From positions 107,739,125 through 107,803,124 of the forward strand of contig OX465581.1 of the NCBI GenBank assembly GCA_950022655.1: a stretch of DNA of 64,000 nt, given 5' to 3'. Shown piece after piece: positions 1 through 64,000 of this stretch. The notes under the pieces are model-generated. The model made no database searches. It was not told the origin of the DNA and saw only the letters and a program-made list of their open reading frames with translations. The DNA comes from Alentia gelatinosa. Its lineage: Eukaryota; Annelida; Polychaeta; Phyllodocida; Polynoidae. The position numbers and the translations under genes are program-made. Positions within the stretch are counted from its first letter, which is position 1. Each line of letters starts with the position of its first letter.

Positions 1-17
1 TTCTTTATTTCATACAG

Positions 18-1899
18 GAACAAATGACCCATGAGCAATACAACGAGGGATGTGACATTTGGTCCTTAGGGTGTGTGCTCTTCGAATTGGCAGCTCTCCG
101 TCCTCCTTTCATGGCCTACAGTCACCACGACCTGGCTAAAGCCATCTGTAGCCGCCAGCTCGGCAAGCTCCCGAAGTACTACTCTGACGACCTCAAAGAT
201 CTCATTAACTCCATGCTGGCCGTCAATGTAAGTACTCAATCCATTTCTCATAAATGAACTGTCATTGTGCTTAATACTACGGTTTATTATTTAATTAAAT
301 ATTTTATGGAATAGCAGCGCTTTAACATATATGTTTCGATATAGAATTGCCTTCTTTTAATGAAAAATATTCATTAAACTGCGAAGAAAACCTGAAGGAA
401 TATACATCATCTATAATATTGTATTCTTCATATTTTACAGTGTGTTGAACGGCCATCAACAACAGATATCCTGAGTAATCCACACATTCAGAAGCTCGTC
501 TCCGAGATGGAGAAGAGGAGTAAACTCAATGAGGATGACAGCGACTCGCTGGCAGAGAACCTTAAGAAAGAGCAGCAGAAACTTGTTGAGAGAGAAGAAG
601 CATTGTACGCCAGAGAAATCGCGCTAGAGAAAAGAGAAAAGGAAATTCAAGGTAATTTTTATGAATAAATAGCCGCTTTTTAAGAAGTCTTGAGATATAC
701 AGTGGAATAATTATTTTAATTCGAAATTGTAAGACACATGACCTTGCCTAATAGTCCATCTGCTTTAATATAAACGTATGATTAAAGACGGAATATCTAG
801 TTATTGTGAAACATTCTTATGAAAAAAAGTAATATTCTGGAAATATAAACATGAAGACCAACCAGCTGTCCTCTTCTTCTTTTTTATGTGTAAATTTCTT
901 GCTTATATTAATATTAATATCAATTCTTTCATTTCAGCAAAAGAACGTGAGCTACTGTTGAAAGAAAAGATGATGGCCGCTCAGAAATCATCGTCAAAGA
1001 ATCGCCATGAAAAGGAGAATCGTACCCCCACTGCAAAGACCAGCGGCCTTAACAAAGGTAAACCATGCGTCTCCAAGCAAACTTTCTTACCAGTAGTAGC
1101 CTCTACTGACAGAACCAAGCCTAGACTCAGCCCTCTAAATCTAAGAAAATGTGAACAAAACCGAAAGCCTGCAAAGTCTCCCCTTGCCCTCCGAGACAGA
1201 AAAGAGAAGGCCGAAGAAAGCAAATTAATTTCTCCAATAACAAAAGGAAATACCTACACGGTTATAAGTGATACTCTGGACAGAATCAAATCTAAGACAG
1301 AAGCTTGTAGCCCAGTTGAAATGACAAAGAGAATCTAAAGATGTACACGACTAACAGGCATATTAAATTAACTTAATCGTGGACAAGGCATGAAAACAGC
1401 CGCGGAAGACGTTCAAATGAAAACAGGATGGTCATCGATACATCCAGGATAATATAGAACCTAAGAAACTGATTACAATATTTGCATATGTCTATCACAA
1501 ATCGGCGATTCACAAAGTACCTCATGTGTATAATACCGTTTAATAGGGCTAGCTTTCAAGAGGCATTATTTTCATGACTTTCTTTTTTCCCTTCGTACAG
1601 AAGCCAATGACATGAACAATCAGCTCATTGCTGCACTCAGACGCGCGGCGAAAACTGCGGTGGCGAAAACAAAACGGGAAGCTTTCTTAGAGCGGACCCA
1701 ACATCTTGTCGGCGAGGAGCAGCACTGGACAAAACTGGACCTTATCAAAGAGCTGTGTCACAGCATGGAGCAACTCAGCAAGAAGTCCAACGACCGAGCA
1801 TTACTCGCTCGCCTCTCAAAGATCCAGTCCAGGTCGACCGAGCTGCAAAGAGAGTCTCTCGTGATCGGGACGCATAACAAACGGCTTTGCTCCATGTAA
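18..1899 (+). CDS. NEK2: NEK2-like mitotic Ser/Thr kinase, C-terminal part (5' partial, four exons)
   Basis: Exons 18-227, 441-651, 938-1057 and 1601-1899 join in frame through GT-AG introns to 279 residues plus TAA. Exon 1 opens on E-Q-M, matching the end of the kinase SPEQM motif, then reads DIWSLGC (subdomain IX) and PPF. Exon 2 holds the last kinase helix (ERPSTTDILSNP) and starts a charged coiled coil that runs into exon 3, as in NEK2 family dimerisation regions. Exon 3 carries a KEN box (codons 1012-1020) followed by TP, fitting a kinase degraded by the APC/C. Known role of the family: centrosome separation through linker phosphorylation. The last exon is not clearly alignable by eye to vertebrate NEK2 tails, and it lacks their C-terminal Met-Arg. 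The ATP-binding lobe lies upstream of the window. Another NEK member is possible, but the coiled coil directly after the kinase favours NEK2. Confidence 0.85.
938..1338 (+). CDS. Alternative 3' end of NEK2-like gene (read-through of the third donor)
   Basis: If the donor at 1058 is not used, the frame stays open for 93 more codons to a TAA at 1336-1338. The extension is basic and rich in Ser/Thr-Pro, with LSPL, KSPLALR, ISPI and CSPVE, so it looks like real kinase-tail sequence rather than intron. An ATTAAA at 1362-1367 lies 24 bases past the stop and could serve as poly(A) signal. Vertebrate NEK2 makes a short NEK2B form by using an intronic 3' end; this may be a parallel case. Inference; needs transcript evidence. 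Confidence 0.45.
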
Positions 1900-2168
1900 A
1901 TCCAGTCAATAATACAACCAGGAGTGCTATGGGGGACAAAATCTAGTCAAGATATATAACTGTGACGGTCTTCTTCTTCACTTTGGACTCAGGATGAAGA
2001 TTTCCACCTAGTCAAAAACTGTTCATGCTTGGTGCTTACAAATTGCTTTTTTGCAAAATCATGAAATTTTGGTGATATTTATTCATCTAAAATATAGTTG
2101 GTGCTGTATATAATTGTTGTATTTCCTTAATATTTATGTCATTGTAAATTAATTCATCTCTTTGTTTG

Positions 2169-2174
2169 AATAAA
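2169..2174 (+). terminator. Poly(A) signal AATAAA of the NEK2-like gene
   Basis: AATAAA lies 270 bases after the stop codon at 1899 and is followed by a T/GT-rich stretch (CATTTTTGTTCTGCG). It is the first perfect signal downstream of the gene, so it probably ends the long transcript. Confidence 0.6.
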
Positions 2175-2932
2175 TCTATGATAACAACGTTCATTTTTGT
2201 TCTGCGTTAGATAGTTGGTAAGGCTTTTTAAATGAAAGGAAGGATACCTAGAGGAATTGCAAGACTGTTTCGTCCATCAAACATGATTTTACAAGTTTCC
2301 CAATATATTTTGCACATTTTGTACTCTTATAAGAAGTTGTAGAAAATTTCCCAAGGTGACTATAATTACATGTACTTGAAAGTGCAAATGGAGAATACTC
2401 CAATTATCCTCGGTATTATTATATACTCCAAAGGATCGCAATACGTGATTCTGTTGTTATGGAAACTAATGCTTAAGGTAAATCTATAACATCGAAACCA
2501 CACAATATAGCATAACATTGATAAAAGCTGAATAACGTGCGAAGGACCATGGCAGGCCTTCTAATAAATCGTGTTTGAAATGACATGTGTGGTACAGTTC
2601 AGCGGGTGCTGAATGGAAGGAAGAAGTTTACCTCAGAATGTTAGTATCAATGCTCTTCAGACCTATACCTCATCAGGGAGGTTGATATTCTCCAAATACC
2701 TTTCCCAATAGATATTGATCTCAATATCAGTCTTCTTTTATAGTATTAATCACCGTACATTTGAAACCCTTGGTACCTCAATTCAGTCTCATTTTACGTA
2801 GCCTAACAAAAGTAATGTTTTTTTCCTAGAAACAGATATTTCACAAAATACCCATGTCAGCTTATGAAGTAATCTATAAATTGATACAAACGAATAAAAT
2901 CTAATTGTATTTTACTTTACAATTTATTGGTA

Positions 2933-2938
2933 AATATC
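2933..2938 (-). terminator. Poly(A) signal of MRPL14
   Basis: TTTATT on the + strand reads AATAAA on the - strand, 67 bases beyond the MRPL14 stop. This is a normal short 3' UTR distance. Confidence 0.6.
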
Positions 2939-3004
2939 AACAAAACACTGCTCTTGATCATATTCTTCTCACCGCTAGTCACAGTTTGCAGTTTACATGA
3001 ATTT

Positions 3005-3682
3005 TCACATAAATCTAGTTGCGAGGGATAGGATTTTCGTAAAGTCTCCCTTTCTGCCCCGAAGCATGGATGGTATGGGTACTCTGATCCGTGTCCCTGT
3101 CGGAGTACCATTGTCCTCTACCAAAACGATACTGTTCGAGTCAAATCTTGGCACCATTGGTTTTTGCTTCTGTTTCAAGCCGACAATATATCCCCTTTTC
3201 TTTTGTCCTCGGATAGCGACAAGTACTTTATCGCCGAGGAAGCCAACGCTCTTCTTATTGTAAACGTGGATACACCGTGCGGGTTTTCCTGCCAGTTCAG
3301 CTTCACGTCCAATTATACTGTTATCCACAACACGTAGTCTTGATAATTTCCTTATCTCCTCCATATTTGGCGTCGTGCTATAAAGAAAAATCACGAATTT
3401 AACTTAATGCAATTAAGGTCATATATTATACGATTACATGCTATAAATAAAATTTGTTGACAATGATAGGCATTTGGCTAAATTATTGAAATATTCATAT
3501 GATTTATCGTTTTAACACAACTCTTCTTCGTCAATAACAAAACTATTAGATTAATTAGTTAAATCTGCACATAGATATTTCCATACAGGGCATACATGTG
3601 CACCAACTAACCTGAAAGCTCGCGACACTATGCTATAGGCTGGTGATGGGATGAGCCGTTGTACATTTCTTAGTAGCGACAT
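3005..3682 (-). CDS. MRPL14: Mitochondrial large ribosomal subunit protein uL14m (MRPL14), complete
   Basis: Exon 1 is 3682-3612 and exon 2 is 3377-3005 on the - strand, joined by a GT-AG intron (3611-3378) with phase conserved. Together they make 444 nt, 147 residues plus stop, close to the usual MRPL14 length. Residues 1-24 are basic and hydroxylated with no acidic residue (MSLLRNVQRL start), as in a mitochondrial targeting peptide. The remainder is the uL14 fold: VVDNS near residue 42, RCIHVYNKKSVG, GDKVLVAIRGQKKRG, RFDSNSIVLVEDNG and GTRIRVPIP. The protein sits at the subunit interface of the mitoribosome. The start was chosen because it is the first ATG upstream in frame and gives the targeting peptide; a Met inside exon 2 would lose it. 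Gene order: tail-to-tail with the NEK2-like gene. Confidence 0.95.
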
Positions 3683-3735
3683 TTCCTACAGAAAAAAGAT
3701 AATGCATATACAAGTGAAAGCTGACCTAAAACATA

Positions 3736-3853
3736 TACATTAGAACCCCACGCAAGCAGATACCCTCGGTTCCGGGCCAATGTGTCCGTTTATGCGGGCA
3801 CTTATAGAGGATGACCGCTTACACGGGATGCCCGCTTATAAATACAGGGTTTT
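3736..3853. repeat. Tigger/pogo-like non-autonomous element fragment
   Basis: The left end reads TACATTAGAACCCC and the right side ends near AATACAGGG. The short phrase (T)CCGCTTAYRCGGG recurs in between (TGTCCGTTTATGCGGGCAC, GACCGCTTACACGGG, TGCCCGCTTATAAA). This resembles the ends of the elements at 7531-8982 and 9609-10150 and looks like a deleted solo-end copy. Confidence 0.5.
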
Positions 3854-4088
3854 CAAGTTTCCATTGGTCATACAGTGTAGATGAAACAAACGAGTCTCTG
3901 GATATGCAATTATTGTATATACAGGCTACTCTGTGGCAGAGACAAAGCAGGTCATTGCTGACACACGCTGTGACATATGATTTAGGTATCCAAACTTTTT
4001 TCCATATTCTAAAAGATGCAAACTAATTATTCATGTAATACGGTTTTTTTCCCCCTATTTCATAATGGTAAATTTCAAACTGCTCCCG

Positions 4089-4325
4089 AATTCAAGTGGA
4101 AATCTCACACCTACACATTTACCGAGGTGAATGTTCTGTTACTTTCCACACCACATAGAAATGGTATGAAAAGGATTGGCCTTTGATATAGCAGTAGATC
4201 TACCACTGCTTGGGATGAAGGGGAAAGGTGGCTGCAGTGGGACTCAAACCAACAAAGTCTGACAACCTTATGATAACAAGTCCAGTGCTCTTCATCACTG
4301 AGTGAACACCCTACCCCGGTCGCTT
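4089..4325 (-). repeat. tRNA-derived SINE, copy 1 (with head)
   Basis: Read on the - strand, this copy has a tRNA-like head. GGTTTGAGTCCC (plus 4250-4239) fits a pol III B box. An A-box-like stretch lies about 50 bases earlier, around CACTCAGTGATGAAGAGC. The body then reads TCATACCATTTCTATGTGG, AATGTGTAGG and GTGAGATTTC. The same body recurs on the + strand at 29073-29248 and 47019-47216, where the 3' tail is also preserved. This copy appears to stop before the tail. Confidence 0.65.
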
Positions 4326-4859
4326 TAGTTATGCTTGCTGGCAAGCATATCCGGCCTGTACCACAAGGTGACAAGAAGGTGAACAGATTGATTATTGCTG
4401 TCCACCCCAGCAGGCCAGACGAGCCTGGAGATATCTGTGAGTGTTACCCTAATGAAACATAACAAAAATTGAGGAAATCGGGCCAATTGTGCTGTTTTTC
4501 GCGCTAAAAGTTTATACTCCCAATATCAAGATAGATATTAAACATTCACACCCTGGGGCGAGGGTGTGCCATAACGTCCTGACTTTTAGCTGGTGGCTCC
4601 CAACGTCCTGCAACCATTTGATGTATATGAACTAGGGTTTGTGTCTGTAAAGGGTTGGTTCTACCAGCATGATGGATTTGCCATACGTGTGTATCGTGTT
4701 ATATCTTATAGTATCGCGATATGTTTCCCTCTTTTGCCATGATACATTGTGTGCTGTGATGTGTGTATGTAGGAACCGGTTCATCCATGTACCACGGACG
4801 GGGGGCGGTCCAGTTTGGGAAAGGAGCTGCCTACTGGTACACGGATGACTCGGCCCCGG
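4326..4859. other. Unassigned spacer
   Basis: I find no gene here. Near the right end, TTTGGGAAAGGAGCTGCC (from about 4815) resembles a phrase iterated at 9210-9300. The stretch may hold a decayed element end, but I cannot define it. Confidence 0.3.
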
Positions 4860-5297
4860 GAATTGGACGCCTTGAGCCTTTTACTGTTTGAGCCTCCTGT
4901 CAGCGCGAAAACGTGGGCGCCTTGAGCCTACCCCGTGGACGCCTTGACTCTTGAGCCTACCTCATTTGAGTTCAGATTAGCGGGTTAGGGTTAGAAAAGG
5001 GTTGGGTAAGGGTTAGGGTTGAGTATATATGTCTACCCCCTAGTCAGACGAGTCAGACCCTATACATTAGTATTATTCCCTAATAGTAGTACGGGAACGT
5101 ACTGTTAGGGTCGCTCACGACTATCTGCCCCCCAGTATAAGACTAAGTACACCTTTCAAAGTTTTTTACATCTAGATTCTCAAGGAAACCAATATGGGGT
5201 AGGCTCAAGGCGTCCACAGGGTAGGCTCAAGGCGTCCACAGAAAGGCTCAAGGCGTCCAGGGCTCGAATCGTCCCGGGCTCAAGGCGTCCATGAACC
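4860..5297. mobile_element. Phrase-iterated MITE A (GACGCCTTGAGCC phrase, telomere-like core)
   Basis: The left flank carries repeats of GGACGCCTTGAGCC (4864 on; near 4916; near 4939). The right flank carries the inverse GGCTCAAGGCGTCC four times (about 5220-5290). The outermost bases read GAATTGGACGCC on the left and, reversed, GGTTCATGGACGCC on the right. The core at 4984-5022 is TTAGGGTTAG/GGGTAAGGGTTAGGGTT, a degenerate telomere-like array. There is no coding capacity. Size and both ends resemble the element at 27123-27579. No clear target duplication is visible; CTCGGC occurs next to both ends, but in a GC-rich context. Confidence 0.65.
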
Positions 5298-5308
5298 CTC
5301 GGCGGTTT

Positions 5309-5968
5309 GGTAGCAGGTGGAAACGGCCCGGAGTAAAGTCGGCCCGGTATTCACGGCCCGGTCTGCGAGTAATAACGGCCCGCCCCCCGTAACCACGGCC
5401 CGATATTTTTTTAAAGATTTATAAAACCTTTTTGGCAAATATATGTGTGGTTACACTATGATGATACATATATTCCGGGAGTTTCATGGAATTAAAAAGC
5501 ATTTTGTCCATTTGTTTATGTGTACAGACATCCGTCAATGTCAAAATGGAATCTGCAACAAGTGTAGAATCTGTGTTGTATTTGGTTGTTAAACCTTCCC
5601 TAAAGAAAAACTTCCAACATTTTCATTGCAATTTTCATTCATAATATATATAGTACCGCATTAATGCAATTCAGTTAAGATTTATATCATTTCTGCCTTG
5701 TCCTAGATGCGCATGTGTGGCACAGAGTAGTAGAACTCGGGAAAAAAGATGCCCAGAGTTGGTACCCGGTCGCAGCCGCGTGCGTGTGGGTACAACCGGG
5801 CAAAAAAGCTACCCGGAGTCGCGTGTGAAAGCCCGCAGACGGCCGGGTATGCGGCAGGGAGGTGCCGGCGGGCGGGCGGGCCGATATTACTGCTTCAGCG
5901 GGCCGATATTACCTTGGGCCGTGAATACCACGGGCCGACCTCCGAGGGCGGGCCGATATTACTCGTAT
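5309..5968. mobile_element. Phrase-iterated MITE B (CGGCCCG phrase)
   Basis: The left side has five copies of ACGGCCCG or TCGGCCCG (5331-5403). The right side has the inverse, CGGGCCGATATTAC and variants, four or more times (5878-5965). The element is flanked on both sides by the same 10 bases, TCGGCGGTTT (5299-5308 and 5969-5978), which reads as a target-site duplication of 8-10 bp. The 450-base middle is AT-rich and non-coding; an open frame across the right arm is a by-product of its high GC content. It abuts element A, so the two insertions are adjacent or nested. Confidence 0.6.
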
Positions 5969-5978
5969 TCGGCGGTTT

Positions 5979-7530
5979 CCCCTCGGCCCCTATGCCTTGG
6001 GCTTGGCTCCTCGGCCCCCTCTAAGTTTACTACACACACTGGCACAGTGCACTGCAGTCCTGCGGTGCCACTGCTGACCAATTCAGAAGTTTTAGAGATG
6101 ACTTCTGATATTAAGACATTAGACTTTGCCAACAAACTTTCTGAAAGAACCCATCTGACAAGGTCGTAAGGCTTGTCACGGCGTCTGTTTGACTCGGTAC
6201 ACCAAGGCCGACATGATGCATTGAGCGATAATACAAGAATTCATTTTATTTAAGAAGATGTTTATGCACAATGACCATCCAGCTAGTTGTAACTACTAAT
6301 TTTAAGTAATATATATCATATGGCAGAAGTGGCGGTTTAAGATGTCCGAAAAAAAGCATTTGTTTATATGGGAAAGAAGGAAACAAACTTACGCTATCCA
6401 GAAAATGTCAAATGGGTGTTGTATTGGTAGATGTTATCCTCCCAAACATTTGAATGGAAGTTGCCAAATAGATCCGAAGAAGTAATTCTTATTCGTTGTT
6501 AGAAATCTGAAAGCAACTTAACACATAATGACAACAACACTTTGAAATATAAGATACTACGGGGGCATATTTTCTATGTACACCCTGTCAACAACTGTCA
6601 AGTTGAGGTGCTCATCTGGTGCCAGTATATCTCCCTAAATCGAGGTTTATTTTGTGAAATTAGGTGAATCTCGGATAAATCTATCACTGGCTTAATTTTA
6701 CGGTAAGTGCCTCTTTACCATTCGTCATTTGAAGCATCGTTATACTAAGTTGCCTTTCTGAAATCACTGCCTTGACACCAGTAGGGCGACACTTCTTACC
6801 CCTGGATCATACGATTGCAGTGGTGGGCTGCAAACCTACCTTCTGTCACCGTGCATTGTGCAGTACTTATCCTAAGTATTGTGTAACACCTCTAATCATA
6901 GTTCATTACTCGATGAGTAGAAGAAGGGGAGTATTGCAAGGGCTCTAATGTTGGCAATCTGTTATTGCTTTTGATAGCATAGCTGAACGTCCACAAATCG
7001 CTTGAAATGTTTGCTCTGACTCAGACTGAGTCTGACCAACACAGACGATACGGCTCCTGCTGGAGCTCCCCTTGTGCGCTACCAACCCGGCTCTCCCAAC
7101 CCCCGACTATCCCTCCCTCTCCGCCTACCAGCCCGGCTCCCTGACGTGTTTTCACATATCATAAACATAGTAGGCTCCCTTTTATCTAGGGTTTTAAGTG
7201 ATTGCGTGCATTTCATGTTGCAATACTGCTGTGCTTGTCCTAAAGACATATATTTGGTGTCATTTTCAGGGAAATGTTTGATCTGTGTAATTATTTAGGT
7301 TATATAATTTTCATATGAAATTATGTCACAGTTTCAAGTGGTTGAAGTTTTATACCGTATCTGTGGAAAGCCAGGTAAGGTTTACCCAAATTTCCTTAGT
7401 TCATACTGGCTGAAGGAACTGGCTCCAAGAATCTGCATGTATGATCTTCTACAGACCATTTATTCCGATGTGTTCGACCTTCGTTTCTAGTTTTAGGTGA
7501 AAAGTTTGGGTGGTGACCATAACTACAGAC
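5979..7530. other. No recognisable gene
   Basis: This is AT-rich spacer. At 7080-7145 there are two copies of a GC-rich phrase, CTACCAACCCGGCTC and CTACCAGCCCGGCTC. Nothing else stands out. Confidence 0.4.
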
Positions 7531-8982
7531 TACACTGGACACCCCGCTTAAGGGGGCACCTCGCTTAAGCCTTAGTTAAGGGGCCAATTTACTTGGAACA
7601 GAATTTTTTTCCTCTATCAAACCCCACTTGAGAGGACACCCCACTTAAGGGGATCTTCTACCAACCAGACAAAATCGTTGTGTGAAGCTCATACAATGGT
7701 TGCTGGAACATCTCGTGGAATTTTGTTTTTGTCTGATTGGTGGAGCATCGCAGGATGCCCATCTGCCAGTTGTCTGCTCTTGGTTGCTGGGTTAGTTGAG
7801 CATCTGTTGGTGGTTGCTGGTGTGTCACCCCATGGTTGCTGGTGGTTGTTGGAGCATTGGCTGTGGTTTCTGCTGAAAATGGCTTCCACCAACCAGATTT
7901 TTCAGGCGATTTCCCAGCCGATACTCCAACAACCCTCAAAGGGATGTAATTATAGCGTCGGCCGAATTACTGACTTATTGTGTTGTTTTGTTTTTTTTTT
8001 TGTTTTTTTATTGGGTTTGTGTCTGTTGGAATTGGACATCTGGCCGATGCATTTCAAGAGTATGATACCCGGCCACGAGCTTTGCCGGGACCCGCGGCGA
8101 GGGAACGTCGCCAACATGGCGCTGCCAACACCGGCAATACCTGAAGCCGCGAACAGACATAGAAAATTCCGACACTTTCGGTATTTTCAGCAGAATTCTA
8201 GCACCAGAGCATGCCATACACATTCATAACATCAACGTCCACCGGCCGGCACGACTGTCCGCACACCGCTGCTCTCTCTGGAGTGCCTGGTGGGGCGTCG
8301 GCTGGAGGATCTGCTGGAACTTCGGACCATCGTCTGAAACATCTGTAAGTTGGAAGCGCCCATCAGATGCTCGTATGGGACCACACAAATGTCTGGTGGG
8401 GGTTTCGGTGGAGCAGCGAAGCATTTTCAGGCAATTTGGCCAGACGTTTCAACCGACGTCTATCGAAAGGTCGGCTGGAACATCTGTTTGCATTGAAAAA
8501 GCGGTTGTTTGGAAGTCCCCCTTTAGGAGGACAATTATTTTCAGTATGAAATGCTTTTAACCCCACTTAAGGGAAGACTTTGGAGGGACAGCTTATCAAA
8601 TCTGATGGGACAGTGTAGGGACAAGACTCCAGATTATCCCCATTACTTGTATATGGTATGTGTGTGGTGGCCAGGCGACATTCGCAGATACCAAGATACC
8701 CTAGTTTGTTCCAGCAATTTAGTCTGTCAAAAAACAGTACTCCAGCATTCACATGTTGGGTGTGATTGCTGTGTGTCTCTATACACATGAGCCAGACTAG
8801 GATGTGTTTCCCTGAGCAATGGCTTAACTAACCTGGGGTCATGGATGTTTATAGAGGTATACTTTACTTACTTATTTGTATATAACCATGCCAGGCTGAA
8901 ATCCCCACTTAAGGGGATATCCCGCTTAAGGGGGCACTTGGCTAAGAACAGAGGTTTTCCCCTTAAGCTGGGTTTTACAGTA
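7531..8982. mobile_element. Tigger-like element T1 with CTTAAG phrase ends and an internal insertion
   Basis: Outer arms repeat CCC(G/A)CTTAAGGGG: near 7552, 7563, 7625 and 7640 on the left, and near 8562, 8903, 8921 and 8960 on the right, ending in GGGTTTTACAG|TA. The stretch at 8578-8680 (TGGAGGGACA, TATCAAAT, GACAAGACTCCAGATTATC) matches the interior of T2 at 9836-9895, so T1 and T2 are one family. T1 is longer because about 900 bases (about 7655-8550) sit inside it; that block is described separately. No transposase is visible, so the element is non-autonomous. Confidence 0.6.
7655..8550. mobile_element. Unclassified insertion inside T1 with its own iterated phrases
   Basis: This block has no counterpart in T2. 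It repeats short phrases in both orientations: CCAACCAGACAAAAT (7661) and CCAACCAGATTTTTC (about 7891), with the inverse TTTGTCTGATTGGTGG (about 7728); GCTGGAACATCT (7703, 8473) and GCTGGAACTTCG (8311); and GGTTGCTGG several times at 7696-7830. A CpG-rich patch lies at 8070-8160. Open frames across it show no family I recognise. Boundaries are approximate because no clean target duplication was found. Confidence 0.4.
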
Positions 8983-9405
8983 TGTATACCAGAAGATAAT
9001 GATATTCTGAAGACATGTAAATTTCAAATAGAAAAACTCTCGATATAGAAAATTTGAAAAATTATTCCCCATAAAACAACCAGACTGTCTGATCTAAAAA
9101 AAACCAGCCTATTTAAGGTATAGTATAATGATTATTTTTTATCATATAATGTATTTCTAAAGATTAGGTACCCTGCCTCTACACAAGGTTTGAAGACGGA
9201 GTCGGGTTGGAAAACGGCCTGTATTGTCGCATGCGTTAAAGGTGTGAAGAAGGGGGCATGTTTGGAAAAGGAGCCGGATTGGAAAAGGAGCAGCATTGAC
9301 TCGTAATAGCTCTTACATAAACTAGCACTAGAGTATGGAGCTAGATGGCATCAATATTGTTTGCCTGCTGCCCTAAGCTTAGGTAGATGGACGTATAACT
9401 TGATA
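8983..9405. other. Spacer with a small direct repeat
   Basis: The phrase TTGGAAAAGGAGC appears twice in close succession (about 9260-9293), with the variants GGGTTGGAAAACGG (about 9203) and TTTGGGAAAGGAGC (4815). It may be an end of a further phrase-iterated element. No exon is seen. Confidence 0.3.
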
Positions 9406-9539
9406 GACAATAATCGATGATTTTTGGATGTTGACCAGTAGTAATACACGAGCGATAGCGAATGTATTACCGTAATTATTACGTCGTCAACCTCAAGTGG
9501 TTTTCAGAGCCGACTGTCCAAAATCCGTCGATTGTTCCA
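9406..9539. repeat. Palindromic element, ACACGAGCG-centre type, copy 1
   Basis: Arms AATCGATGATTTTTGG and CCAAAATCCGTCGATT pair around a centre with TAATACACGAGCGATAGCG. The left arm is shorter because it lacks a block that the right arm has (CAGTCGGCTCTGAAAACC on the reverse strand). The full-length relative is at 50672-50815. Confidence 0.6.
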
Positions 9540-9608
9540 TTTCTTTCCTATGGTCATTAGTAATAATTATCTATTTGATAATGGGTATACATAATATATA
9601 TATATATG

Positions 9609-10150
9609 TACAGTAGAACCCGCCTAACGGACACCCAACGTAAGAGGACACCCCGCGGTAACAGTTTTCTTCTAATTGAAACAATTGGACGTTAAACTGA
9701 ACAGACAAAGCTTGGAAAGGAAATTTTCCCCTATATTAGATGTTTATTTTAACCCCATATGTAAGCGAACACCATGGGTGAACGGACCATTATCTCTGGA
9801 TGAAAAGCCATTTAACCCTGTGTAAACAGACACTCTGGAGGGACACCGGATCAAATATCGTAGAGCGTTCTGTGGGGACAACACTCCAGATTATCTATAT
9901 TATCTGTTTATTGGTGTGTGTGTGTGGCGGGTAGACTCAGGCTGCGTAGGCTCCTGTAGGCCTCAGTAAGGTTTCAGTGTTGGCGTGTGTGTTAGCAACG
10001 CCTTGCCCCATCTCACAGACTAGCCTTTATACATTTATGAGTACTGTATGATTATTGGAAAATTAAAAACCCAGTGTAAGAGGAGGACACCGCATGTAAG
10101 CGGGCACTTCGGCCCAGATTTGAGAATGTCCGCTTACGCAGGGTCCTAAA
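9609..10150. mobile_element. Tigger-like element T2
   Basis: It starts TA-CAGTAGAACCCGCC and ends near GCAGGGTCCTA, consistent with TA-targeting Tc1/mariner-pogo ends. The phrase TGTAAGCGGACACC and relatives recur inside both arms (AACGTAAGAGGACACC, TATGTAAGCGAACACC, CAGTGTAAGAGGAGGACACC, CATGTAAGCGGGCAC, reverse TGTCCGCTTACG). About 540 bp, no transposase frame. Confidence 0.6.
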
Positions 10151-12071
10151 TATATCCACGGCTAAAATAATTTTACAAATGCTTCCAGTCTAAAAGATAT
10201 TTAATTCCCGACTTTTTTTAGAGTCCCTGCTTTCATCCCTGCTATATGCTTAAAGTGTTTAAATCAATGAAGGCATTTTACTCTGCGGCTTGAGTCAAGT
10301 GGAAAAATTCGACAGCCTTGATCTACTTTGGTTCTCTTCCAAAGAAAAACAGGTGAGACTACAAAAATGTGGTAAAGTCCAATTTTTTGGGGGTCTTGGT
10401 TCAAAATATTAAAATCTGAAAGATGGTGAATAATATTTGCGCAATTCTGGCCATAGCCCCAAGTGCAGGAGTTTGCTGGGGCTTCGCCCTGGACCCTGTC
10501 CTTCGACTCTGTTAGACATGACTCTTGCGAAAGCTGGCGATACTCGATGGTTTACCACAGTGTACATTATTGACCTCATTCTACCAGCATCCCCATATTC
10601 CAGACAGACAAATGACACACCAAATAGGGACACCTAATGTTTTTACCATCCATTCTAATCCCCTGAACTCTCCATTCATCAATGACCACCCCTTCTCCCC
10701 CGCTACTTACCCGCCACGCAAGTCCCGCCCCAGGGAAACTGGCGGGTCTAGTAATTGGACCATTCCTTGGTGAGGACGTGGCCCGCGGTATAACCCACGC
10801 TTCCAGACATTGGTTAACCTGGTCAGCAGAGAGCAGCTCTTCCCTGAGATGCTCAGTCACGTATGTGATGTGTGCTCAATATATTTCTCAGTTATCTTCA
10901 GTGATGTCAGGTCAATATGACCCCATTTGATTAGGTCACTATTTATTCTATAGAAGGTTCAGTGGTTTCTTTCTGCGGCATAGTATATATTTATACGATA
11001 TAACAAATTTTGCACAAGGCTTATATGGCAACATGGGCTACATATGGACAATGTCTAACAACAAACCAGCCACACACCCCCACGGGGAAGAGGCTTTTGT
11101 GGAATACGGGGAAACATTTTTTCCAATACATATGGACAATGCATACACTTATATTAATTCTTAATTATCTGTATATTCATTAGAGTTGGTTACATATAAC
11201 TAAACTCACTTCCTGTACACCAGATTTTAGAACCACTGCATTTGAATCTAATGATCTACACGTACAGGAGTGTACAATTGCCTAGGTTCCTTAATTCATA
11301 CAATAGATATTCATCATCTCCCAGTAGCCACTAAAATAGACTGCTTTTGTCGATGTCAATTCAATTTTCTGCCCCTGATTACCAACTTTTGTTATGGTGA
11401 TAAGAAAAACGATAAGGGGAGAATCAAAATCAAAATTGGAATTAGGACTTGGTAGTTGGAATCACCATCAACCTAGAACAGGGCGTAAGAAGTCGTCGGT
11501 GATTTTAGTGTTGGAGTGGCTGTGTGATGCTCTCTCACCACATTCAAAACCTGGCTTTTATTACCAGTAGGGCTTTATTATCACCTAAGTGGGACTAACC
11601 AAACTGTAGGACACGCTACTACCCGCAATGATTTATTTTCATTTCATGTCAATTGTCTATTCTTCTAAACGTTATGATTCTGATATGCACAGCATAGAAT
11701 CCCCTAAACCTTTATGCAGAAATAGATGGGTGGTACAAGTGTTAGCAGACAGGAGACTGTCTGGCAAAATGTAGCAGGCTTGACAATCCGGTAAATCCCT
11801 GATGATTAACCACAGCTTAGAAACGGACGGTAGATTCATAGCTCTCTTTTTTCTGCACCCAATAACTTCTGGTGATCCTGTAATAGACCAATTGTATTAT
11901 AGTAGTCTCCCATCTGATTCCTCGTCAAAATACTGGCATTGGGTCAGCAGAGAAGTGGTCCACTCTGCGATCATCAGGTGGTTGTGGCCGTTTGATGAGC
12001 AGCTCGCTCCGTGCTGAGCACCTCGACGATGAATTGAAGTCTGGCACCGCTACCCTCTCACAGCGGCACTA
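10151..12071. other. No recognisable gene
   Basis: AT-rich spacer with a locally GC-rich patch at 10680-10800 (CCCGCCACGCAAGTCCCGCCCC). Open frames there overlap on both strands and show no recognisable domain. Confidence 0.4.
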
Positions 12072-12499
12072 AAGGCCGGTTCCCATTAAGCGATGTTGGG
12101 GCATTCAAAAGGCACCCGTCGCCGACTATCAGCCAAAATTTCTACGAATTTGCCGATTGGAAAATGTCATTTTGCGGCATTCAGAGGGCACCCGTCGCCG
12201 ACTATCAGCCAAAATTGCTACGAATTTGCCGATTGCAAAATGGGAAAATCGTCGGCGACTACTGCCCTACCCACCTTTTCAGGCTTGAGTTGGCGACTGG
12301 ATTCCCTATCAAAAAAAGGGCACAGTCTCTTGCGATTCAATCCCAAACATTATTTGAAATATATCAGGACATAGTACTGTGACCTAGACTGAGTCGCCGA
12401 CTATGCCCATCCCACTCGCGGTACGACTGCCGATTTCCCGGCGATTGTGCCCGGCAGTAGTCTCAGGGGCAGGAATCACCAAGTGGGAATGGGCCTTAA
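12072..12499. mobile_element. Inverted-repeat MITE with GTCGCCGACTA phrase
   Basis: The left end is AAGGCCGGTTCCCATT; the right end reversed is AAGGCCCATTCCCACT. A 76-bp unit is tandemly repeated from 12101 and 12177 (GGCACCCGTCGCCGACTATC ... TTTGCCGATTG). GTCGCCGACTA or its inverse occurs four times (near 12119, 12195, 12252, 12391). No target duplication is visible. Non-coding. Confidence 0.6.
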
Positions 12500-12925
12500 C
12501 CACCACCATGCGCCCCTTCTCAATCCGGGCAGGCGTCACCGGCGCCCATGGTTACTGGCGAGCCCGTCGGCTGTGCCACCCGTGGTCGTTGGTGGTGGTA
12601 GGGGTGAGAGCAGCAGCAGTGGCGGCGGAGGTGGTTGGTGGTGGTGCCCGCTGCTATGTTGGATGGGTGGGTTGGTGGAGGAGGGTGGAGGGACGTGCGC
12701 TGGGAGGTGGAAACTGTTCTCACGTGATGCCAACACCTGGAGGAGGCTTGTCGACCGATAGATGGCTGGTGGAGTACGTTCAACCCGACTAGAGTGTAAG
12801 GGGTAGGAGGTGGCTGGCGGAGGGAAGGTGTCGACGGATTACCAGACTAGTTACGAGCAGTTCCATCCCGAGTCCCCGTCAGGCCAGACCCTGGTGTGAG
12901 TACGTGTAGCTCTTCCATATCGCCA
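12500..12925. other. GC-rich GGT/GGC-biased spacer
   Basis: Low-complexity purine-rich run (GGTGGTGGTAGGGG, GGCGGCGGAGGTGG) that leaves all six frames partly open. No coding signal that I trust. Confidence 0.4.
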
Positions 12926-13260
12926 TTTATCTCACCCCGGTGTTTTTCTCCATAGGCTTAACATTAGGAACTCATACTCGACAGCCGTGAAGGCACTGTA
13001 CCCAATACTCAATGGCTAATTGGGTGATTCATTCTATCAATAAATAATTTTATGCTGGGTGAGATAAAATCAGAAACCCGCCCGATAAAATATAATTAGT
13101 CTGCACTCCACCTCATTTGACCACTCGATTAAAATAGCTCAGTCAGTACTCCATCTCATTTGACCATTATGTAATTCATGAAGCTCAGCTCAGTGAGTTA
13201 TCCGTTGTCAAACTCGATGGAGTACGGACAAAGTTATTTCCATCACAAGAGTTTCCTTCT
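12926..13260 (+). repeat. Modular palindrome element P, copy 1
   Basis: Module: TTTATCTCACCCCGG (12926), then TTTTTCTCCATAGGCTTAAC, closing with GGGTGAGATAAAA near 13060. It is followed by a palindrome running from GAAACCC to GAGTTTCC (to 13258) with arms containing TGCACTCCACCTCATTTGACC and TCAAACTCGATGGAGTAC. The arms are more eroded than in the copy at 42807 and include a second partial arm (CAGTACTCCATCTCATTTGACC). Non-coding. Confidence 0.7.
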
Positions 13261-14391
13261 AAGTATAAAGACCTAAGATGCCACGTTTCATGGCATTTCA
13301 GGTTATCCGCGTTTTTCCACAATTGACAATATTGTTTTTATCCTCATATATGGCTTTGATAGGCCCGACCCCATCAACATATCTGTATTTTTACCGGAAT
13401 CAGGCTGAACCCAGGCTGCATTTAACCTACCATAGACATCCCGTGCCACCCTGACAGTATCTCACAAGGTGTCCTCCCCTTCTCTACTTATCACATGGTG
13501 GCTGATCACTGATGAAGGTTAGTGGGGAGGGAGTTGGAGACACCAGATACAAACTCGGGTACCTCGGGTGATTATATATTTTAAAGGAATAACGCAATAC
13601 ACAAAATATCCCGCCTCGGTGATCAAGATTTTTCTTTTATAAAGACAGGTCACGTTTCATAGAAATATATGATTATCTGATGAGGAAAAATAAGCACTCC
13701 CGCCAGCTGGATGCTACCTTGATTTTGGAATAGAACAACTGTCTCATGCCATGGCATTATGACTGATGACATTTCCAAGAAAATCCAGATATCCCAGGTG
13801 ATGGAAAACGATAGTAACTTTAAAGAAATATTTTATGTTGCAATGCGAAGCCTGTAGTATCCATATCTAGGTCAGGATTACCCTATCTGTAGAGTTTGGT
13901 AAGGTTTTGCTGCAAAGAAGCTCCTCGGGCATCATAAAGTGGGAGGGGGGGCAAGGGGGGGGGGGCAAGAAATTTGCATCGACAACCCATATATGGATAC
14001 ATTCATAGGGTTGGGTAAATGAAGGTTTACATACTGGATGTATATACTTTAGAAACATACCATATGGTCTACTAAGAGAGATGTACACTTACATGTATAT
14101 CACTAAGGGGTCAGTTTTAGGCCTTGTAAGCTAGAAGTAATAATTCTAATTCAAATAAAGCTACCAGTGAAGTTTATCTCTCACTAAGGATGAATGGTAG
14201 GCATGTAGCCTTAGAAGTACGGACATGTAGATATTCTAAGAAAAAAGAGGGTTTCCCGATACTGAATCCTATGTGTCGCAAGTGAAAGGTATTCGACCCA
14301 AGTAATCTAGAGTTGTGGCGGATACCATCTTTTCAATTATGTTTGTACCACGAATCTATTAACAAATATATAAGTCATCCAAGTCCGTGTT
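13261..14391. other. No recognisable gene
   Basis: AT-rich spacer with a G-tract at about 13945-13966. Nothing else identified. Confidence 0.4.
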
Positions 14392-15712
14392 TTTATCTCA
14401 CCCCAGATATTTTTTCTCCATAGACTTAACATTGGCAACTCGTATCTGGGTCACTGTATGGAAAAACGTACTTTTGCAGCTTCAGAACAGAAAAAAATTC
14501 TATTTGTTGGCCAAATCCTATTTCATGTTAAAATACATATATTTACCTATAAGAAAAATATAATTATACTCATTTCATATCACTGGTTCAGTTTTGGCAC
14601 AACTTTGAAAAATACCTTAATTTTTCAGGGAACGTTCGGTATAAGACTCTGTTATTCATTAAAATTGTTCAAAACAGAAGTGAATTTAAATTTCCATTCC
14701 TAAAGAAATGCTCTTAGTATAGCCAAGTGTATTACCTAACACCATGGAAAATATGAAGTCTCTCATGGGAGTATAAATATTGATTTGGCACCATGGAATG
14801 AATACAATTAGGCTTATTTCAAGCCAAATTTGGCTTTAAGCTTTTAAGCATTTAGGAACGTTCGGTATCAAAAGAGTATAAAATCTGATGCACCATACTG
14901 GGAACTGAATGCAGAAGTCAAGTTTTGTAGCAGGTGGCCAATTTTTTCAGGATTTAGGCTAACCATTCTTTACTTCCCATAGTAAAATTTGGAGTTAGTT
15001 AACTCATAGAGAAATATAGGATGATCCTTTTTATACAAGTATAAAAACCACATACCGAACATTCCTTACTAAAAAGTGTTTTCTTAAATAAGGCCCTAGG
15101 GACTTAGTAAATAACTTGAAACAGTTGAAATTTGTAATATTATAACCTGAAATATCTGTATATGTGATTATATTGATTTATTTGGTTGGTATTAAGTGAT
15201 AGAGGTAAGTTGTTAGTATATTTCTCTAAATTTTATTTTATATTTCTTAAAAAATGCTTAGATTTACATGTTTTTCAGGATTCAATGTCTCAAAAGCTGA
15301 AGGTGTGGGAAAGAAACCCCTAATAATATACATTTTCTGTTACATCATAATGTTCTCTGTCCATAAATACTAAATATAACTCTGTCAGATAAATAGAAGT
15401 ACTATGAGCTTCTGTAGAATGTATAAAGGTAGAGAAATTACCCAAAGTACGTTTTTCTATACAGTGACCCATCTAACGATCATTAGATATTTAGGAAAAA
15501 TATCCAATGGGGATAATGTCACAAATGTTAGCCCATTAGTCAATATTAAGGGTGAGATAAATTCAGAAACCCATGAAAGTTTAGGGTCAGAGCTCGACCC
15601 CATCTCATTTGAATCACATAGTAATTCATGCGGCTTCGCCTTGTGAATTACTACGTGATTCAAACATCGATGGGATACGGGCTCAGACCCTAAACTTTCA
15701 TGGGTTTCCTCT
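14392..15712 (+). repeat. Modular palindrome element P, copy 2 (split by an insertion)
   Basis: The left part, 14392-14447, reads TTTATCTCACCCCAGATA, CTCCATAGACTTAACATTGG and CTCGTATCT. The right part resumes at 15471-15475 with AACGATCATTAGATAT and runs through GGGTGAGATAAA to a 144-bp palindrome (15566-15709). Palindrome arms carry TTTAGGGTCAGAGCTCGACC and ATTCACGTAG-type bases around GCGGCTTCGCC. The uninterrupted copy on the - strand at 26341-26633 shows the order is continuous apart from the inserted block. Confidence 0.75.
14448..15470. mobile_element. 1,023-bp terminal-inverted-repeat element inserted in P copy 2
   Basis: The two ends are 27-bp inverted repeats with a single mismatch: 14448-14474 begins GGGTCACTGTAT and continues GAAAAACGTACTTT; 15444-15470 is its reverse. 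ATCT flanks both ends (14444-14447 and 15471-15474) and occurs once at the matching empty site in the P copy at 26341-26633, so the target duplication is 4 bp. Inside, GGAACGTTCGGTAT occurs at 14629 and 14855 and reversed (ATACCGAACATTCC) near 15052. No transposase frame. A 4-bp duplication fits families such as Chapaev or Sola, but I cannot assign one. Confidence 0.75.
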
Positions 15713-18700
15713 ATAGTATCTCCCAATCGATATCATTCAGATTCAGTGGATGACAATATTCTGTAAATGCGAATAGTCCTTTTGTTCTCTTGTATTTAAG
15801 CTCCGTATGGGAGGTAAGTGGCCGCGTCTCCACATGAAGCAGATACCAGACGGCGTCGCGTCCCGGCGTCTGTATGACCCGGGAGTGCACTGTAATGTGA
15901 GGCGTCATTATAAAGCCGTGGTAGCGTTGCTGCGGGAGCAGACGACATTAGACCCGGCATGTGTGGATCATTGTGGACAAATTACCGCCTCGTGGTGCAC
16001 GCGGGGTATGTCGCGGTGAAGAGCCAGTTGTAGGGCTTAATGAGAAAACGCCCCCAACCCTCATCTACCATCCACCATCATCGACCCCACCAGTTAGGCT
16101 TTGTGAGCTATTGTGACTAGATATATCAAGAGAACTCGGCCATGTTACTCTGTACAGATCCTTTTACCAATTTCATAGAGGTCTACTATTTTATTTGTTC
16201 GGGTTGGTCATATTTTCAGTTTCAATTGTCTAGTGTTTTTTTCTTCCTTTGATGAAACAAATTTCAATGCTTGAAGCGTATCATTTAATATCCAAATACG
16301 GATATAACGTACAATTAGTTCAGCATGCGAGTGCAGTGTATTTTTAGGAAAAGCTTGTCAAATCCTTGTAGCTTTGCGATGGCGTGGTTATGCAGTGGCT
16401 TCTGGTGGAGATTAGCACATACACACATCACCTGACGCTAGAACATGTGAGTCCTGTGGTGAGACTTGGCCGGTCACGTGATGGTGGTATGGGGTCTAAT
16501 AGGGCGTACGGGGAATTGTCGTACGCTGCGGGTCTGACATCATTTATGTATAGTGCGTAAATGTCACAAAACCCAAGGGGTCCCGACAATGTAGCGTCCA
16601 TCTAACCTCACAGCGGCCTCGAGCCCTTGCTGCTCCATGTCCCCGCCTCAGCTTAGTTATATATCAGGGGGAAAACATTTTATCTTACGTGAAAACTACA
16701 CAAATTTGTGATGTACATGTAATATGATGATAGATGCCCAAGTGATTGCCTTCAGTACTTTTTCCCAGTAAGCACCACGACCAGGCTGCAGCAATCCAAT
16801 TTCCAAACAGCTTGATTCTCCTCCATTTTCAATAGTAGGCCTCAGGACGTGTTTCCAGAGGACGTTCGGCAGAGTCGGATTACAAAAACATGTAGCTATA
16901 TTTGGATTAGATACGCTGCAAGGTTAAGTCTAATGCAGGATAGTCTAGATACTTGATCTGATTTTTCCTTCAAGTTGGATGGATAAAGATTGATATTAAT
17001 GTGCTATTTTTCACCAACGTCGAATAGACCTCTAGTGAACACTAACAAGATCAAATACTAGAAAACTTACTCAATGGACTTATGAAAGCGTAGATAATTT
17101 TGAACGATCATAGTTTGTAGAGTATGCATATGGATATATGTTCGTCTATGTTATTATATTACGGTCACTCTATTGATATTTCATACCATTAAAGGCTAAA
17201 TTCCATTTGGCCGAATTTGGTGCCAATCAAGGTCTTACACTATTTCGGCCCCGTGCGGCTCCTGTCCATGCCTTCTTTGGGCCTTGAAGTTTCTTCTCCT
17301 CCGACTAGTGTTTTGTTCCGGTGCTCCACTGTCTCTGTCACCCTCGCACCTAAGTTGCAGTTTCTGGTCTAAATCTAGTTATCCTAATACAATACAGATC
17401 ATTTCAAATATATTCTTGATCATGCCGTGATGGGTCGGCAAACATCTGTATTGCAAAATCTATATGTGCCACCATGCACAAACCGCATTGGGTTGTCACA
17501 CCCGACCTAAACGCAAAGTGTCCTGGTTGCTATTTTACCGAAATGCTTTTGCGAATATATTTTTGCAGCATTTCAAGAACAGGTGCAACTCAGGATAAAA
17601 ATGAGAATATATTTTCCATGGAAATACGGATATGGTTTTTCGTAAAAATACAGATATAAGATGTGAAATAACGGAAAATATGCGCCCACGGTAAATACCA
17701 AAGAATTCAGCACCGAGGCGAACTTGGCCCAGAGGAGACCTGGGCACCTGGGAGAATGCCAGACAGTATCATCTAAATTTCTTGATATTGTCTGGTCCAT
17801 GCCTAGGAATTCCCACGCATGTACAGTGTATTCTCTCTAAACCGTGGTGCATGGTAGTCGGCTGCAGGTTCGGGATGGTGAAATAGCTATGCAACAGCGT
17901 TAGCTGCCGATCACCCACCGGCTCGTGTCCAACCTAGGTCCTGATTTAGGTCCCAAACAGGCTCTGGACACCTGAAGAGGCATCAGGATGATGCAACAGT
18001 CCCACGTATGTGTACCTGATTTACTCCTTTTCCACAAGCCCAATCATTTTATTTATCAAATTATACCCGTTTTCAGTCAGAACCAATATCCAATGCTTCG
18101 CTTTACAATCATAGATTTGGCTGTATAACGCAAGGCTGATTAGCTAAACATACACGTTGGTGGAATAGATGATCTGGTTAAGATGACACACAAGTATGAT
18201 TTAATGTATTAGCGAAAGATGATGCTCGGAATTCCTAAACACCATTTCAGGGATGCATACGGATATTACCCTCTGGAACACTGTGTCGTTATTATTATAA
18301 AGATCATTATCTGCTGTTCTCTTTTCAATCCTGCTTTCCGATTGCTCGCAATGGAAAACAAGGGGCTAATGCCCCAGGGCAGAGTTGATTCCTCTTATTT
18401 TCTCCTAGAAATGCCGATTATTTTCAAAACAAAGATTACCTTTATCTTAAAATGGAAATAGAATCGCTCTTTCCTAGATTTGAACGTACATCACTATTGT
18501 TCTGAGGCCTGAATTTGGCTCTATTGCAAGGAATACACATAGCTCAGAATCATATTCTCGACACACCACCTGTGGATGATCTCAAAGTAATGCCTGCTTA
18601 TCCAGTATCCAGTCAGAACAGCTGTTCTGGTCATGTGATACAGGAATTTGCCGTACATCAATAACAACGAGAATATTGTTGTCGCCAGGAATGGTTGTGA

Positions 18701-21700
18701 ATTTAGATTGACTAATGACTTTACATATATTATCATGTGAATATCAGGTGTAGTTATGGCCTGGTTTTCGTACCCTTCCCATGATTTTACATCTGACTTA
18801 CTTCATTGGGAGTTGGGGGGTTACTTGATTCTCGTTTTGGGTCCTCCCCTTTGAGATATGACAATTATTAAAACTTTTAGATATTCAATATAAGCATCAG
18901 TTATCCAGCATAGGTTCATCAAAATTCATAGTAGCAGTAGGTTAATCAGAAATTTTTTTTTATAATTTTTTTTTTCATATGTGAGAATATCGTCAATATA
19001 CGTATATGTAGGACGGACGGATTCCATAGAATAAAAGGAAAAGACAAAAAATACATTGGCTCATCCGCCCAGGAAATATCCGACAAAGATTGATGACATA
19101 TTATCGCGATTATTTCCCAAAGTAAGTAATATCGCCTTCAGCAGTGAATTATAAATCTGTCCTTTCTTTTGGACAAATCACAAGGTAGGCAAAGTGCGGC
19201 TGTGTCAGCTTGCAAACATCCACGACTAGGCCGCCACCTTGATGACTTTGACCAAGCTGACAGAAGTAACTGTGTGTGAAGAATTCCTCGTGCGAAGCCG
19301 CTCGCCCACCTGGTGGGCGGGAAAGATATGCAGGTCGACTTCTGCGATGTACAACCTGCTCCCCAGAGGCTCACTAATGTAGCACAGTGTTCAGTGGCAT
19401 GTCAGAGCCGAGGGCTGGGATGGTGTCCAGACTGCTTGTAAAAGAAACACACAGACAACCTGTCTTCGTACAAGTGTACGTTCACAATAGAGGCTGTGTG
19501 GCGTTTAGTGTGGGCATTGGAAACGGCTTTGCTTTGATACCTCTGTACAACAGATTTATTAGAGAACGTGGTGCTGTGTAGTGCAGTCTGCTTTTTGTAT
19601 ATTTCTGTTATTTTTGTTAGATGGATTTATGTGTCTTGTATTTATGCGAAAGTAGGTCCCTCTTGATGGATATCTGCAGGATGATTGCCAAATCAATCAT
19701 TTGGTGAAATAATTCTAAGCTTGTCTGATTAGTTCGATGTGGTAAAGGATTTTCAGTCTTCCACAGAGATAGCTAGGCTACATAATTTAATACATTTTCT
19801 AGTTTTTACTCCAACTAAAAACACCGGAATCATTTATGTTATTTGCCATGCAAAGGTTGAATGCCCTGGCCCCATTTCTATTTATTAAGGAAGTAACTAC
19901 ATTTATAGCATACCGCTGACCTTAATTTATCACTATTAGCTCACTCTTAAATCCAGCTATGTCTACATATTTTGTCAGTATTTGGCAAACTGGCGCACCC
20001 CTGGGGCTCTGCCTCAGCTCGCCTTTCTCCACAGAGATCCTAATCCAACCACAGCCGCCCGTCATCTGTCACGGCCACCTGGGACGGACTCTGCCCATTA
20101 TAAAGCCTACACTACACCTCACCGTGTCTCCAGGGCTGTCCATATACTACCGTAAATAGAGTAGGCGTGCTCGCCACAGCTCACTAGCTCTTCCTTGAAC
20201 ATTTATGGCTGCTTGACTCCACCTGCTAGCTCCCACTCTGCCTGTACGTACAGGGATTGTTAAGGATGAGGATTTGTACAAGCTCAGAGGGAGATAATGC
20301 ACAACCTCTGGGAATATTAGTGCGTACATTTTTCTTTCCAAATTATGTAAACCAGATACGATCACAGTTATCTCTTCTGCCTTATAGCTTGAACCCATTT
20401 TACGGTAGTTTTATACGCAACTGAGTGTGTCTGACTTTTGTGGTAGATATGGTTATATTGATTTGTTTATCAGACTGCCTCTGAGGTGTAATTTATTGGT
20501 TTTCCGCACACTTTTCGGTATTGTGAAATACCTTTTTGAATTTCCTGGATTCTACTTATCTTTAACATTTTTATATAAGGTGCCTTTATGGAAGCTTTCG
20601 GCGTCGAGGTGGCGCTACCACCGAAAAGCACAAGGAAACGTAAAGAGGATACTGATTAGCTATCACAGATCAGTACCAGTGGCCAGGGTTTGGATTTCAA
20701 TGGATTGTTATTAATTGACAAGTATATTATTGAAATCTTAATAAATATAGTATTGGTAATGGATAAAGGCGTGTTTAGGTTGTCTATATATGTGTTATTA
20801 TCATTGAGTTATTAAAAAAATGATAAAGCTGCACTGCTGAATAATTAGATCCACGCAGGCGGTGATATAAAACCCTAGCCTTGATTTAGGCAATTTCAGT
20901 CAGTGATTTCAATCAGAATATAACTGTAGTCAGAATCATACCAAATACGGTTTAATCCGAAGGTTTGTGGACAATTGTCTGGCTCTCTCACATTTCAGCC
21001 GCTTGCTTTTTTCTTATTAGACTTTCCTTTCCTCCTAGGCGTCTCTTTGCGCTGTTATTGTTGGCCATATTGCTTCTCCGTATCAGTGAGTATTGGCCGA
21101 GCATTCTGTTCACTGTTGTATACGTTCTCACGACCCGAGGCGGTCCACGGATGTCACAGACCGCGCTCCCTATTCTGTCTGCTGCACACGATCACACCGA
21201 TGTGGTATCACATGAGGCGGACCTGCTTCGTCGTACACTCATACAAAAATCTGACAGCTTCCCAGGACCGCAATCGAGCTGCTCAGGCAGGCAGAAAGCC
21301 GCTCACGTGCTGCTCAGATCAATGTCTCCTGCTCTGTCACAGCATGAATGGCCGTCCTCCTACACAAATACACCAAACACTGGCGTCATTATTGCCACAG
21401 GGGCAAAGGTGGGAGGTGACAGAAAATGTGTGCACGCAAGAGCGAGTGAAGTAATTTGATCCATAGGTCGTGTAGGAGGATCCAATTTTAACCCTGTGAT
21501 ATGCTGTATTACTATTATTGTTATTATTGGGTTTGTCTTTGCACTGGTTTTGTTGATCCTCTGTTGGCTTTATAGATCCTCATGTATCCGGATGTAAATT
21601 TTGTTCGAACCTGATTCTGGGAAAATTACTACATACCATGCAATAACCAAACGTTTATGAGCGATTTTATTGACACATTTTAATATAACCTTTTCATTCA

Positions 21701-24700
21701 TCCTCATTCGTACCATTTATTTTTGGAAACCTTTTGCCTACGTTTCGGCTAGAGTTTCATTACGGAAAGTTAGATTAAGGGGAAATTAGATGAATCAGAA
21801 TTTCATAGGTGTCATGTCGTTGGAATTATGGGATAGTCTCTAATAAGACATGTATAATCATGGGGTTGTGCAGTACATGCTCATGGGAATATTCTGTGAA
21901 CAATTTGTCAGAGTATTGATAAAACAGGCATGAATAAGGGAAGAGTTGAATTTCGCCTTCAGTAATTGGCTTTGGTAAGGTCTTGAGAACATTCAATTCA
22001 AACCTGTGAAGGAACAAAGATTTAATTGTTAAGACTTGTTGACTTTTGACTCTGTGATAGTCGCCTACATTTCGTAGGGCTCCAATCAAATCGAACTTCC
22101 CACCACATGCGTTATACGATATTTGTGTGAATTGAATTTGGTGCTAGAGTTGCAAATGAAAAACAAAACTGATCTAATGGTACAAGCTGCCGAAGATTTC
22201 ATTGCGAGAAAGCAAGGGTCACTAGGAAGGAGACTGAATAGGATTCTACTAGAAAAAGTGACGTCAGGAACACGCATTTCATCAATCATGGCTCAAGCGG
22301 TTCCGAACATGCAACCTCATCTCAAATCTAGTCTGATTACACTAGCGTGAAGACGATCGATAAGCCCAGCGGTAAAAACGATTTTTTTTGACTCACTGCG
22401 CTGGAAAGTATGGCCGGTCAAGGAAAGAAAAGCAAAGCTGATAAATAAACAATGGAATAGAAATGAAAATGAAAGCAAAGTAAATGCTCTCTCTGAAAAA
22501 TTGGCAGGTCGACATGGGCCTTGTGCAGGTTCTTGGTTCTGGGTACTGAAGGTAACACGACGTTTCAGAAAGAAGTGAAATCAACAAAGAAGCTACCTCC
22601 AAAGCCAGCCACGAATACTGGCTTCGGAAGTGGCTTATCGGGTGAATTCACAACTGGCTATATTCTAATGGCCATTCGGCACGAGCCTATCAACAACCGC
22701 TGTTTTGTGTGTGACATATTTCGCTTTGTCACCATTTGGACCAATTATCTGTGGCGGTCGTGATGCTAATATTTATACATGTACCTGTGTCTCCCATTAT
22801 GCCACAGCTGCTGCATCGACAATCTTTATATGAAAACTGTATTTGGATGTTTTATCAACGTCCTCATAAAATGCACTGACATGGCTATCCAATTCATGCG
22901 GTCTTTTTTTTAAAGATTTGTTATGCCCCGACTCCCTCATATTTGTTGTCCATATGGTAAACATTCATTGGTGGTACGCCCACTATATTTTAAAAACTGA
23001 ATCTAGATATGTTTGAAAAACTTCATAGTTTGTACATGTGACTAGACTGCTGCGTGCATATTGATCTAGAACACATTACAATGTACAAACTAGTTCAGTT
23101 CCAGTCAAACCCATAATTCAAAGCTAGAATAAGCTCTACAAGAAGAATACAAATCGGGTACTCTATCTTATTGAGCATCTTAATAAGACCACTCTGGAGG
23201 CTCAACACAGCCTTTAGTGCCGGACCTCACTAAAGAATGTGAAATAAATGTGCTGCGAGTCTTCCAGTACCTGTATAGCAACGTGTCACGGACGAAGGGT
23301 GGGTTATTTCATGTGGACATGCAACGCAGCCTTTATCTGACCTATATGTTGCTTTATTTTTTGAAACAAATCAAAATATTGTATACCTTTAGTATTGGTA
23401 GAAGTGTGGGAGACTATTGGCGACAGATTCAGGGAATTACCCAATGTGTATGGAAGGTTCAGGCGCTTATCCCCGAGGAGGCACCCAGGGCCACTGAAAG
23501 TGATCTATAGTGTGCTCTATAGTTAACCAGGTTCTCCCCGTGAGCCTGTCCTTTTGCTAAGACTAGCCCCAGGGAAAATCACGGAGGAAACCTCCTCAAT
23601 GTGGTAACGGGATAGATGTAGACAGAGCGTCTTTGGCCTTAGTAATCAATAATAATGAGGGGGTTACTGCTCTCCCTTGAGACCCAAAGCATCGAGTGTG
23701 AGTTTGAAAGAAAAACTCGGACGAGCAAATCACGGGATACTTGTGTGCCAGTCGCAGGCACGGTAATTGGGTATGTTATATATAGAATAAGATATTATCC
23801 CATGAGATATCAAATGGATGTGATGTACTACAAATAGAATTAGACTCGTTCTCCAAATTAGATATAACGTAATCTTGTGAAGTCATTGTCTATACGAGTG
23901 CATTTGTAGTTAGTATATTATCACCTACATACGCAAACATACCATGTTTACATTTCAAAGAAGATGATTACAGATGTACTATATACAACGCAATGTTTCC
24001 CATAAGAAATTCGTTTATACATATCTGCAGTGAAAAATATGTAATGAAAAATACTATATGAGCCTGGCAGTTTCGATGGTGAAAACTTTACTATCCCTAT
24101 GTAAGGAAAGATACATTAATTGATGTTTCTCTAGATATAATTGATATGGTTAGGTAAAAAGGTTTCATGGGGAAACCAGGGTATAAATTATACTGTGGAG
24201 AATACTGCGTGCAGTCAAGCCACTGACTACACAAATGTGCAGACTCGGATTCGTCCGTGCACTTCTATGGCCAAATGACCTTGTCTGGCTGATCAAAGTG
24301 TGATGCAAATGCCTAATCAAATTAATTTTTTTTATTCAGGTCTCATTCGTCAGTACATTTTTTTTTCCATTTTTTTAAAATTCAAAATTATTTATAGACG
24401 TTACGAACGTTCATCTGTTGCCAGACGATCTTCCACGCTGGCGTCATTACAAAACAGGACATGATAATTACAAAGACATCTACCCTAATATCCGTATATA
24501 CATACATTTCTTCATATAATCAATATCAGCTCCAGTCTTCTGACCAGTAAGTCTATTAACCCTCTACACAACACATGTCCGCGATCTTCCATAATACCTC
24601 ATGTGGTTATTGACTTCTGTATCATTCATTCATAATTTGATATCACCAATTCATAACCCTATAGGTCCGTCCGTGTATACGTAGATTAGGAGCGCTTCCT

Positions 24701-26340
24701 CTGCGTTTTTAAACGTGGTAATACCACAGAAAGGTCTCAGTGGGTCTTTGTGGCCTTACAGATACAGGTAAGGGAAATTAGTTATTGTTAGAGATCACCA
24801 ACTGGACGGGAGAACAGAATGAAGCACTATCAATCCATCTGAATATGTGTGTAATTACCATCATAAAACACCACCCACCGTTCCGATAAGAATACGACCC
24901 AGGAGAATTCATTAGCCTGCTGTATAGGAAGCAAAAAGAAAATGAACTGTTGTTGTAATTGCTCTCCTGAGTGTTTTCATATGAATATGATTTTGTGAGC
25001 GAGGTAAGATTTATTACTACCTGATACGATTTTTTTCAGTTGAGAATAGAAGTATACTCCGCTTCGTCGTTTAAAAATCTAACACGATTTCTTCGGAAGA
25101 GATATTGCGATAATGAAGAATATACCTGTACTTTTGCTAGTCAGTCAGTCTACCATTTAAGATATCTCTGCAATCTTTACACACTGCCAATTGATTTCCG
25201 TGAAAATTTACATCAGGTCAGCTGATGATGCCAGACATCATAACTCAATCTTGAATATGAACCATGTATATGTTTAAATTAGATGATACTGCGAATTCAT
25301 GTGTCTCAGGCTAGCCCCATCCTAAATTGTGAGTGAAGTGCAGTAATAGTGCATCCTTATCAATTACTGAAAAATCACATTGAATCTATAAAGGCGATTT
25401 CTTTCAGATGTTCGGAGGCTGAATTGAAAGACTGAACATCAGTTTACTCTCCAAATATCATTGAGATATGAGACTGACAAGCAATCTTTCTACATCACAT
25501 ATTCTTTGTAGTTTTGATGTTTGAATTTATTTTGAATATTCTGATAGAGGTATTTTCTATGGGTTATATTTTCCTCATTTCCTAAACTTCCCACTACGAG
25601 TTTGTTTTGTATCAAGTTGAATTTCTCGGGTCAAATTACCTGGCATTCAAATACCACCTCCGAATCCAGGCCACATGGACTTCCGTGGTAATTATATGTA
25701 TTGGAAGACCCAAAGCTGTCATGTACTATTAATAACAGCGAGCACGATATTAGCTCTTCTGGACCCCGATGTGGCCGCCTACCGCCTGTAGGGATCCAGA
25801 TGTAGCTGCACGTAATCAGTGTGTAAGCGGGGCACGGGCGGCCGTCTGTATGTGTACAGTGGCTCGCGGCTGGCGTCCAGCACTTGTTAGCACTTGGGAT
25901 CGTCTTGGGGTGTGCTTATTGGCTTTACCTTCGGATTAATCCTGATTACCGCAGCAATGAGAAAGATATATATAGGCCATTTCCCGAAATTGAAGGCATT
26001 ACCTAAAAAAAATAATCCTCCCATATGATGAACTAGATGCAATCGTTTCTGCAGATAAATTCTAATGAAGACACATATGAAACTAAGTTCACATGGCCAT
26101 GCATGCTCTCATGTAGAATTCGTGTTGTTCTGTTTATATTGTATTTGACATATGCACACATGAGGTTGACATAGGTAGATAAGGCCGCCGAGTGCCAGTT
26201 CTCAGTAGTGTTAATTCATTAGTACCGCCAAGTCTAGTCCCGTATGCAATATGAATCCTCGCAGGTTGATACATGGCACTACAACAGCTGATTTAACACT
26301 GCAGATTTTCTGTCGATGTAATTATATAATGGTACTATAG
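15713..26340. other. 10.6-kb stretch with no recognisable gene
   Basis: I found no exon with family-level similarity. GC- and CpG-richer patches occur at 15790-16030, 16370-16640, 19150-19380 and 20960-21450; they may be regulatory or hold untranslated leader exons. At 19310-19330 CACCTGGTGGGCGGGAAA combines an E-box-like and an E2F-like word. At 20965-21459 two frames are open together for about 160 codons, but neither shows a known domain or splice context. Confidence 0.35.
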
Positions 26341-26633
26341 AGGAAACCCATGGAAGTTTAGGGTCTGAGCCCGTATCCCATCGAGTTTGAATCACATAGT
26401 AATTCACAAGGTGAAGCCGCGTGAGCTACTATGTGATTCAAATGAGATGGGGTCGAGCTCTGACCCTAAACTTGAATGAGTTTCTGAATTTATCTCACCC
26501 TTAATATTGACTAATGGGCTAACATTTGTGACATTATCCCCTATTGGATATTTTTCCTATATATCTAATGGGCGTTAGATACGAGTTCCCAATGTTAAGT
26601 CTATGGAGAAAAAATATCTGGGGTGAGATAAAG
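26341..26633 (-). repeat. Modular palindrome element P, copy 3 (uninterrupted)
   Basis: Reverse orientation. The palindrome occupies 26342-26485, with arms CATGGAAGTTTAGGGTCTGA and TGACCCTAAACTTGAATG. The module then runs from TTTATCTCACCC (about 26489) to CCATAGACTTAAC (reversed) and GGGGTGAGATAAA (26621-26632). It is the closest relative of the split copy at 14392-15712 and gives its empty site. Confidence 0.75.
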
Positions 26634-27114
26634 TTCAAATACTCATACCTCTGGTAGTTCTATTAATCCGGATAATGTGTATTACGTATTGTGTTATGAG
26701 TGATACATTAAACGGAAAACCCCAAAATGAATAACTCCACTGATGGTAATTGGAAAACTCGGAGGGGAAAGGGCGGTAAAACAGTCACTATTCATGGCAC
26801 TCCTAACACCCCACTTAAATGACCAATCCAGACGAGTTTCCCCGTTAACTGCTGGTTGGCGGGAATTATACGCGCCACTCAGCGGACACCTCGGCATCGT
26901 CCGTCTGCTTCCCAGGCAGTTTAGCCGTGAGACAGGGCCGATAAAGTCGACAATCTAAGGCAATTATTTCGGTGTGTGAAAGGATTTATTCCTCATAGAT
27001 CGACTCGGAGAAGAAAACTACTTCTCTTTTGGAATGACAGGGATGGTTCTTTTATACTCGCTACACTTTAGTTGGCGGATGACTAGCGCAGGAAAGTGGA
27101 ATGAATAATTGGCG
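26634..27114. other. No recognisable gene
   Basis: Short spacer between two repeats. A frame open on both strands at 26694-26958 has no recognisable domain. Confidence 0.35.
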
Positions 27115-27122
27115 ATTGCTAG

Positions 27123-27579
27123 GAATACTGGAGAACTCGACCCATAACGAACTCGATCTGTAACGAACTCGACCCGTTTTAAATCTTCACTACTCAAGTA
27201 TCTCATTACAACTATATTTAGTATTAAGTATGTAATCTTGGCTTCAAATTTGGCCTTCTCTGGGAAGGAAAACAAACAGAAAGCCCCTTCCCCTAAGTCT
27301 ATCCCTAACCCTTTCCCTATCCCTAACCCTCTCCCTAATCCTATCCCTTACCCTACCCCTAACCTTAACCATACACCTAAACATACCTGGATTTATTTTC
27401 TATATCCGCTTGTTTATATGTCTAAAAACTAACTAATCAGACCTTTACTTATATATGAAAATGTCTTATTCATAAGTATCTGACACGGGTCGAGTTCTCC
27501 AATCGATTTCTCCAAAACTGGTCGAGTTCTCCTGACAACTACGGGTCGAGTTTGTATAGGGTCGAGTTCTCCAGTAACC
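27123..27579. mobile_element. Phrase-iterated MITE D (GAACTCGACCC phrase, telomere-like core, 8-bp duplication)
   Basis: Flanked by perfect 8-bp direct repeats ATTGCTAG (27115-27122 and 27580-27587). The terminal inverted repeat ACTGGAGAACTCGACCC is perfect over 17 bp. GAACTCGACCC or GAACTCGATC occurs three times on the left (27132-27177), and the inverse GGTCGAGTT four times on the right (27487-27572). The core (27290-27375) has five exact CCCTAA hexamers among variants (CCCTAT, CCCTTA, CCCTAC). Length 457 bp, non-coding. An 8-bp duplication fits the hAT or P superfamilies. Confidence 0.85.
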
Positions 27580-27587
27580 ATTGCTAG

Positions 27588-29072
27588 TATGGGTCGGTAG
27601 ATTCCCTACGTCGTATCACCGTATGGTAGTCGCCCATTCCACATTGACATTCCCACATAGAAATATCGTAGCCAATGGTGTTTGTTTATATTAGTGACAC
27701 CTGATTAAAATGTTCACCTATAAAATCAAGACGTGGCGACGTCCTAGCCCCTCAGCGATGCTACCTTGAGTGGCAGTTATTAGAACTGCACCTAACCACT
27801 GTAACCATGGTACACTGACAGCTGTGACATCATGATGTCAACAACCGTATCCCCAGTGTCTCTATAGTGATCTATAGCGACTGAACAGCTACTGCTGTGT
27901 AGTAATAAACAATAGGATATTGTTTTTAGTTTGAGATGTCAAACTAGGGGAAAGAAAAGGGTCAAGGTTTCGCCTTGCTCGGCTCATCAGGCATCTTAGT
28001 AAGCTTAAGAGGGTGGTTTCAAGGTGTCAGATCGTTTGGTCTGTACTTGTTATGTCATTCATGAATGTAAATGTTTTTTTGATGATTCAAAAGGAGTTAA
28101 ACCCTAATAAAAATGACAATGCAGTGTTTTCTGGTTACAAATTCCCAAGATTGGGAATTGATCTTTTAGAATGGCTCCCGCATCTGGTTTATTGATCACC
28201 CGTATACATAAAAAAAAATTGAAAAGATTGAAAAAAAAATTAAAATGTACACCTATATTAGACCATACTGATGCGGTTAAAAAGTCTGGTGCATTGTAAC
28301 TCGGAATTAAAATGTATTCCCCCTATTAATCAGTCAGACGTCACACTAGCTGAGATGAGTTGTTATCCACTAAAACGACACAGTAGAGAATGATAGAATG
28401 GGCCAAACGGATGCACAGAAATATAAATAAAGTTTGTGAAGGATACCTAATTAGGTATTTAACAACTTATAGTTTTAATGTTCAAGAGTGTGGTTTGGGT
28501 TAAACTCTATCAATATTGTTGAGAAATAAGATGTGGCTACGTCTGAATCATAGACTATTGATATTGACGTTATTTAGACGGGTACTGATTCTAGACATTT
28601 TATAGAATTTGTATTCATAACGCCTCAACATTAGCTGTCGACTCCACTTAGTCTGATCCGTGTCACTGTCAGACTGGATTAACGCTGAGGCGCGTCCTCA
28701 GAGCTGGCATATTGTGGTAAAGAAATCAATTTAGAATATGCCTAGAAGGTATCGCGGAATTAGGTATCCTTCCTGTTTGTCAAGATATCAGTGACAACAG
28801 CAACAAGCAGGTAATGACAAATTTAAGTCATTAAAGTGGAAGTTCAGGGTTTGCTCCGAGCCTTCTGAAAAAAAGAATTGTAGTGACGTCTATATGGAAC
28901 GTAGGCAATGGATTTGGTTGGATTAATCTGCCAATATGAAATATTTCAGCCCACACCTCATAAAGGCTGGTTGTTGTTTTTTTAAATCTTGATGGGTTAG
29001 AAGTTGGCGAACGACTCGGAAATACGAATATAAAATGAACATTGACGTCCGTTCTATATCAAAGGAGTTTTT
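27588..29072. other. No recognisable gene
   Basis: AT-rich spacer with short A-tracts near 28210-28240. Nothing identified. Confidence 0.4.
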
Positions 29073-29248
29073 TCCTCATACTACGTCTATGGGCTGTGGG
29101 AAGAACCCTCACCCTGATAAATGTGTAGGGGAGGGATTTCTACCTAAATTCATCACATAGATTCGATCACCGCCCTTGTGGTGTAAAAAACATTCAGAAT
29201 GTCTGGGAAGGACCTGTAATGGTTAACAGGACGTTAAATCAAAGCAAC
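29073..29248 (+). repeat. tRNA-derived SINE, copy 2 (body and tail)
   Basis: Body TCATACTACGTCTATGGG, AAATGTGTAGGGGAGGGATT, CTACCTAAATTCATCACATA; tail AATGGTTAACAGGACGTTAA then ATCAAAGCAACAG. Same family as the copies at 4089-4325 and 47019-47216. The tRNA head is not evident here. Confidence 0.65.
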
Positions 29249-31813
29249 AGCGATACCTTAACTGTGCATGTCAGAAATATGCAATATACGGGTAGGTTTA
29301 CTGTCTGAATGTGTATCAGTATTACCAGATAGACTGCTGTATAAATAATTTTCCATATGAAAACCACACGAGGAAGCAAAAACAGCTCATAGCACACGCA
29401 CTGGCAGAATTTCGCCCAACGCCACACAGTTAGATTTCCGTGATGTACTTCTTTGGGTTACCGGGATAATCAAAAAGTACCAATATCGTCTTTCTTCTTC
29501 TTTTTTCTTTTTTTTTCAAGAAATTTTAACGACATTACAAACAACGTGTTACCGGACGAATACAGGGAACAATTAACAATTATTGTTTTCAACTTTTGTA
29601 CATCCAGTAGTCTTTAGACCATTATTAGTATTTTAATTATATGCCATCTTTATTTCCATTACTTTGGTCTTTTGACCCGGAATACTATTCCATTAATGTT
29701 CCAATCTCTGATATAATCTTCTTTTTTAATAAAATTTACTTCTTCAATTGAAAATTGATGTTAAGATGTCTAGCACATAATCCACCGCTCACATGGTTTA
29801 TCGTCACTCGTTGCCTTCACTATTTTGCCAAGTAGGATGAGTGGCTTTACATGTAATGATATTAAGAAATATATATTTCTATCCTGTTACTGTTAATGTT
29901 ATGAACAAGAGAGTTATATATTTAGACAGACCACACATGTTTTTGTTGGGTACTTGTCCTTTGCAGTGTTCAAAGCCAAACGTCCTCTACCTGGCTGGTC
30001 TGGGAATATGTATGTGGAGGGGAGCCCAGATCCATAGCAGTCTGACACATACTATACAACCACTGTCATGCAAGCCGGCAGTATGGGAGTATATATCAGA
30101 ATCTACTCACGAGGTGCTCTCCCCAGGTATAGAACACGTATATTAAGTCCGTGTACCAAGCTAAAAGATACCTTGTGTGGTTCAACCACATATATTATTT
30201 TTAGCCAGATATGAGTCTTCCAGGGGTGTCAGTTTCCTGGTTATTTCCATTAGTTTCGTCTATTAGATTATTAAAATATTAGCAATCAAGTTTGAAGGTA
30301 CGGACATTTTCCGATTATTTCTTCAGAAATTACTGGGGTCTCAGGGTTCAATGATGAATTCACATTTGGCTGTAAAGCATAGTTAGGTATTTTTATAGAT
30401 AACTGTGACTGTTAATTCTGCTCTGGGGTATACACGGTTTAAAACAAAAGTAATATGAATAAGCTTTTCTCAAGTCCAGGGAGGATGCGTGTCTAGTTAG
30501 TAGATAGACACTTTCATGTTGGGTGGGTGCGCATCCATTTGCACAGGTCTACTTGTAGTTACAGATTAGTGTGGGATAGATGGATATTTAGAAGTGGTTG
30601 CGTCATGAGACCGCATCATTTCTGCTCGTGGAGACACCTGATATTGCGTTAGATCTCACCATGTTTCTTGGAAGCTGAAAACATGTCGCATGTTACGCTG
30701 CTGTAAATCACAACATCTGGGAGCTATCCGACTGCCCCTCCCACATAAAGTGCAGTCAGCATGGGCATACCATTAATAACGAACACGGGGTGTCCTTGAT
30801 GATTTACTTATCCCTCGACTATTCAAAAACAAGAGGAAGAAATACTCCCTCGACTTTTTCCAATTGCTCTTTGTGCAATCAATACACATAGATCTTCGCA
30901 CATAATTCATTTTACCCATCTTAACGGCGTAATTACTGACTGTCAAATACTTTTCGCACGTATATGATTCGTATTCTCGTATTCGGAATTTAGCGACAAC
31001 TAACAGTAGATATTACATATGCAATGTATGAGAGTTGTAACATAAGATGTTAGAATGTGTATATGTACACTCCTGTGCCATACAGTACTATCTTATCAGG
31101 CTTTATGGAGGCTCATCGGCTATGGATCACAGTTTTTTTTATTCAATTAATCTGGGAAAGGAGATATCAAATTTGCCTACATCGTCCTGACATTGATACA
31201 GATACAGATACTTGTAATCCAGTCTAAGCTGATTGTGTACGTTGTCTTTGAAAGCATCCTCTCACGCCCACTTAGTACTTAGATTATATATGGACGGCGG
31301 ATGTTGAACCCGAGACGGTCAACAGGACCGAGACATATCCCATTTACTATTAATCTATAGCTGATGGATGAGATCCCCATATATGACACGGGAGGAGAGC
31401 AAAGAAACTTGTCTTTTTTCATATTTTTTATGCCACTTGATGAGAGTGCTCTATAGAATTAATCTTACCTCTGAGAACTGAGCTAAGAGCCTGTACAACA
31501 AACCTGGTGAACACCGCCTTGTATGATAAGAATGACAATAAGGTGAGGCGAGGCTACACATAAATTACACCTATATCCCACAAGATCGAATTGATTATAG
31601 CCTGAACTAATGAGATGAAATGGATTGATTTGGTGAATTTTCCTTACGTAAGTCTTCAAATGAAATAATATGCTCGTAAATGGAGATAATAGTACGTATA
31701 GAATCTGCAGTGTGTATAAAGCTTAACACTGTTCCGTACGTTGTAAATAAAACATTAGTTGTTAGGCCAAATTAAGTTAATTATTTTATTAATTTCAGGT
31801 ATATAGTAAATAT
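29249..31813. other. No recognisable gene
   Basis: AT-rich spacer upstream of TMEM63. The TMEM63 leader exon and promoter should lie here or farther upstream, but I cannot point to them. Confidence 0.35.
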
Positions 31814-31954
31814 AACGACCTACCATGCTTGTACAAAGTACAAAACCCGATGATAATTTACGGTTCGTACGGAACTCGGCATAAATGCCTCGTTCCATAC
31901 AAACACTAAATCATCATCTTGTTTTGTAGTTTTGTACAGCATGGTCAGGTCGTT
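31814..31954. repeat. 141-bp palindrome
   Basis: Left arm AACGACCTACCATGCTTGTA ... GGAACTCGGCAT and right arm ATGCCTCGTTCC ... GCATGGTCAGGTCGTT pair over almost their full length with only AA between them at the centre (about 31882). Same size class as the P palindromes but with unrelated arms and no TTTATCTCACCC module. Confidence 0.75.
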
Positions 31955-32121
31955 CTGTATGAGTATTCCCCTGAATGGTGTGTACAATCTAAGCCATATA
32001 CCTGTGGTTTAAATATCCCTCTATTGCTCCACACTGGTCTATATGTCACATAGTTTCTGTCCATGCCCAATTGGGCCCGCGAACATTATATTTAAGGTCT
32101 CCCACGTTTTCATCCTTGCAG

Positions 32122-35100
32122 ACGATGATGTAAGAGCCTCACCATGGAGACGACCCTGGAGCCAAGTCTGTCTACCATGGAGGAACTACTGACCACGACA
32201 CCTGTATTTTCGCCGACTATGAACCCGTCCATTAACCGCCAGTGCGACCGTTATTACACCAAGAACAACAAGACACACTTCATCTACGGCGGCTACGAGG
32301 GCATCCCTGAGAATTTGCTCATCAACTTCATTTTATGGCTGGTAAGTTCACATATTTTGTAGTGCCAAATAAATTCGGATGCGTTGCTCTATCATAAACA
32401 ATATTTCATTAATCTAGATAGATACCCCCATACGATTATAACCGAATATAAGTAACACTAAAACCTGCGTTGAAAAACGTGTACAGGTCAAAGTTTATTT
32501 TTTTACTAAGGAGCTACTCTTTCTTGCAAAATTACTTTTAAAAAAACCAACAAAGTAATATGCATTTTCGTTCCAAGAGCTATTTTACTCTGCGCAGATA
32601 GTCAGGAAGATGAATGAGACACATATTTCAAAAATGGGCCAGCCTATTGAATGAAGGGAAATGCTTCTCTGTTTGAGTGTGTTATGATTCACAGAATAAT
32701 TGCAGTCCTTTCAGATATATATATATATATATATGTTGTACAATTTCAGTCAGGGAGGCGTGACATAGATGGTTATACGCGTTATACACAGTCACCATGC
32801 ATTTGCAATGTATGTGAATTATCTTGGAGCGACCCACTATACGTATTTGATCCACCTGTGTTGGGAATAAACTAAGATTTAGGTTAAAGGCAGAGCAAAT
32901 AGAAAAATATGATTAAGACTGTAATTATTATAGACAGAATACAGTATGTGTATCGAATGGAGAGAGAAAGTGGTGCGTCGTTTTCACTAAAACAGAAAAT
33001 AAAGATAACGACAGCAATTCTGCACACATTAGAGAGTTGGACTGTCTACATATCGCGTGACAGATGTATTACACTTACAGCTCACTAGATGAAGTGGAGG
33101 ATTATAGATATTTTAGGCAGATCTAGAAAAGTCGCTTCCATTTATTTCACGCGTAGGAACCAAATGACAGGAAATGTTATCTTCGTCAGCGTTTGCCTGT
33201 CAACACGAATTGATGCCCAATCGGAGCATTACCCGAATAAAAAAATAACTTTAACCACTGGAAATGAAGACGAATGGATTCTGACTTGGCAACGTAAACA
33301 CATAAAACTCAGCACATAGTTAATGCTTGCTCCCAACAAGACGTGGGCAGAGGGAGAAAAACTCCTCAGTGGTCCTGCACCGCAGCCGCACTGATTTATT
33401 AATACAGATGAGATTTGATTAGAGGAAGCCGGGGTTTTATGCTGTTTTAGCCTAGTTGTCACGTTCATGGCAACCTCCGAGAGGGAAACAGTCCTAACTA
33501 CATCTTTTTACCCACTCAATGTGACAGGTCACATTTGCTCTGTTTCTTCCCTCTCCCCTACACCCATATTTGACATCATGGTTCGGTTTCGTTACCTTCT
33601 AGCTTTTATTTGTTCTTAATCCCTTTCCTTACCAATGATGCCTCATGGCACTGCCGTGGCTAGTGCAAATAATGCCCCAGGGCATCATTTTCCATATTTT
33701 GTTAAAATGTCAGCTGATTCTAAATGGATTATCATACTTTTTTCAGAGATAATATAAAATGCCTTTATATTGATAATTGATAGATGATTTTGTAGTTATT
33801 ACCATGGAAACATTGACAGACAACTCTATATACGGTGGAAAAGAATCATTTTTCTCAACAATTGTAACATATGCCTCCACTGTAGAGGTGGTCCCATGTC
33901 AGACGTGAACCTGCGAAAAGGTCTGGTAAGGAAAGGGTTAACATGTTGCTACATATGTTATCGTAAACCTATTTCTTTTATTATATGGACCCTCAGGGAT
34001 TCGAGTTACCCCAGCTAAGGCCCAGTCACTGGGGAAAGTTTATGACCCTGAGAGATGTTTAGATATGTATCCTTGTACTAAGATATGTGTAGATGTACTT
34101 TTTTAGACACTGCAATCTATATGAGATATTCCACTTTGTATTGAAACAATTTTCAGTACAATCTCCAGACACCCCCAGGGAATCTTAGCTTAAGCACTCG
34201 GCTTCAGCAGATTGAGCGTTCTGTAGATTGTATCGTGGTGGGAAGGAAAGATATATACCCGTGGGGAGTAGTATTAGGAAAAAGTAGATTGTAGATGGCA
34301 GCAATAGTGAGGTAGAGTCTATGATAACACTGGTGAGCTCGCTAAGTAATACTAAACTGGGAGATTAAAGCAACTGTCTAAGAACTCATTATCGCAGGTA
34401 TCAAGTTCCTTATCTTCAGCGATAAGTGACAGCGAGTTTTTTTCAAATCCTAATATTTCATTTCAAACATTCAAAGTCAAAGAAGCCTCAGACTGTTAGC
34501 GTATACTCTGTATGCAGTCTGTTGTATTGCATTGTATTTTAACTGACTGTTACTACATATATGTTTCTGTATTGTATCATCTATAGTATTGAATTGGTTA
34601 AGTCAGTATTGTTGGTGGAAATGGGGGAATTGAAATTACAGATACTCAATTAATATGTTAACGGAACAACCGGATTTCATTGTCCCGACTCGGCTTTGGA
34701 AGACGACTATTTTATGCCCCAGTCACACTGGCGTAAAAAATGGCGTTTTTCCGTGTACGCACGTCTACTTTTTTCTATGCATTTTGAAATCTACAAATGC
34801 GTTGGAAAATGCCGCAAAACGCGGAGATACGTAAAAGAAAGTCAGAATGCGCCGGAAAACGCCACAATGCGTTCAGAAGCGTAAAAAAACGTTGATGAAG
34901 GTTGAGAAGCATACTAAAACGTTAATGCCCCAGTCACACTGGCGTAAAATTTGGCGTTTCTTCTACGTATTTGAATTGTTGGAGACCACGTATTGGCTAT
35001 GGATTTGGAACGTATTTGTTTGCTTTTCTTAATGCCCCAGTCACACTGGCGTAAAAAACGCCGTTTTTCCGTGTACGCACGTCTACGTTCTTCTACGCAT

Positions 35101-38100
35101 TTTGAAATATACAAATGCGCGGGAAAACGCGGAGATGCGTAAATGAAAGTCAGAATGCGCCGAAAGACGCCACAATACGTAGAGAAGCGTAAATAAACGT
35201 TGATGAGCGTTGAGAAGCGTACTAAAATGTTATGCCCCAGTCACACTGGCGTAAATTTCGGCGTTTCTTCTACGTATTTAAATTGGTGAGGAGTACGTAT
35301 TAGCTACGGATTTGGAACGCATTTGTTTGCTTTCCTTCCTTTATCAGAAACCTTGGAAGTTCTGTTTCCAATTAACCTCTATTACACCATAATACAATGC
35401 TGCTCTACTGGAATACTAGATTTCATACAGAGGCGTAGGGAAGTTTGAACTTGACATGCACCACATTAATAAGATTAACATTCTTAGAGGCAATGTGGTC
35501 GGGAACCAGTATCAGCCTCCAAGCAGATGCCAAGATGTAATGTTAGGGATCACATCCCAGCATCCTTCACTTCAGGCATCGACCACGGACTCAAATATTC
35601 CACCCGCACACCCTACAAAAATATCCACTTACTCTACCTCAGCATTGTGAAGTCTTCTACTGTATGATAACTCGTATGATACACTGAATTAGAGTTCCTG
35701 TCATAGTTCATATGTAATGGGTATTTTGTGATCAAAATATCACCTGTTGTTTTTCCCTTACCAGATGTACAATGTATATGTATCTTCAGGCATACTCAGT
35801 GGAACTAGGTAGAAAGTAGAGAATTAGGTAAGAATAGTTCTCCATAGTGAGTCAATGGAGAATCCAGTGGTTACACGGTGTGTTTGATAATATGACTATA
35901 ATTGTCATATTGAAATATGTAAGACTTAAGTGAAGGTCTCAAAGCACATGTCATAAAAGGGGATATTGAAAGATAGAAACATGCTATCAATGAAAGCGGG
36001 TTATAACAAACGATTATATGAATTATTCTAATGACAAAATGTTATTGGAAATGACGTCGGTGTCTCATTGTAAACAATCTGAATTAATGAAGCCCGTCTT
36101 ACAAAAGAATTCCCGGTCTTGTTGTTCTTTTAGGTGTTGCTGGTACTGTTTTCGTTCCTGCGAAAGATCGCCTGGGACTACGGACGCCTGGCGCTCGTGA
36201 GTCGGACTGAGGCCAGGTAGGTTAACCCCTCTCTCACTCTGACCCGCGGAGCAGCTCCTCCCTAAACGCCGCGAGGCGCTCAGTATGGGGCGCCAACAGC
36301 GTTAAAATTTAGTCCAAACGCACAGATTCATTTTAAGCTTTGGACAGATATCATCAGAGTTCACACGGTTTATTATGTGGGTAAGACGATGCGTTAACCT
36401 CTCGGTCACAATATTATATTCAGAGGGTTTATTAGAAAAAATGGAAAGCTGACATAAGATGAAGATGTGTGCCATGTGCATGTACGAGTTTGACTGATAT
36501 AAGTTTGACCTTTGAGACCCATTATTTAAACTTTGCCTATGCATACAACTCACATAACATATTTGCTTGACACGCTTTCTTATTGATAGCTTCTGATATA
36601 ATTTCTTTCATGGTTTTCTGAAATTAAGCTCTTAGGAATTCAAAATTATCAAAGTTGGTTCAAATTCACAAAAAAAAAACAGACAAGCTGATTTGGGTGT
36701 AATAATTTATTTGGGGATTTTTTTAACATCGAGATGGGGGGGGGGGGGGTCAAGTGTATTTGCAACGTTTCGTCCTAATTCTGGTTTTTTTTGTGAATTC
36801 AAAATTAACCCCTTATAGTTTAGTAGGTGTTTCATGTCACATAGTACATCATAGGTACGGTCAGTGAGAGAATCACGTTGTCCAGAATTTTATGGAAGTC
36901 CTTTTTGATGTTCATTACATTGAAATTTCTGCATAATGACGGGTGTTGAGGAAGCGAAAATGACGCCAATGGTATATCAATTGATGCCGTGCCTGAAAAA
37001 ATCTTTCTTAGGTCTAACGTCTAATCTTCTTTGAACGATTATAATACTGATGTTAACTACATAGAGCACGGAACTGGAACAGAGACGGGTTGGTGCAATC
37101 CACAAAGCCCCAGCCAATACATCTCCGATTCACTATTCATGGAACCATAATGTTTTCGAATAAACCCAGCAGGCTAATGTGGATAATGCTGAGTGGTTTA
37201 TCATAGAGGACAGGTTTAGTGAACCCTTGCAGTTATTATGACGTTTGCACCCATCATGTTTGCTTCTCTGCGCTTCAGTCGGCGGTGCACCAGACCAGTG
37301 CCAAACATTGCACGTTTGCCAGACTTTTATTGTACCTGCTGGAAACTGCCTCACTGACTGTGTGGTGGAAACTCAAAAATCGCTCTCTGAGCTTACAGGA
37401 ATTTGTAGATACTTGGTTATTAGCAAGTACATTATAAACAAGTGCATATTTAATGTTACTTAGAAAAGGATATTTTACTGTATGGTGATGAAATCTATGG
37501 GAAAGATCTTGAAACTGCGTACGTTTCCACAATTCAATGAATCATATCGGCATCATTTTTTCAATGATAGTATTTTCATTTTCCTGACACTTCATATTAT
37601 TTAGTCGATCTTACACGATAATAGTCATATCGCACCTCTTCCCTCGTGAGACCAATGGTATATAAATGGTATATAAATGATATTGCCTACCACACGGACT
37701 CATACACTCCAAATCCGTGCCTACCATAAATATCAGGTTCTAGATATGATATAAGTTTGCTAACAAGTATTAAAGGGTAAAACCCATTAGAATAAACGAT
37801 GATATGATCCGATTTGTTTTTGTCGCAAGCTTTTATTTCCATGATATTTCTGTTACATCACCTCTATCATGGGCAGTGCTCAAAATTTAAGCGGATTTCC
37901 ATACACCTACTAACGTGTCTCGTGGTCTTGGACGATCCATAAAATGAATTCTATAAAGTATGCAAAGAAGGGCTCGCATAGAACAGGGTAATTTAAGGAC
38001 GTATGCAATTTTAACGAAATCTCATGAAGATGCAGAACAGTGTACCAACATAGTCCGTATTGGGTATTGATCCCTATCGATTTGTTTACTTCACGTGATA

Positions 38101-41100
38101 ACACTCTTGACCTGGAAACGAAGTCATGCACTGAACACATTTATGTTTGTATTTAATTTGGATATGCAGTCTTAAAGAAGACGGCGCCGTAGAACACAGA
38201 TTCTCACATATTTCTTTCACAATCAGGCATGTGGGAAGAAGTGTGACCTAGAGGTGTGCAACTCAAAGTCAACACCAATCAGTCCCTACCAATAACCTAG
38301 ATATTATAAGGCATGGTAGGTCTGGGCAGGAGGTGTGGACTATGAGGGTTTATATGTACGTCCGCCCGTCGGTGTAGATGCACATACTGACCCAGCCAGA
38401 TCAATATTTCGTGACATCGCCGACCATGCCAGCACCCGCTAATTACATCATACCCAAATAGGTGTAGTAGAGCCTAGGGACCAAATCGAGTATGATAATA
38501 GTGATGATCATAAAAGTTTGATATTTTCACATATATGGCTTTCTATAACATATTCAATTTTTGTTAAAATAAGCTGTTAACATTACAAAGACTCAAACTC
38601 TTGGCTAAGGTCAATATACATATAGATTGCATCCGTATTTAACTGAGAAATATGTCATCTCTTGATTCATTGCGACATCTTGCATTTGGGAGAATTAGAT
38701 CTGTCCAGAGTCCCTTTATCTGTTAATAGCTCAATTGATCCTATGGCATATCCTAAACAAATCAAAACATAAAACATCCACGCACAGTCATTAGGGGATA
38801 TCTTGTATTAAAAGCTTTTACTTAACCATGATATAGCCCCTCCTCCTAAACGAGAATTCTATGGTACTCTGCATAAGTTTATTTTAACACACTAACATTT
38901 TATCTAATAAGGGTGTAAGTGCCAGACGTTATTGTTGTATATACGGGTTTTTTTCTAGTTGACTACGCAGATGTAAAATATACTACTATAAATATACTCA
39001 GTTGCCTCCTTCTAATTGGAAATGGGTCTTTTGAGAGAAAATGAGCACCTCTATATTTAGCATCTCCTATAAATCTGTTCGTTCACCCATTTAGTGCTGA
39101 TATTGCTCCGCCGTTACGGGACAATTAAAAATAAATCACTCACAATAGTCGTGCACATGTCTATGGTAGTACTGAGCTTCTATTGAATGTCTTTCTCTTG
39201 GTGCATTGTAAAGAATATCAAATTCGAAACTACAGGTGAAAAGGGTCTCCACCCTAAGTATTCATGTTGTCATCTACCTAGTTGTGTTGTTTAAAACAGA
39301 CCGGCACACCGTGCTGTAAAAATATATTTCTAGATATTTATGTTCACAATGCACATATCATACGCGCGTGTGGTAATGTCTGTATGGATATATTCAGAGT
39401 ATACACATGTATTAATTTCGATTAATTTCCTCCTGTGAATATACCACATCTTCGCACATATAGGGATGGAATTGTCCGTGTTATTATAGCATCGCCATTA
39501 GGACGATTGATCGCACTGCAGATGAATTCTTGCTGTACCAATACATTACGCGTTCTGCATTGTCATAGCGCCTGACAGAATACAGTGCATGCCCACCGTC
39601 TGCGGGCAGTGATTGCACCTCGCGGTGATTGCACCTGCCATTAACGGTAGGATTTGTAGTAGGTGGGACTATTAGCTGAGCAGGGGAGGGGCGGGTAGGA
39701 GCGGATTCATGATGTTGGCAGGAGGTCCAATAAACCGGAAGGCATATTCTCGTAACACCTCCAATTGCAGCCTCCCATCTAGATGATTCGGCTGATTTTA
39801 GCTTAGACTCGACTGTCTGTCATCTATATCCATATCAAAATAGATCATGACCACTTATGAGTTATCGACATTCTGTGAAGGCAGTATGTGAAAGATGGCG
39901 CTATATTAGTCTCATATGTCAATCTACGGTCACACCACATCCGATGTCACATCAACCACAAGTCAATGGAACCTGGTTACTCTTGCATAACATTTTGGTA
40001 TTCTTCTTCAGGAGAGTAAATGTGTCATTTTGGCACTAAACAAAATAACGCAATGTTGTATTGGCTTTGGCTTGACCACAGAAAGATTCATGGTAGTGAT
40101 AGTAGTACATGACTCTGTGGCACAGTGCCTGGTACCTTGTGATCTAGTACTGGGCTACAGTGTTTGTCCAATACGAACATATTGTATAACTAATATAATC
40201 TAGGACTACTTGTATTTTAGCCTAGTTTAATCTTCTGGTGATGAGGCGTATTTTAACCGTTAACTTTTTTTTTAACTAATAGGATTTGTTGATCAAGAAA
40301 AGGCGAGTTAGGAAACAGTCGGGAGACTCATGCCTATCTAGAAGGCTGGGGTTAGTTTGTCATGTCTTAATCCCTGTAATTGGACAGGAAACACCTTATT
40401 CCACGACACCGTTTAAGAGTAAGAGATCCGGCATACAATATACCACAATGTTGAAGGCATACTTTATCTGGCGGGGAAACCCGTGTTTTGTATTATGCAT
40501 CCCGTAACCTTAGCCGCCATTTCCCATGCCGTCTTTTCTGATTTTTTTAAACTTAAATAATCCAGGTTTTCATGTGTGGAGCAAACCTAACGCTACGCGG
40601 AGATCAGTTAGTTTGTGTTTAATACTGCGATAGAGGATTGTCTCGGAAGTATATATGTGGAGCAGGGATGAGCACTAAAGTAACATTCTAATTTATACAT
40701 CTCTTCTTCTACTACACACAACCGGCCTGGTAGACATATCTGACGTTCAAGCTTGCATATAGAATAATTCTGTGAACCGTCTTTTTCAACACTGGAATTG
40801 ACAAATTCGAGACATCGCACCCAATACAATCCATTTGCAACTGACCGAAAGAATTCAGAACCATTGCATGTAGAATAGGATACACTACTTCAGCTTTCCG
40901 TTTTTATGACACCCAGTCAATAATCCCTATAAAATATTTAACATAGGAATTTGCCATACCAAAAACAAACGAAAATGAGGCGCTTTAGCTAATGTTGGTT
41001 ACCCCACCTCGTCAGTCGACTACCGAGATTCAGCCAAGTAGTGTCTCACTAGAAGACACACAAGCCACCAGTTTTATTCAGTCCGACAATTTTAGTTTTG

Positions 41101-44100
41101 ACTGTTTTCACTTTTCATCCCGATATCCTTCTTTCCTTCATTTTCTTTCCTTGGTAACTATCAGTTAATTCATAGTTGGTTCATCAAATCTTTCGGTACC
41201 TTTATCAAGTTATGTCTTAATATTGAATTCCTCGGTAAATTTGTGTAATTTTCTTTGTTGCAGTTATTCGGATTATGCATATTCGTATGTATCTATTGTA
41301 AGATGGTGATTTGTTACTTGCCTTTTACTCTGAGGGTTTCTTCATGTTTTCTTACTATGTTTTATATTCTCCTTGTGATTAAGTTACCCAATAATTTCTG
41401 TACGGGTAATACCTTAAACTATCACGTTAGATTTTGGCCAAATTCATTTATGCGTGGGATACACTTGTGTGAGAGGTTTGACCTAATTGGACAAAACTTC
41501 TGTGAATTGAATGAATTTCATAAACTTATTAGATATTTTTGTCTTCATTTTCATAAGGTCTTCAGAATTTGAAATTATTTAAACTGATGAATTCTCTTTA
41601 ACTTGAGATAAAATCTCACCACCGTTATCTTTCAACATTTAGTTATTGCGATTTTTAAAACTTTAGTGCACAATTCTTTCCAGACACCATCTGGTGCTAG
41701 TACCGTACCTTAGTGGCAGTTGAATACTGACAGTTTAGCTTTCAGTTTGGATTTCTAGAGAAATCACATACCGGTAATGATTGACATGTATTGTAAGGGT
41801 GGGCTGCGTAAAATGACGAACGTTAAGTCTCACGTTAAGTCTCACGGTACCTAGGTAAACGATTCCCTAACATCTATGGTCATCCCTTTTCCAGTTGATA
41901 CACATTTATTTCCATGTTTTGTAACTAGTCTTTTACTATTTGATTAATACAACTTTTTACAAAGCTATGGATTTACAGATACTGCAGAACATTGCCATCT
42001 ATTCTATCCTATATTATCTCTGACTGGCCCAGTATTTCCCCTCGATTGCTACAAATACATGACTTCCTCAAGACATAAATATAGATGCACGGCCGTGTGT
42101 ATATATTCATGACCGACGCAAGCAATTACTTGACGAAGATGCTTTCTTTGTGTAACCTAGCGTACATTGCACAGCTGTATTTTGAACTCATTAGTACTGC
42201 TTTGCAACATGTTTATGAACCTAAAGGTTTCAGAAAGGAAGCCAGGAATTGTTTGCATTAGCTTGAACTATTTATATCATATGCGATACCACTGTGACAT
42301 AATGTCAAATACATGTACATGTATATACAAAAGACATATTACATGTATATACAAAAAAACATATCTGAGACAAGGACAGAAGCAATTATAAAGTGTATTA
42401 TATGTGTACAGTTTGTGTCCGACACAATTAAAAAATCTTAAGATATTGTTACTCGTTGTGTGTTAAATTTAGATGACTAGGGAATGATCTTGCTGTGGGT
42501 TTAACTCCAGCATGTGCTGTGACTGTAAGTGTGTGTCACTTTATCTTGTAGATCGCTGCTGCCGGATGACTCCAGATACAATGTGTACGACGATTTTCTT
42601 GGTTTGAGTTTTACAAGTATTTCTGTTGTTTCTGTTTCTTCTAGTCTGTTTTGTACATATTTCTTTTGCTTCCTTCAAGTTCCTTTGAATCCAGCAGCTT
42701 TTCAGTGTCTTCCTTAATAACACTTAAAACCTCCACTACTCTACTACACAATTCAAAGCTCTTTTGGAATGGGTTTAGCGAATAACTATAGTAAGATTCT
42801 CACCAATTTATCTCACCCCGGTTTTTTTCTCCATAGGCTTAACGTTAGGAATTCGTACTCCACGGCCGTGAAAGTATTGTACCTAATACGCAATGGCTAA
42901 TTTGGCGAGTTATTCCAGCAATAAATGATGTTATACGGGGTGAGATAAAATCAGAAACCCACTCGATGGGAATAACTTGGTCTGTACTCCACCTCGTTTG
43001 ACCACTACGTAATTCACTCGGCTTCGCTTCGTGGATTACTCCGCAGTCAAACTCGGTGGAGTACGGACCAAGTTATTCTCATCTCGTGGGTTTCCTTCTA
43101 AAGACATAACGGAGTCTGCGTTTACACCATGTATAGTGAATAGTAGTGGATACTGATCCTGTCTCATTTGGCGTTCATGGGTCATTTCACTAGCTATCCA
43201 TAGTGCTAATCCACTTGTAGTCATTTGCTTTGGACCATGATGAATCACATTAGTCAGCATAGAGATACATGTCCCTTGTTGGACCTACATCGGTATAAAC
43301 GCACTCTTAATGTAATGTGGTAATGGAGGGCGGGTTTCAGTGTTCGTTTTGAGTGAAGGTTCCCCATCTTCTCAATGCACCGACTGAATTGCGAGCACTA
43401 TTCTACCCTCATCACTCCATTTAGAAACAACAATACAAAGAACCCTTCGATAATTAATTCTTCGGTTTCACGTTTCAGCATGTGACCCTACAACTGGTTC
43501 AATGGTCTCCATTTAAGTACTGCAAAAACCTCTCTTGAAATATCGTTGATATGCCGGCTTCGATTCATGTCTAATTGTTAACCCCAGTGACAAATGTTAT
43601 GTTCATTCTAGGATTAAGATACAAATTCATATCTACATTTAGTATTATTACCTCAGGTTACACGGAGTGAAAGTTTCTTAAATCGTATTTATTTTCATAC
43701 AAAACAAGACATCCATGTAGCTGCTGTGTTACGCCAACTCTATTGGTGTTGTTTGTGACCAAGCTTCAATGCGTTTTACATTTATATGCACCAATTTAAG
43801 TCACTGAGTTGCACTGCGCGTCATCTTGCAATACAAGAAAAGCGTTGGACCATTTTTTGTGCAATATGCGTAGCGAAACTGGATTTCTACCATTAACATG
43901 CACCTGAATACATCTGCACCGACATAGGAGAACCATCACCTGTATTTGTCCTGCTGTAGATATCACGTTACAATAAAGAAGGTTGCACGCGTTACTCCCA
44001 TCGATCACTTCAGCCAGACTTTTGGTTCAGACCCTTACACAATACACATGCAGTCGGAGATCTTGTAAACTTTTTTTAACACACAACGATTCTTACAAGT

Positions 44101-46167
44101 GTAAGATCTTCCACCAAGGGCTACAACAGGTGGGATTTCAGACAACAAGAGAAAGCCATTAACAATTATCTCGGCATGTGTTTAAAAAGACATAATAATA
44201 AAGGACTATGGTTGTCAAAATACAAGGTATTAGTTTACAGATACACAAAAAATATTACATAACATACCTTTATTTCTAAGATGGGTTAAACATTAAAACA
44301 ATATTTTACTTTATTTTGTGTTAAGACCTACGTACCATGGTATATAATTCTATTGATAACGATTACTCGGGCTCCACAGTTAGTCTACATGGTTATAATA
44401 GTTATATAACTATATTATCAATGTACCTTCTTATCCTGGATATTCCCGTTGGTAATGTAAAGTATGTGCGATGTTTTAGATGGACATCGCTCTTCTACGG
44501 CGACCACAATGTCAACGAGAACCGCGGGTCACAGGAGTCCTTGGACACACAGGTGCACCGCCAAGACAAGGTCAGTCTTACCTAGCCTGAGGTCTCTAAA
44601 GTATATACCTACATACAACTGGCCGAGGGGGAAATTTCTGCTGCGGAGTAGTGTTGTTTACGTATAGACAACGGGGAATGTGTAAATTATAACGGAATGT
44701 TGAAAAATATCAGACAATCTTACGTTCGGCTTCTATATATTTCATTGCTAGAGCAGTGGATGGAGGCACAAATAGGACTGCTTGAACTCTCAATATCGCC
44801 GTTATATGCATAGTGTACTTTGTATCTCAACCAATCAGTGTTCCTAATATGCATAGAACCATCCTCCTCGTTCAATAGAAATACAGTGTTATTGATACAC
44901 ATTGTCTGAATGGATCCTGTATTAGATAGCAATGGCTGGTTCATTACAGTGTATAGCTCAGTGTTATGTACTCCCCTCTGACTTAAAGCTCCAAAAAGCA
45001 TCTACTTTGCCATTATGTTCCACTGGTTAAAAAGGCTTGTATGTACGATATAGTTATATGTATTTCTGGTATTTACGCTGTAGTAGTGTTTTATGTTAAT
45101 ATTGATTGAAAAGTACATTCAGCTTAACCAGATGAATTCTTAGGAGTATTTAAAAAAAAAAAATTATCTCACAAAATCAATTCTGCCACTGAGGACAGAT
45201 CTTTCACAGGAGTATGATGAATGCAGAGCATACGGTTCTTTGATACATGCTCTCATTAGTTCGTCGCCACCTCCTACCTCTCGAAGCATTGTACACCGTA
45301 TCTGTCTATAACACACCCATTCAAAACACTGACAAATTTATATAACCACATATTTTTTCTTTAACTGCATTCCTATGTTTTACTCGTACAGCCAATTCTA
45401 CCAGACCACCAACAGGAAGTCAAAGACGAGGTATTCATGAATAGGAACATGGAATGTAGAATACGCCTATTGATAGAGAGATTCTATTACCCCAATTTCA
45501 CTCTTTCCTGGACGTGGGGTTCTTTGAGTTTTCAGCCCGAGAAACCTACAATCTGTTAACTTGTTATAAGGAGCGAGGCTTATTCCCTAAGAAGACTTTC
45601 ATTTCGTGACCGGCAGCATGGCTACATCTTATAGTTTCCTATCATTTTGAACCCATCCCGCATCTATAAAGTCTAGTACACTTTATGAAATATGTATGAC
45701 TATTAATGAGTAATGTATGTCGAACAGCTGTGAGATGGGGTCTCGTACAAACACAAATTGGGGTTAATACTTGTCATATGCTCTGAAAATGGATGTCTAT
45801 TCAGTTAAGGCCTATTTCACCACCGTGAATATGCATATGCAAAATTATTTCGATCATATAACTCCCTAAGATTGGCTTTTGACTATCTTCTGGTATGGTC
45901 TCTAACAGTCCTCTTTCTTGGTTAAGGTTCTCTTTTTATGCTTTTCCACATCAGGAAGTCAGGTTTTATTTCCTTGATTTAAGATAGAAATAAAGGGAAA
46001 CTATTTATTTCCAGCTCTTTAGTTTAACGTGCTATAACCATCAGGAGTGAGATACATCACATACTGAAAAATGCACTAATACATTACATCGCTACACTTA
46101 AGCTACACCAAAAGTACTAAGTACATGTATCCTCAGCCTTAGTAGTCCTCTGAACCCGATATACATG

Positions 46168-46264
<97 letters not shown>

Positions 46265-49200
46265 ACACTCTCTTGAAGTATATTAACATTTTAAGGCTAA
46301 CTCTAGTTCTTCCACACCAACAAAATATTCACTCATTATACATGTACATGTAGTTGTGAATATAGTTACCTCTACCACCATATCTGCTTGCCTATCATCT
46401 GATATTACGCATCTTCGTGGTAGACGCTATCGTTGGCAGCGTACGCCGCTCAGTCCCAATTGACCTCCTTTATTGGAAAGCTCCATTTTCGCCGGGGTAC
46501 CAGGCGTCGGGGTAGTGGCGTCGGTACACGCTTGAGACGTATAGTATTACACCCCTGGCGTCCATTCGCTAATTTTACCATTGTCGGTTCGTTAATCTCA
46601 TTAACATCACCTTTTACTCCTGCTGGGAAGAACTAATTGGTAATCGGCCATCCCTCCCCCAACCCCCACCCCGTAAATATTGTGTTTGAACATGGGATCA
46701 AGCTTAGTTATTATGATGCATATTCATCTGTAGTTTTACTTTTTTAGTAGTTTGATTAGAAAAGGGAATCCCCTAAAAACTAGCGTATCTGAGAACAGTC
46801 ATATTTAAGCACAATTCTTATCTATGAATATATATGCATGTTTATCAGCAAAAGGGAGTTCCTGATGATGTATTATCAATACCTTATATTTAAAGATGTA
46901 AGAATATTTTCTATCCAATAAAAGGTTTTTTTCTTTTAATTCTACTAGGGCTTCTGTTCGTGGATCCCCGCCTTCTTCAGGTTAAAGTAAGTGTGTCATA
47001 CAGTTTAAACTTCAATATCCTTCTCATACCATGTCTATGTGGTGTGGGAAGTAAAATAAGTCACTTTGGTAAATCGATAAATGTGTAGGGGTGAGATTTC
47101 TACCTAAATTCATTACATAGATCCCATCACCATCTTTGTGGTGTCAAAGAAGCTTGAGAAAGTCTGATAAGAACCTTTAATGGTTAACTGGACGTTAAGT
47201 CAAACCAACCAACCAAATTCCTGTATTCGATCCCAGGGAAATCAGATGTCTTTTAGTTGGACACTTTGTTCACGGAGGTAGCGAAGGATATTAATCCTAT
47301 TATTATGTTGTACATCATATTAAGCCTTCCTCATCTGGAAAAGAAAATTGATTTTGCAAACATTTCAAAAGAGCAAGTACCCATGTCTATTCACAAAGAG
47401 GATGTCTTTTTTACCTGAGTCTTTAGCGGGTCTAGTGATGCTAGTTTGATTCTTCTTTGGCGTTTGTAATGCGCTAGCATGTTTAACACGATGTTCGACC
47501 TCTGGGAGTTTTTGACGTGTTAGATTCTTTTCTGCCTTTCAGGGATGAGCATATCCTTCAGAAGTCCGGGCGAGATGCCGTACAGTACCTGAGCTTCCAG
47601 CGCTACCTCCTCGTCTACATGGCCACCGTTACCGTCTTCTCTATTGCCGTCGTCCTGCCCGTCAACTTCCAGGGCGACTTAGGTCAGTCTCAGCCTCCTT
47701 ATGCACACCTTTGCATTGTATTTTGGTAGTGAAGAATAAAAGGTCTAACGAAGTATCATATTCAACACCTAAAAATTATGAGGTGTACAGTAGAACACTG
47801 CTATGCGGGACACCTTCTGTACCGAGCAAAGTGCTCCGTGTCGCGGGGTCTCCCCCTTAGCTGGGATTTTCTGTATTTACATGTGTTTTACAGTTATTAA
47901 TACAATATACAACGACATTTTTATCAACTTAGACTTACGTACATTGTGCATTGGTAAAACACTGACAATATTGAATTTTTTTCTTTTAAACAGTTATTTA
48001 TACTGGGAACGTGCTCAGCCTTGCGGCTGGTTTCAATGCATGCCCAGATCTAAGATATAATCCATTCATCAAATACATATGATTTTACAATGCAGCATAT
48101 GTGTGCAACATATATACACAATTGCATATTTTAAAAAAGAAAACAAAGAAAAAAAGAGAAGAAAATGTCCATTAAACAGCGGCTTTAGGCAATTGTGAGG
48201 TAGTTTCTGGATTTTCATGATATAAGAAAACAACTTTTAACGGTACTTATCCTTTAACAGATTGATACAAAGTTTGACAGCCATCTTGGTAAACAGGTTT
48301 GATTATTAAGAGAAAGCTGAAAAAGAGGAAGAAAAAAAATTCCTCTGGAAAATATTTCCGCCAAATTATTGGAGATACACTCCCCCGAACGGGTAGAGAC
48401 AAATTTAACAGGAAGAAATATTGCCCATTATACAGAGAAAGCTTACCCGTTCTAAAGCAATGCAGTACTTTACACTAGAGAGTCAGGACCGATCGGTGAG
48501 CCTCGGCGTTGGAAGCACTGACCGCTTTGATCCCTGATCCTCTAATGGGGCAACTATTGACTAGTTCTGGAGTCACGCGACTGTGCGTCAGTTTGGTCCT
48601 TTGTAACAGCCCTGGAGCGAACAGATAAAAGCTGTAATAGTAAAATGACAGCGGATCCAACTGATTCGGCGCTCAATTTCAAAACCATCTGTAGGCGCTA
48701 CTGTCTGCCACTACTTCATCGGTTGCAATAGGACACCTTGGGCAATTAGCTTATCACCCATATCACTGATGTTTGGAAAAAAATACTGCCGCACTGGTAG
48801 TTCCGTTGCAACCATCCAGTCGGAAGAGCCCTGTTATCTGTCCTAGGTCCGAATGTAATGCAACTCCCAATACCCCTTCAGTACAGGTAACTATATCGGG
48901 TAATAACTTGTTTCATAAGATGGATTTCTTTTGGTCTTTTTATTAATATGTTATCCATAGTTATTTTTACAAAAACCGTTAAGGGATTCCTGCATATCTT
49001 TCATCAGGAAATCTAATTAAAGTTACATGATCAGTTGAGTGATTTTTTTCACAGAATTTGTAAATACCAAAGGTACATTTCGAAGGTCTTTTAAACTAGG
49101 AGCAAATGAAATGTTCATCATTGATAAATGAGCGTGCAAGTTTAAATGAATAAAGACTAAAAGGTTTGGGTTACATTCTGTCTATGGATCGTTCTCTGTA

Positions 49201-52200
49201 AACCACTGGCACTCAGTCAACTTGACATTTCTCAAAACTGCCTGAGTCTAGGATCAAAGCATATCAAGCAACAGTGGGTCAATGAGGTATTTCAGTCTTA
49301 AGTGATTGGTCATGCTCAGCTGGGCATGCCTCCTAAGACCCTCGAGCACCCTTCTCCTTATCCAAAAGCACAGCGAATAGCACATAGTTAGTGAAGGGAT
49401 AGATTTATCTCAGCACGCTGAAAGTGTATGTGACCACTATAACCATATATAGGCAACGTATATAGGGCACATAGCCATTGTGCTACGGAAGCGGCCATCT
49501 TGCCCCCCGACGCCATCAAAAACACCAGGTGGCGGGACCACTTATCAATGGATTTTATCAAAAATACTTTTGGGGGCTTGCCATAGAGGAATTTTAGCCT
49601 TGTCTCAATATCATCTATAGATTATAACAGCAGATGGTAGTGGTCAACTACAGTGGCGCTATCTTACAGTTTCCTGACGGATGATGGCGGAACTAGCACT
49701 GACTCTGTGCCCTATAGTGCGTAAATAAGATGGCTGAAAAGGTGATTGAAGAGAAGGTGGATACCTCTCGCAAAAAGACTCCAGTAGTTGACTATTTCAT
49801 ATATATATACGATAACATGTATCGAAAAATGTTAAGTTAACTGAATTTGAGTATATTTCTTTTTTAATGCAGAGGGAGACACACAAGCCTTTGGACACAC
49901 AACCATCAGCAACATTAATTCGAAGTAAGTTACAGTCATTTTTCAGCATTATCCATAGTGAAGTGACGTGTGCTTTACCCTGAAGGCTGTGTTAATATTT
50001 TACTAATTTTTAAACATGTAGTATATTACATTTATGCAATATTGGTTGATATTGAATGGATACGTTCCTCTAGCGATGCGTTTACATAGTTCCCAGCCTG
50101 AAGTGAAGTATAATCGGTGACGGGGTTTACCCGCTAATGCAGGGTTATTACGAGGACGTCAGACGGTGAGTGATTACTACATAGATAGAGTGTATGCCTT
50201 AACGAGCCCAATATGTCATCAACGGGAGCTTTGTAGAATCAATACCGCCACTGTCAGCCGCACATCTACTTTGGCGTCTGTAGAAGACTGATTGACTGCA
50301 CGGCTTATTTAGCCCTCGTGTTTCTTATCCGGATCGCGTCGTCAACGGCTAACTACATATAAAATATTTGTCAGGTCGTTGTTCTATTAAATTGGCAAGC
50401 CCCGGATTTTGTATTCACACAGGTTTATGTCTTATTTGTTATGATTTCACCTGATGACAGTCTTATCCACCAACAATAAAATGTCGTTGCTTCTGAAATA
50501 GTAACGTATCAGGTTTAAGGTGTGCAAGTAAAGGTTGATATGTATAGTAACATGTGATTTTAAATGCAGTACTTCAACAGGGATAAGTATTATTGAAATA
50601 CATGAACTGCCTCCATGAGGAAATAAATATGCATTTTGGAAGGGTCACCTTCATGACGTGAAAACCGTGTGACAAGAATCGATGGTTTTGTGGACAGGCG
50701 GTCGTAAACCACGAGAGGTTGATGTGTAGTAATACACGAGCGCTAGCGAGTGTATAACGACGTCAGCATCGAATGGTTTACAGAGCCGCCTGTCCACATA
50801 ATCATCGTTTGTTGTATTTATCCTACCGCTAATAAAAAACCGCCATAGACTTAACATAGGGAAATTTTATGTGGCAGACCGTGACATTAAGTGTTTTTTA
50901 TGCCACTAGAGTAATAACAATATTGACTAATCAGAGAGCAGGATGTCAGCTACTATGAAAAAAAAGTTCTGTTGGTCATTGACTCAATATTTATCTTTTA
51001 ATAATACAAAAGCATAGACGAGGTAGGATAAATACGAAACCAAACTCAAATGTCTATGCCACTCTGGTCAGGTCTGCTCCTCACTACATTCGGCTACGCC
51101 TCGTGTAGTAATACGCGACCTTCCCGTCGTGGCATAAACATTGTCAAGTCTAACTCTCGTTCGGTTTCTACTAATTATTATCCATCTTTTCGAGTAGATT
51201 TAACCCAGTATTTGCCAGATTAAAGGATATAGCAATAGGGACTATTTCTTTGTTCTGTAACACAAAGAGACTATTTTTCCCGTATACCATGGTTTTGAGG
51301 CCGTATACCACAGATGTGAATCCGTATACCACAGTTATGGTATCTGACAGGTTTTATATAATGGGTCGTGATTTACTGAATCCCCATACATTTTCAATGG
51401 GGTCATTGCATACGATGGATAATAAAACTTTATTCAGTGTCGCAATTAAGGTTTAAGTCCCCATTGTTTAAAAGACATTCTATGTTCCTTTCCCAATAAT
51501 TTTCTTACTTCTATGATTGATTAATGTTTATTTCCTTAAGTCTTGTCGTTATTTTTTCTGTATTTTACGATAGAGTGAGCTGTATGGATGTATCATTTTT
51601 CGAACAGAGTGGTCAGGGCGTGGGGCTTTACCAATGGCATATCTTATAGTATGTCATTTAGCTGATGGGTATTTCTCCGGCCTACATCCTTCCCAGTTCT
51701 AACCAGACATTAGCAGAAGCGACCAATCATTAATGAGAGTCGTTCTCTGTTAAACTATCAAAATTTTGCCTGTATTTTCCTTTCAACCGGTGATCTCTGA
51801 GCGCTCTGTTGTAATTCTGTTGCGTTTCTTGTTTTCTTTATGAAAATATTTCCACATTTTTGAAGTTGTACAGTGATGGTCGGATGTATTTTGTCTTAAT
51901 TTAAAAACAATAAGAGCTACATATTCATTTTTTGCCAGCTCTCCAACTCTCTGGGTTCACAGTGTCCTGGCAGTGGTTTTCCTCATTATCGCTGTTTTCT
52001 TCATGAGGCATTTCTCCGTTAATCTCCAGTACGAAGAGGATGAGCAGGTTGGTGACGGTTTACTCTCTGAGATAACACTTACATAGCCTAAATACCCACT
52101 GATATATCAGCGAGTCGCTGGACGAACCGAGAGGGCAGGTAGTTTGAAGTATGGCATTAAGTATTTGTTTATTGGTTCTACTTGTACGGAATACTCTTGA

Positions 52201-55200
52201 GAATTCACTCTCGTGAGATAATCCCCTTATAATACAATTCTCAGTAGTCAAGGACTCAAAAACTCCCTTGCAGTATAACACACAAATAAAAAAGTATGAT
52301 TTACAAGTCCATGCTTATCAGTTAAATGATTAGAGCAATCACGAGTGCAATTTATCTCTTTTTTATATATCTTTTTCACAGGATCTTTGCTGTTATTATG
52401 ATTGACCGTGCTGGTACATGGAAATTTAGAAATATTGATTGTTCACTATTGCTGTTATAACAATTCATCGTTTTAGTGTTATTGTTTAAAAATGCACTCT
52501 TGCAAGTTAACTCTTTGACGAAGTTGTTTTTGCTGTGACTGTAACTTCTATCTACTATTAAATACATGCCTAAACAGTATGACGGACAATTTATATCAAA
52601 CGCCAAACTGATAGAGCTACAAGCGTCAAACATATGATAGGTCAGGTGGTCAGATAGGTGCCTAAGTTATACGACTGACTCAATCCATGCTATGTATTGC
52701 AGGCAACTCGCACATTGATGATCTCAAACATTCCAAAGGATAAGTGTTTCCGAAACATTATCTCTCAGCATTTTAGGTGAGTGTTTATTTCGTTCTTCTT
52801 TATCCTACCAATTTCTGAACTATTCATTTGTTGTATTTCAGTTATTCTTATTCATTTTTTTATTCATGCTGTGTTATATAGGTTATTTCTTGAGACGATG
52901 TCTTTTTAGCAATATCGAGAATTCCTATAATGAACCAGTAATATGCGAAGGAGAAGAAAGGAGGTATAGTTTTGTGACAAAAAAGGCAGGAACTGGCTCG
53001 GTGGGAACATAAAGGGACAACGATACTCCGGCTGGTATATTTTTGTTCTGTGGCAATTAGATCTTTTGCTTTGGTGGGTCAGCTCTATGAAGTAACGATA
53101 TAGCCAATAGATGATTTCAGTGGGTTCAGTCGATCGGGTAAAAAGAAGCGATTCCGGAGAGACTACATAATTATGCCATGTCAAACCTAATCATCACTAA
53201 TACCCCAATACTGAATAGACTATGGAAGTTTTTCCTTATTACAACGGGCATAACACTTTCATCTTATTATTTTTCATTTTTCTGTTAAAGTTTTTGATTT
53301 TATACAGGGTAGGCCTCTTTATATTTACATCAAATGTTACATTTGAGAATTCTATTGCTGTGAAAGTTCATATCCTGTCTGGTTCTAAATATACACAAGA
53401 AAAATTCATTTGGATTGTACCTGAATCTACCTGTTCGTAGTTCAGGTGAGGCTTACCGGAAGGAACAACCGATTGATAGTTATACAGTTAATACAGGTGG
53501 GGCAAGCTAGGTCCAATGACACTGGAAATGATATTTCCATTCATTAAACAATGGCTGATTATGGAAAGCAGAGACTGAGGGTCGAAGTGGGTTTCTGGTC
53601 CTATGCACCTCATGTCTCCATTTCAGAAATTTTTTATCCTTTGCACCTCCACCGCTTCCTGTTTCTACACAGTTTGTTTTAATCTTCTGTCTCTTTGGCT
53701 ATGATACACCTTTTCAATTTGTATTGGCTCACTCATATAGACAAATATTGTCAGATATAGCTCGGCGACACTCTATTCATATGAGAGTATATGTCTTTAT
53801 CCTACCCCTCATATAAATCTCAAGACCCTCTTCACACTGGCGCCATCTTGTAATGGCCGCCTAAGTAGGTCACCCGAAAACGAGGCGTGCGACCTAACAC
53901 CTGAGCGTTTGGTATGGAAAAAACCTATGTTTTTCTGCCTCGGAAAATGGAAATTGCTCTTGCTTTGTGAATAACAGGCCAATCTTCATAGATAAATCAA
54001 TGTTAGAAAGCTGGGACTCTGGTCTATTTGTTGGTATACATATCATAAACCTATTCCTTGGCTAAGCCTTCCCGTGATAGCTTGAGCTTCAAAATTTGTT
54101 AAGTAAAAAATATCAAAACCTGTTACCTTCCTACCTTCACAGTGATTTTATGAGAAATATATCATGATGACCTGTAGAAATAAACATCCTATCTTATTAG
54201 GTATTTCATGACAATTAATATGATACCTACATTGCAAGGCTGTGATGGATATTTCTTTGTGTAACATAGCATTATGACAGATGGTAACATAGCATTATGA
54301 CAGATGACAAAGAATATAAATATATGCATTGGCAAGGAAATGTCAGTTTCCTTGCCAATGTCATTTATATTGATTATCAAGATACCTGATAGGAAATGCA
54401 TATTATCTATACAAGAAATATTTATCATTTATATAAGAAATAGATATACAAAAAATATTGGGCCATGAATACAGATGGGCAGGCTGAACATTTAATATGG
54501 ATATAAATTTGTCAACTGTCATAAATACTCCCATTACCTCTGGAAATATCTATCACAACCTGGTAATATAGGTGCCATTTATATCATCTTGAATTACCTA
54601 AGAAGATATGATGTATATTTCTATGGGTCATCACAACAGATTTTTCTATCACCCGGCGCCAAAGGGATGGTTCTGGAAGCTATAATGTGGCCGAGTGCAG
54701 TGTTTTCACACCTTATCCCAGGTGTCAAGACTCTCCACGCAGGTGTTGTGCCTCAGGAGGTGTGATAGAAAAGCAAATTGTGAAAAAAACCGGACTGTGA
54801 CTGTGAATTTAAGCCTTTATACATGGCACCCACTACACAGTGAAGCCACACCAGGTCGCACGCCTCGTTTTCGATGAGCACAGCGACGCTGATTTTCGGC
54901 GAGTGGTGCGCGGTTATATAATACCAGCGCAACCCGTTCTTACGGCGACCGACGCGCCACGCTTATGTGAAGAGGGTGACTCACCATGGTGGGCCTGTAT
55001 GCCACGGTTATGCCATAAAATATTTATATGCCACTGGTGACATATGAAGTTAAAAACATGTGACAGGGTAGGATAAAATCAAAACATCACTCAATTTCAT
55101 ATAATTGTTGATATGCCATTCGTTGTCTTCCGCTACAGATATCACTCAGCTCCGCTTCGTGATATCATTCCGCGAAAACAACTCATGCCATATAAACAAC

Positions 55201-58200
55201 CATATGAAATTTCGTGATGTTTCATGATAATACCGATTATCAGTGACAGATATTCATTACATAGTCTCAGTTAAAGCGCTACGTGTGTAACGATGCCTGT
55301 TTATGAGCACATTATCACAGTATTTAGCTGATTTATCCGAAATCTTTCGCTTCACTTCATTCTTATACCTGAAAGTATCCTGTATTTGAGATTAATCTCA
55401 TAAGTACTACCGTACCAAATTCTCCATTATATGTATATAAGAAGGCTAACACCCAACAACTATTCTTTCTAATGAATTTGAAAATGTGATTTTTTCTTTC
55501 CTTAGGGAAGCATATCCTGAAGATGCAATTGTTGACGTACAGTTAGCTTACAATATATCCAAGCTTGTGCGCCTCGACAAAAAGAGGTAAGACCAGACTC
55601 GATGTATGCTCGTCCGCTAGTCCTCTACCTGCACAAGTGTTTCTCTCTGCATATCTCTACTCTCCTTTGTCATTAACCTCTCACCCATCTCTCTAATATC
55701 TACCCTTGTTCCCAGATCTTTCCATTTCCTTCATCACTTTTTTTTCTTCGTTTCCATCATCGTTCTTCGCTGTTTTCCCCTCGGCTCCTCCAATAAACTT
55801 TCCACGTTCCCATATTGGTCTTTTATTATCTCCTTCTCTCCTTCGTCCTTTCCCTAACCCATTTCATCCCTCACTAACTAGTAAATATCAGCATGAGACT
55901 TGCCGCTGCTGATCTATAATATTAGTTTTTTTACCAAAATATTTCACTTCTGGAAGATTATACGAATGCACATTTCATACATATTTCAACACCGTATACT
56001 CATGCAAATTGACTCTGTCAAAATGGACTCTGTGCTTTCAATTACATGCTCTTTTGTAATCCCGACAATGTCTGCATTTGAAGTATCTACCATATGTATT
56101 AAGTTCCTTTTCCGATAAAGATATAGCTAAGCTCTCTTGATATCCATGCTCCATGTATGTCACTCCAATGTCCTCGAAATAATCTCAACCACGTTCCACA
56201 CTTTAAACCCAGACAAAATGCATTTGAGGGAATGATCAACTCCGAGGCCATCCATAAACAGACTGGGCAGCGGCCCACAATGGTGCCCTTCCCTGGAGGC
56301 CGCTGCTGCTGCTGCGTCCCGTGCTGCGGTTGCAAAGAGGTCAGTATTGTAGCTACCGTCACAGTTCCTAACCATAGGTAATGGTGATTTATGTCATACA
56401 CTGCTGTATCCATTGGCTAATCTTCTCCACAACAAATTGCAGAACGTTTGAGAATTAATCCATATTTCATAGAGATGTGTCCCAGGTGGAGTTGCTTTGT
56501 TCATGCTGACGTCAGAGAAGGCTCATAATACCTCGTGATTACGCATATTCAACCCCTCTGGTGTCTCCTATATTCATTGGTTCACCCACTATGGTGGGCA
56601 GTAAGTTGCCTATTACTGTCTATTAAAGGACCTCCTTCAAAAGAGAATGTATATATTCAACTGACTCAAATGTTGTGAAGATGTATCAATTGTAATTTCT
56701 ATCAATTATATAGATTGTATTGTGAGTATACAGTAGAAATACTCTTGGCCTGGTAGTAATAGCTATGTAGCTATCTTTTGGAACATTTACTATGCCCTTT
56801 ATCAATTATTGTAGGTTGACGCTATCGACTACTACAGCAAAGAGGAACTCTCTTATCGCAAGAAATGTGAACAGGAAAAAGTCAACGCATTTCAAGACAC
56901 GCTAGGGATTGCGTTTGTGACGTTTGATGATGACCACATTGCATCCAGGTTAGATAGCGAAAGTGTTGTCGTAACCTAAATTGGTTTTACTAAAATAGAA
57001 ATAGAATACTTTCATCATTTCCAGTAGGACATGTCCCACAGCACTCTTTTTTACGGACAGGGAAGACTATTGCACTACCCAGACCGTGGTTTATATATTA
57101 CCTATCTTGCCTTTAGAAAACTAAAGTCATGCCCGTTAAATTTTATATATCCTTTCTTGTTACAAATGATTATTGCAATATTTGATTTTTAGAAAATTGA
57201 AGAAATGTATCATATGGCCATGGCCTTACGAGCTGCTCACAATGGACACGGCTAATGAAGCTAGCAATATTAACCCTGTAGTTAATCGATGTACATGTAC
57301 ATGTAATATTTTAACCATTGTTTAATCATATTAAAGCGATAATATTTCAAGTTTGAATTACCCCTATAACTGAAACTAAAAGGTCATGGGTTTATAAACC
57401 TGAGGTCTAGCTGTTTATTGCCCATCGCCCGATTAATATAACCATATAGAAACTATGCCATCTTTAGCCAGTTTTTGTTGTAAATTTCAAATTCTCTTCC
57501 TTGGATAAACAACTTGTTTGAAATTTCTAAATTTCCCCAGAGTTTCCTGTTTCCTATTAACAAGTTGCAGTAAGTAGCTCTTTGGGTGTGATGACTGCGC
57601 ATTATGATCAGTCTAACATTAACAACGCTGCCTGGGACGAAATACCCACCTAGAAATTATTTTAGCACAAAGCTTTTACTAACTGATTTCCTATAATAGG
57701 ACAATAATAGGGCCCAATTGGTTATAGCATATACTGGCTTTAACAGACGAAGGCAATATGGGACATTTTGGTGATTGATAGACTTATAAATTTACCCCCA
57801 GTCAATACATAGTTCATTTTTAAGTGGTAGTGAACGTATTTTTATCTTTCTAAAATTGTAAACAGTCAAACCAATAAAGCAGAACAAGGGATCTGACTGG
57901 AGTCACATGAAATATTGTCAAGAAATTCAAACAGGACTTGGCACATAAAGGTCTATATTACAACGTGGATACTTAATCCGGTAAAATAGATGTAATATTT
58001 TATCAAATTATACTAACAGGTGTTGGCGTTTTCAATTGATAATTTCCTGTTGATTCTAACCACAATTTTATTTGCAATATCAAATGTGTTGAAATAATAA
58101 GATTAGGTTACGGAAAAGTTGTTCTCATTTATCCAGTTTCCCCAGTATAGTCCCATTTATATAGCTATTATTATCACTTATCTTCAAGAGGCAGAAGAAG

Positions 58201-61200
58201 CTTTGATATGTAGAACTGGACCTTTGTGCCAGGCACTTTGAGGAATTTCTTAAGAAGTAAATCTAAAAAAGTTGCTGCAATGTTCACCGAGAACTAAATC
58301 GAAAGTATTTACTGAATGGCTCAGTTGTTGCACATTTCTAGAGGATATTTTCATATGATCCAAAATGGTTGCCCCTTTGTACATTATTTAGCCCCATACT
58401 TTTCCCTTGGAAAATATATCTGTTATCCAGATGTGGGGAAATCATGATGAAACAATGCTTTCGTGTGCAATGATTGTTTCGTTACCACCCATGATTATTC
58501 CTGTATTTCAGTTCGGTCTAGGCTCTGTCTCTTGAGACATGAGAGTCTATTATCGAAACCCATTCCTTTATATATACATGTACATGTGTAGACATTAAGA
58601 TGTGTGCGTTGTCGTACAGGGTCTCGGCGGACTTCCGAGTTTCATGTAAAGGGGCCCACAACCCACACCCGTCCAGCGTCAGCAGGGAGCTTGGCGTACA
58701 CAATTGGTTGGTCAAGTATGCACCCTCTCCAGATAACATATACTGGTAAGTACGCCACTCGTATCTCATTAACCCATTTACATGTGAAGCTCCTCTTTCT
58801 GTTGAGCACCTACTGCTTTACTGTCAAGCAACAAAGAAAAGCAGGGATAAGTACATTCAGTGTGCAACATCCATGTCCAGTATTTTCGGCCACACTGGGA
58901 AGAAAGAAATTCTGAAGTTTCTTCATGAAACAAAGATTTTCGAAAAGCTATAAAAAAAGAACAAAGAATGTATGTGGCCAAAACAGTCTGGTACGGGAGT
59001 TTGCCAAATAAACTGTCAGCCAGCTTGACCTGTAGCCAAATACAAGGAGCAGCTTCATACTCATCAGCCTGCAGACCCGATTAGTATGTTGCAGTGACTG
59101 GTTTGCCGTTGTCAGTATAATGTGACCGGCGGAGTGTTGTGTCAATGGTCTGCGGCACAGCCCTTCAGTGAGGCAGCATTATAAAAAGGGCATAGGGTCC
59201 CACTGCTACAAGCAGACCAAAGTTGAGTTAGTTTACCTTACAAGAACTTGATAGGTCAACCAATGAGTCAGTCTCAAAAGGACGTCACTAGCGTACCAAG
59301 ACGTAAAACTGCACAAACAAACAAACCTCAAGCTCCACCCTACTGGAAAGTGTTAATTTACAGAATCCAGGTGCATCTTCCTGGTCATTGTCCTTTTCCA
59401 TGAGGGTGATGAAGAAAATGGCATTGAAATTGATGATCATCATTGATATAAGCTGCAGATATTATGCTCTGTTGTCTACCAACTCTTCAGTACTTTGTTC
59501 TGTTATAACAATTCCTTGTCGTCCCGTGTTTCCTTCAGGGAGAACCTGTCCGTATCCGACGCCGTCTGGTGGATGAAAGCGATCGTCATTAACACCATCC
59601 TGACCATCTTGCTCTTCTTCCTCACCACACCCTCCATCATCATGAACCTTCTCAACCAAGCTAACTATAAGAAGGCCGTGGAAGAATTACATGTAAGTCA
59701 CTATTCAGGACACAATCGAGTGTTCTTGTCAGGTAGACTTTATAACAGGTAATATTAAGGCAACGTCAATTTATGTCCCTGTAGCAGCCATAGGGAGCCA
59801 AAGTGAACCCGTTGCAACCACAGATAGCCGGTCACAAAATACTATTTCCGGGTATAGGCTCTCAGTACTTTGACTATGTAGGTTCAAGATTATATATGTC
59901 TCATTCACCAATCTTTTAGATCCAAATTTTTAATAAACTTAACAACTGTCATCGTAGTTTTGAAACAAAGTTATTCAGAGACGATAGTTATAAACTCCAC
60001 CTCAAAAGTAACGAACGTGACCAAAAACATAAGTCTAGCCTCAAACCCCCATAGCTTTAGCACTAAGCCTCGTTCTTACTGGCCACCGGAAATGGTGTTT
60101 TGTAGGTGGGTATCTGTGGTTTCAGCGGGTTCACTTTGGCTCCCTATTAGGGCACCGATTGAAACCAGCCCATAAGATGCTGACGGTACGCCCCCTTTAT
60201 TGTGAGAAACCTAAGAACCGATTGAAAACATATTCGTGTAAATCAAATTATATATTAAAAAGAAAATTTGAGAAAAAAAATAATGGAGGGACTGATTAAA
60301 TGTTTGCTTTCTCTGATCCACAGAATCCGCTGGTAGTGCAATTCGTGCCGACTCTGATACTCTGGGCCATCTCCGCCCTACTTCCCAACCTAGTGTACTA
60401 CTCAGACCAGTCGATCGGCCACTGGACAAGGTTAGGATCTTTATAAAAGATTACAAATTTACTAACCATTTAAACTTTTCTTATGTGTTTGTTATGTGAT
60501 TATATGGAACCGAAGATAGTGTAATGCATGATTTAATTGTCTTTGATGTAGGCCTACCGGTAATGAAAGGATCGTTTGTTAAAAAACCATTCTGAATACG
60601 ATCTGGATTGATGAGTGGTTTGTGGTCAACTCCTACATTTAATTGTCTTTTTTATAAACCAAGTGAAGATAATAAGAAATTCCAGATCATTGATACTAAA
60701 TGTTTTAATTTCATCAATTCTAGGACTGCTGAGCATCATGCCATCATGAGGAAAACTTTCATCTTCCTTCTTCTAATGATACTTGTGTTACCTTCTTTAG
60801 GATTAACCAGGTAAGGTTATCTTTCTTGTTTGCCCATATTTGTAGTCCCAAAATGGATTTCGCAGGAATAATAAGCAGTGTAATATGTTTCTGTTTTTAT
60901 GATATTTTTAGGAGAAAAGCCTTTCCTGATATTCGTTGTTCTCATCATTGCAAACCATATTGAAACAGCCGTCAATTTCTGAGCAGCGTTGTCTTGTAGT
61001 CTATTCATCTTCAACAAAAAGGTGTTGATTATTCCCGTCGTCTGCATTATTGTCTGCAAGGAGGAACACATTGCGAATACAAAAAAAAACAATGATGTAT
61101 TCACAGGTTGTGCAACAGAACAACTCATACAAAAGATTAAGTGAAATGAACTGCTTTTATTGAAAAAAAACCTTCAAACCTGAATGTATTTCGTTCTTAT

Positions 61201-63535
61201 ACATTCGTGTCTTTTTCAATTCAGTTTTAAAGCGATGCTAGAATGGGCCGCTATGAGGAATGAAGAAGCCTACAAGTTTAGATGGCAGTAAGTTTTCTGT
61301 CACTCCGCTCTATACAAAATTCCCACATGTCTTGTGCCTGTCCTGTTATGTGAGGAAGAACGCCACCTATGGCATTATGTCGTTAAAGTTTTGTTCACTG
61401 AATCAAAAATATATATACATAGGCTGATCATATTCTAAAGATATCACAAGTAATGATTAATTCACACGATTGGCTTATTTGAATACCCGTAGATTTTCAT
61501 TAAAAAACGATAGAAATACTGCATAAGGTGAAGACTCTGCAGGTAATCTATATCAATATATCTATAGTCATTGCACAGAAGTATAGTGTAGCTGCTGGAA
61601 ACAAAATGTCATCAAATTGAAGATTATCTAAGGGATGCTTTGCATAATTATGAGTACTGAATTTTCTTTGCAGATTGCCTGACCATACTAATCTGTTTAA
61701 TTTGCATGATTTCAGATGTATCTTTATTCCTGATAACGGCGCCTTCTTTGTCAACTATGTCATCACGTCCGCGTTCATCGGTACAGCAGCTGAACTCATC
61801 CGATTCCCCGAGCTTTTCATGTACACCATCAAACTTCTCTTCGCTCGGTCCGCAGCCGAACGGACCTCTGTCCGAAAGGTGATCTGAATTTTTAATCAAA
61901 CCACTTCATTTATTCAAATAATAGCATTATTAAAGCTATGTGGCGTCTACCTTCGTCTACACCAGTGAGCAGAGTTTCTGGGATAAGATTATTATGGGTC
62001 ATAACTATGGCATCGTCATTTATTTGTGCTAATTGTTGTATCTTTAAACTTATGTTTTAAACTATCAGTCTAGTGAATTATGAGGTGTATCTGGTGTTTT
62101 CTTAGTTTGATACCGTGTCGACCTGCATTTCATGACTTCATTAGCTTGTTCTCTTTTTTTCAGTCTGTGCTGTGGGAGTTTCAATTCGGCATCCAATATG
62201 CATGGATGCTGTGTGTATTTGCTGTCGTAATGGCATATAGTATTGTATGCCCTCTCATTACACCATTTGGTAAGTTTCTTTTTTTCTAATACAGGACTGT
62301 AAGAATATCGTCACACGCAATCTTTATTAGAAAGACTAAAATAAATTTTAGGCCGTTTCCATTCATTATATTTAATCATATCTGAACATGAAGTGGATAG
62401 TGAGAGATGCATATTACATTCGTTATCGGAACGATTATTTGAGACCTAGCATAGAGGTGATATAGAGGGGTTCATGTTGTCTATGTTGGGAAATAGCAGA
62501 GATTCAACATAAAGCACTATCCCTTTTTTTCCCGCAGGGTTAGTCTACTTAACGATGAAACACATAGTTGACCGTTACAACATCTACTTCGCTTATGGCC
62601 CATCAAAGATTGACAAGAACATTCACGCTAGCGCCATTAACTTCGTGATTGTGGCTGTCATAATGTTACAGTTGTGTGTCACCTCCTTCACCATCCTTCG
62701 TACAGGTAGGACTTAACAATTTTAACAACCACTATGGATATCTCTTTCAAACCTTATGCTAGTTCCTTCATTGAAAACAATAGATTAATTAAATCAAATT
62801 TAAAAGGATTTTAAGGATTTGTTCATATGATGACTGCAGACCTGGTCAATCTTGACTTACGTTATGGAATGGAACACAGCAGTTGCTAAATAAACCATTC
62901 TTACTCGCCATAGGGACTACTTTCTTCGTAGTCTGGGCAACCGGGAGATAAACCATATTGTTTCCCGCCATACCCTGGAGAAATACTATTTATTCCAAAT
63001 ACAGCTATAAACTAGCCCCGAGGTTTTTTTTAAATGTATATTATTTCGTAATCCGTTAATGTAGTTGGTGTAGTTCTTCTTCTATGTCAATATCTAATTC
63101 AAAAGCATAGATGAATAAATGATCATTAGATACTCAATCTTGGGGTTGTTTTCTTACAGAGGAAGTGCAAGGCATTACCATATTCTCCGCAATAGCGCTG
63201 TTCGTTACTCTGATGATTTTCTTTGGACGGATATGCTTCGGATGGTTCAGAGGATTGAGTCCAATAACATATAAGGTAGTATATTGCTCCATTGTGACAA
63301 CTTATAATCTTTTTCTTTGAAGTGAATAGTGGAAATAAATACTGAAATGTTTAAGTACTGTGATTTATTTCGAAGTAAGTATAAGTGAGGTTATTTAAAA
63401 CAAATCCAGTCTATTAATAACTGACTTTGATATAAGAATGATGTTCAATGTCTAATTCATCCATTTCATCTTTACAACCAGCATTTCAAGGAGACGGAGA
63501 GGGAGCCTGCAGTAGAACTAGCGTCCGATGTAAAG
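32122..63535 (+). CDS. TMEM63 family mechanosensitive cation channel (CSC1/OSCA-like), 3' partial
   Basis: Twenty-one coding exons from ATG 32144 join in frame through GT-AG introns to 757 codons (2,271 nt). No stop is reached and the last exon ends at a donor, so the C-terminus lies beyond the window; vertebrate TMEM63 proteins are about 800 residues. The order matches the family: TM0 (residues about 56-78), TM1 (157-178), TM2 (206-226), a long cytosolic loop with an RRM-like fold (238-300), then TM3 to TM10 (about 430-730). Strong family matches include [34 protein letters not shown] (TM6, pore) and [14 protein letters not shown]. Known role: stretch-gated, Ca-permeable cation channel in plasma or endolysosomal membranes. 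An untranslated exon starts at 32122 behind an acceptor, so at least one leader exon lies upstream. TMEM63A, B and C cannot be separated; invertebrates often have one ancestral gene. Confidence 0.95.
32125..32133 (+). promoter_or_regulatory. Minimal upstream ORF (ATG ATG TAA) in the TMEM63 leader
   Basis: Directly after the acceptor at 32121 the leader reads ATGATGTAA, a two-codon reading frame ending 10 bases before the TMEM63 ATG at 32144. The main ATG has the better context (TCACCATGG, close to Kozak). Such a minimal uORF could lower or tune initiation. Position is seen; effect is inferred. Confidence 0.5.
32144..32341 (+). CDS. TMEM63 exon 1 (coding), residues 1-66
   Basis: Thr/Ser-rich extracellular N-terminus with an N-K-T sequon, then [12 protein letters not shown] and the first half of TM0 (INFILWL). 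Ends phase 0 at GTAAGT. Confidence 0.92.
32342..36133 (+). other. TMEM63 intron 1
   Basis: 3.8 kb. Holds the tandem GCCCCAGTCACACTGG array at 34714-35340 and a short AT run near 32718; otherwise unassigned. Confidence 0.8.
34714..35340. repeat. Tandem dimer with four GCCCCAGTCACACTGGCGTA ends (A-B-A'-B')
   Basis: ATGCCCCAGTCACACTGGCG starts at 34714, 34925, 35032 and 35232. Spacings alternate long (211, 200) and short (107, about 108), so a unit of about 318 bp (A plus B) is present twice. A units iterate ACGTAAA, GCGTAAA and AACGTT-type words; B units end TTTGGAACG(T/C)ATTTGTTTGC. Looks like a MITE that duplicated in tandem, or overlapping insertions. Non-coding. Confidence 0.75.
36134..36216 (+). 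CDS. TMEM63 exon 2, residues 67-94
   Basis: Second half of TM0 ([14 protein letters not shown]) followed by [13 protein letters not shown], a strongly conserved family block. Ends with two bases of an Arg codon (AG). Confidence 0.92.
36217..44479 (+). other. TMEM63 intron 2
   Basis: 8.3 kb, the largest intron. Contains a G-tract at about 36737-36750, a short direct repeat GTGATTGCACCT (39607 and 39624) in a CpG-rich patch, and P copy 4 at 42807-43098. No other exon seen. Confidence 0.75.
42807..43098 (+). repeat. Modular palindrome element P, copy 4 (best preserved)
   Basis: Module from TTTATCTCACCCCGG (42807) through CTCCATAGGCTTAACGTTAG to GGGGTGAGATAAAA (about 42937-42950). Palindrome 42954-43094: arms GAAACCCACTCGATGGGAAT, TACTCCACCTCGTTTGACC and their inverses around CTCGGCTTCGCTTCGTG. 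Closest to copy 1. Confidence 0.8.
44480..44570 (+). CDS. TMEM63 exon 3, residues 94-124
   Basis: Reads (R)[19 protein letters not shown] then a polar stretch to HRQDK. WTSLFYG is a family signature of the first cytosolic loop. Phase 0 end. Confidence 0.9.
44571..46948 (+). other. TMEM63 intron 3
   Basis: 2.4 kb; holds the AT microsatellite and otherwise unassigned AT-rich sequence. Confidence 0.8.
46174..46262. repeat. (AT)n microsatellite in TMEM63 intron 3
   Basis: About 89 bases of uninterrupted AT dinucleotide. Open frames reading Ile-Tyr on both strands here are repeat artefacts. Confidence 0.95.
46949..46986 (+). CDS. TMEM63 exon 4 (38-nt microexon-like), residues 125-137
   Basis: Encodes [12 protein letters not shown], matching the family block before TM1 (GFCSWLPAFFRLK in relatives). 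Too short to be seen as an open frame on its own; found from frame continuity and GT-AG borders. Confidence 0.9.
47019..47216 (+). repeat. tRNA-derived SINE, copy 3 (body and tail) in TMEM63 intron 4
   Basis: TCATACCATGTCTATGTGG, AATGTGTAGGGGTGAGATTT, CTACCTAAATTCATTACATA, then AATGGTTAACTGGACGTTAA and a CAAACCAACCAACCAAA tail. Best-preserved 3' end of the family. Confidence 0.7.
47543..47682 (+). CDS. TMEM63 exon 5, residues 137-184
   Basis: [20 protein letters not shown] followed by TM1 ([20 protein letters not shown]) and NFQGDL. Ends with the first base of the next codon. Confidence 0.93.
47786..47877. repeat. Tigger-like fragment T3
   Basis: TACAGTAGAACACTGCTATG, GCGGGACACC on the left and GGGTCTCCCCCTTAGCTGGG ... 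TCTGTA on the right. Same end type as T1 and T2 with the interior lost. Confidence 0.5.
49461..49716. mobile_element. 256-bp inverted-repeat MITE
   Basis: Left end TATAGGGCACATAGCCATTG and right end, reversed, TATAGGGCACAGAGTCAGTG. The inverted similarity continues to GCGGCCATC on the left and CCGCCATC on the right, about 38 bp. No clear target duplication. Confidence 0.65.
49873..49924 (+). CDS. TMEM63 exon 6, residues 184-201
   Basis: [17 protein letters not shown], the extracellular TM1-TM2 loop; relatives have FGRTTIANL at this place. Confidence 0.9.
49925..51938 (+). other. TMEM63 intron 6
   Basis: 2.0 kb. Holds the double-palindrome P-type element at 50672-51167 and three near-tandem copies of CCGTATACCA(C/T) starting at 51280, 51301 and 51322. 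Confidence 0.75.
50672..51167. repeat. P-type element flanked by two different palindromes
   Basis: Left palindrome 50672-50815 (GAATCGATGGTTTTGTGGAC arms, centre ACACGAGCGCTAGCGAGTG). Module from TATTTATCCTACC (50815) through CCATAGACTTAACATAGG to GAGGTAGGATAAAT (51020-51033). Right palindrome 51036-51167 (GAAACCAAACTCAAATG arms, centre CATTCGGCTACGCCTCGTG). The module keeps the CCATAGACTTAAC word of the TTTATCTCACCC copies, with TCCTACC replacing TCTCACCC. Confidence 0.7.
51939..52047 (+). CDS. TMEM63 exon 7, residues 201-237
   Basis: [20 protein letters not shown] is TM2, followed by [14 protein letters not shown] entering the cytosolic loop. Confidence 0.93.
52703..52776 (+). CDS. TMEM63 exon 8, residues 238-262
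   Basis: [20 protein letters not shown] is the first strand and helix of the RRM-like cytosolic domain typical of OSCA/TMEM63. Confidence 0.92.
54261..54306. repeat. Perfect 23-bp tandem duplication
   Basis: The 23-bp unit GTAACATAGCATTATGACAG plus ATG occurs twice head to tail with no mismatch, so the duplication is recent or maintained. Confidence 0.85.
54312..54372. other. Strong hairpin in intron 8
   Basis: CATTGGCAAGGAAA (54327-54340) and TTTCCTTGCCAATG (54347-54360) form a perfect 14-bp stem with loop TGTCAG. Outside it AATATAAAT and ATTTATATT extend the pairing after a small asymmetric bulge. Could be a cruciform, a tiny inverted-repeat element or a pre-miRNA-like hairpin. Confidence 0.6.
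54980..55225 (+). repeat. P-type palindrome element, GGTAGGATAAAA subtype
   Basis: Left part has TATGCCACGGTTATGCCATA and TATATGCCACTGG, related to the module at 50875-50910, then GGGTAGGATAAAATC (55067-55080). Palindrome 55082-55222: arms AAACATCACTCAATTTCATA and ATATGAAATTTCGTGATG around ACTCAGCTCCGCTTCGTG. Confidence 0.65.
55506..55586 (+). CDS. TMEM63 exon 9, residues 262-289
   Basis: (R)[20 protein letters not shown] then VRLDKK; continuation of the RRM-like domain. Confidence 0.92.
56213..56339 (+). CDS. TMEM63 exon 10, residues 289-331, cysteine-rich loop
   Basis: [20 protein letters not shown] then PTMVPFPGG and a cluster of seven Cys in ten residues ([10 protein letters not shown]). 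TGQRP is a family word. A Cys cluster at this position is plausible for palmitoylation or metal binding; no proof in sequence. Confidence 0.9.
56815..56948 (+). CDS. TMEM63 exon 11, residues 332-376
   Basis: [20 protein letters not shown], charged helix, then [14 protein letters not shown]. The DAI-YY motif and AFVTF strand are conserved in the family's cytosolic loop. Confidence 0.93.
56949..58619 (+). other. TMEM63 intron 11
   Basis: 1.7 kb, AT-rich; nothing recognised. Confidence 0.75.
58620..58745 (+). CDS. TMEM63 exon 12, residues 376-418
   Basis: [20 protein letters not shown], then [13 protein letters not shown], the conserved YAP-P-DIIW block that couples the loop to TM3. Confidence 0.93.
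59093..59325 (+). repeat. Retroposon-like repeat with (AAAC)n tail in intron 12
   Basis: Contains GTCAGTATAATGTGACCGGC, TTCAGTGAGGCAGCATTATA and CCCACTGCTACAAGCAGACC, and ends GACGTAAAACTGCACAAACA followed by AACAAAC. The simple A/C-rich tail after a GACGTAAAAC word suggests a SINE or LINE 3' end. Similar arrangements are, from memory, common in mollusc genomes. Confidence 0.5.
59539..59692 (+). CDS. TMEM63 exon 13, residues 418-469, TM3
   Basis: [20 protein letters not shown], then [30 protein letters not shown] is a family signature at the end of TM3. Confidence 0.95.
60324..60430 (+). CDS. TMEM63 exon 14, residues 470-505, TM4
   Basis: [20 protein letters not shown] then [15 protein letters not shown]; family block -HWTRS begins at the exon end. 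Confidence 0.95.
60724..60810 (+). CDS. TMEM63 exon 15, residues 505-534, TM5
   Basis: [20 protein letters not shown] then VLPSLGLT, matching the family LPS-GLT block of TM5. Confidence 0.95.
61225..61287 (+). CDS. TMEM63 exon 16, residues 534-555
   Basis: [20 protein letters not shown], the extracellular link before TM6. Found from phase and splice sites; too short to stand alone. Confidence 0.9.
61716..61878 (+). CDS. TMEM63 exon 17, residues 555-609, TM6 (pore helix)
   Basis: [20 protein letters not shown], then [20 protein letters not shown] and [14 protein letters not shown]. The NGAFF-NYV-T motif lines the ion path in OSCA/TMEM63 structures. Confidence 0.96.
62164..62269 (+). CDS. TMEM63 exon 18, residues 610-645, TM7
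   Basis: [20 protein letters not shown] then [11 protein letters not shown], a near-exact match to the conserved family block. Confidence 0.96.
62538..62705 (+). CDS. TMEM63 exon 19, residues 645-701, TM8-TM9
   Basis: [20 protein letters not shown], then [20 protein letters not shown] and [23 protein letters not shown] is conserved in the family. Confidence 0.95.
63160..63275 (+). CDS. TMEM63 exon 20, residues 701-739, TM10
   Basis: [20 protein letters not shown] then [19 protein letters not shown]; last membrane helix and the start of the C-terminal tail. Confidence 0.93.
63482..63535 (+). CDS. TMEM63 exon 21, residues 740-757
   Basis: [18 protein letters not shown], cytosolic acidic tail; ends at a GTATGT donor. 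The remaining exon or exons and the stop are outside the window; 63536-64000 is intron with a T-tract near 63711. Confidence 0.85.
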
Positions 63536-64000
63536 GTATGTCCTGTCTCTGTTTTTCATAGACTAGTAAGCATATTGTCACTTGAACGATGCCTCCCATA
63601 TCAGTCTTACGTTGCATATGATCCAAATTAGAGACTTAAAGAAAAGTAGGCATCTTTGCAACATGCTGTTGCTGGAAGAGCGATTTTGTACGAATCGAAG
63701 CAATAAAGCATTTTTTTTTTTTTTTAATTCGATTTCTCCTATAATAATGATGACACTCCCAAATAATTCTGCCATGTCTTTCGTCTGTCTTACAACGTGC
63801 ATTGTGTAATTGATTTTTTCAAGTAAACAACATAATTGATTAACATATATTAATCTTTAACCCAAAAGTTAACAAGAATCATTTTAGAATGAGGAAATGA
63901 TGCAGAAAATGATACCCTAGATGGCAATAACTTCAGAAAATTAATCTGAAAAATAGAAAATGGCAATACGAGGCTAGGCATATCCGTTCATTGCTGACGC

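Follow-up and report, generated by a model that had tools for sequence, protein, structure and literature searches.

Numerous short non-coding transposons of Alentia gelatinosa, with an anatomy resembling that of Helitron2 and a far larger 3' hairpin

Introduction

The closest described systems to the elements reported here are the Helitron2 transposons. Their inverted words are asymmetric and measure 8-15 bp; one stands at the 5' terminus, and the other directly precedes a hairpin on the 3' side. They have a T at their 5' end, mostly lack target duplications and have been reported to undergo compensatory changes that keep the structure (PMC3627910). Helentrons, HINE/DINE-1 and the Cg_HINE of the Pacific oyster are non-autonomous elements, very numerous in invertebrates, with subterminal inverted words, a 3' palindrome and no target duplication (PMC4067079, PMC7492417). 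In the 3' hairpin of Helraiser, swapping the stem kept about 90% of activity and changing the loop cost activity (PMC4778049). The attC site of integrons is recognised as a folded bottom strand through its extrahelical bases (PMC3053210), a GA/GAA bubble in the left-end hairpin of parvoviruses matters for the replication origin (PMC1185569), and the rules established for DNA mini-hairpins involve GNA or GNNA loops (PMC4686876).

Here we describe elements found in a stretch of 64,000 nucleotides, called the window below, and across the 1.23-Gb genome of the polychaete Alentia gelatinosa. The repeated copies that an earlier note had picked out in this DNA are real, and belong to very numerous short non-coding transposons. 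Their anatomy resembles that of the non-autonomous elements of Helitron2 and Helentron type, and their hairpin is far larger.

Element copies in the window and the genome

An element runs from a 5' word of the form TTATC..ACC through a module to the inverted word GGT..GATAA, which is followed by a hairpin of 141-146 nt (table 1). The terminal inverted words (ATIR) are TTATCTCACCCC / GGGGTGAGATAA and TTATCCTACC / GGTAGGATAA, the 5' end being fixed by aligned copies and by empty sites. That inverted words close the modules, as previously proposed, was confirmed: TTTATCTCACCC occurs exactly four times on the plus and four times on the minus strand (0.36 expected by chance with one mismatch allowed), and the second closing word, TTTATCCTACC, has five exact occurrences. 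The word CCATAG(A/G)CTTAAC, said to accompany most copies, is indeed exact at five places, but with up to two mismatches its six occurrences compare with a chance mean of 2.9 and are reached in 9 of 100 shuffles, so that this count by itself proves little. For each of the subtypes A, B, c8 and c6 a first-look search gives candidates by the thousand across the genome, and among their matches the linkage of module and palindrome holds genome-wide. For both B and A the ends are linked in matches of which 40 of 40 scored ones are 95-100% identical, and the scored matches of c8 and c6 show 96-100% and 93-100% identity, respectively. We noticed no satellite-like core in any of the studied subtypes, a difference from Helentrons and HINE/DINE-1.

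Self-comparison delimits six window palindromes of 141-144 bp, those of c2, c3, p31814, c5, c6pre and c8, which score 16-39 in an ungapped scan where the best of ten Markov controls reached 13. An adjacent palindrome had been attributed to every copy. That of the copy at 12926, with a score of 13, does not exceed the controls and is badly decayed (its hairpin spans 177 bp, one arm has a duplicated stretch and the arms are poorly alignable). The palindrome at 50672 does not belong to the module at 50817, which has a palindrome of its own at 51036-51168. The supposed copies at 14392 and 15712 are the two ends of a single element split by an insertion, the copy at 26341 is present on the minus strand, and that at 54980 really begins at 53797. 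Two palindromes of the same class had been missed, p31814, for which an exact 5' partner word was not found upstream, and a degenerate one near 9408-9545. The arms, formerly considered unrelated, do differ between subtypes, but the hairpins of A and B show 71% identity, and landmarks are shared. Judging from the flanks, the host element of c6pre appears to have received the insertion of the element at 50818.

Table 1. Elements, hairpins and one insertion identified in the window
Feature	Position	Strand	Details
Degenerate hairpin related to c6pre	9408..9545	-	Loop GATA on GA strand
B-type element c1	12927..13262	+	5' ATIR 12927; 3' ATIR ends 13068; decayed hairpin 13073-13249; 3' end CTTCTAA
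A-type element c2	14393..15715	+	5' ATIR 14393; 3' ATIR 15551; hairpin 15566-15708; end CTCTATA
Insertion within c2	14448-15470		1,023 bp; flanked by ATCT
A-type element c3	26336..26631	-	5' ATIR 26631; hairpin 26343-26484; end CTCTATA at 26336
Hairpin p31814, another subtype	31814..31954	+	Preceded by 3' ATIR AGGTATATAGTAA at 31797
B-type element c5, best preserved	42808..43101	+	5' ATIR 42808; 3' ATIR 42939; hairpin 42954-43094; end CTTCTAA
Hairpin c6pre of minus-strand element	50672..50815	-	Next element apparently inserted at ATIR beside hairpin
c6-type element	50818..51174	+	5' ATIR 50818; 3' ATIR 51022; hairpin 51036-51168
c8-type element	53797..55229	+	5' ATIR 53797; insertion of about 1.1 kb; 3' ATIR 55067; hairpin 55082-55222; end CATGATA

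Copies were also sought outside this genome with an 18-base module pattern, which gave 26 viral and 3 prokaryote contig matches; they show no ATIR in the sequence given around each and were taken as chance. The viral matches are mostly variants of one recurring sequence.

Fold of the 3' hairpin

The subtypes share a common fold, in which tandem G.A mismatches occur, counting pairs outwards from the loop, at about 4, 29 and 59 (4, 28 and 59 in c5; 4, 30 and 59 in c8); the strand bearing them often has a GNA or GNNA loop, and many of the loops fit the rules for DNA mini-hairpins (PMC4686876). Subtype A has no tandem GA at the innermost zone, and the c6-type window copy has lost the outer site through a deletion. 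Among 22 hand-picked hairpins, which include some of one family, 17 carry tandem GA, at 31 sites that all lie 3-5, 28-33 or 51-61 from the loop, and none carries it on both strands. A systematic scan found tandem GA in 146 of 163 hairpins, again never on both strands and with a few steps outside the three zones; 99 of these 146 lie at or beside query elements, and the independent families are about ten and share ancestry. As in Helitron2, the 3' ATIR stands directly upstream of the hairpin, since 130 of the 146 have an ATIR-like word on the side where it was predicted and 14 have one on the opposite side, against a background of 4.8% per 44 nt.

In eight window palindromes purine-purine mismatches number 50 and pyrimidine-pyrimidine ones 13. 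The predicted stability of the bottom strand exceeds that of the top strand in 16 of 18 hairpins, N4 and N5c going the other way; for A and B the difference is only 0.3-0.5 kcal/mol, the B hairpin used differs from the consensus in having T instead of C at one position, itself variable among copies, and among single window copies the bottom strand is favoured in only six of nine. The earlier proposal that arms remain complementary while their sequence differs between subtypes is borne out by the stems of c5 and c8: out of 69 columns, 24 have new bases in both arms that still pair (8.6 on average in shuffles, 18 at most), 21 are unchanged, 16 are paired in one copy only and 8 in neither. Despite the 24 compensated columns, the six G.A columns are identical. 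Compensatory changes are thus a further feature in common with Helitron2 (PMC3627910).

Other features of the hairpin set it apart from the known systems. At about 141-146 nt it is far longer than the hairpin of Helitron2, for which the last 20-30 bp of the element suffice (PMC3627910), and than the palindrome of 5-10 bp in mite HINEs (PMC4067079, PMC7492417). The 3' ATIR, which in the consensus of A, B, c8 and c6 lies about 152-156 nt from the 3' end, is 20-30 away from it in Helitron2 and 38-60 in mite HINEs. For Helentrons and HINE, the accessible parts of the two papers contain no mention of tandem-GA landmarks, and no description of long hairpins with such landmarks at transposon ends was recognised in the literature searched, mostly outside subscription journals. 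The left end of parvoviruses is likewise a long terminal palindrome with GA mismatches, but it is viral and its bubble asymmetric (PMC1185569). In Helitron2 the 5' ATIR and the bases that follow it form a 5' hairpin; on unscored inspection no consistent one was seen in the present elements, a CACC..GGTG hairpin being present in copy c1 and none evident in the A, c8 and c6 consensus.

Insertion sites and search for an autonomous partner

The elements insert at T|RTAYY, the 67 junctions having T in 54 at position -1, followed by R in 57, T in 58, A in 56, Y in 61 and Y in 55. The T before the element end recalls Helitron2, but the target differs from its TTTT|T/C (PMC3627910), while Helraiser is distinguished by a 19-bp palindrome, 5'-TC and CTAG-3' ends and an AT target (PMC4778049). 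As in Helitron2 and Helentrons, the target is not duplicated: at least two matching bases occur at 17 of the 67 junctions, with a shuffled mean of 13.6 and maximum of 22. Insertion is clean, for among 64 junctions tested against empty sites L042, L031 and L055 match relatives without a gap, and L064 and L093 also fit if the first T is counted as target.

An autonomous element bearing these ends was not encountered, nor was a RepHel copy, as known from Helitron2, seen linked to them. In a Helentron such a partner would have an endonuclease domain fused to its Rep-helicase. The Helitron_like_N profile has one match in 1.23 Gb and PIF1 nine, some with stops; the 1.2 kb around the single Rep match, covering only part of the Rep element, contains no convincing ends of this family. 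Rep and PIF1 matches are few relative to the number of elements; Rep-helicase loci lie on contig C7 near 36.81-36.83 Mb, on C2 near 34.0 Mb and on C9 near 24.7 Mb. Viral_Rep has no match in the genome, and the control genomes are equally without one.

Mechanism and alternative explanations

Because the spelling varies by subfamily while the strand-specific fold is constant, the data suggest that the mobilising enzyme may respond to the fold of the single strand and not to its spelling. We lean towards the explanation that these are non-autonomous transposons moving through single-stranded DNA, with Helitron2/Helentron-like ends and an oversized 3' hairpin, the folded strand of which is read by a Rep-type enzyme, while selection keeps the arms matched. 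We infer that single-stranded DNA is the functional form, which of the strands is used, and that a protein, presumably a Rep-type nuclease, reads the landmarks. The bottom strand of the hairpin would fold cleanly owing to mismatches in the form of tandem G.A pairs and to a loop that is frequently GNA or GNNA, the top strand having T.C instead. What the enzyme recognises on a single folded strand would be the 3' ATIR, the loop and as many as three GA landmarks spaced by about 25-30 bp. It would also cleave at the element ends and insert the element at T|RTAYY, leaving the target unduplicated. Between landmarks the stem would drift while pairing is kept, giving rise to subfamilies with different arms and a single fold, in a way similar to Helraiser, where the stem is free and the loop fixed (PMC4778049). 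Arm matching would be kept by selection on source elements and not by conversion, which, in rare templated events, would merely decay landmarks in single copies.

A bolder reading, which we regard as doubtful, is that the elements represent a new class of eukaryotic mobile elements, unrelated to Helitrons, the putative enzyme of which would recognise a single-stranded DNA hairpin by its periodic tandem G.A and its GNA/GNNA loop, a fold code of attC-like logic that leaves the stem free to diversify.

An integron-like system appears improbable. The ATIR and hairpin would here form an attC-like site that folds from the bottom strand and is recombined by an enzyme of the tyrosine recombinase type, while the module would be the cassette, and integrases do read attC by bottom-strand folding with extrahelical landmarks (PMC3053210). 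The 5' word is the inverse of the pre-hairpin word, the target is not duplicated and some elements are head-to-tail neighbours, but such contacts are scarce, a script giving 4 of 67 and visual inspection four more among c8 loci. First-look tyrosine-recombinase candidates number 5,316 in the genome, and 150 of 150 scored ones exceed the cut-off; however, the two of these 150 loci that were read lend no support and leave the enzyme unmatched, neither having an ATIR-hairpin within about 1.1 kb downstream, one having direct repeats such as Ngaro retroelements have, the other looking like an intron-containing gene. The core boxes of attC are RYYYAAC and GTTRRRY, and the element ends do not fit integron core sites, TTATC at the cassette-like start departing from TTRRRY.

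It seems just as improbable that the hairpin acts as RNA, be it a regulatory RNA, a silencing trigger or a retrotransposition signal, with movement by reverse transcription. Tandem G.A pairs are stable also in RNA, and long hairpins form double-stranded RNA, but the absence of target duplication, the precise 5' ends and the inverted terminal words all speak against this. So do the many loops that match the DNA mini-hairpin rules, GNA or GNNA (PMC4686876), and Rfam, which lists no family for the hairpins of the window at E values up to 1.

Very unlikely is the possibility that the fold has no function and that, as raised by the earlier note, arm-to-arm gene conversion or hairpin-primed copying keeps the arms matched. 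Quasipalindrome correction is known to act on imperfect palindromes, and an isolated TC-to-GA double change copying the other arm is found in 3 of 90 copies (L071, L088, L114; about 0.013 expected from independent changes), as well as in c2 relative to the A consensus, all four at the outermost mismatch site. Conversion thus survives in a weak form, as rare templated change. As a maintaining force it is not supported, since a comparison of 30 copies per subtype for A, B and c8 shows that the arms of a copy are far less alike than the same arm of different copies (identity 0.839 vs 0.974 for A, 0.774 vs 0.951 for B, 0.752 vs 0.963 for c8), that is 75-84% against 95-97%, the outcome that the earlier note had named as refuting conversion. 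Moreover, among 261 private changes in these 90 copies 175 break a pair and none is compensatory, the one mirrored pair included, and the conserved mismatches, which conversion would erase, persist. At the scale of copies conversion is therefore largely refuted, and selection on the fold explains arm matching better. No palindrome flip was seen in the window pairs of evident relationship, c1/c5, c2/c3, c2/c5 and c3/c5, the same orientation aligning better than the reversed one.

Finally, shortness, lack of coding sequence and very high numbers would suit ordinary MITEs derived from a DDE transposon, in which the hairpin would be a by-product of inverted repeats and the mismatches would be decay that prevents palindrome instability. 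This is scarcely credible, since the target is not duplicated, the outer words are asymmetric and the tandem mismatches belong to a single kind, keep to one strand and stand mostly in fixed places.

If the elements do move through single-stranded DNA with the folded strand read by a Rep-type enzyme, transposon ends would be recognisable by their single-stranded shape, the choice of strand being written in purine-purine mismatches, and the way in which Rep-like enzymes choose strand and end would become testable. This would also explain how one enzyme may be common to many subfamilies with dissimilar stems, and would offer natural DNA hairpins, long, structured and in thousands of copies, for studying how hairpins are repaired and templated mutations arise in the genome of an animal.

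Anatomy of the Elements

The left end of the window (1-3403) contains protein kinase exons, which we read as Nek2-like, and, on the minus strand, a gene for mitochondrial ribosomal protein L14, the best named relatives of which come from molluscs and annelids; the window is therefore animal DNA. The words singled out in the earlier note, TTTATCTCACCC and TTTATCCTACC, occur here above chance, and CCATAG(A/G)CTTAAC is present as five exact words, although its count with two mismatches is not significant. Six palindromes of 141-144 bp emerge from self-comparison; an ungapped scan scores them higher than ten Markov controls, which is not so for the copy at 12926. An AT microsatellite at 46158-46263 dominates simple inverted-repeat searches.

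Read from its 5' end, the element begins with TTATCTCACCCC, the first of a pair of inverted words (ATIRs, TTATC..ACC and GGT..GATAA), followed by a module that carries CTCCATAG(A/G)CTTAAC towards its left and then by GGGGTGAGATAA, the 3' ATIR and exact inverse of the first. After 4-5 nt comes a hairpin of 141-146 nt, and the element ends 6-7 nt farther on; the four consensus sequences have 133-218 bp between 5' end and hairpin. The sites at 14392 and 15712, previously counted as two copies, form one element carrying a 1-kb insertion. The copies at 26341 and 54980 are present, the former in reversed orientation and the latter with its true start at 53797. The palindrome at 50672, once assigned to the 50818 element, belongs instead to a minus-strand element in which the 50818 element appears to be inserted. 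We read the flanks as those of an element probably nested within an older one, because to the right of the insert the flank resumes with TTATTATCC, the continuation expected of the older element's missing ATIR.

Sequences lying inside elements of the window
Feature	Coordinates	Structure	Host
Separate transposon	14448-15470	Inverted ends GGGTCACTGTA..., ATCT flanking both sides	A-type element
Insertion of ~1.1 kb	53822-54997 (approximate)	Lies between the 5' and 3' ATIRs	c8-type element

Hairpin Landmarks and Element Direction

In the eight palindromes of the window, arm mismatches on the bottom strand (in element orientation) comprise 50 purine-purine, 13 pyrimidine-pyrimidine, 27 G.T and 18 A.C pairs; thirteen tandem GA/GA steps were counted by eye on this strand and none of the opposite kind. 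Tandem 5'-GA-3' steps in DNA form stable sheared pairs. Hairpins of 100 nt or more number 163 in the flanks of 90 loci together with the window, and they fall into 22 clusters. Tandem GA occurs in 146 of them, from 10 clusters, and is always confined to one strand (146/146). These lie at or beside query elements (99), elsewhere in ~270 kb of flank (41) or in the window (6). Tandem GA is lacking in 17 hairpins: one belongs to the largest GA cluster, and the remaining 16 account for the 12 GA-free clusters, among them simple repeats and inverted repeats of other kinds. Long near-perfect palindromes devoid of these landmarks, at L043:2245-2394 and L119:2391-2539, are probably other elements.

Hand-picked representatives, several from one family, have tandem GA in 17 of 22 cases, with 31 sites at 3-5 (13), 28-33 (11) or 51-61 (7) pairs from the loop; a few steps of the larger set fall outside these zones. 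The GA-strand loop is GAA, GTA or GGA in subtypes A, B, c6 and c8 and in the further hairpin types N2, N4, N5c, N8 and N9, and GCTA or GATA in c6pre (50672-50815, minus strand) and its relative in the window; the remaining types differ or are ambiguous. GNA and GNNA loops with closing G-C pairs are known among extraordinarily stable DNA mini-hairpins (PMC4686876). According to DNA folding predictions, the bottom strand is the more stable one in 16 of 18 types (energy lower by 0.3-9.9 kcal/mol) and the top strand in N4 and N5c; of single window copies, 6 of 9 favour the bottom strand.

When the hairpins are all oriented by their GA strand, with GA at the bottom, 130/146 have an ATIR-like word upstream and 14/146 have one downstream, such a word being GGT, then 1-7 bases, then ATAA or a close variant; the background is 4.8% per 44-nt stretch. 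The GA strand predicts the direction of the element. The words differ between families (GGTGAGATAA, GGTAGGATAA, GGTGGATAATAA, AGGTATATAATAA). Nine of the 17 GA representatives have an exact 10-base inverse upstream, within 1.5 kb, a figure without chance control; in the case of c6pre this inverse is part of the nested c6 element.

Between c5, a B copy, and c8, one arm agrees at 30 of 69 positions and the other at 33. In 24 of the 69 columns both sides have changed and still pair (10,000 shuffles: mean 8.6, maximum 18). The rest comprise 21 unchanged pairs, 16 columns paired in one copy only and 8 paired in neither, 6 of these being identical G.A. The earlier formula of a constant module with an exchangeable palindrome is too strong, since the module interior varies as well as the stem. 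Subtypes A and B share 91% identity over the first 45 bases, 66% over the remaining module (shuffles: mean 56%, maximum 68%), 71% in the hairpins and 82% over the last 22 bases; the other five subtype pairs give 73-84%, 58-76%, 60-70% and 62-76%, respectively. Hence, ends and landmarks are most constant, with module interior and stem both variable.

Termini, Target Site and Abundance

Similarity among aligned copies drops sharply at (T)TTATC on the 5' side, and the 3' boundary reads CTCTATA (A), CTTCTAA (B) or CATGATA (c8). At three of 64 joined-flank junctions the match to uninterrupted relatives runs across free of gaps: L042, inside the tandem repeat in which it lies; L055, matching L093, L078 and the window; and L031, matching L058. 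L064 and the c8 copy at L093 also fit an empty site if the first T is assigned to the target, and L105, L096 and L037 are among the junctions with less clean matches; many matches listed in this search are other element copies. Across 67 distinct insertions the target consensus is T|RTAYY, RTA recurs more weakly ten positions upstream, and a 2-base match indicative of target duplication is no commoner than in shuffled pairs. The L055 insertion lies within the ATIR word of an element of the p31814 type (hairpin 31814-31954, plus strand), the same kind of place as that of the 50818 insertion.

The assembly that contains the window (1,234,393,884 bases) gave, with four window elements as queries, 4,384 (B), 4,195 (A), 3,146 (c6) and 2,799 (c8) first-look candidates, false copies included; scoring covered the best 40 per query, and all 40 were 95-100%, 95-100%, 93-100% and 96-100% identical, respectively. 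We analysed 30 loci each for A, B and c8, taken best first and thus biased to well-preserved copies, and 6 for c6. Away from query elements, the flanks contain about one GA hairpin every 6.6 kb, and the 64-kb window has six that were scored; a rough extrapolation suggests the order of 100,000 genome-wide, flanks of known insertions being perhaps richer than average.

Candidate Enzymes and Known Systems

The genome has a single match to Helitron_like_N, whose 187-aa frame bears an H-x-H motif, and nine to PIF1, which are spread over about five places and in some cases contain stops. Two helicase-type remnants lie ~13 kb apart in C7:36809911-36825621, one with a Rep domain and parts of the helicase interrupted by stops. 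The search for CRESS-type Rep, run without a positive control, gave no genome match. Tyrosine-recombinase candidates number thousands, many with intact frames, and the two loci examined look like other elements: L127 has long direct repeats and is presumably Ngaro-like, and L128 is apparently an intron-containing multicopy gene.

Helitron2 (PMC3627910) and Helentron/HINE (PMC4067079, PMC7492417) share the architecture of the present elements but differ in 3' word-to-end distance, hairpin size and landmarks. Because one defining distance departs from Helitron2 and no partner was found, we refrain from classing the element as Helitron2. Helraiser is reported to keep ~90% of its activity with a swapped stem and to lose activity with a changed loop (PMC4778049), an experimental parallel to a free stem and a fixed loop; a GAA loop is printed for fungal Helitron2-like 5' hairpins in PMC5148889. 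Integron attC (PMC3053210) and the parvovirus GA bubble (PMC1185569) may work similarly, with no kinship claimed.

How the Arms Remain Matched

The suggestion that conversion between arms, or replication through a hairpin, keeps the arms of each copy alike is not supported by the identities: arm to arm within a copy they are 0.839 (A), 0.774 (B) and 0.752 (c8), whereas one and the same arm compared across copies gives 0.974, 0.951 and 0.963. Among 30 copies of each subtype, private changes number 58 (A), 117 (B) and 86 (c8), of which 48, 75 and 52 break pairs; the 90 copies have one mirrored double change and no compensatory one. Inserted copies therefore drift freely. Nine adjacent double changes in the hairpins include three isolated TC-to-GA changes that copy the other arm (L071, L088, L114), where independent change would yield roughly 0.013, a figure whose underlying rates are too high owing to two misaligned c8 rows; a fourth is found in the window copy 14393-15715. 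Templated correction is thus a rare event, and one that works against the landmarks. For the matching of arms between subfamilies, the best explanation would be selection on source elements.
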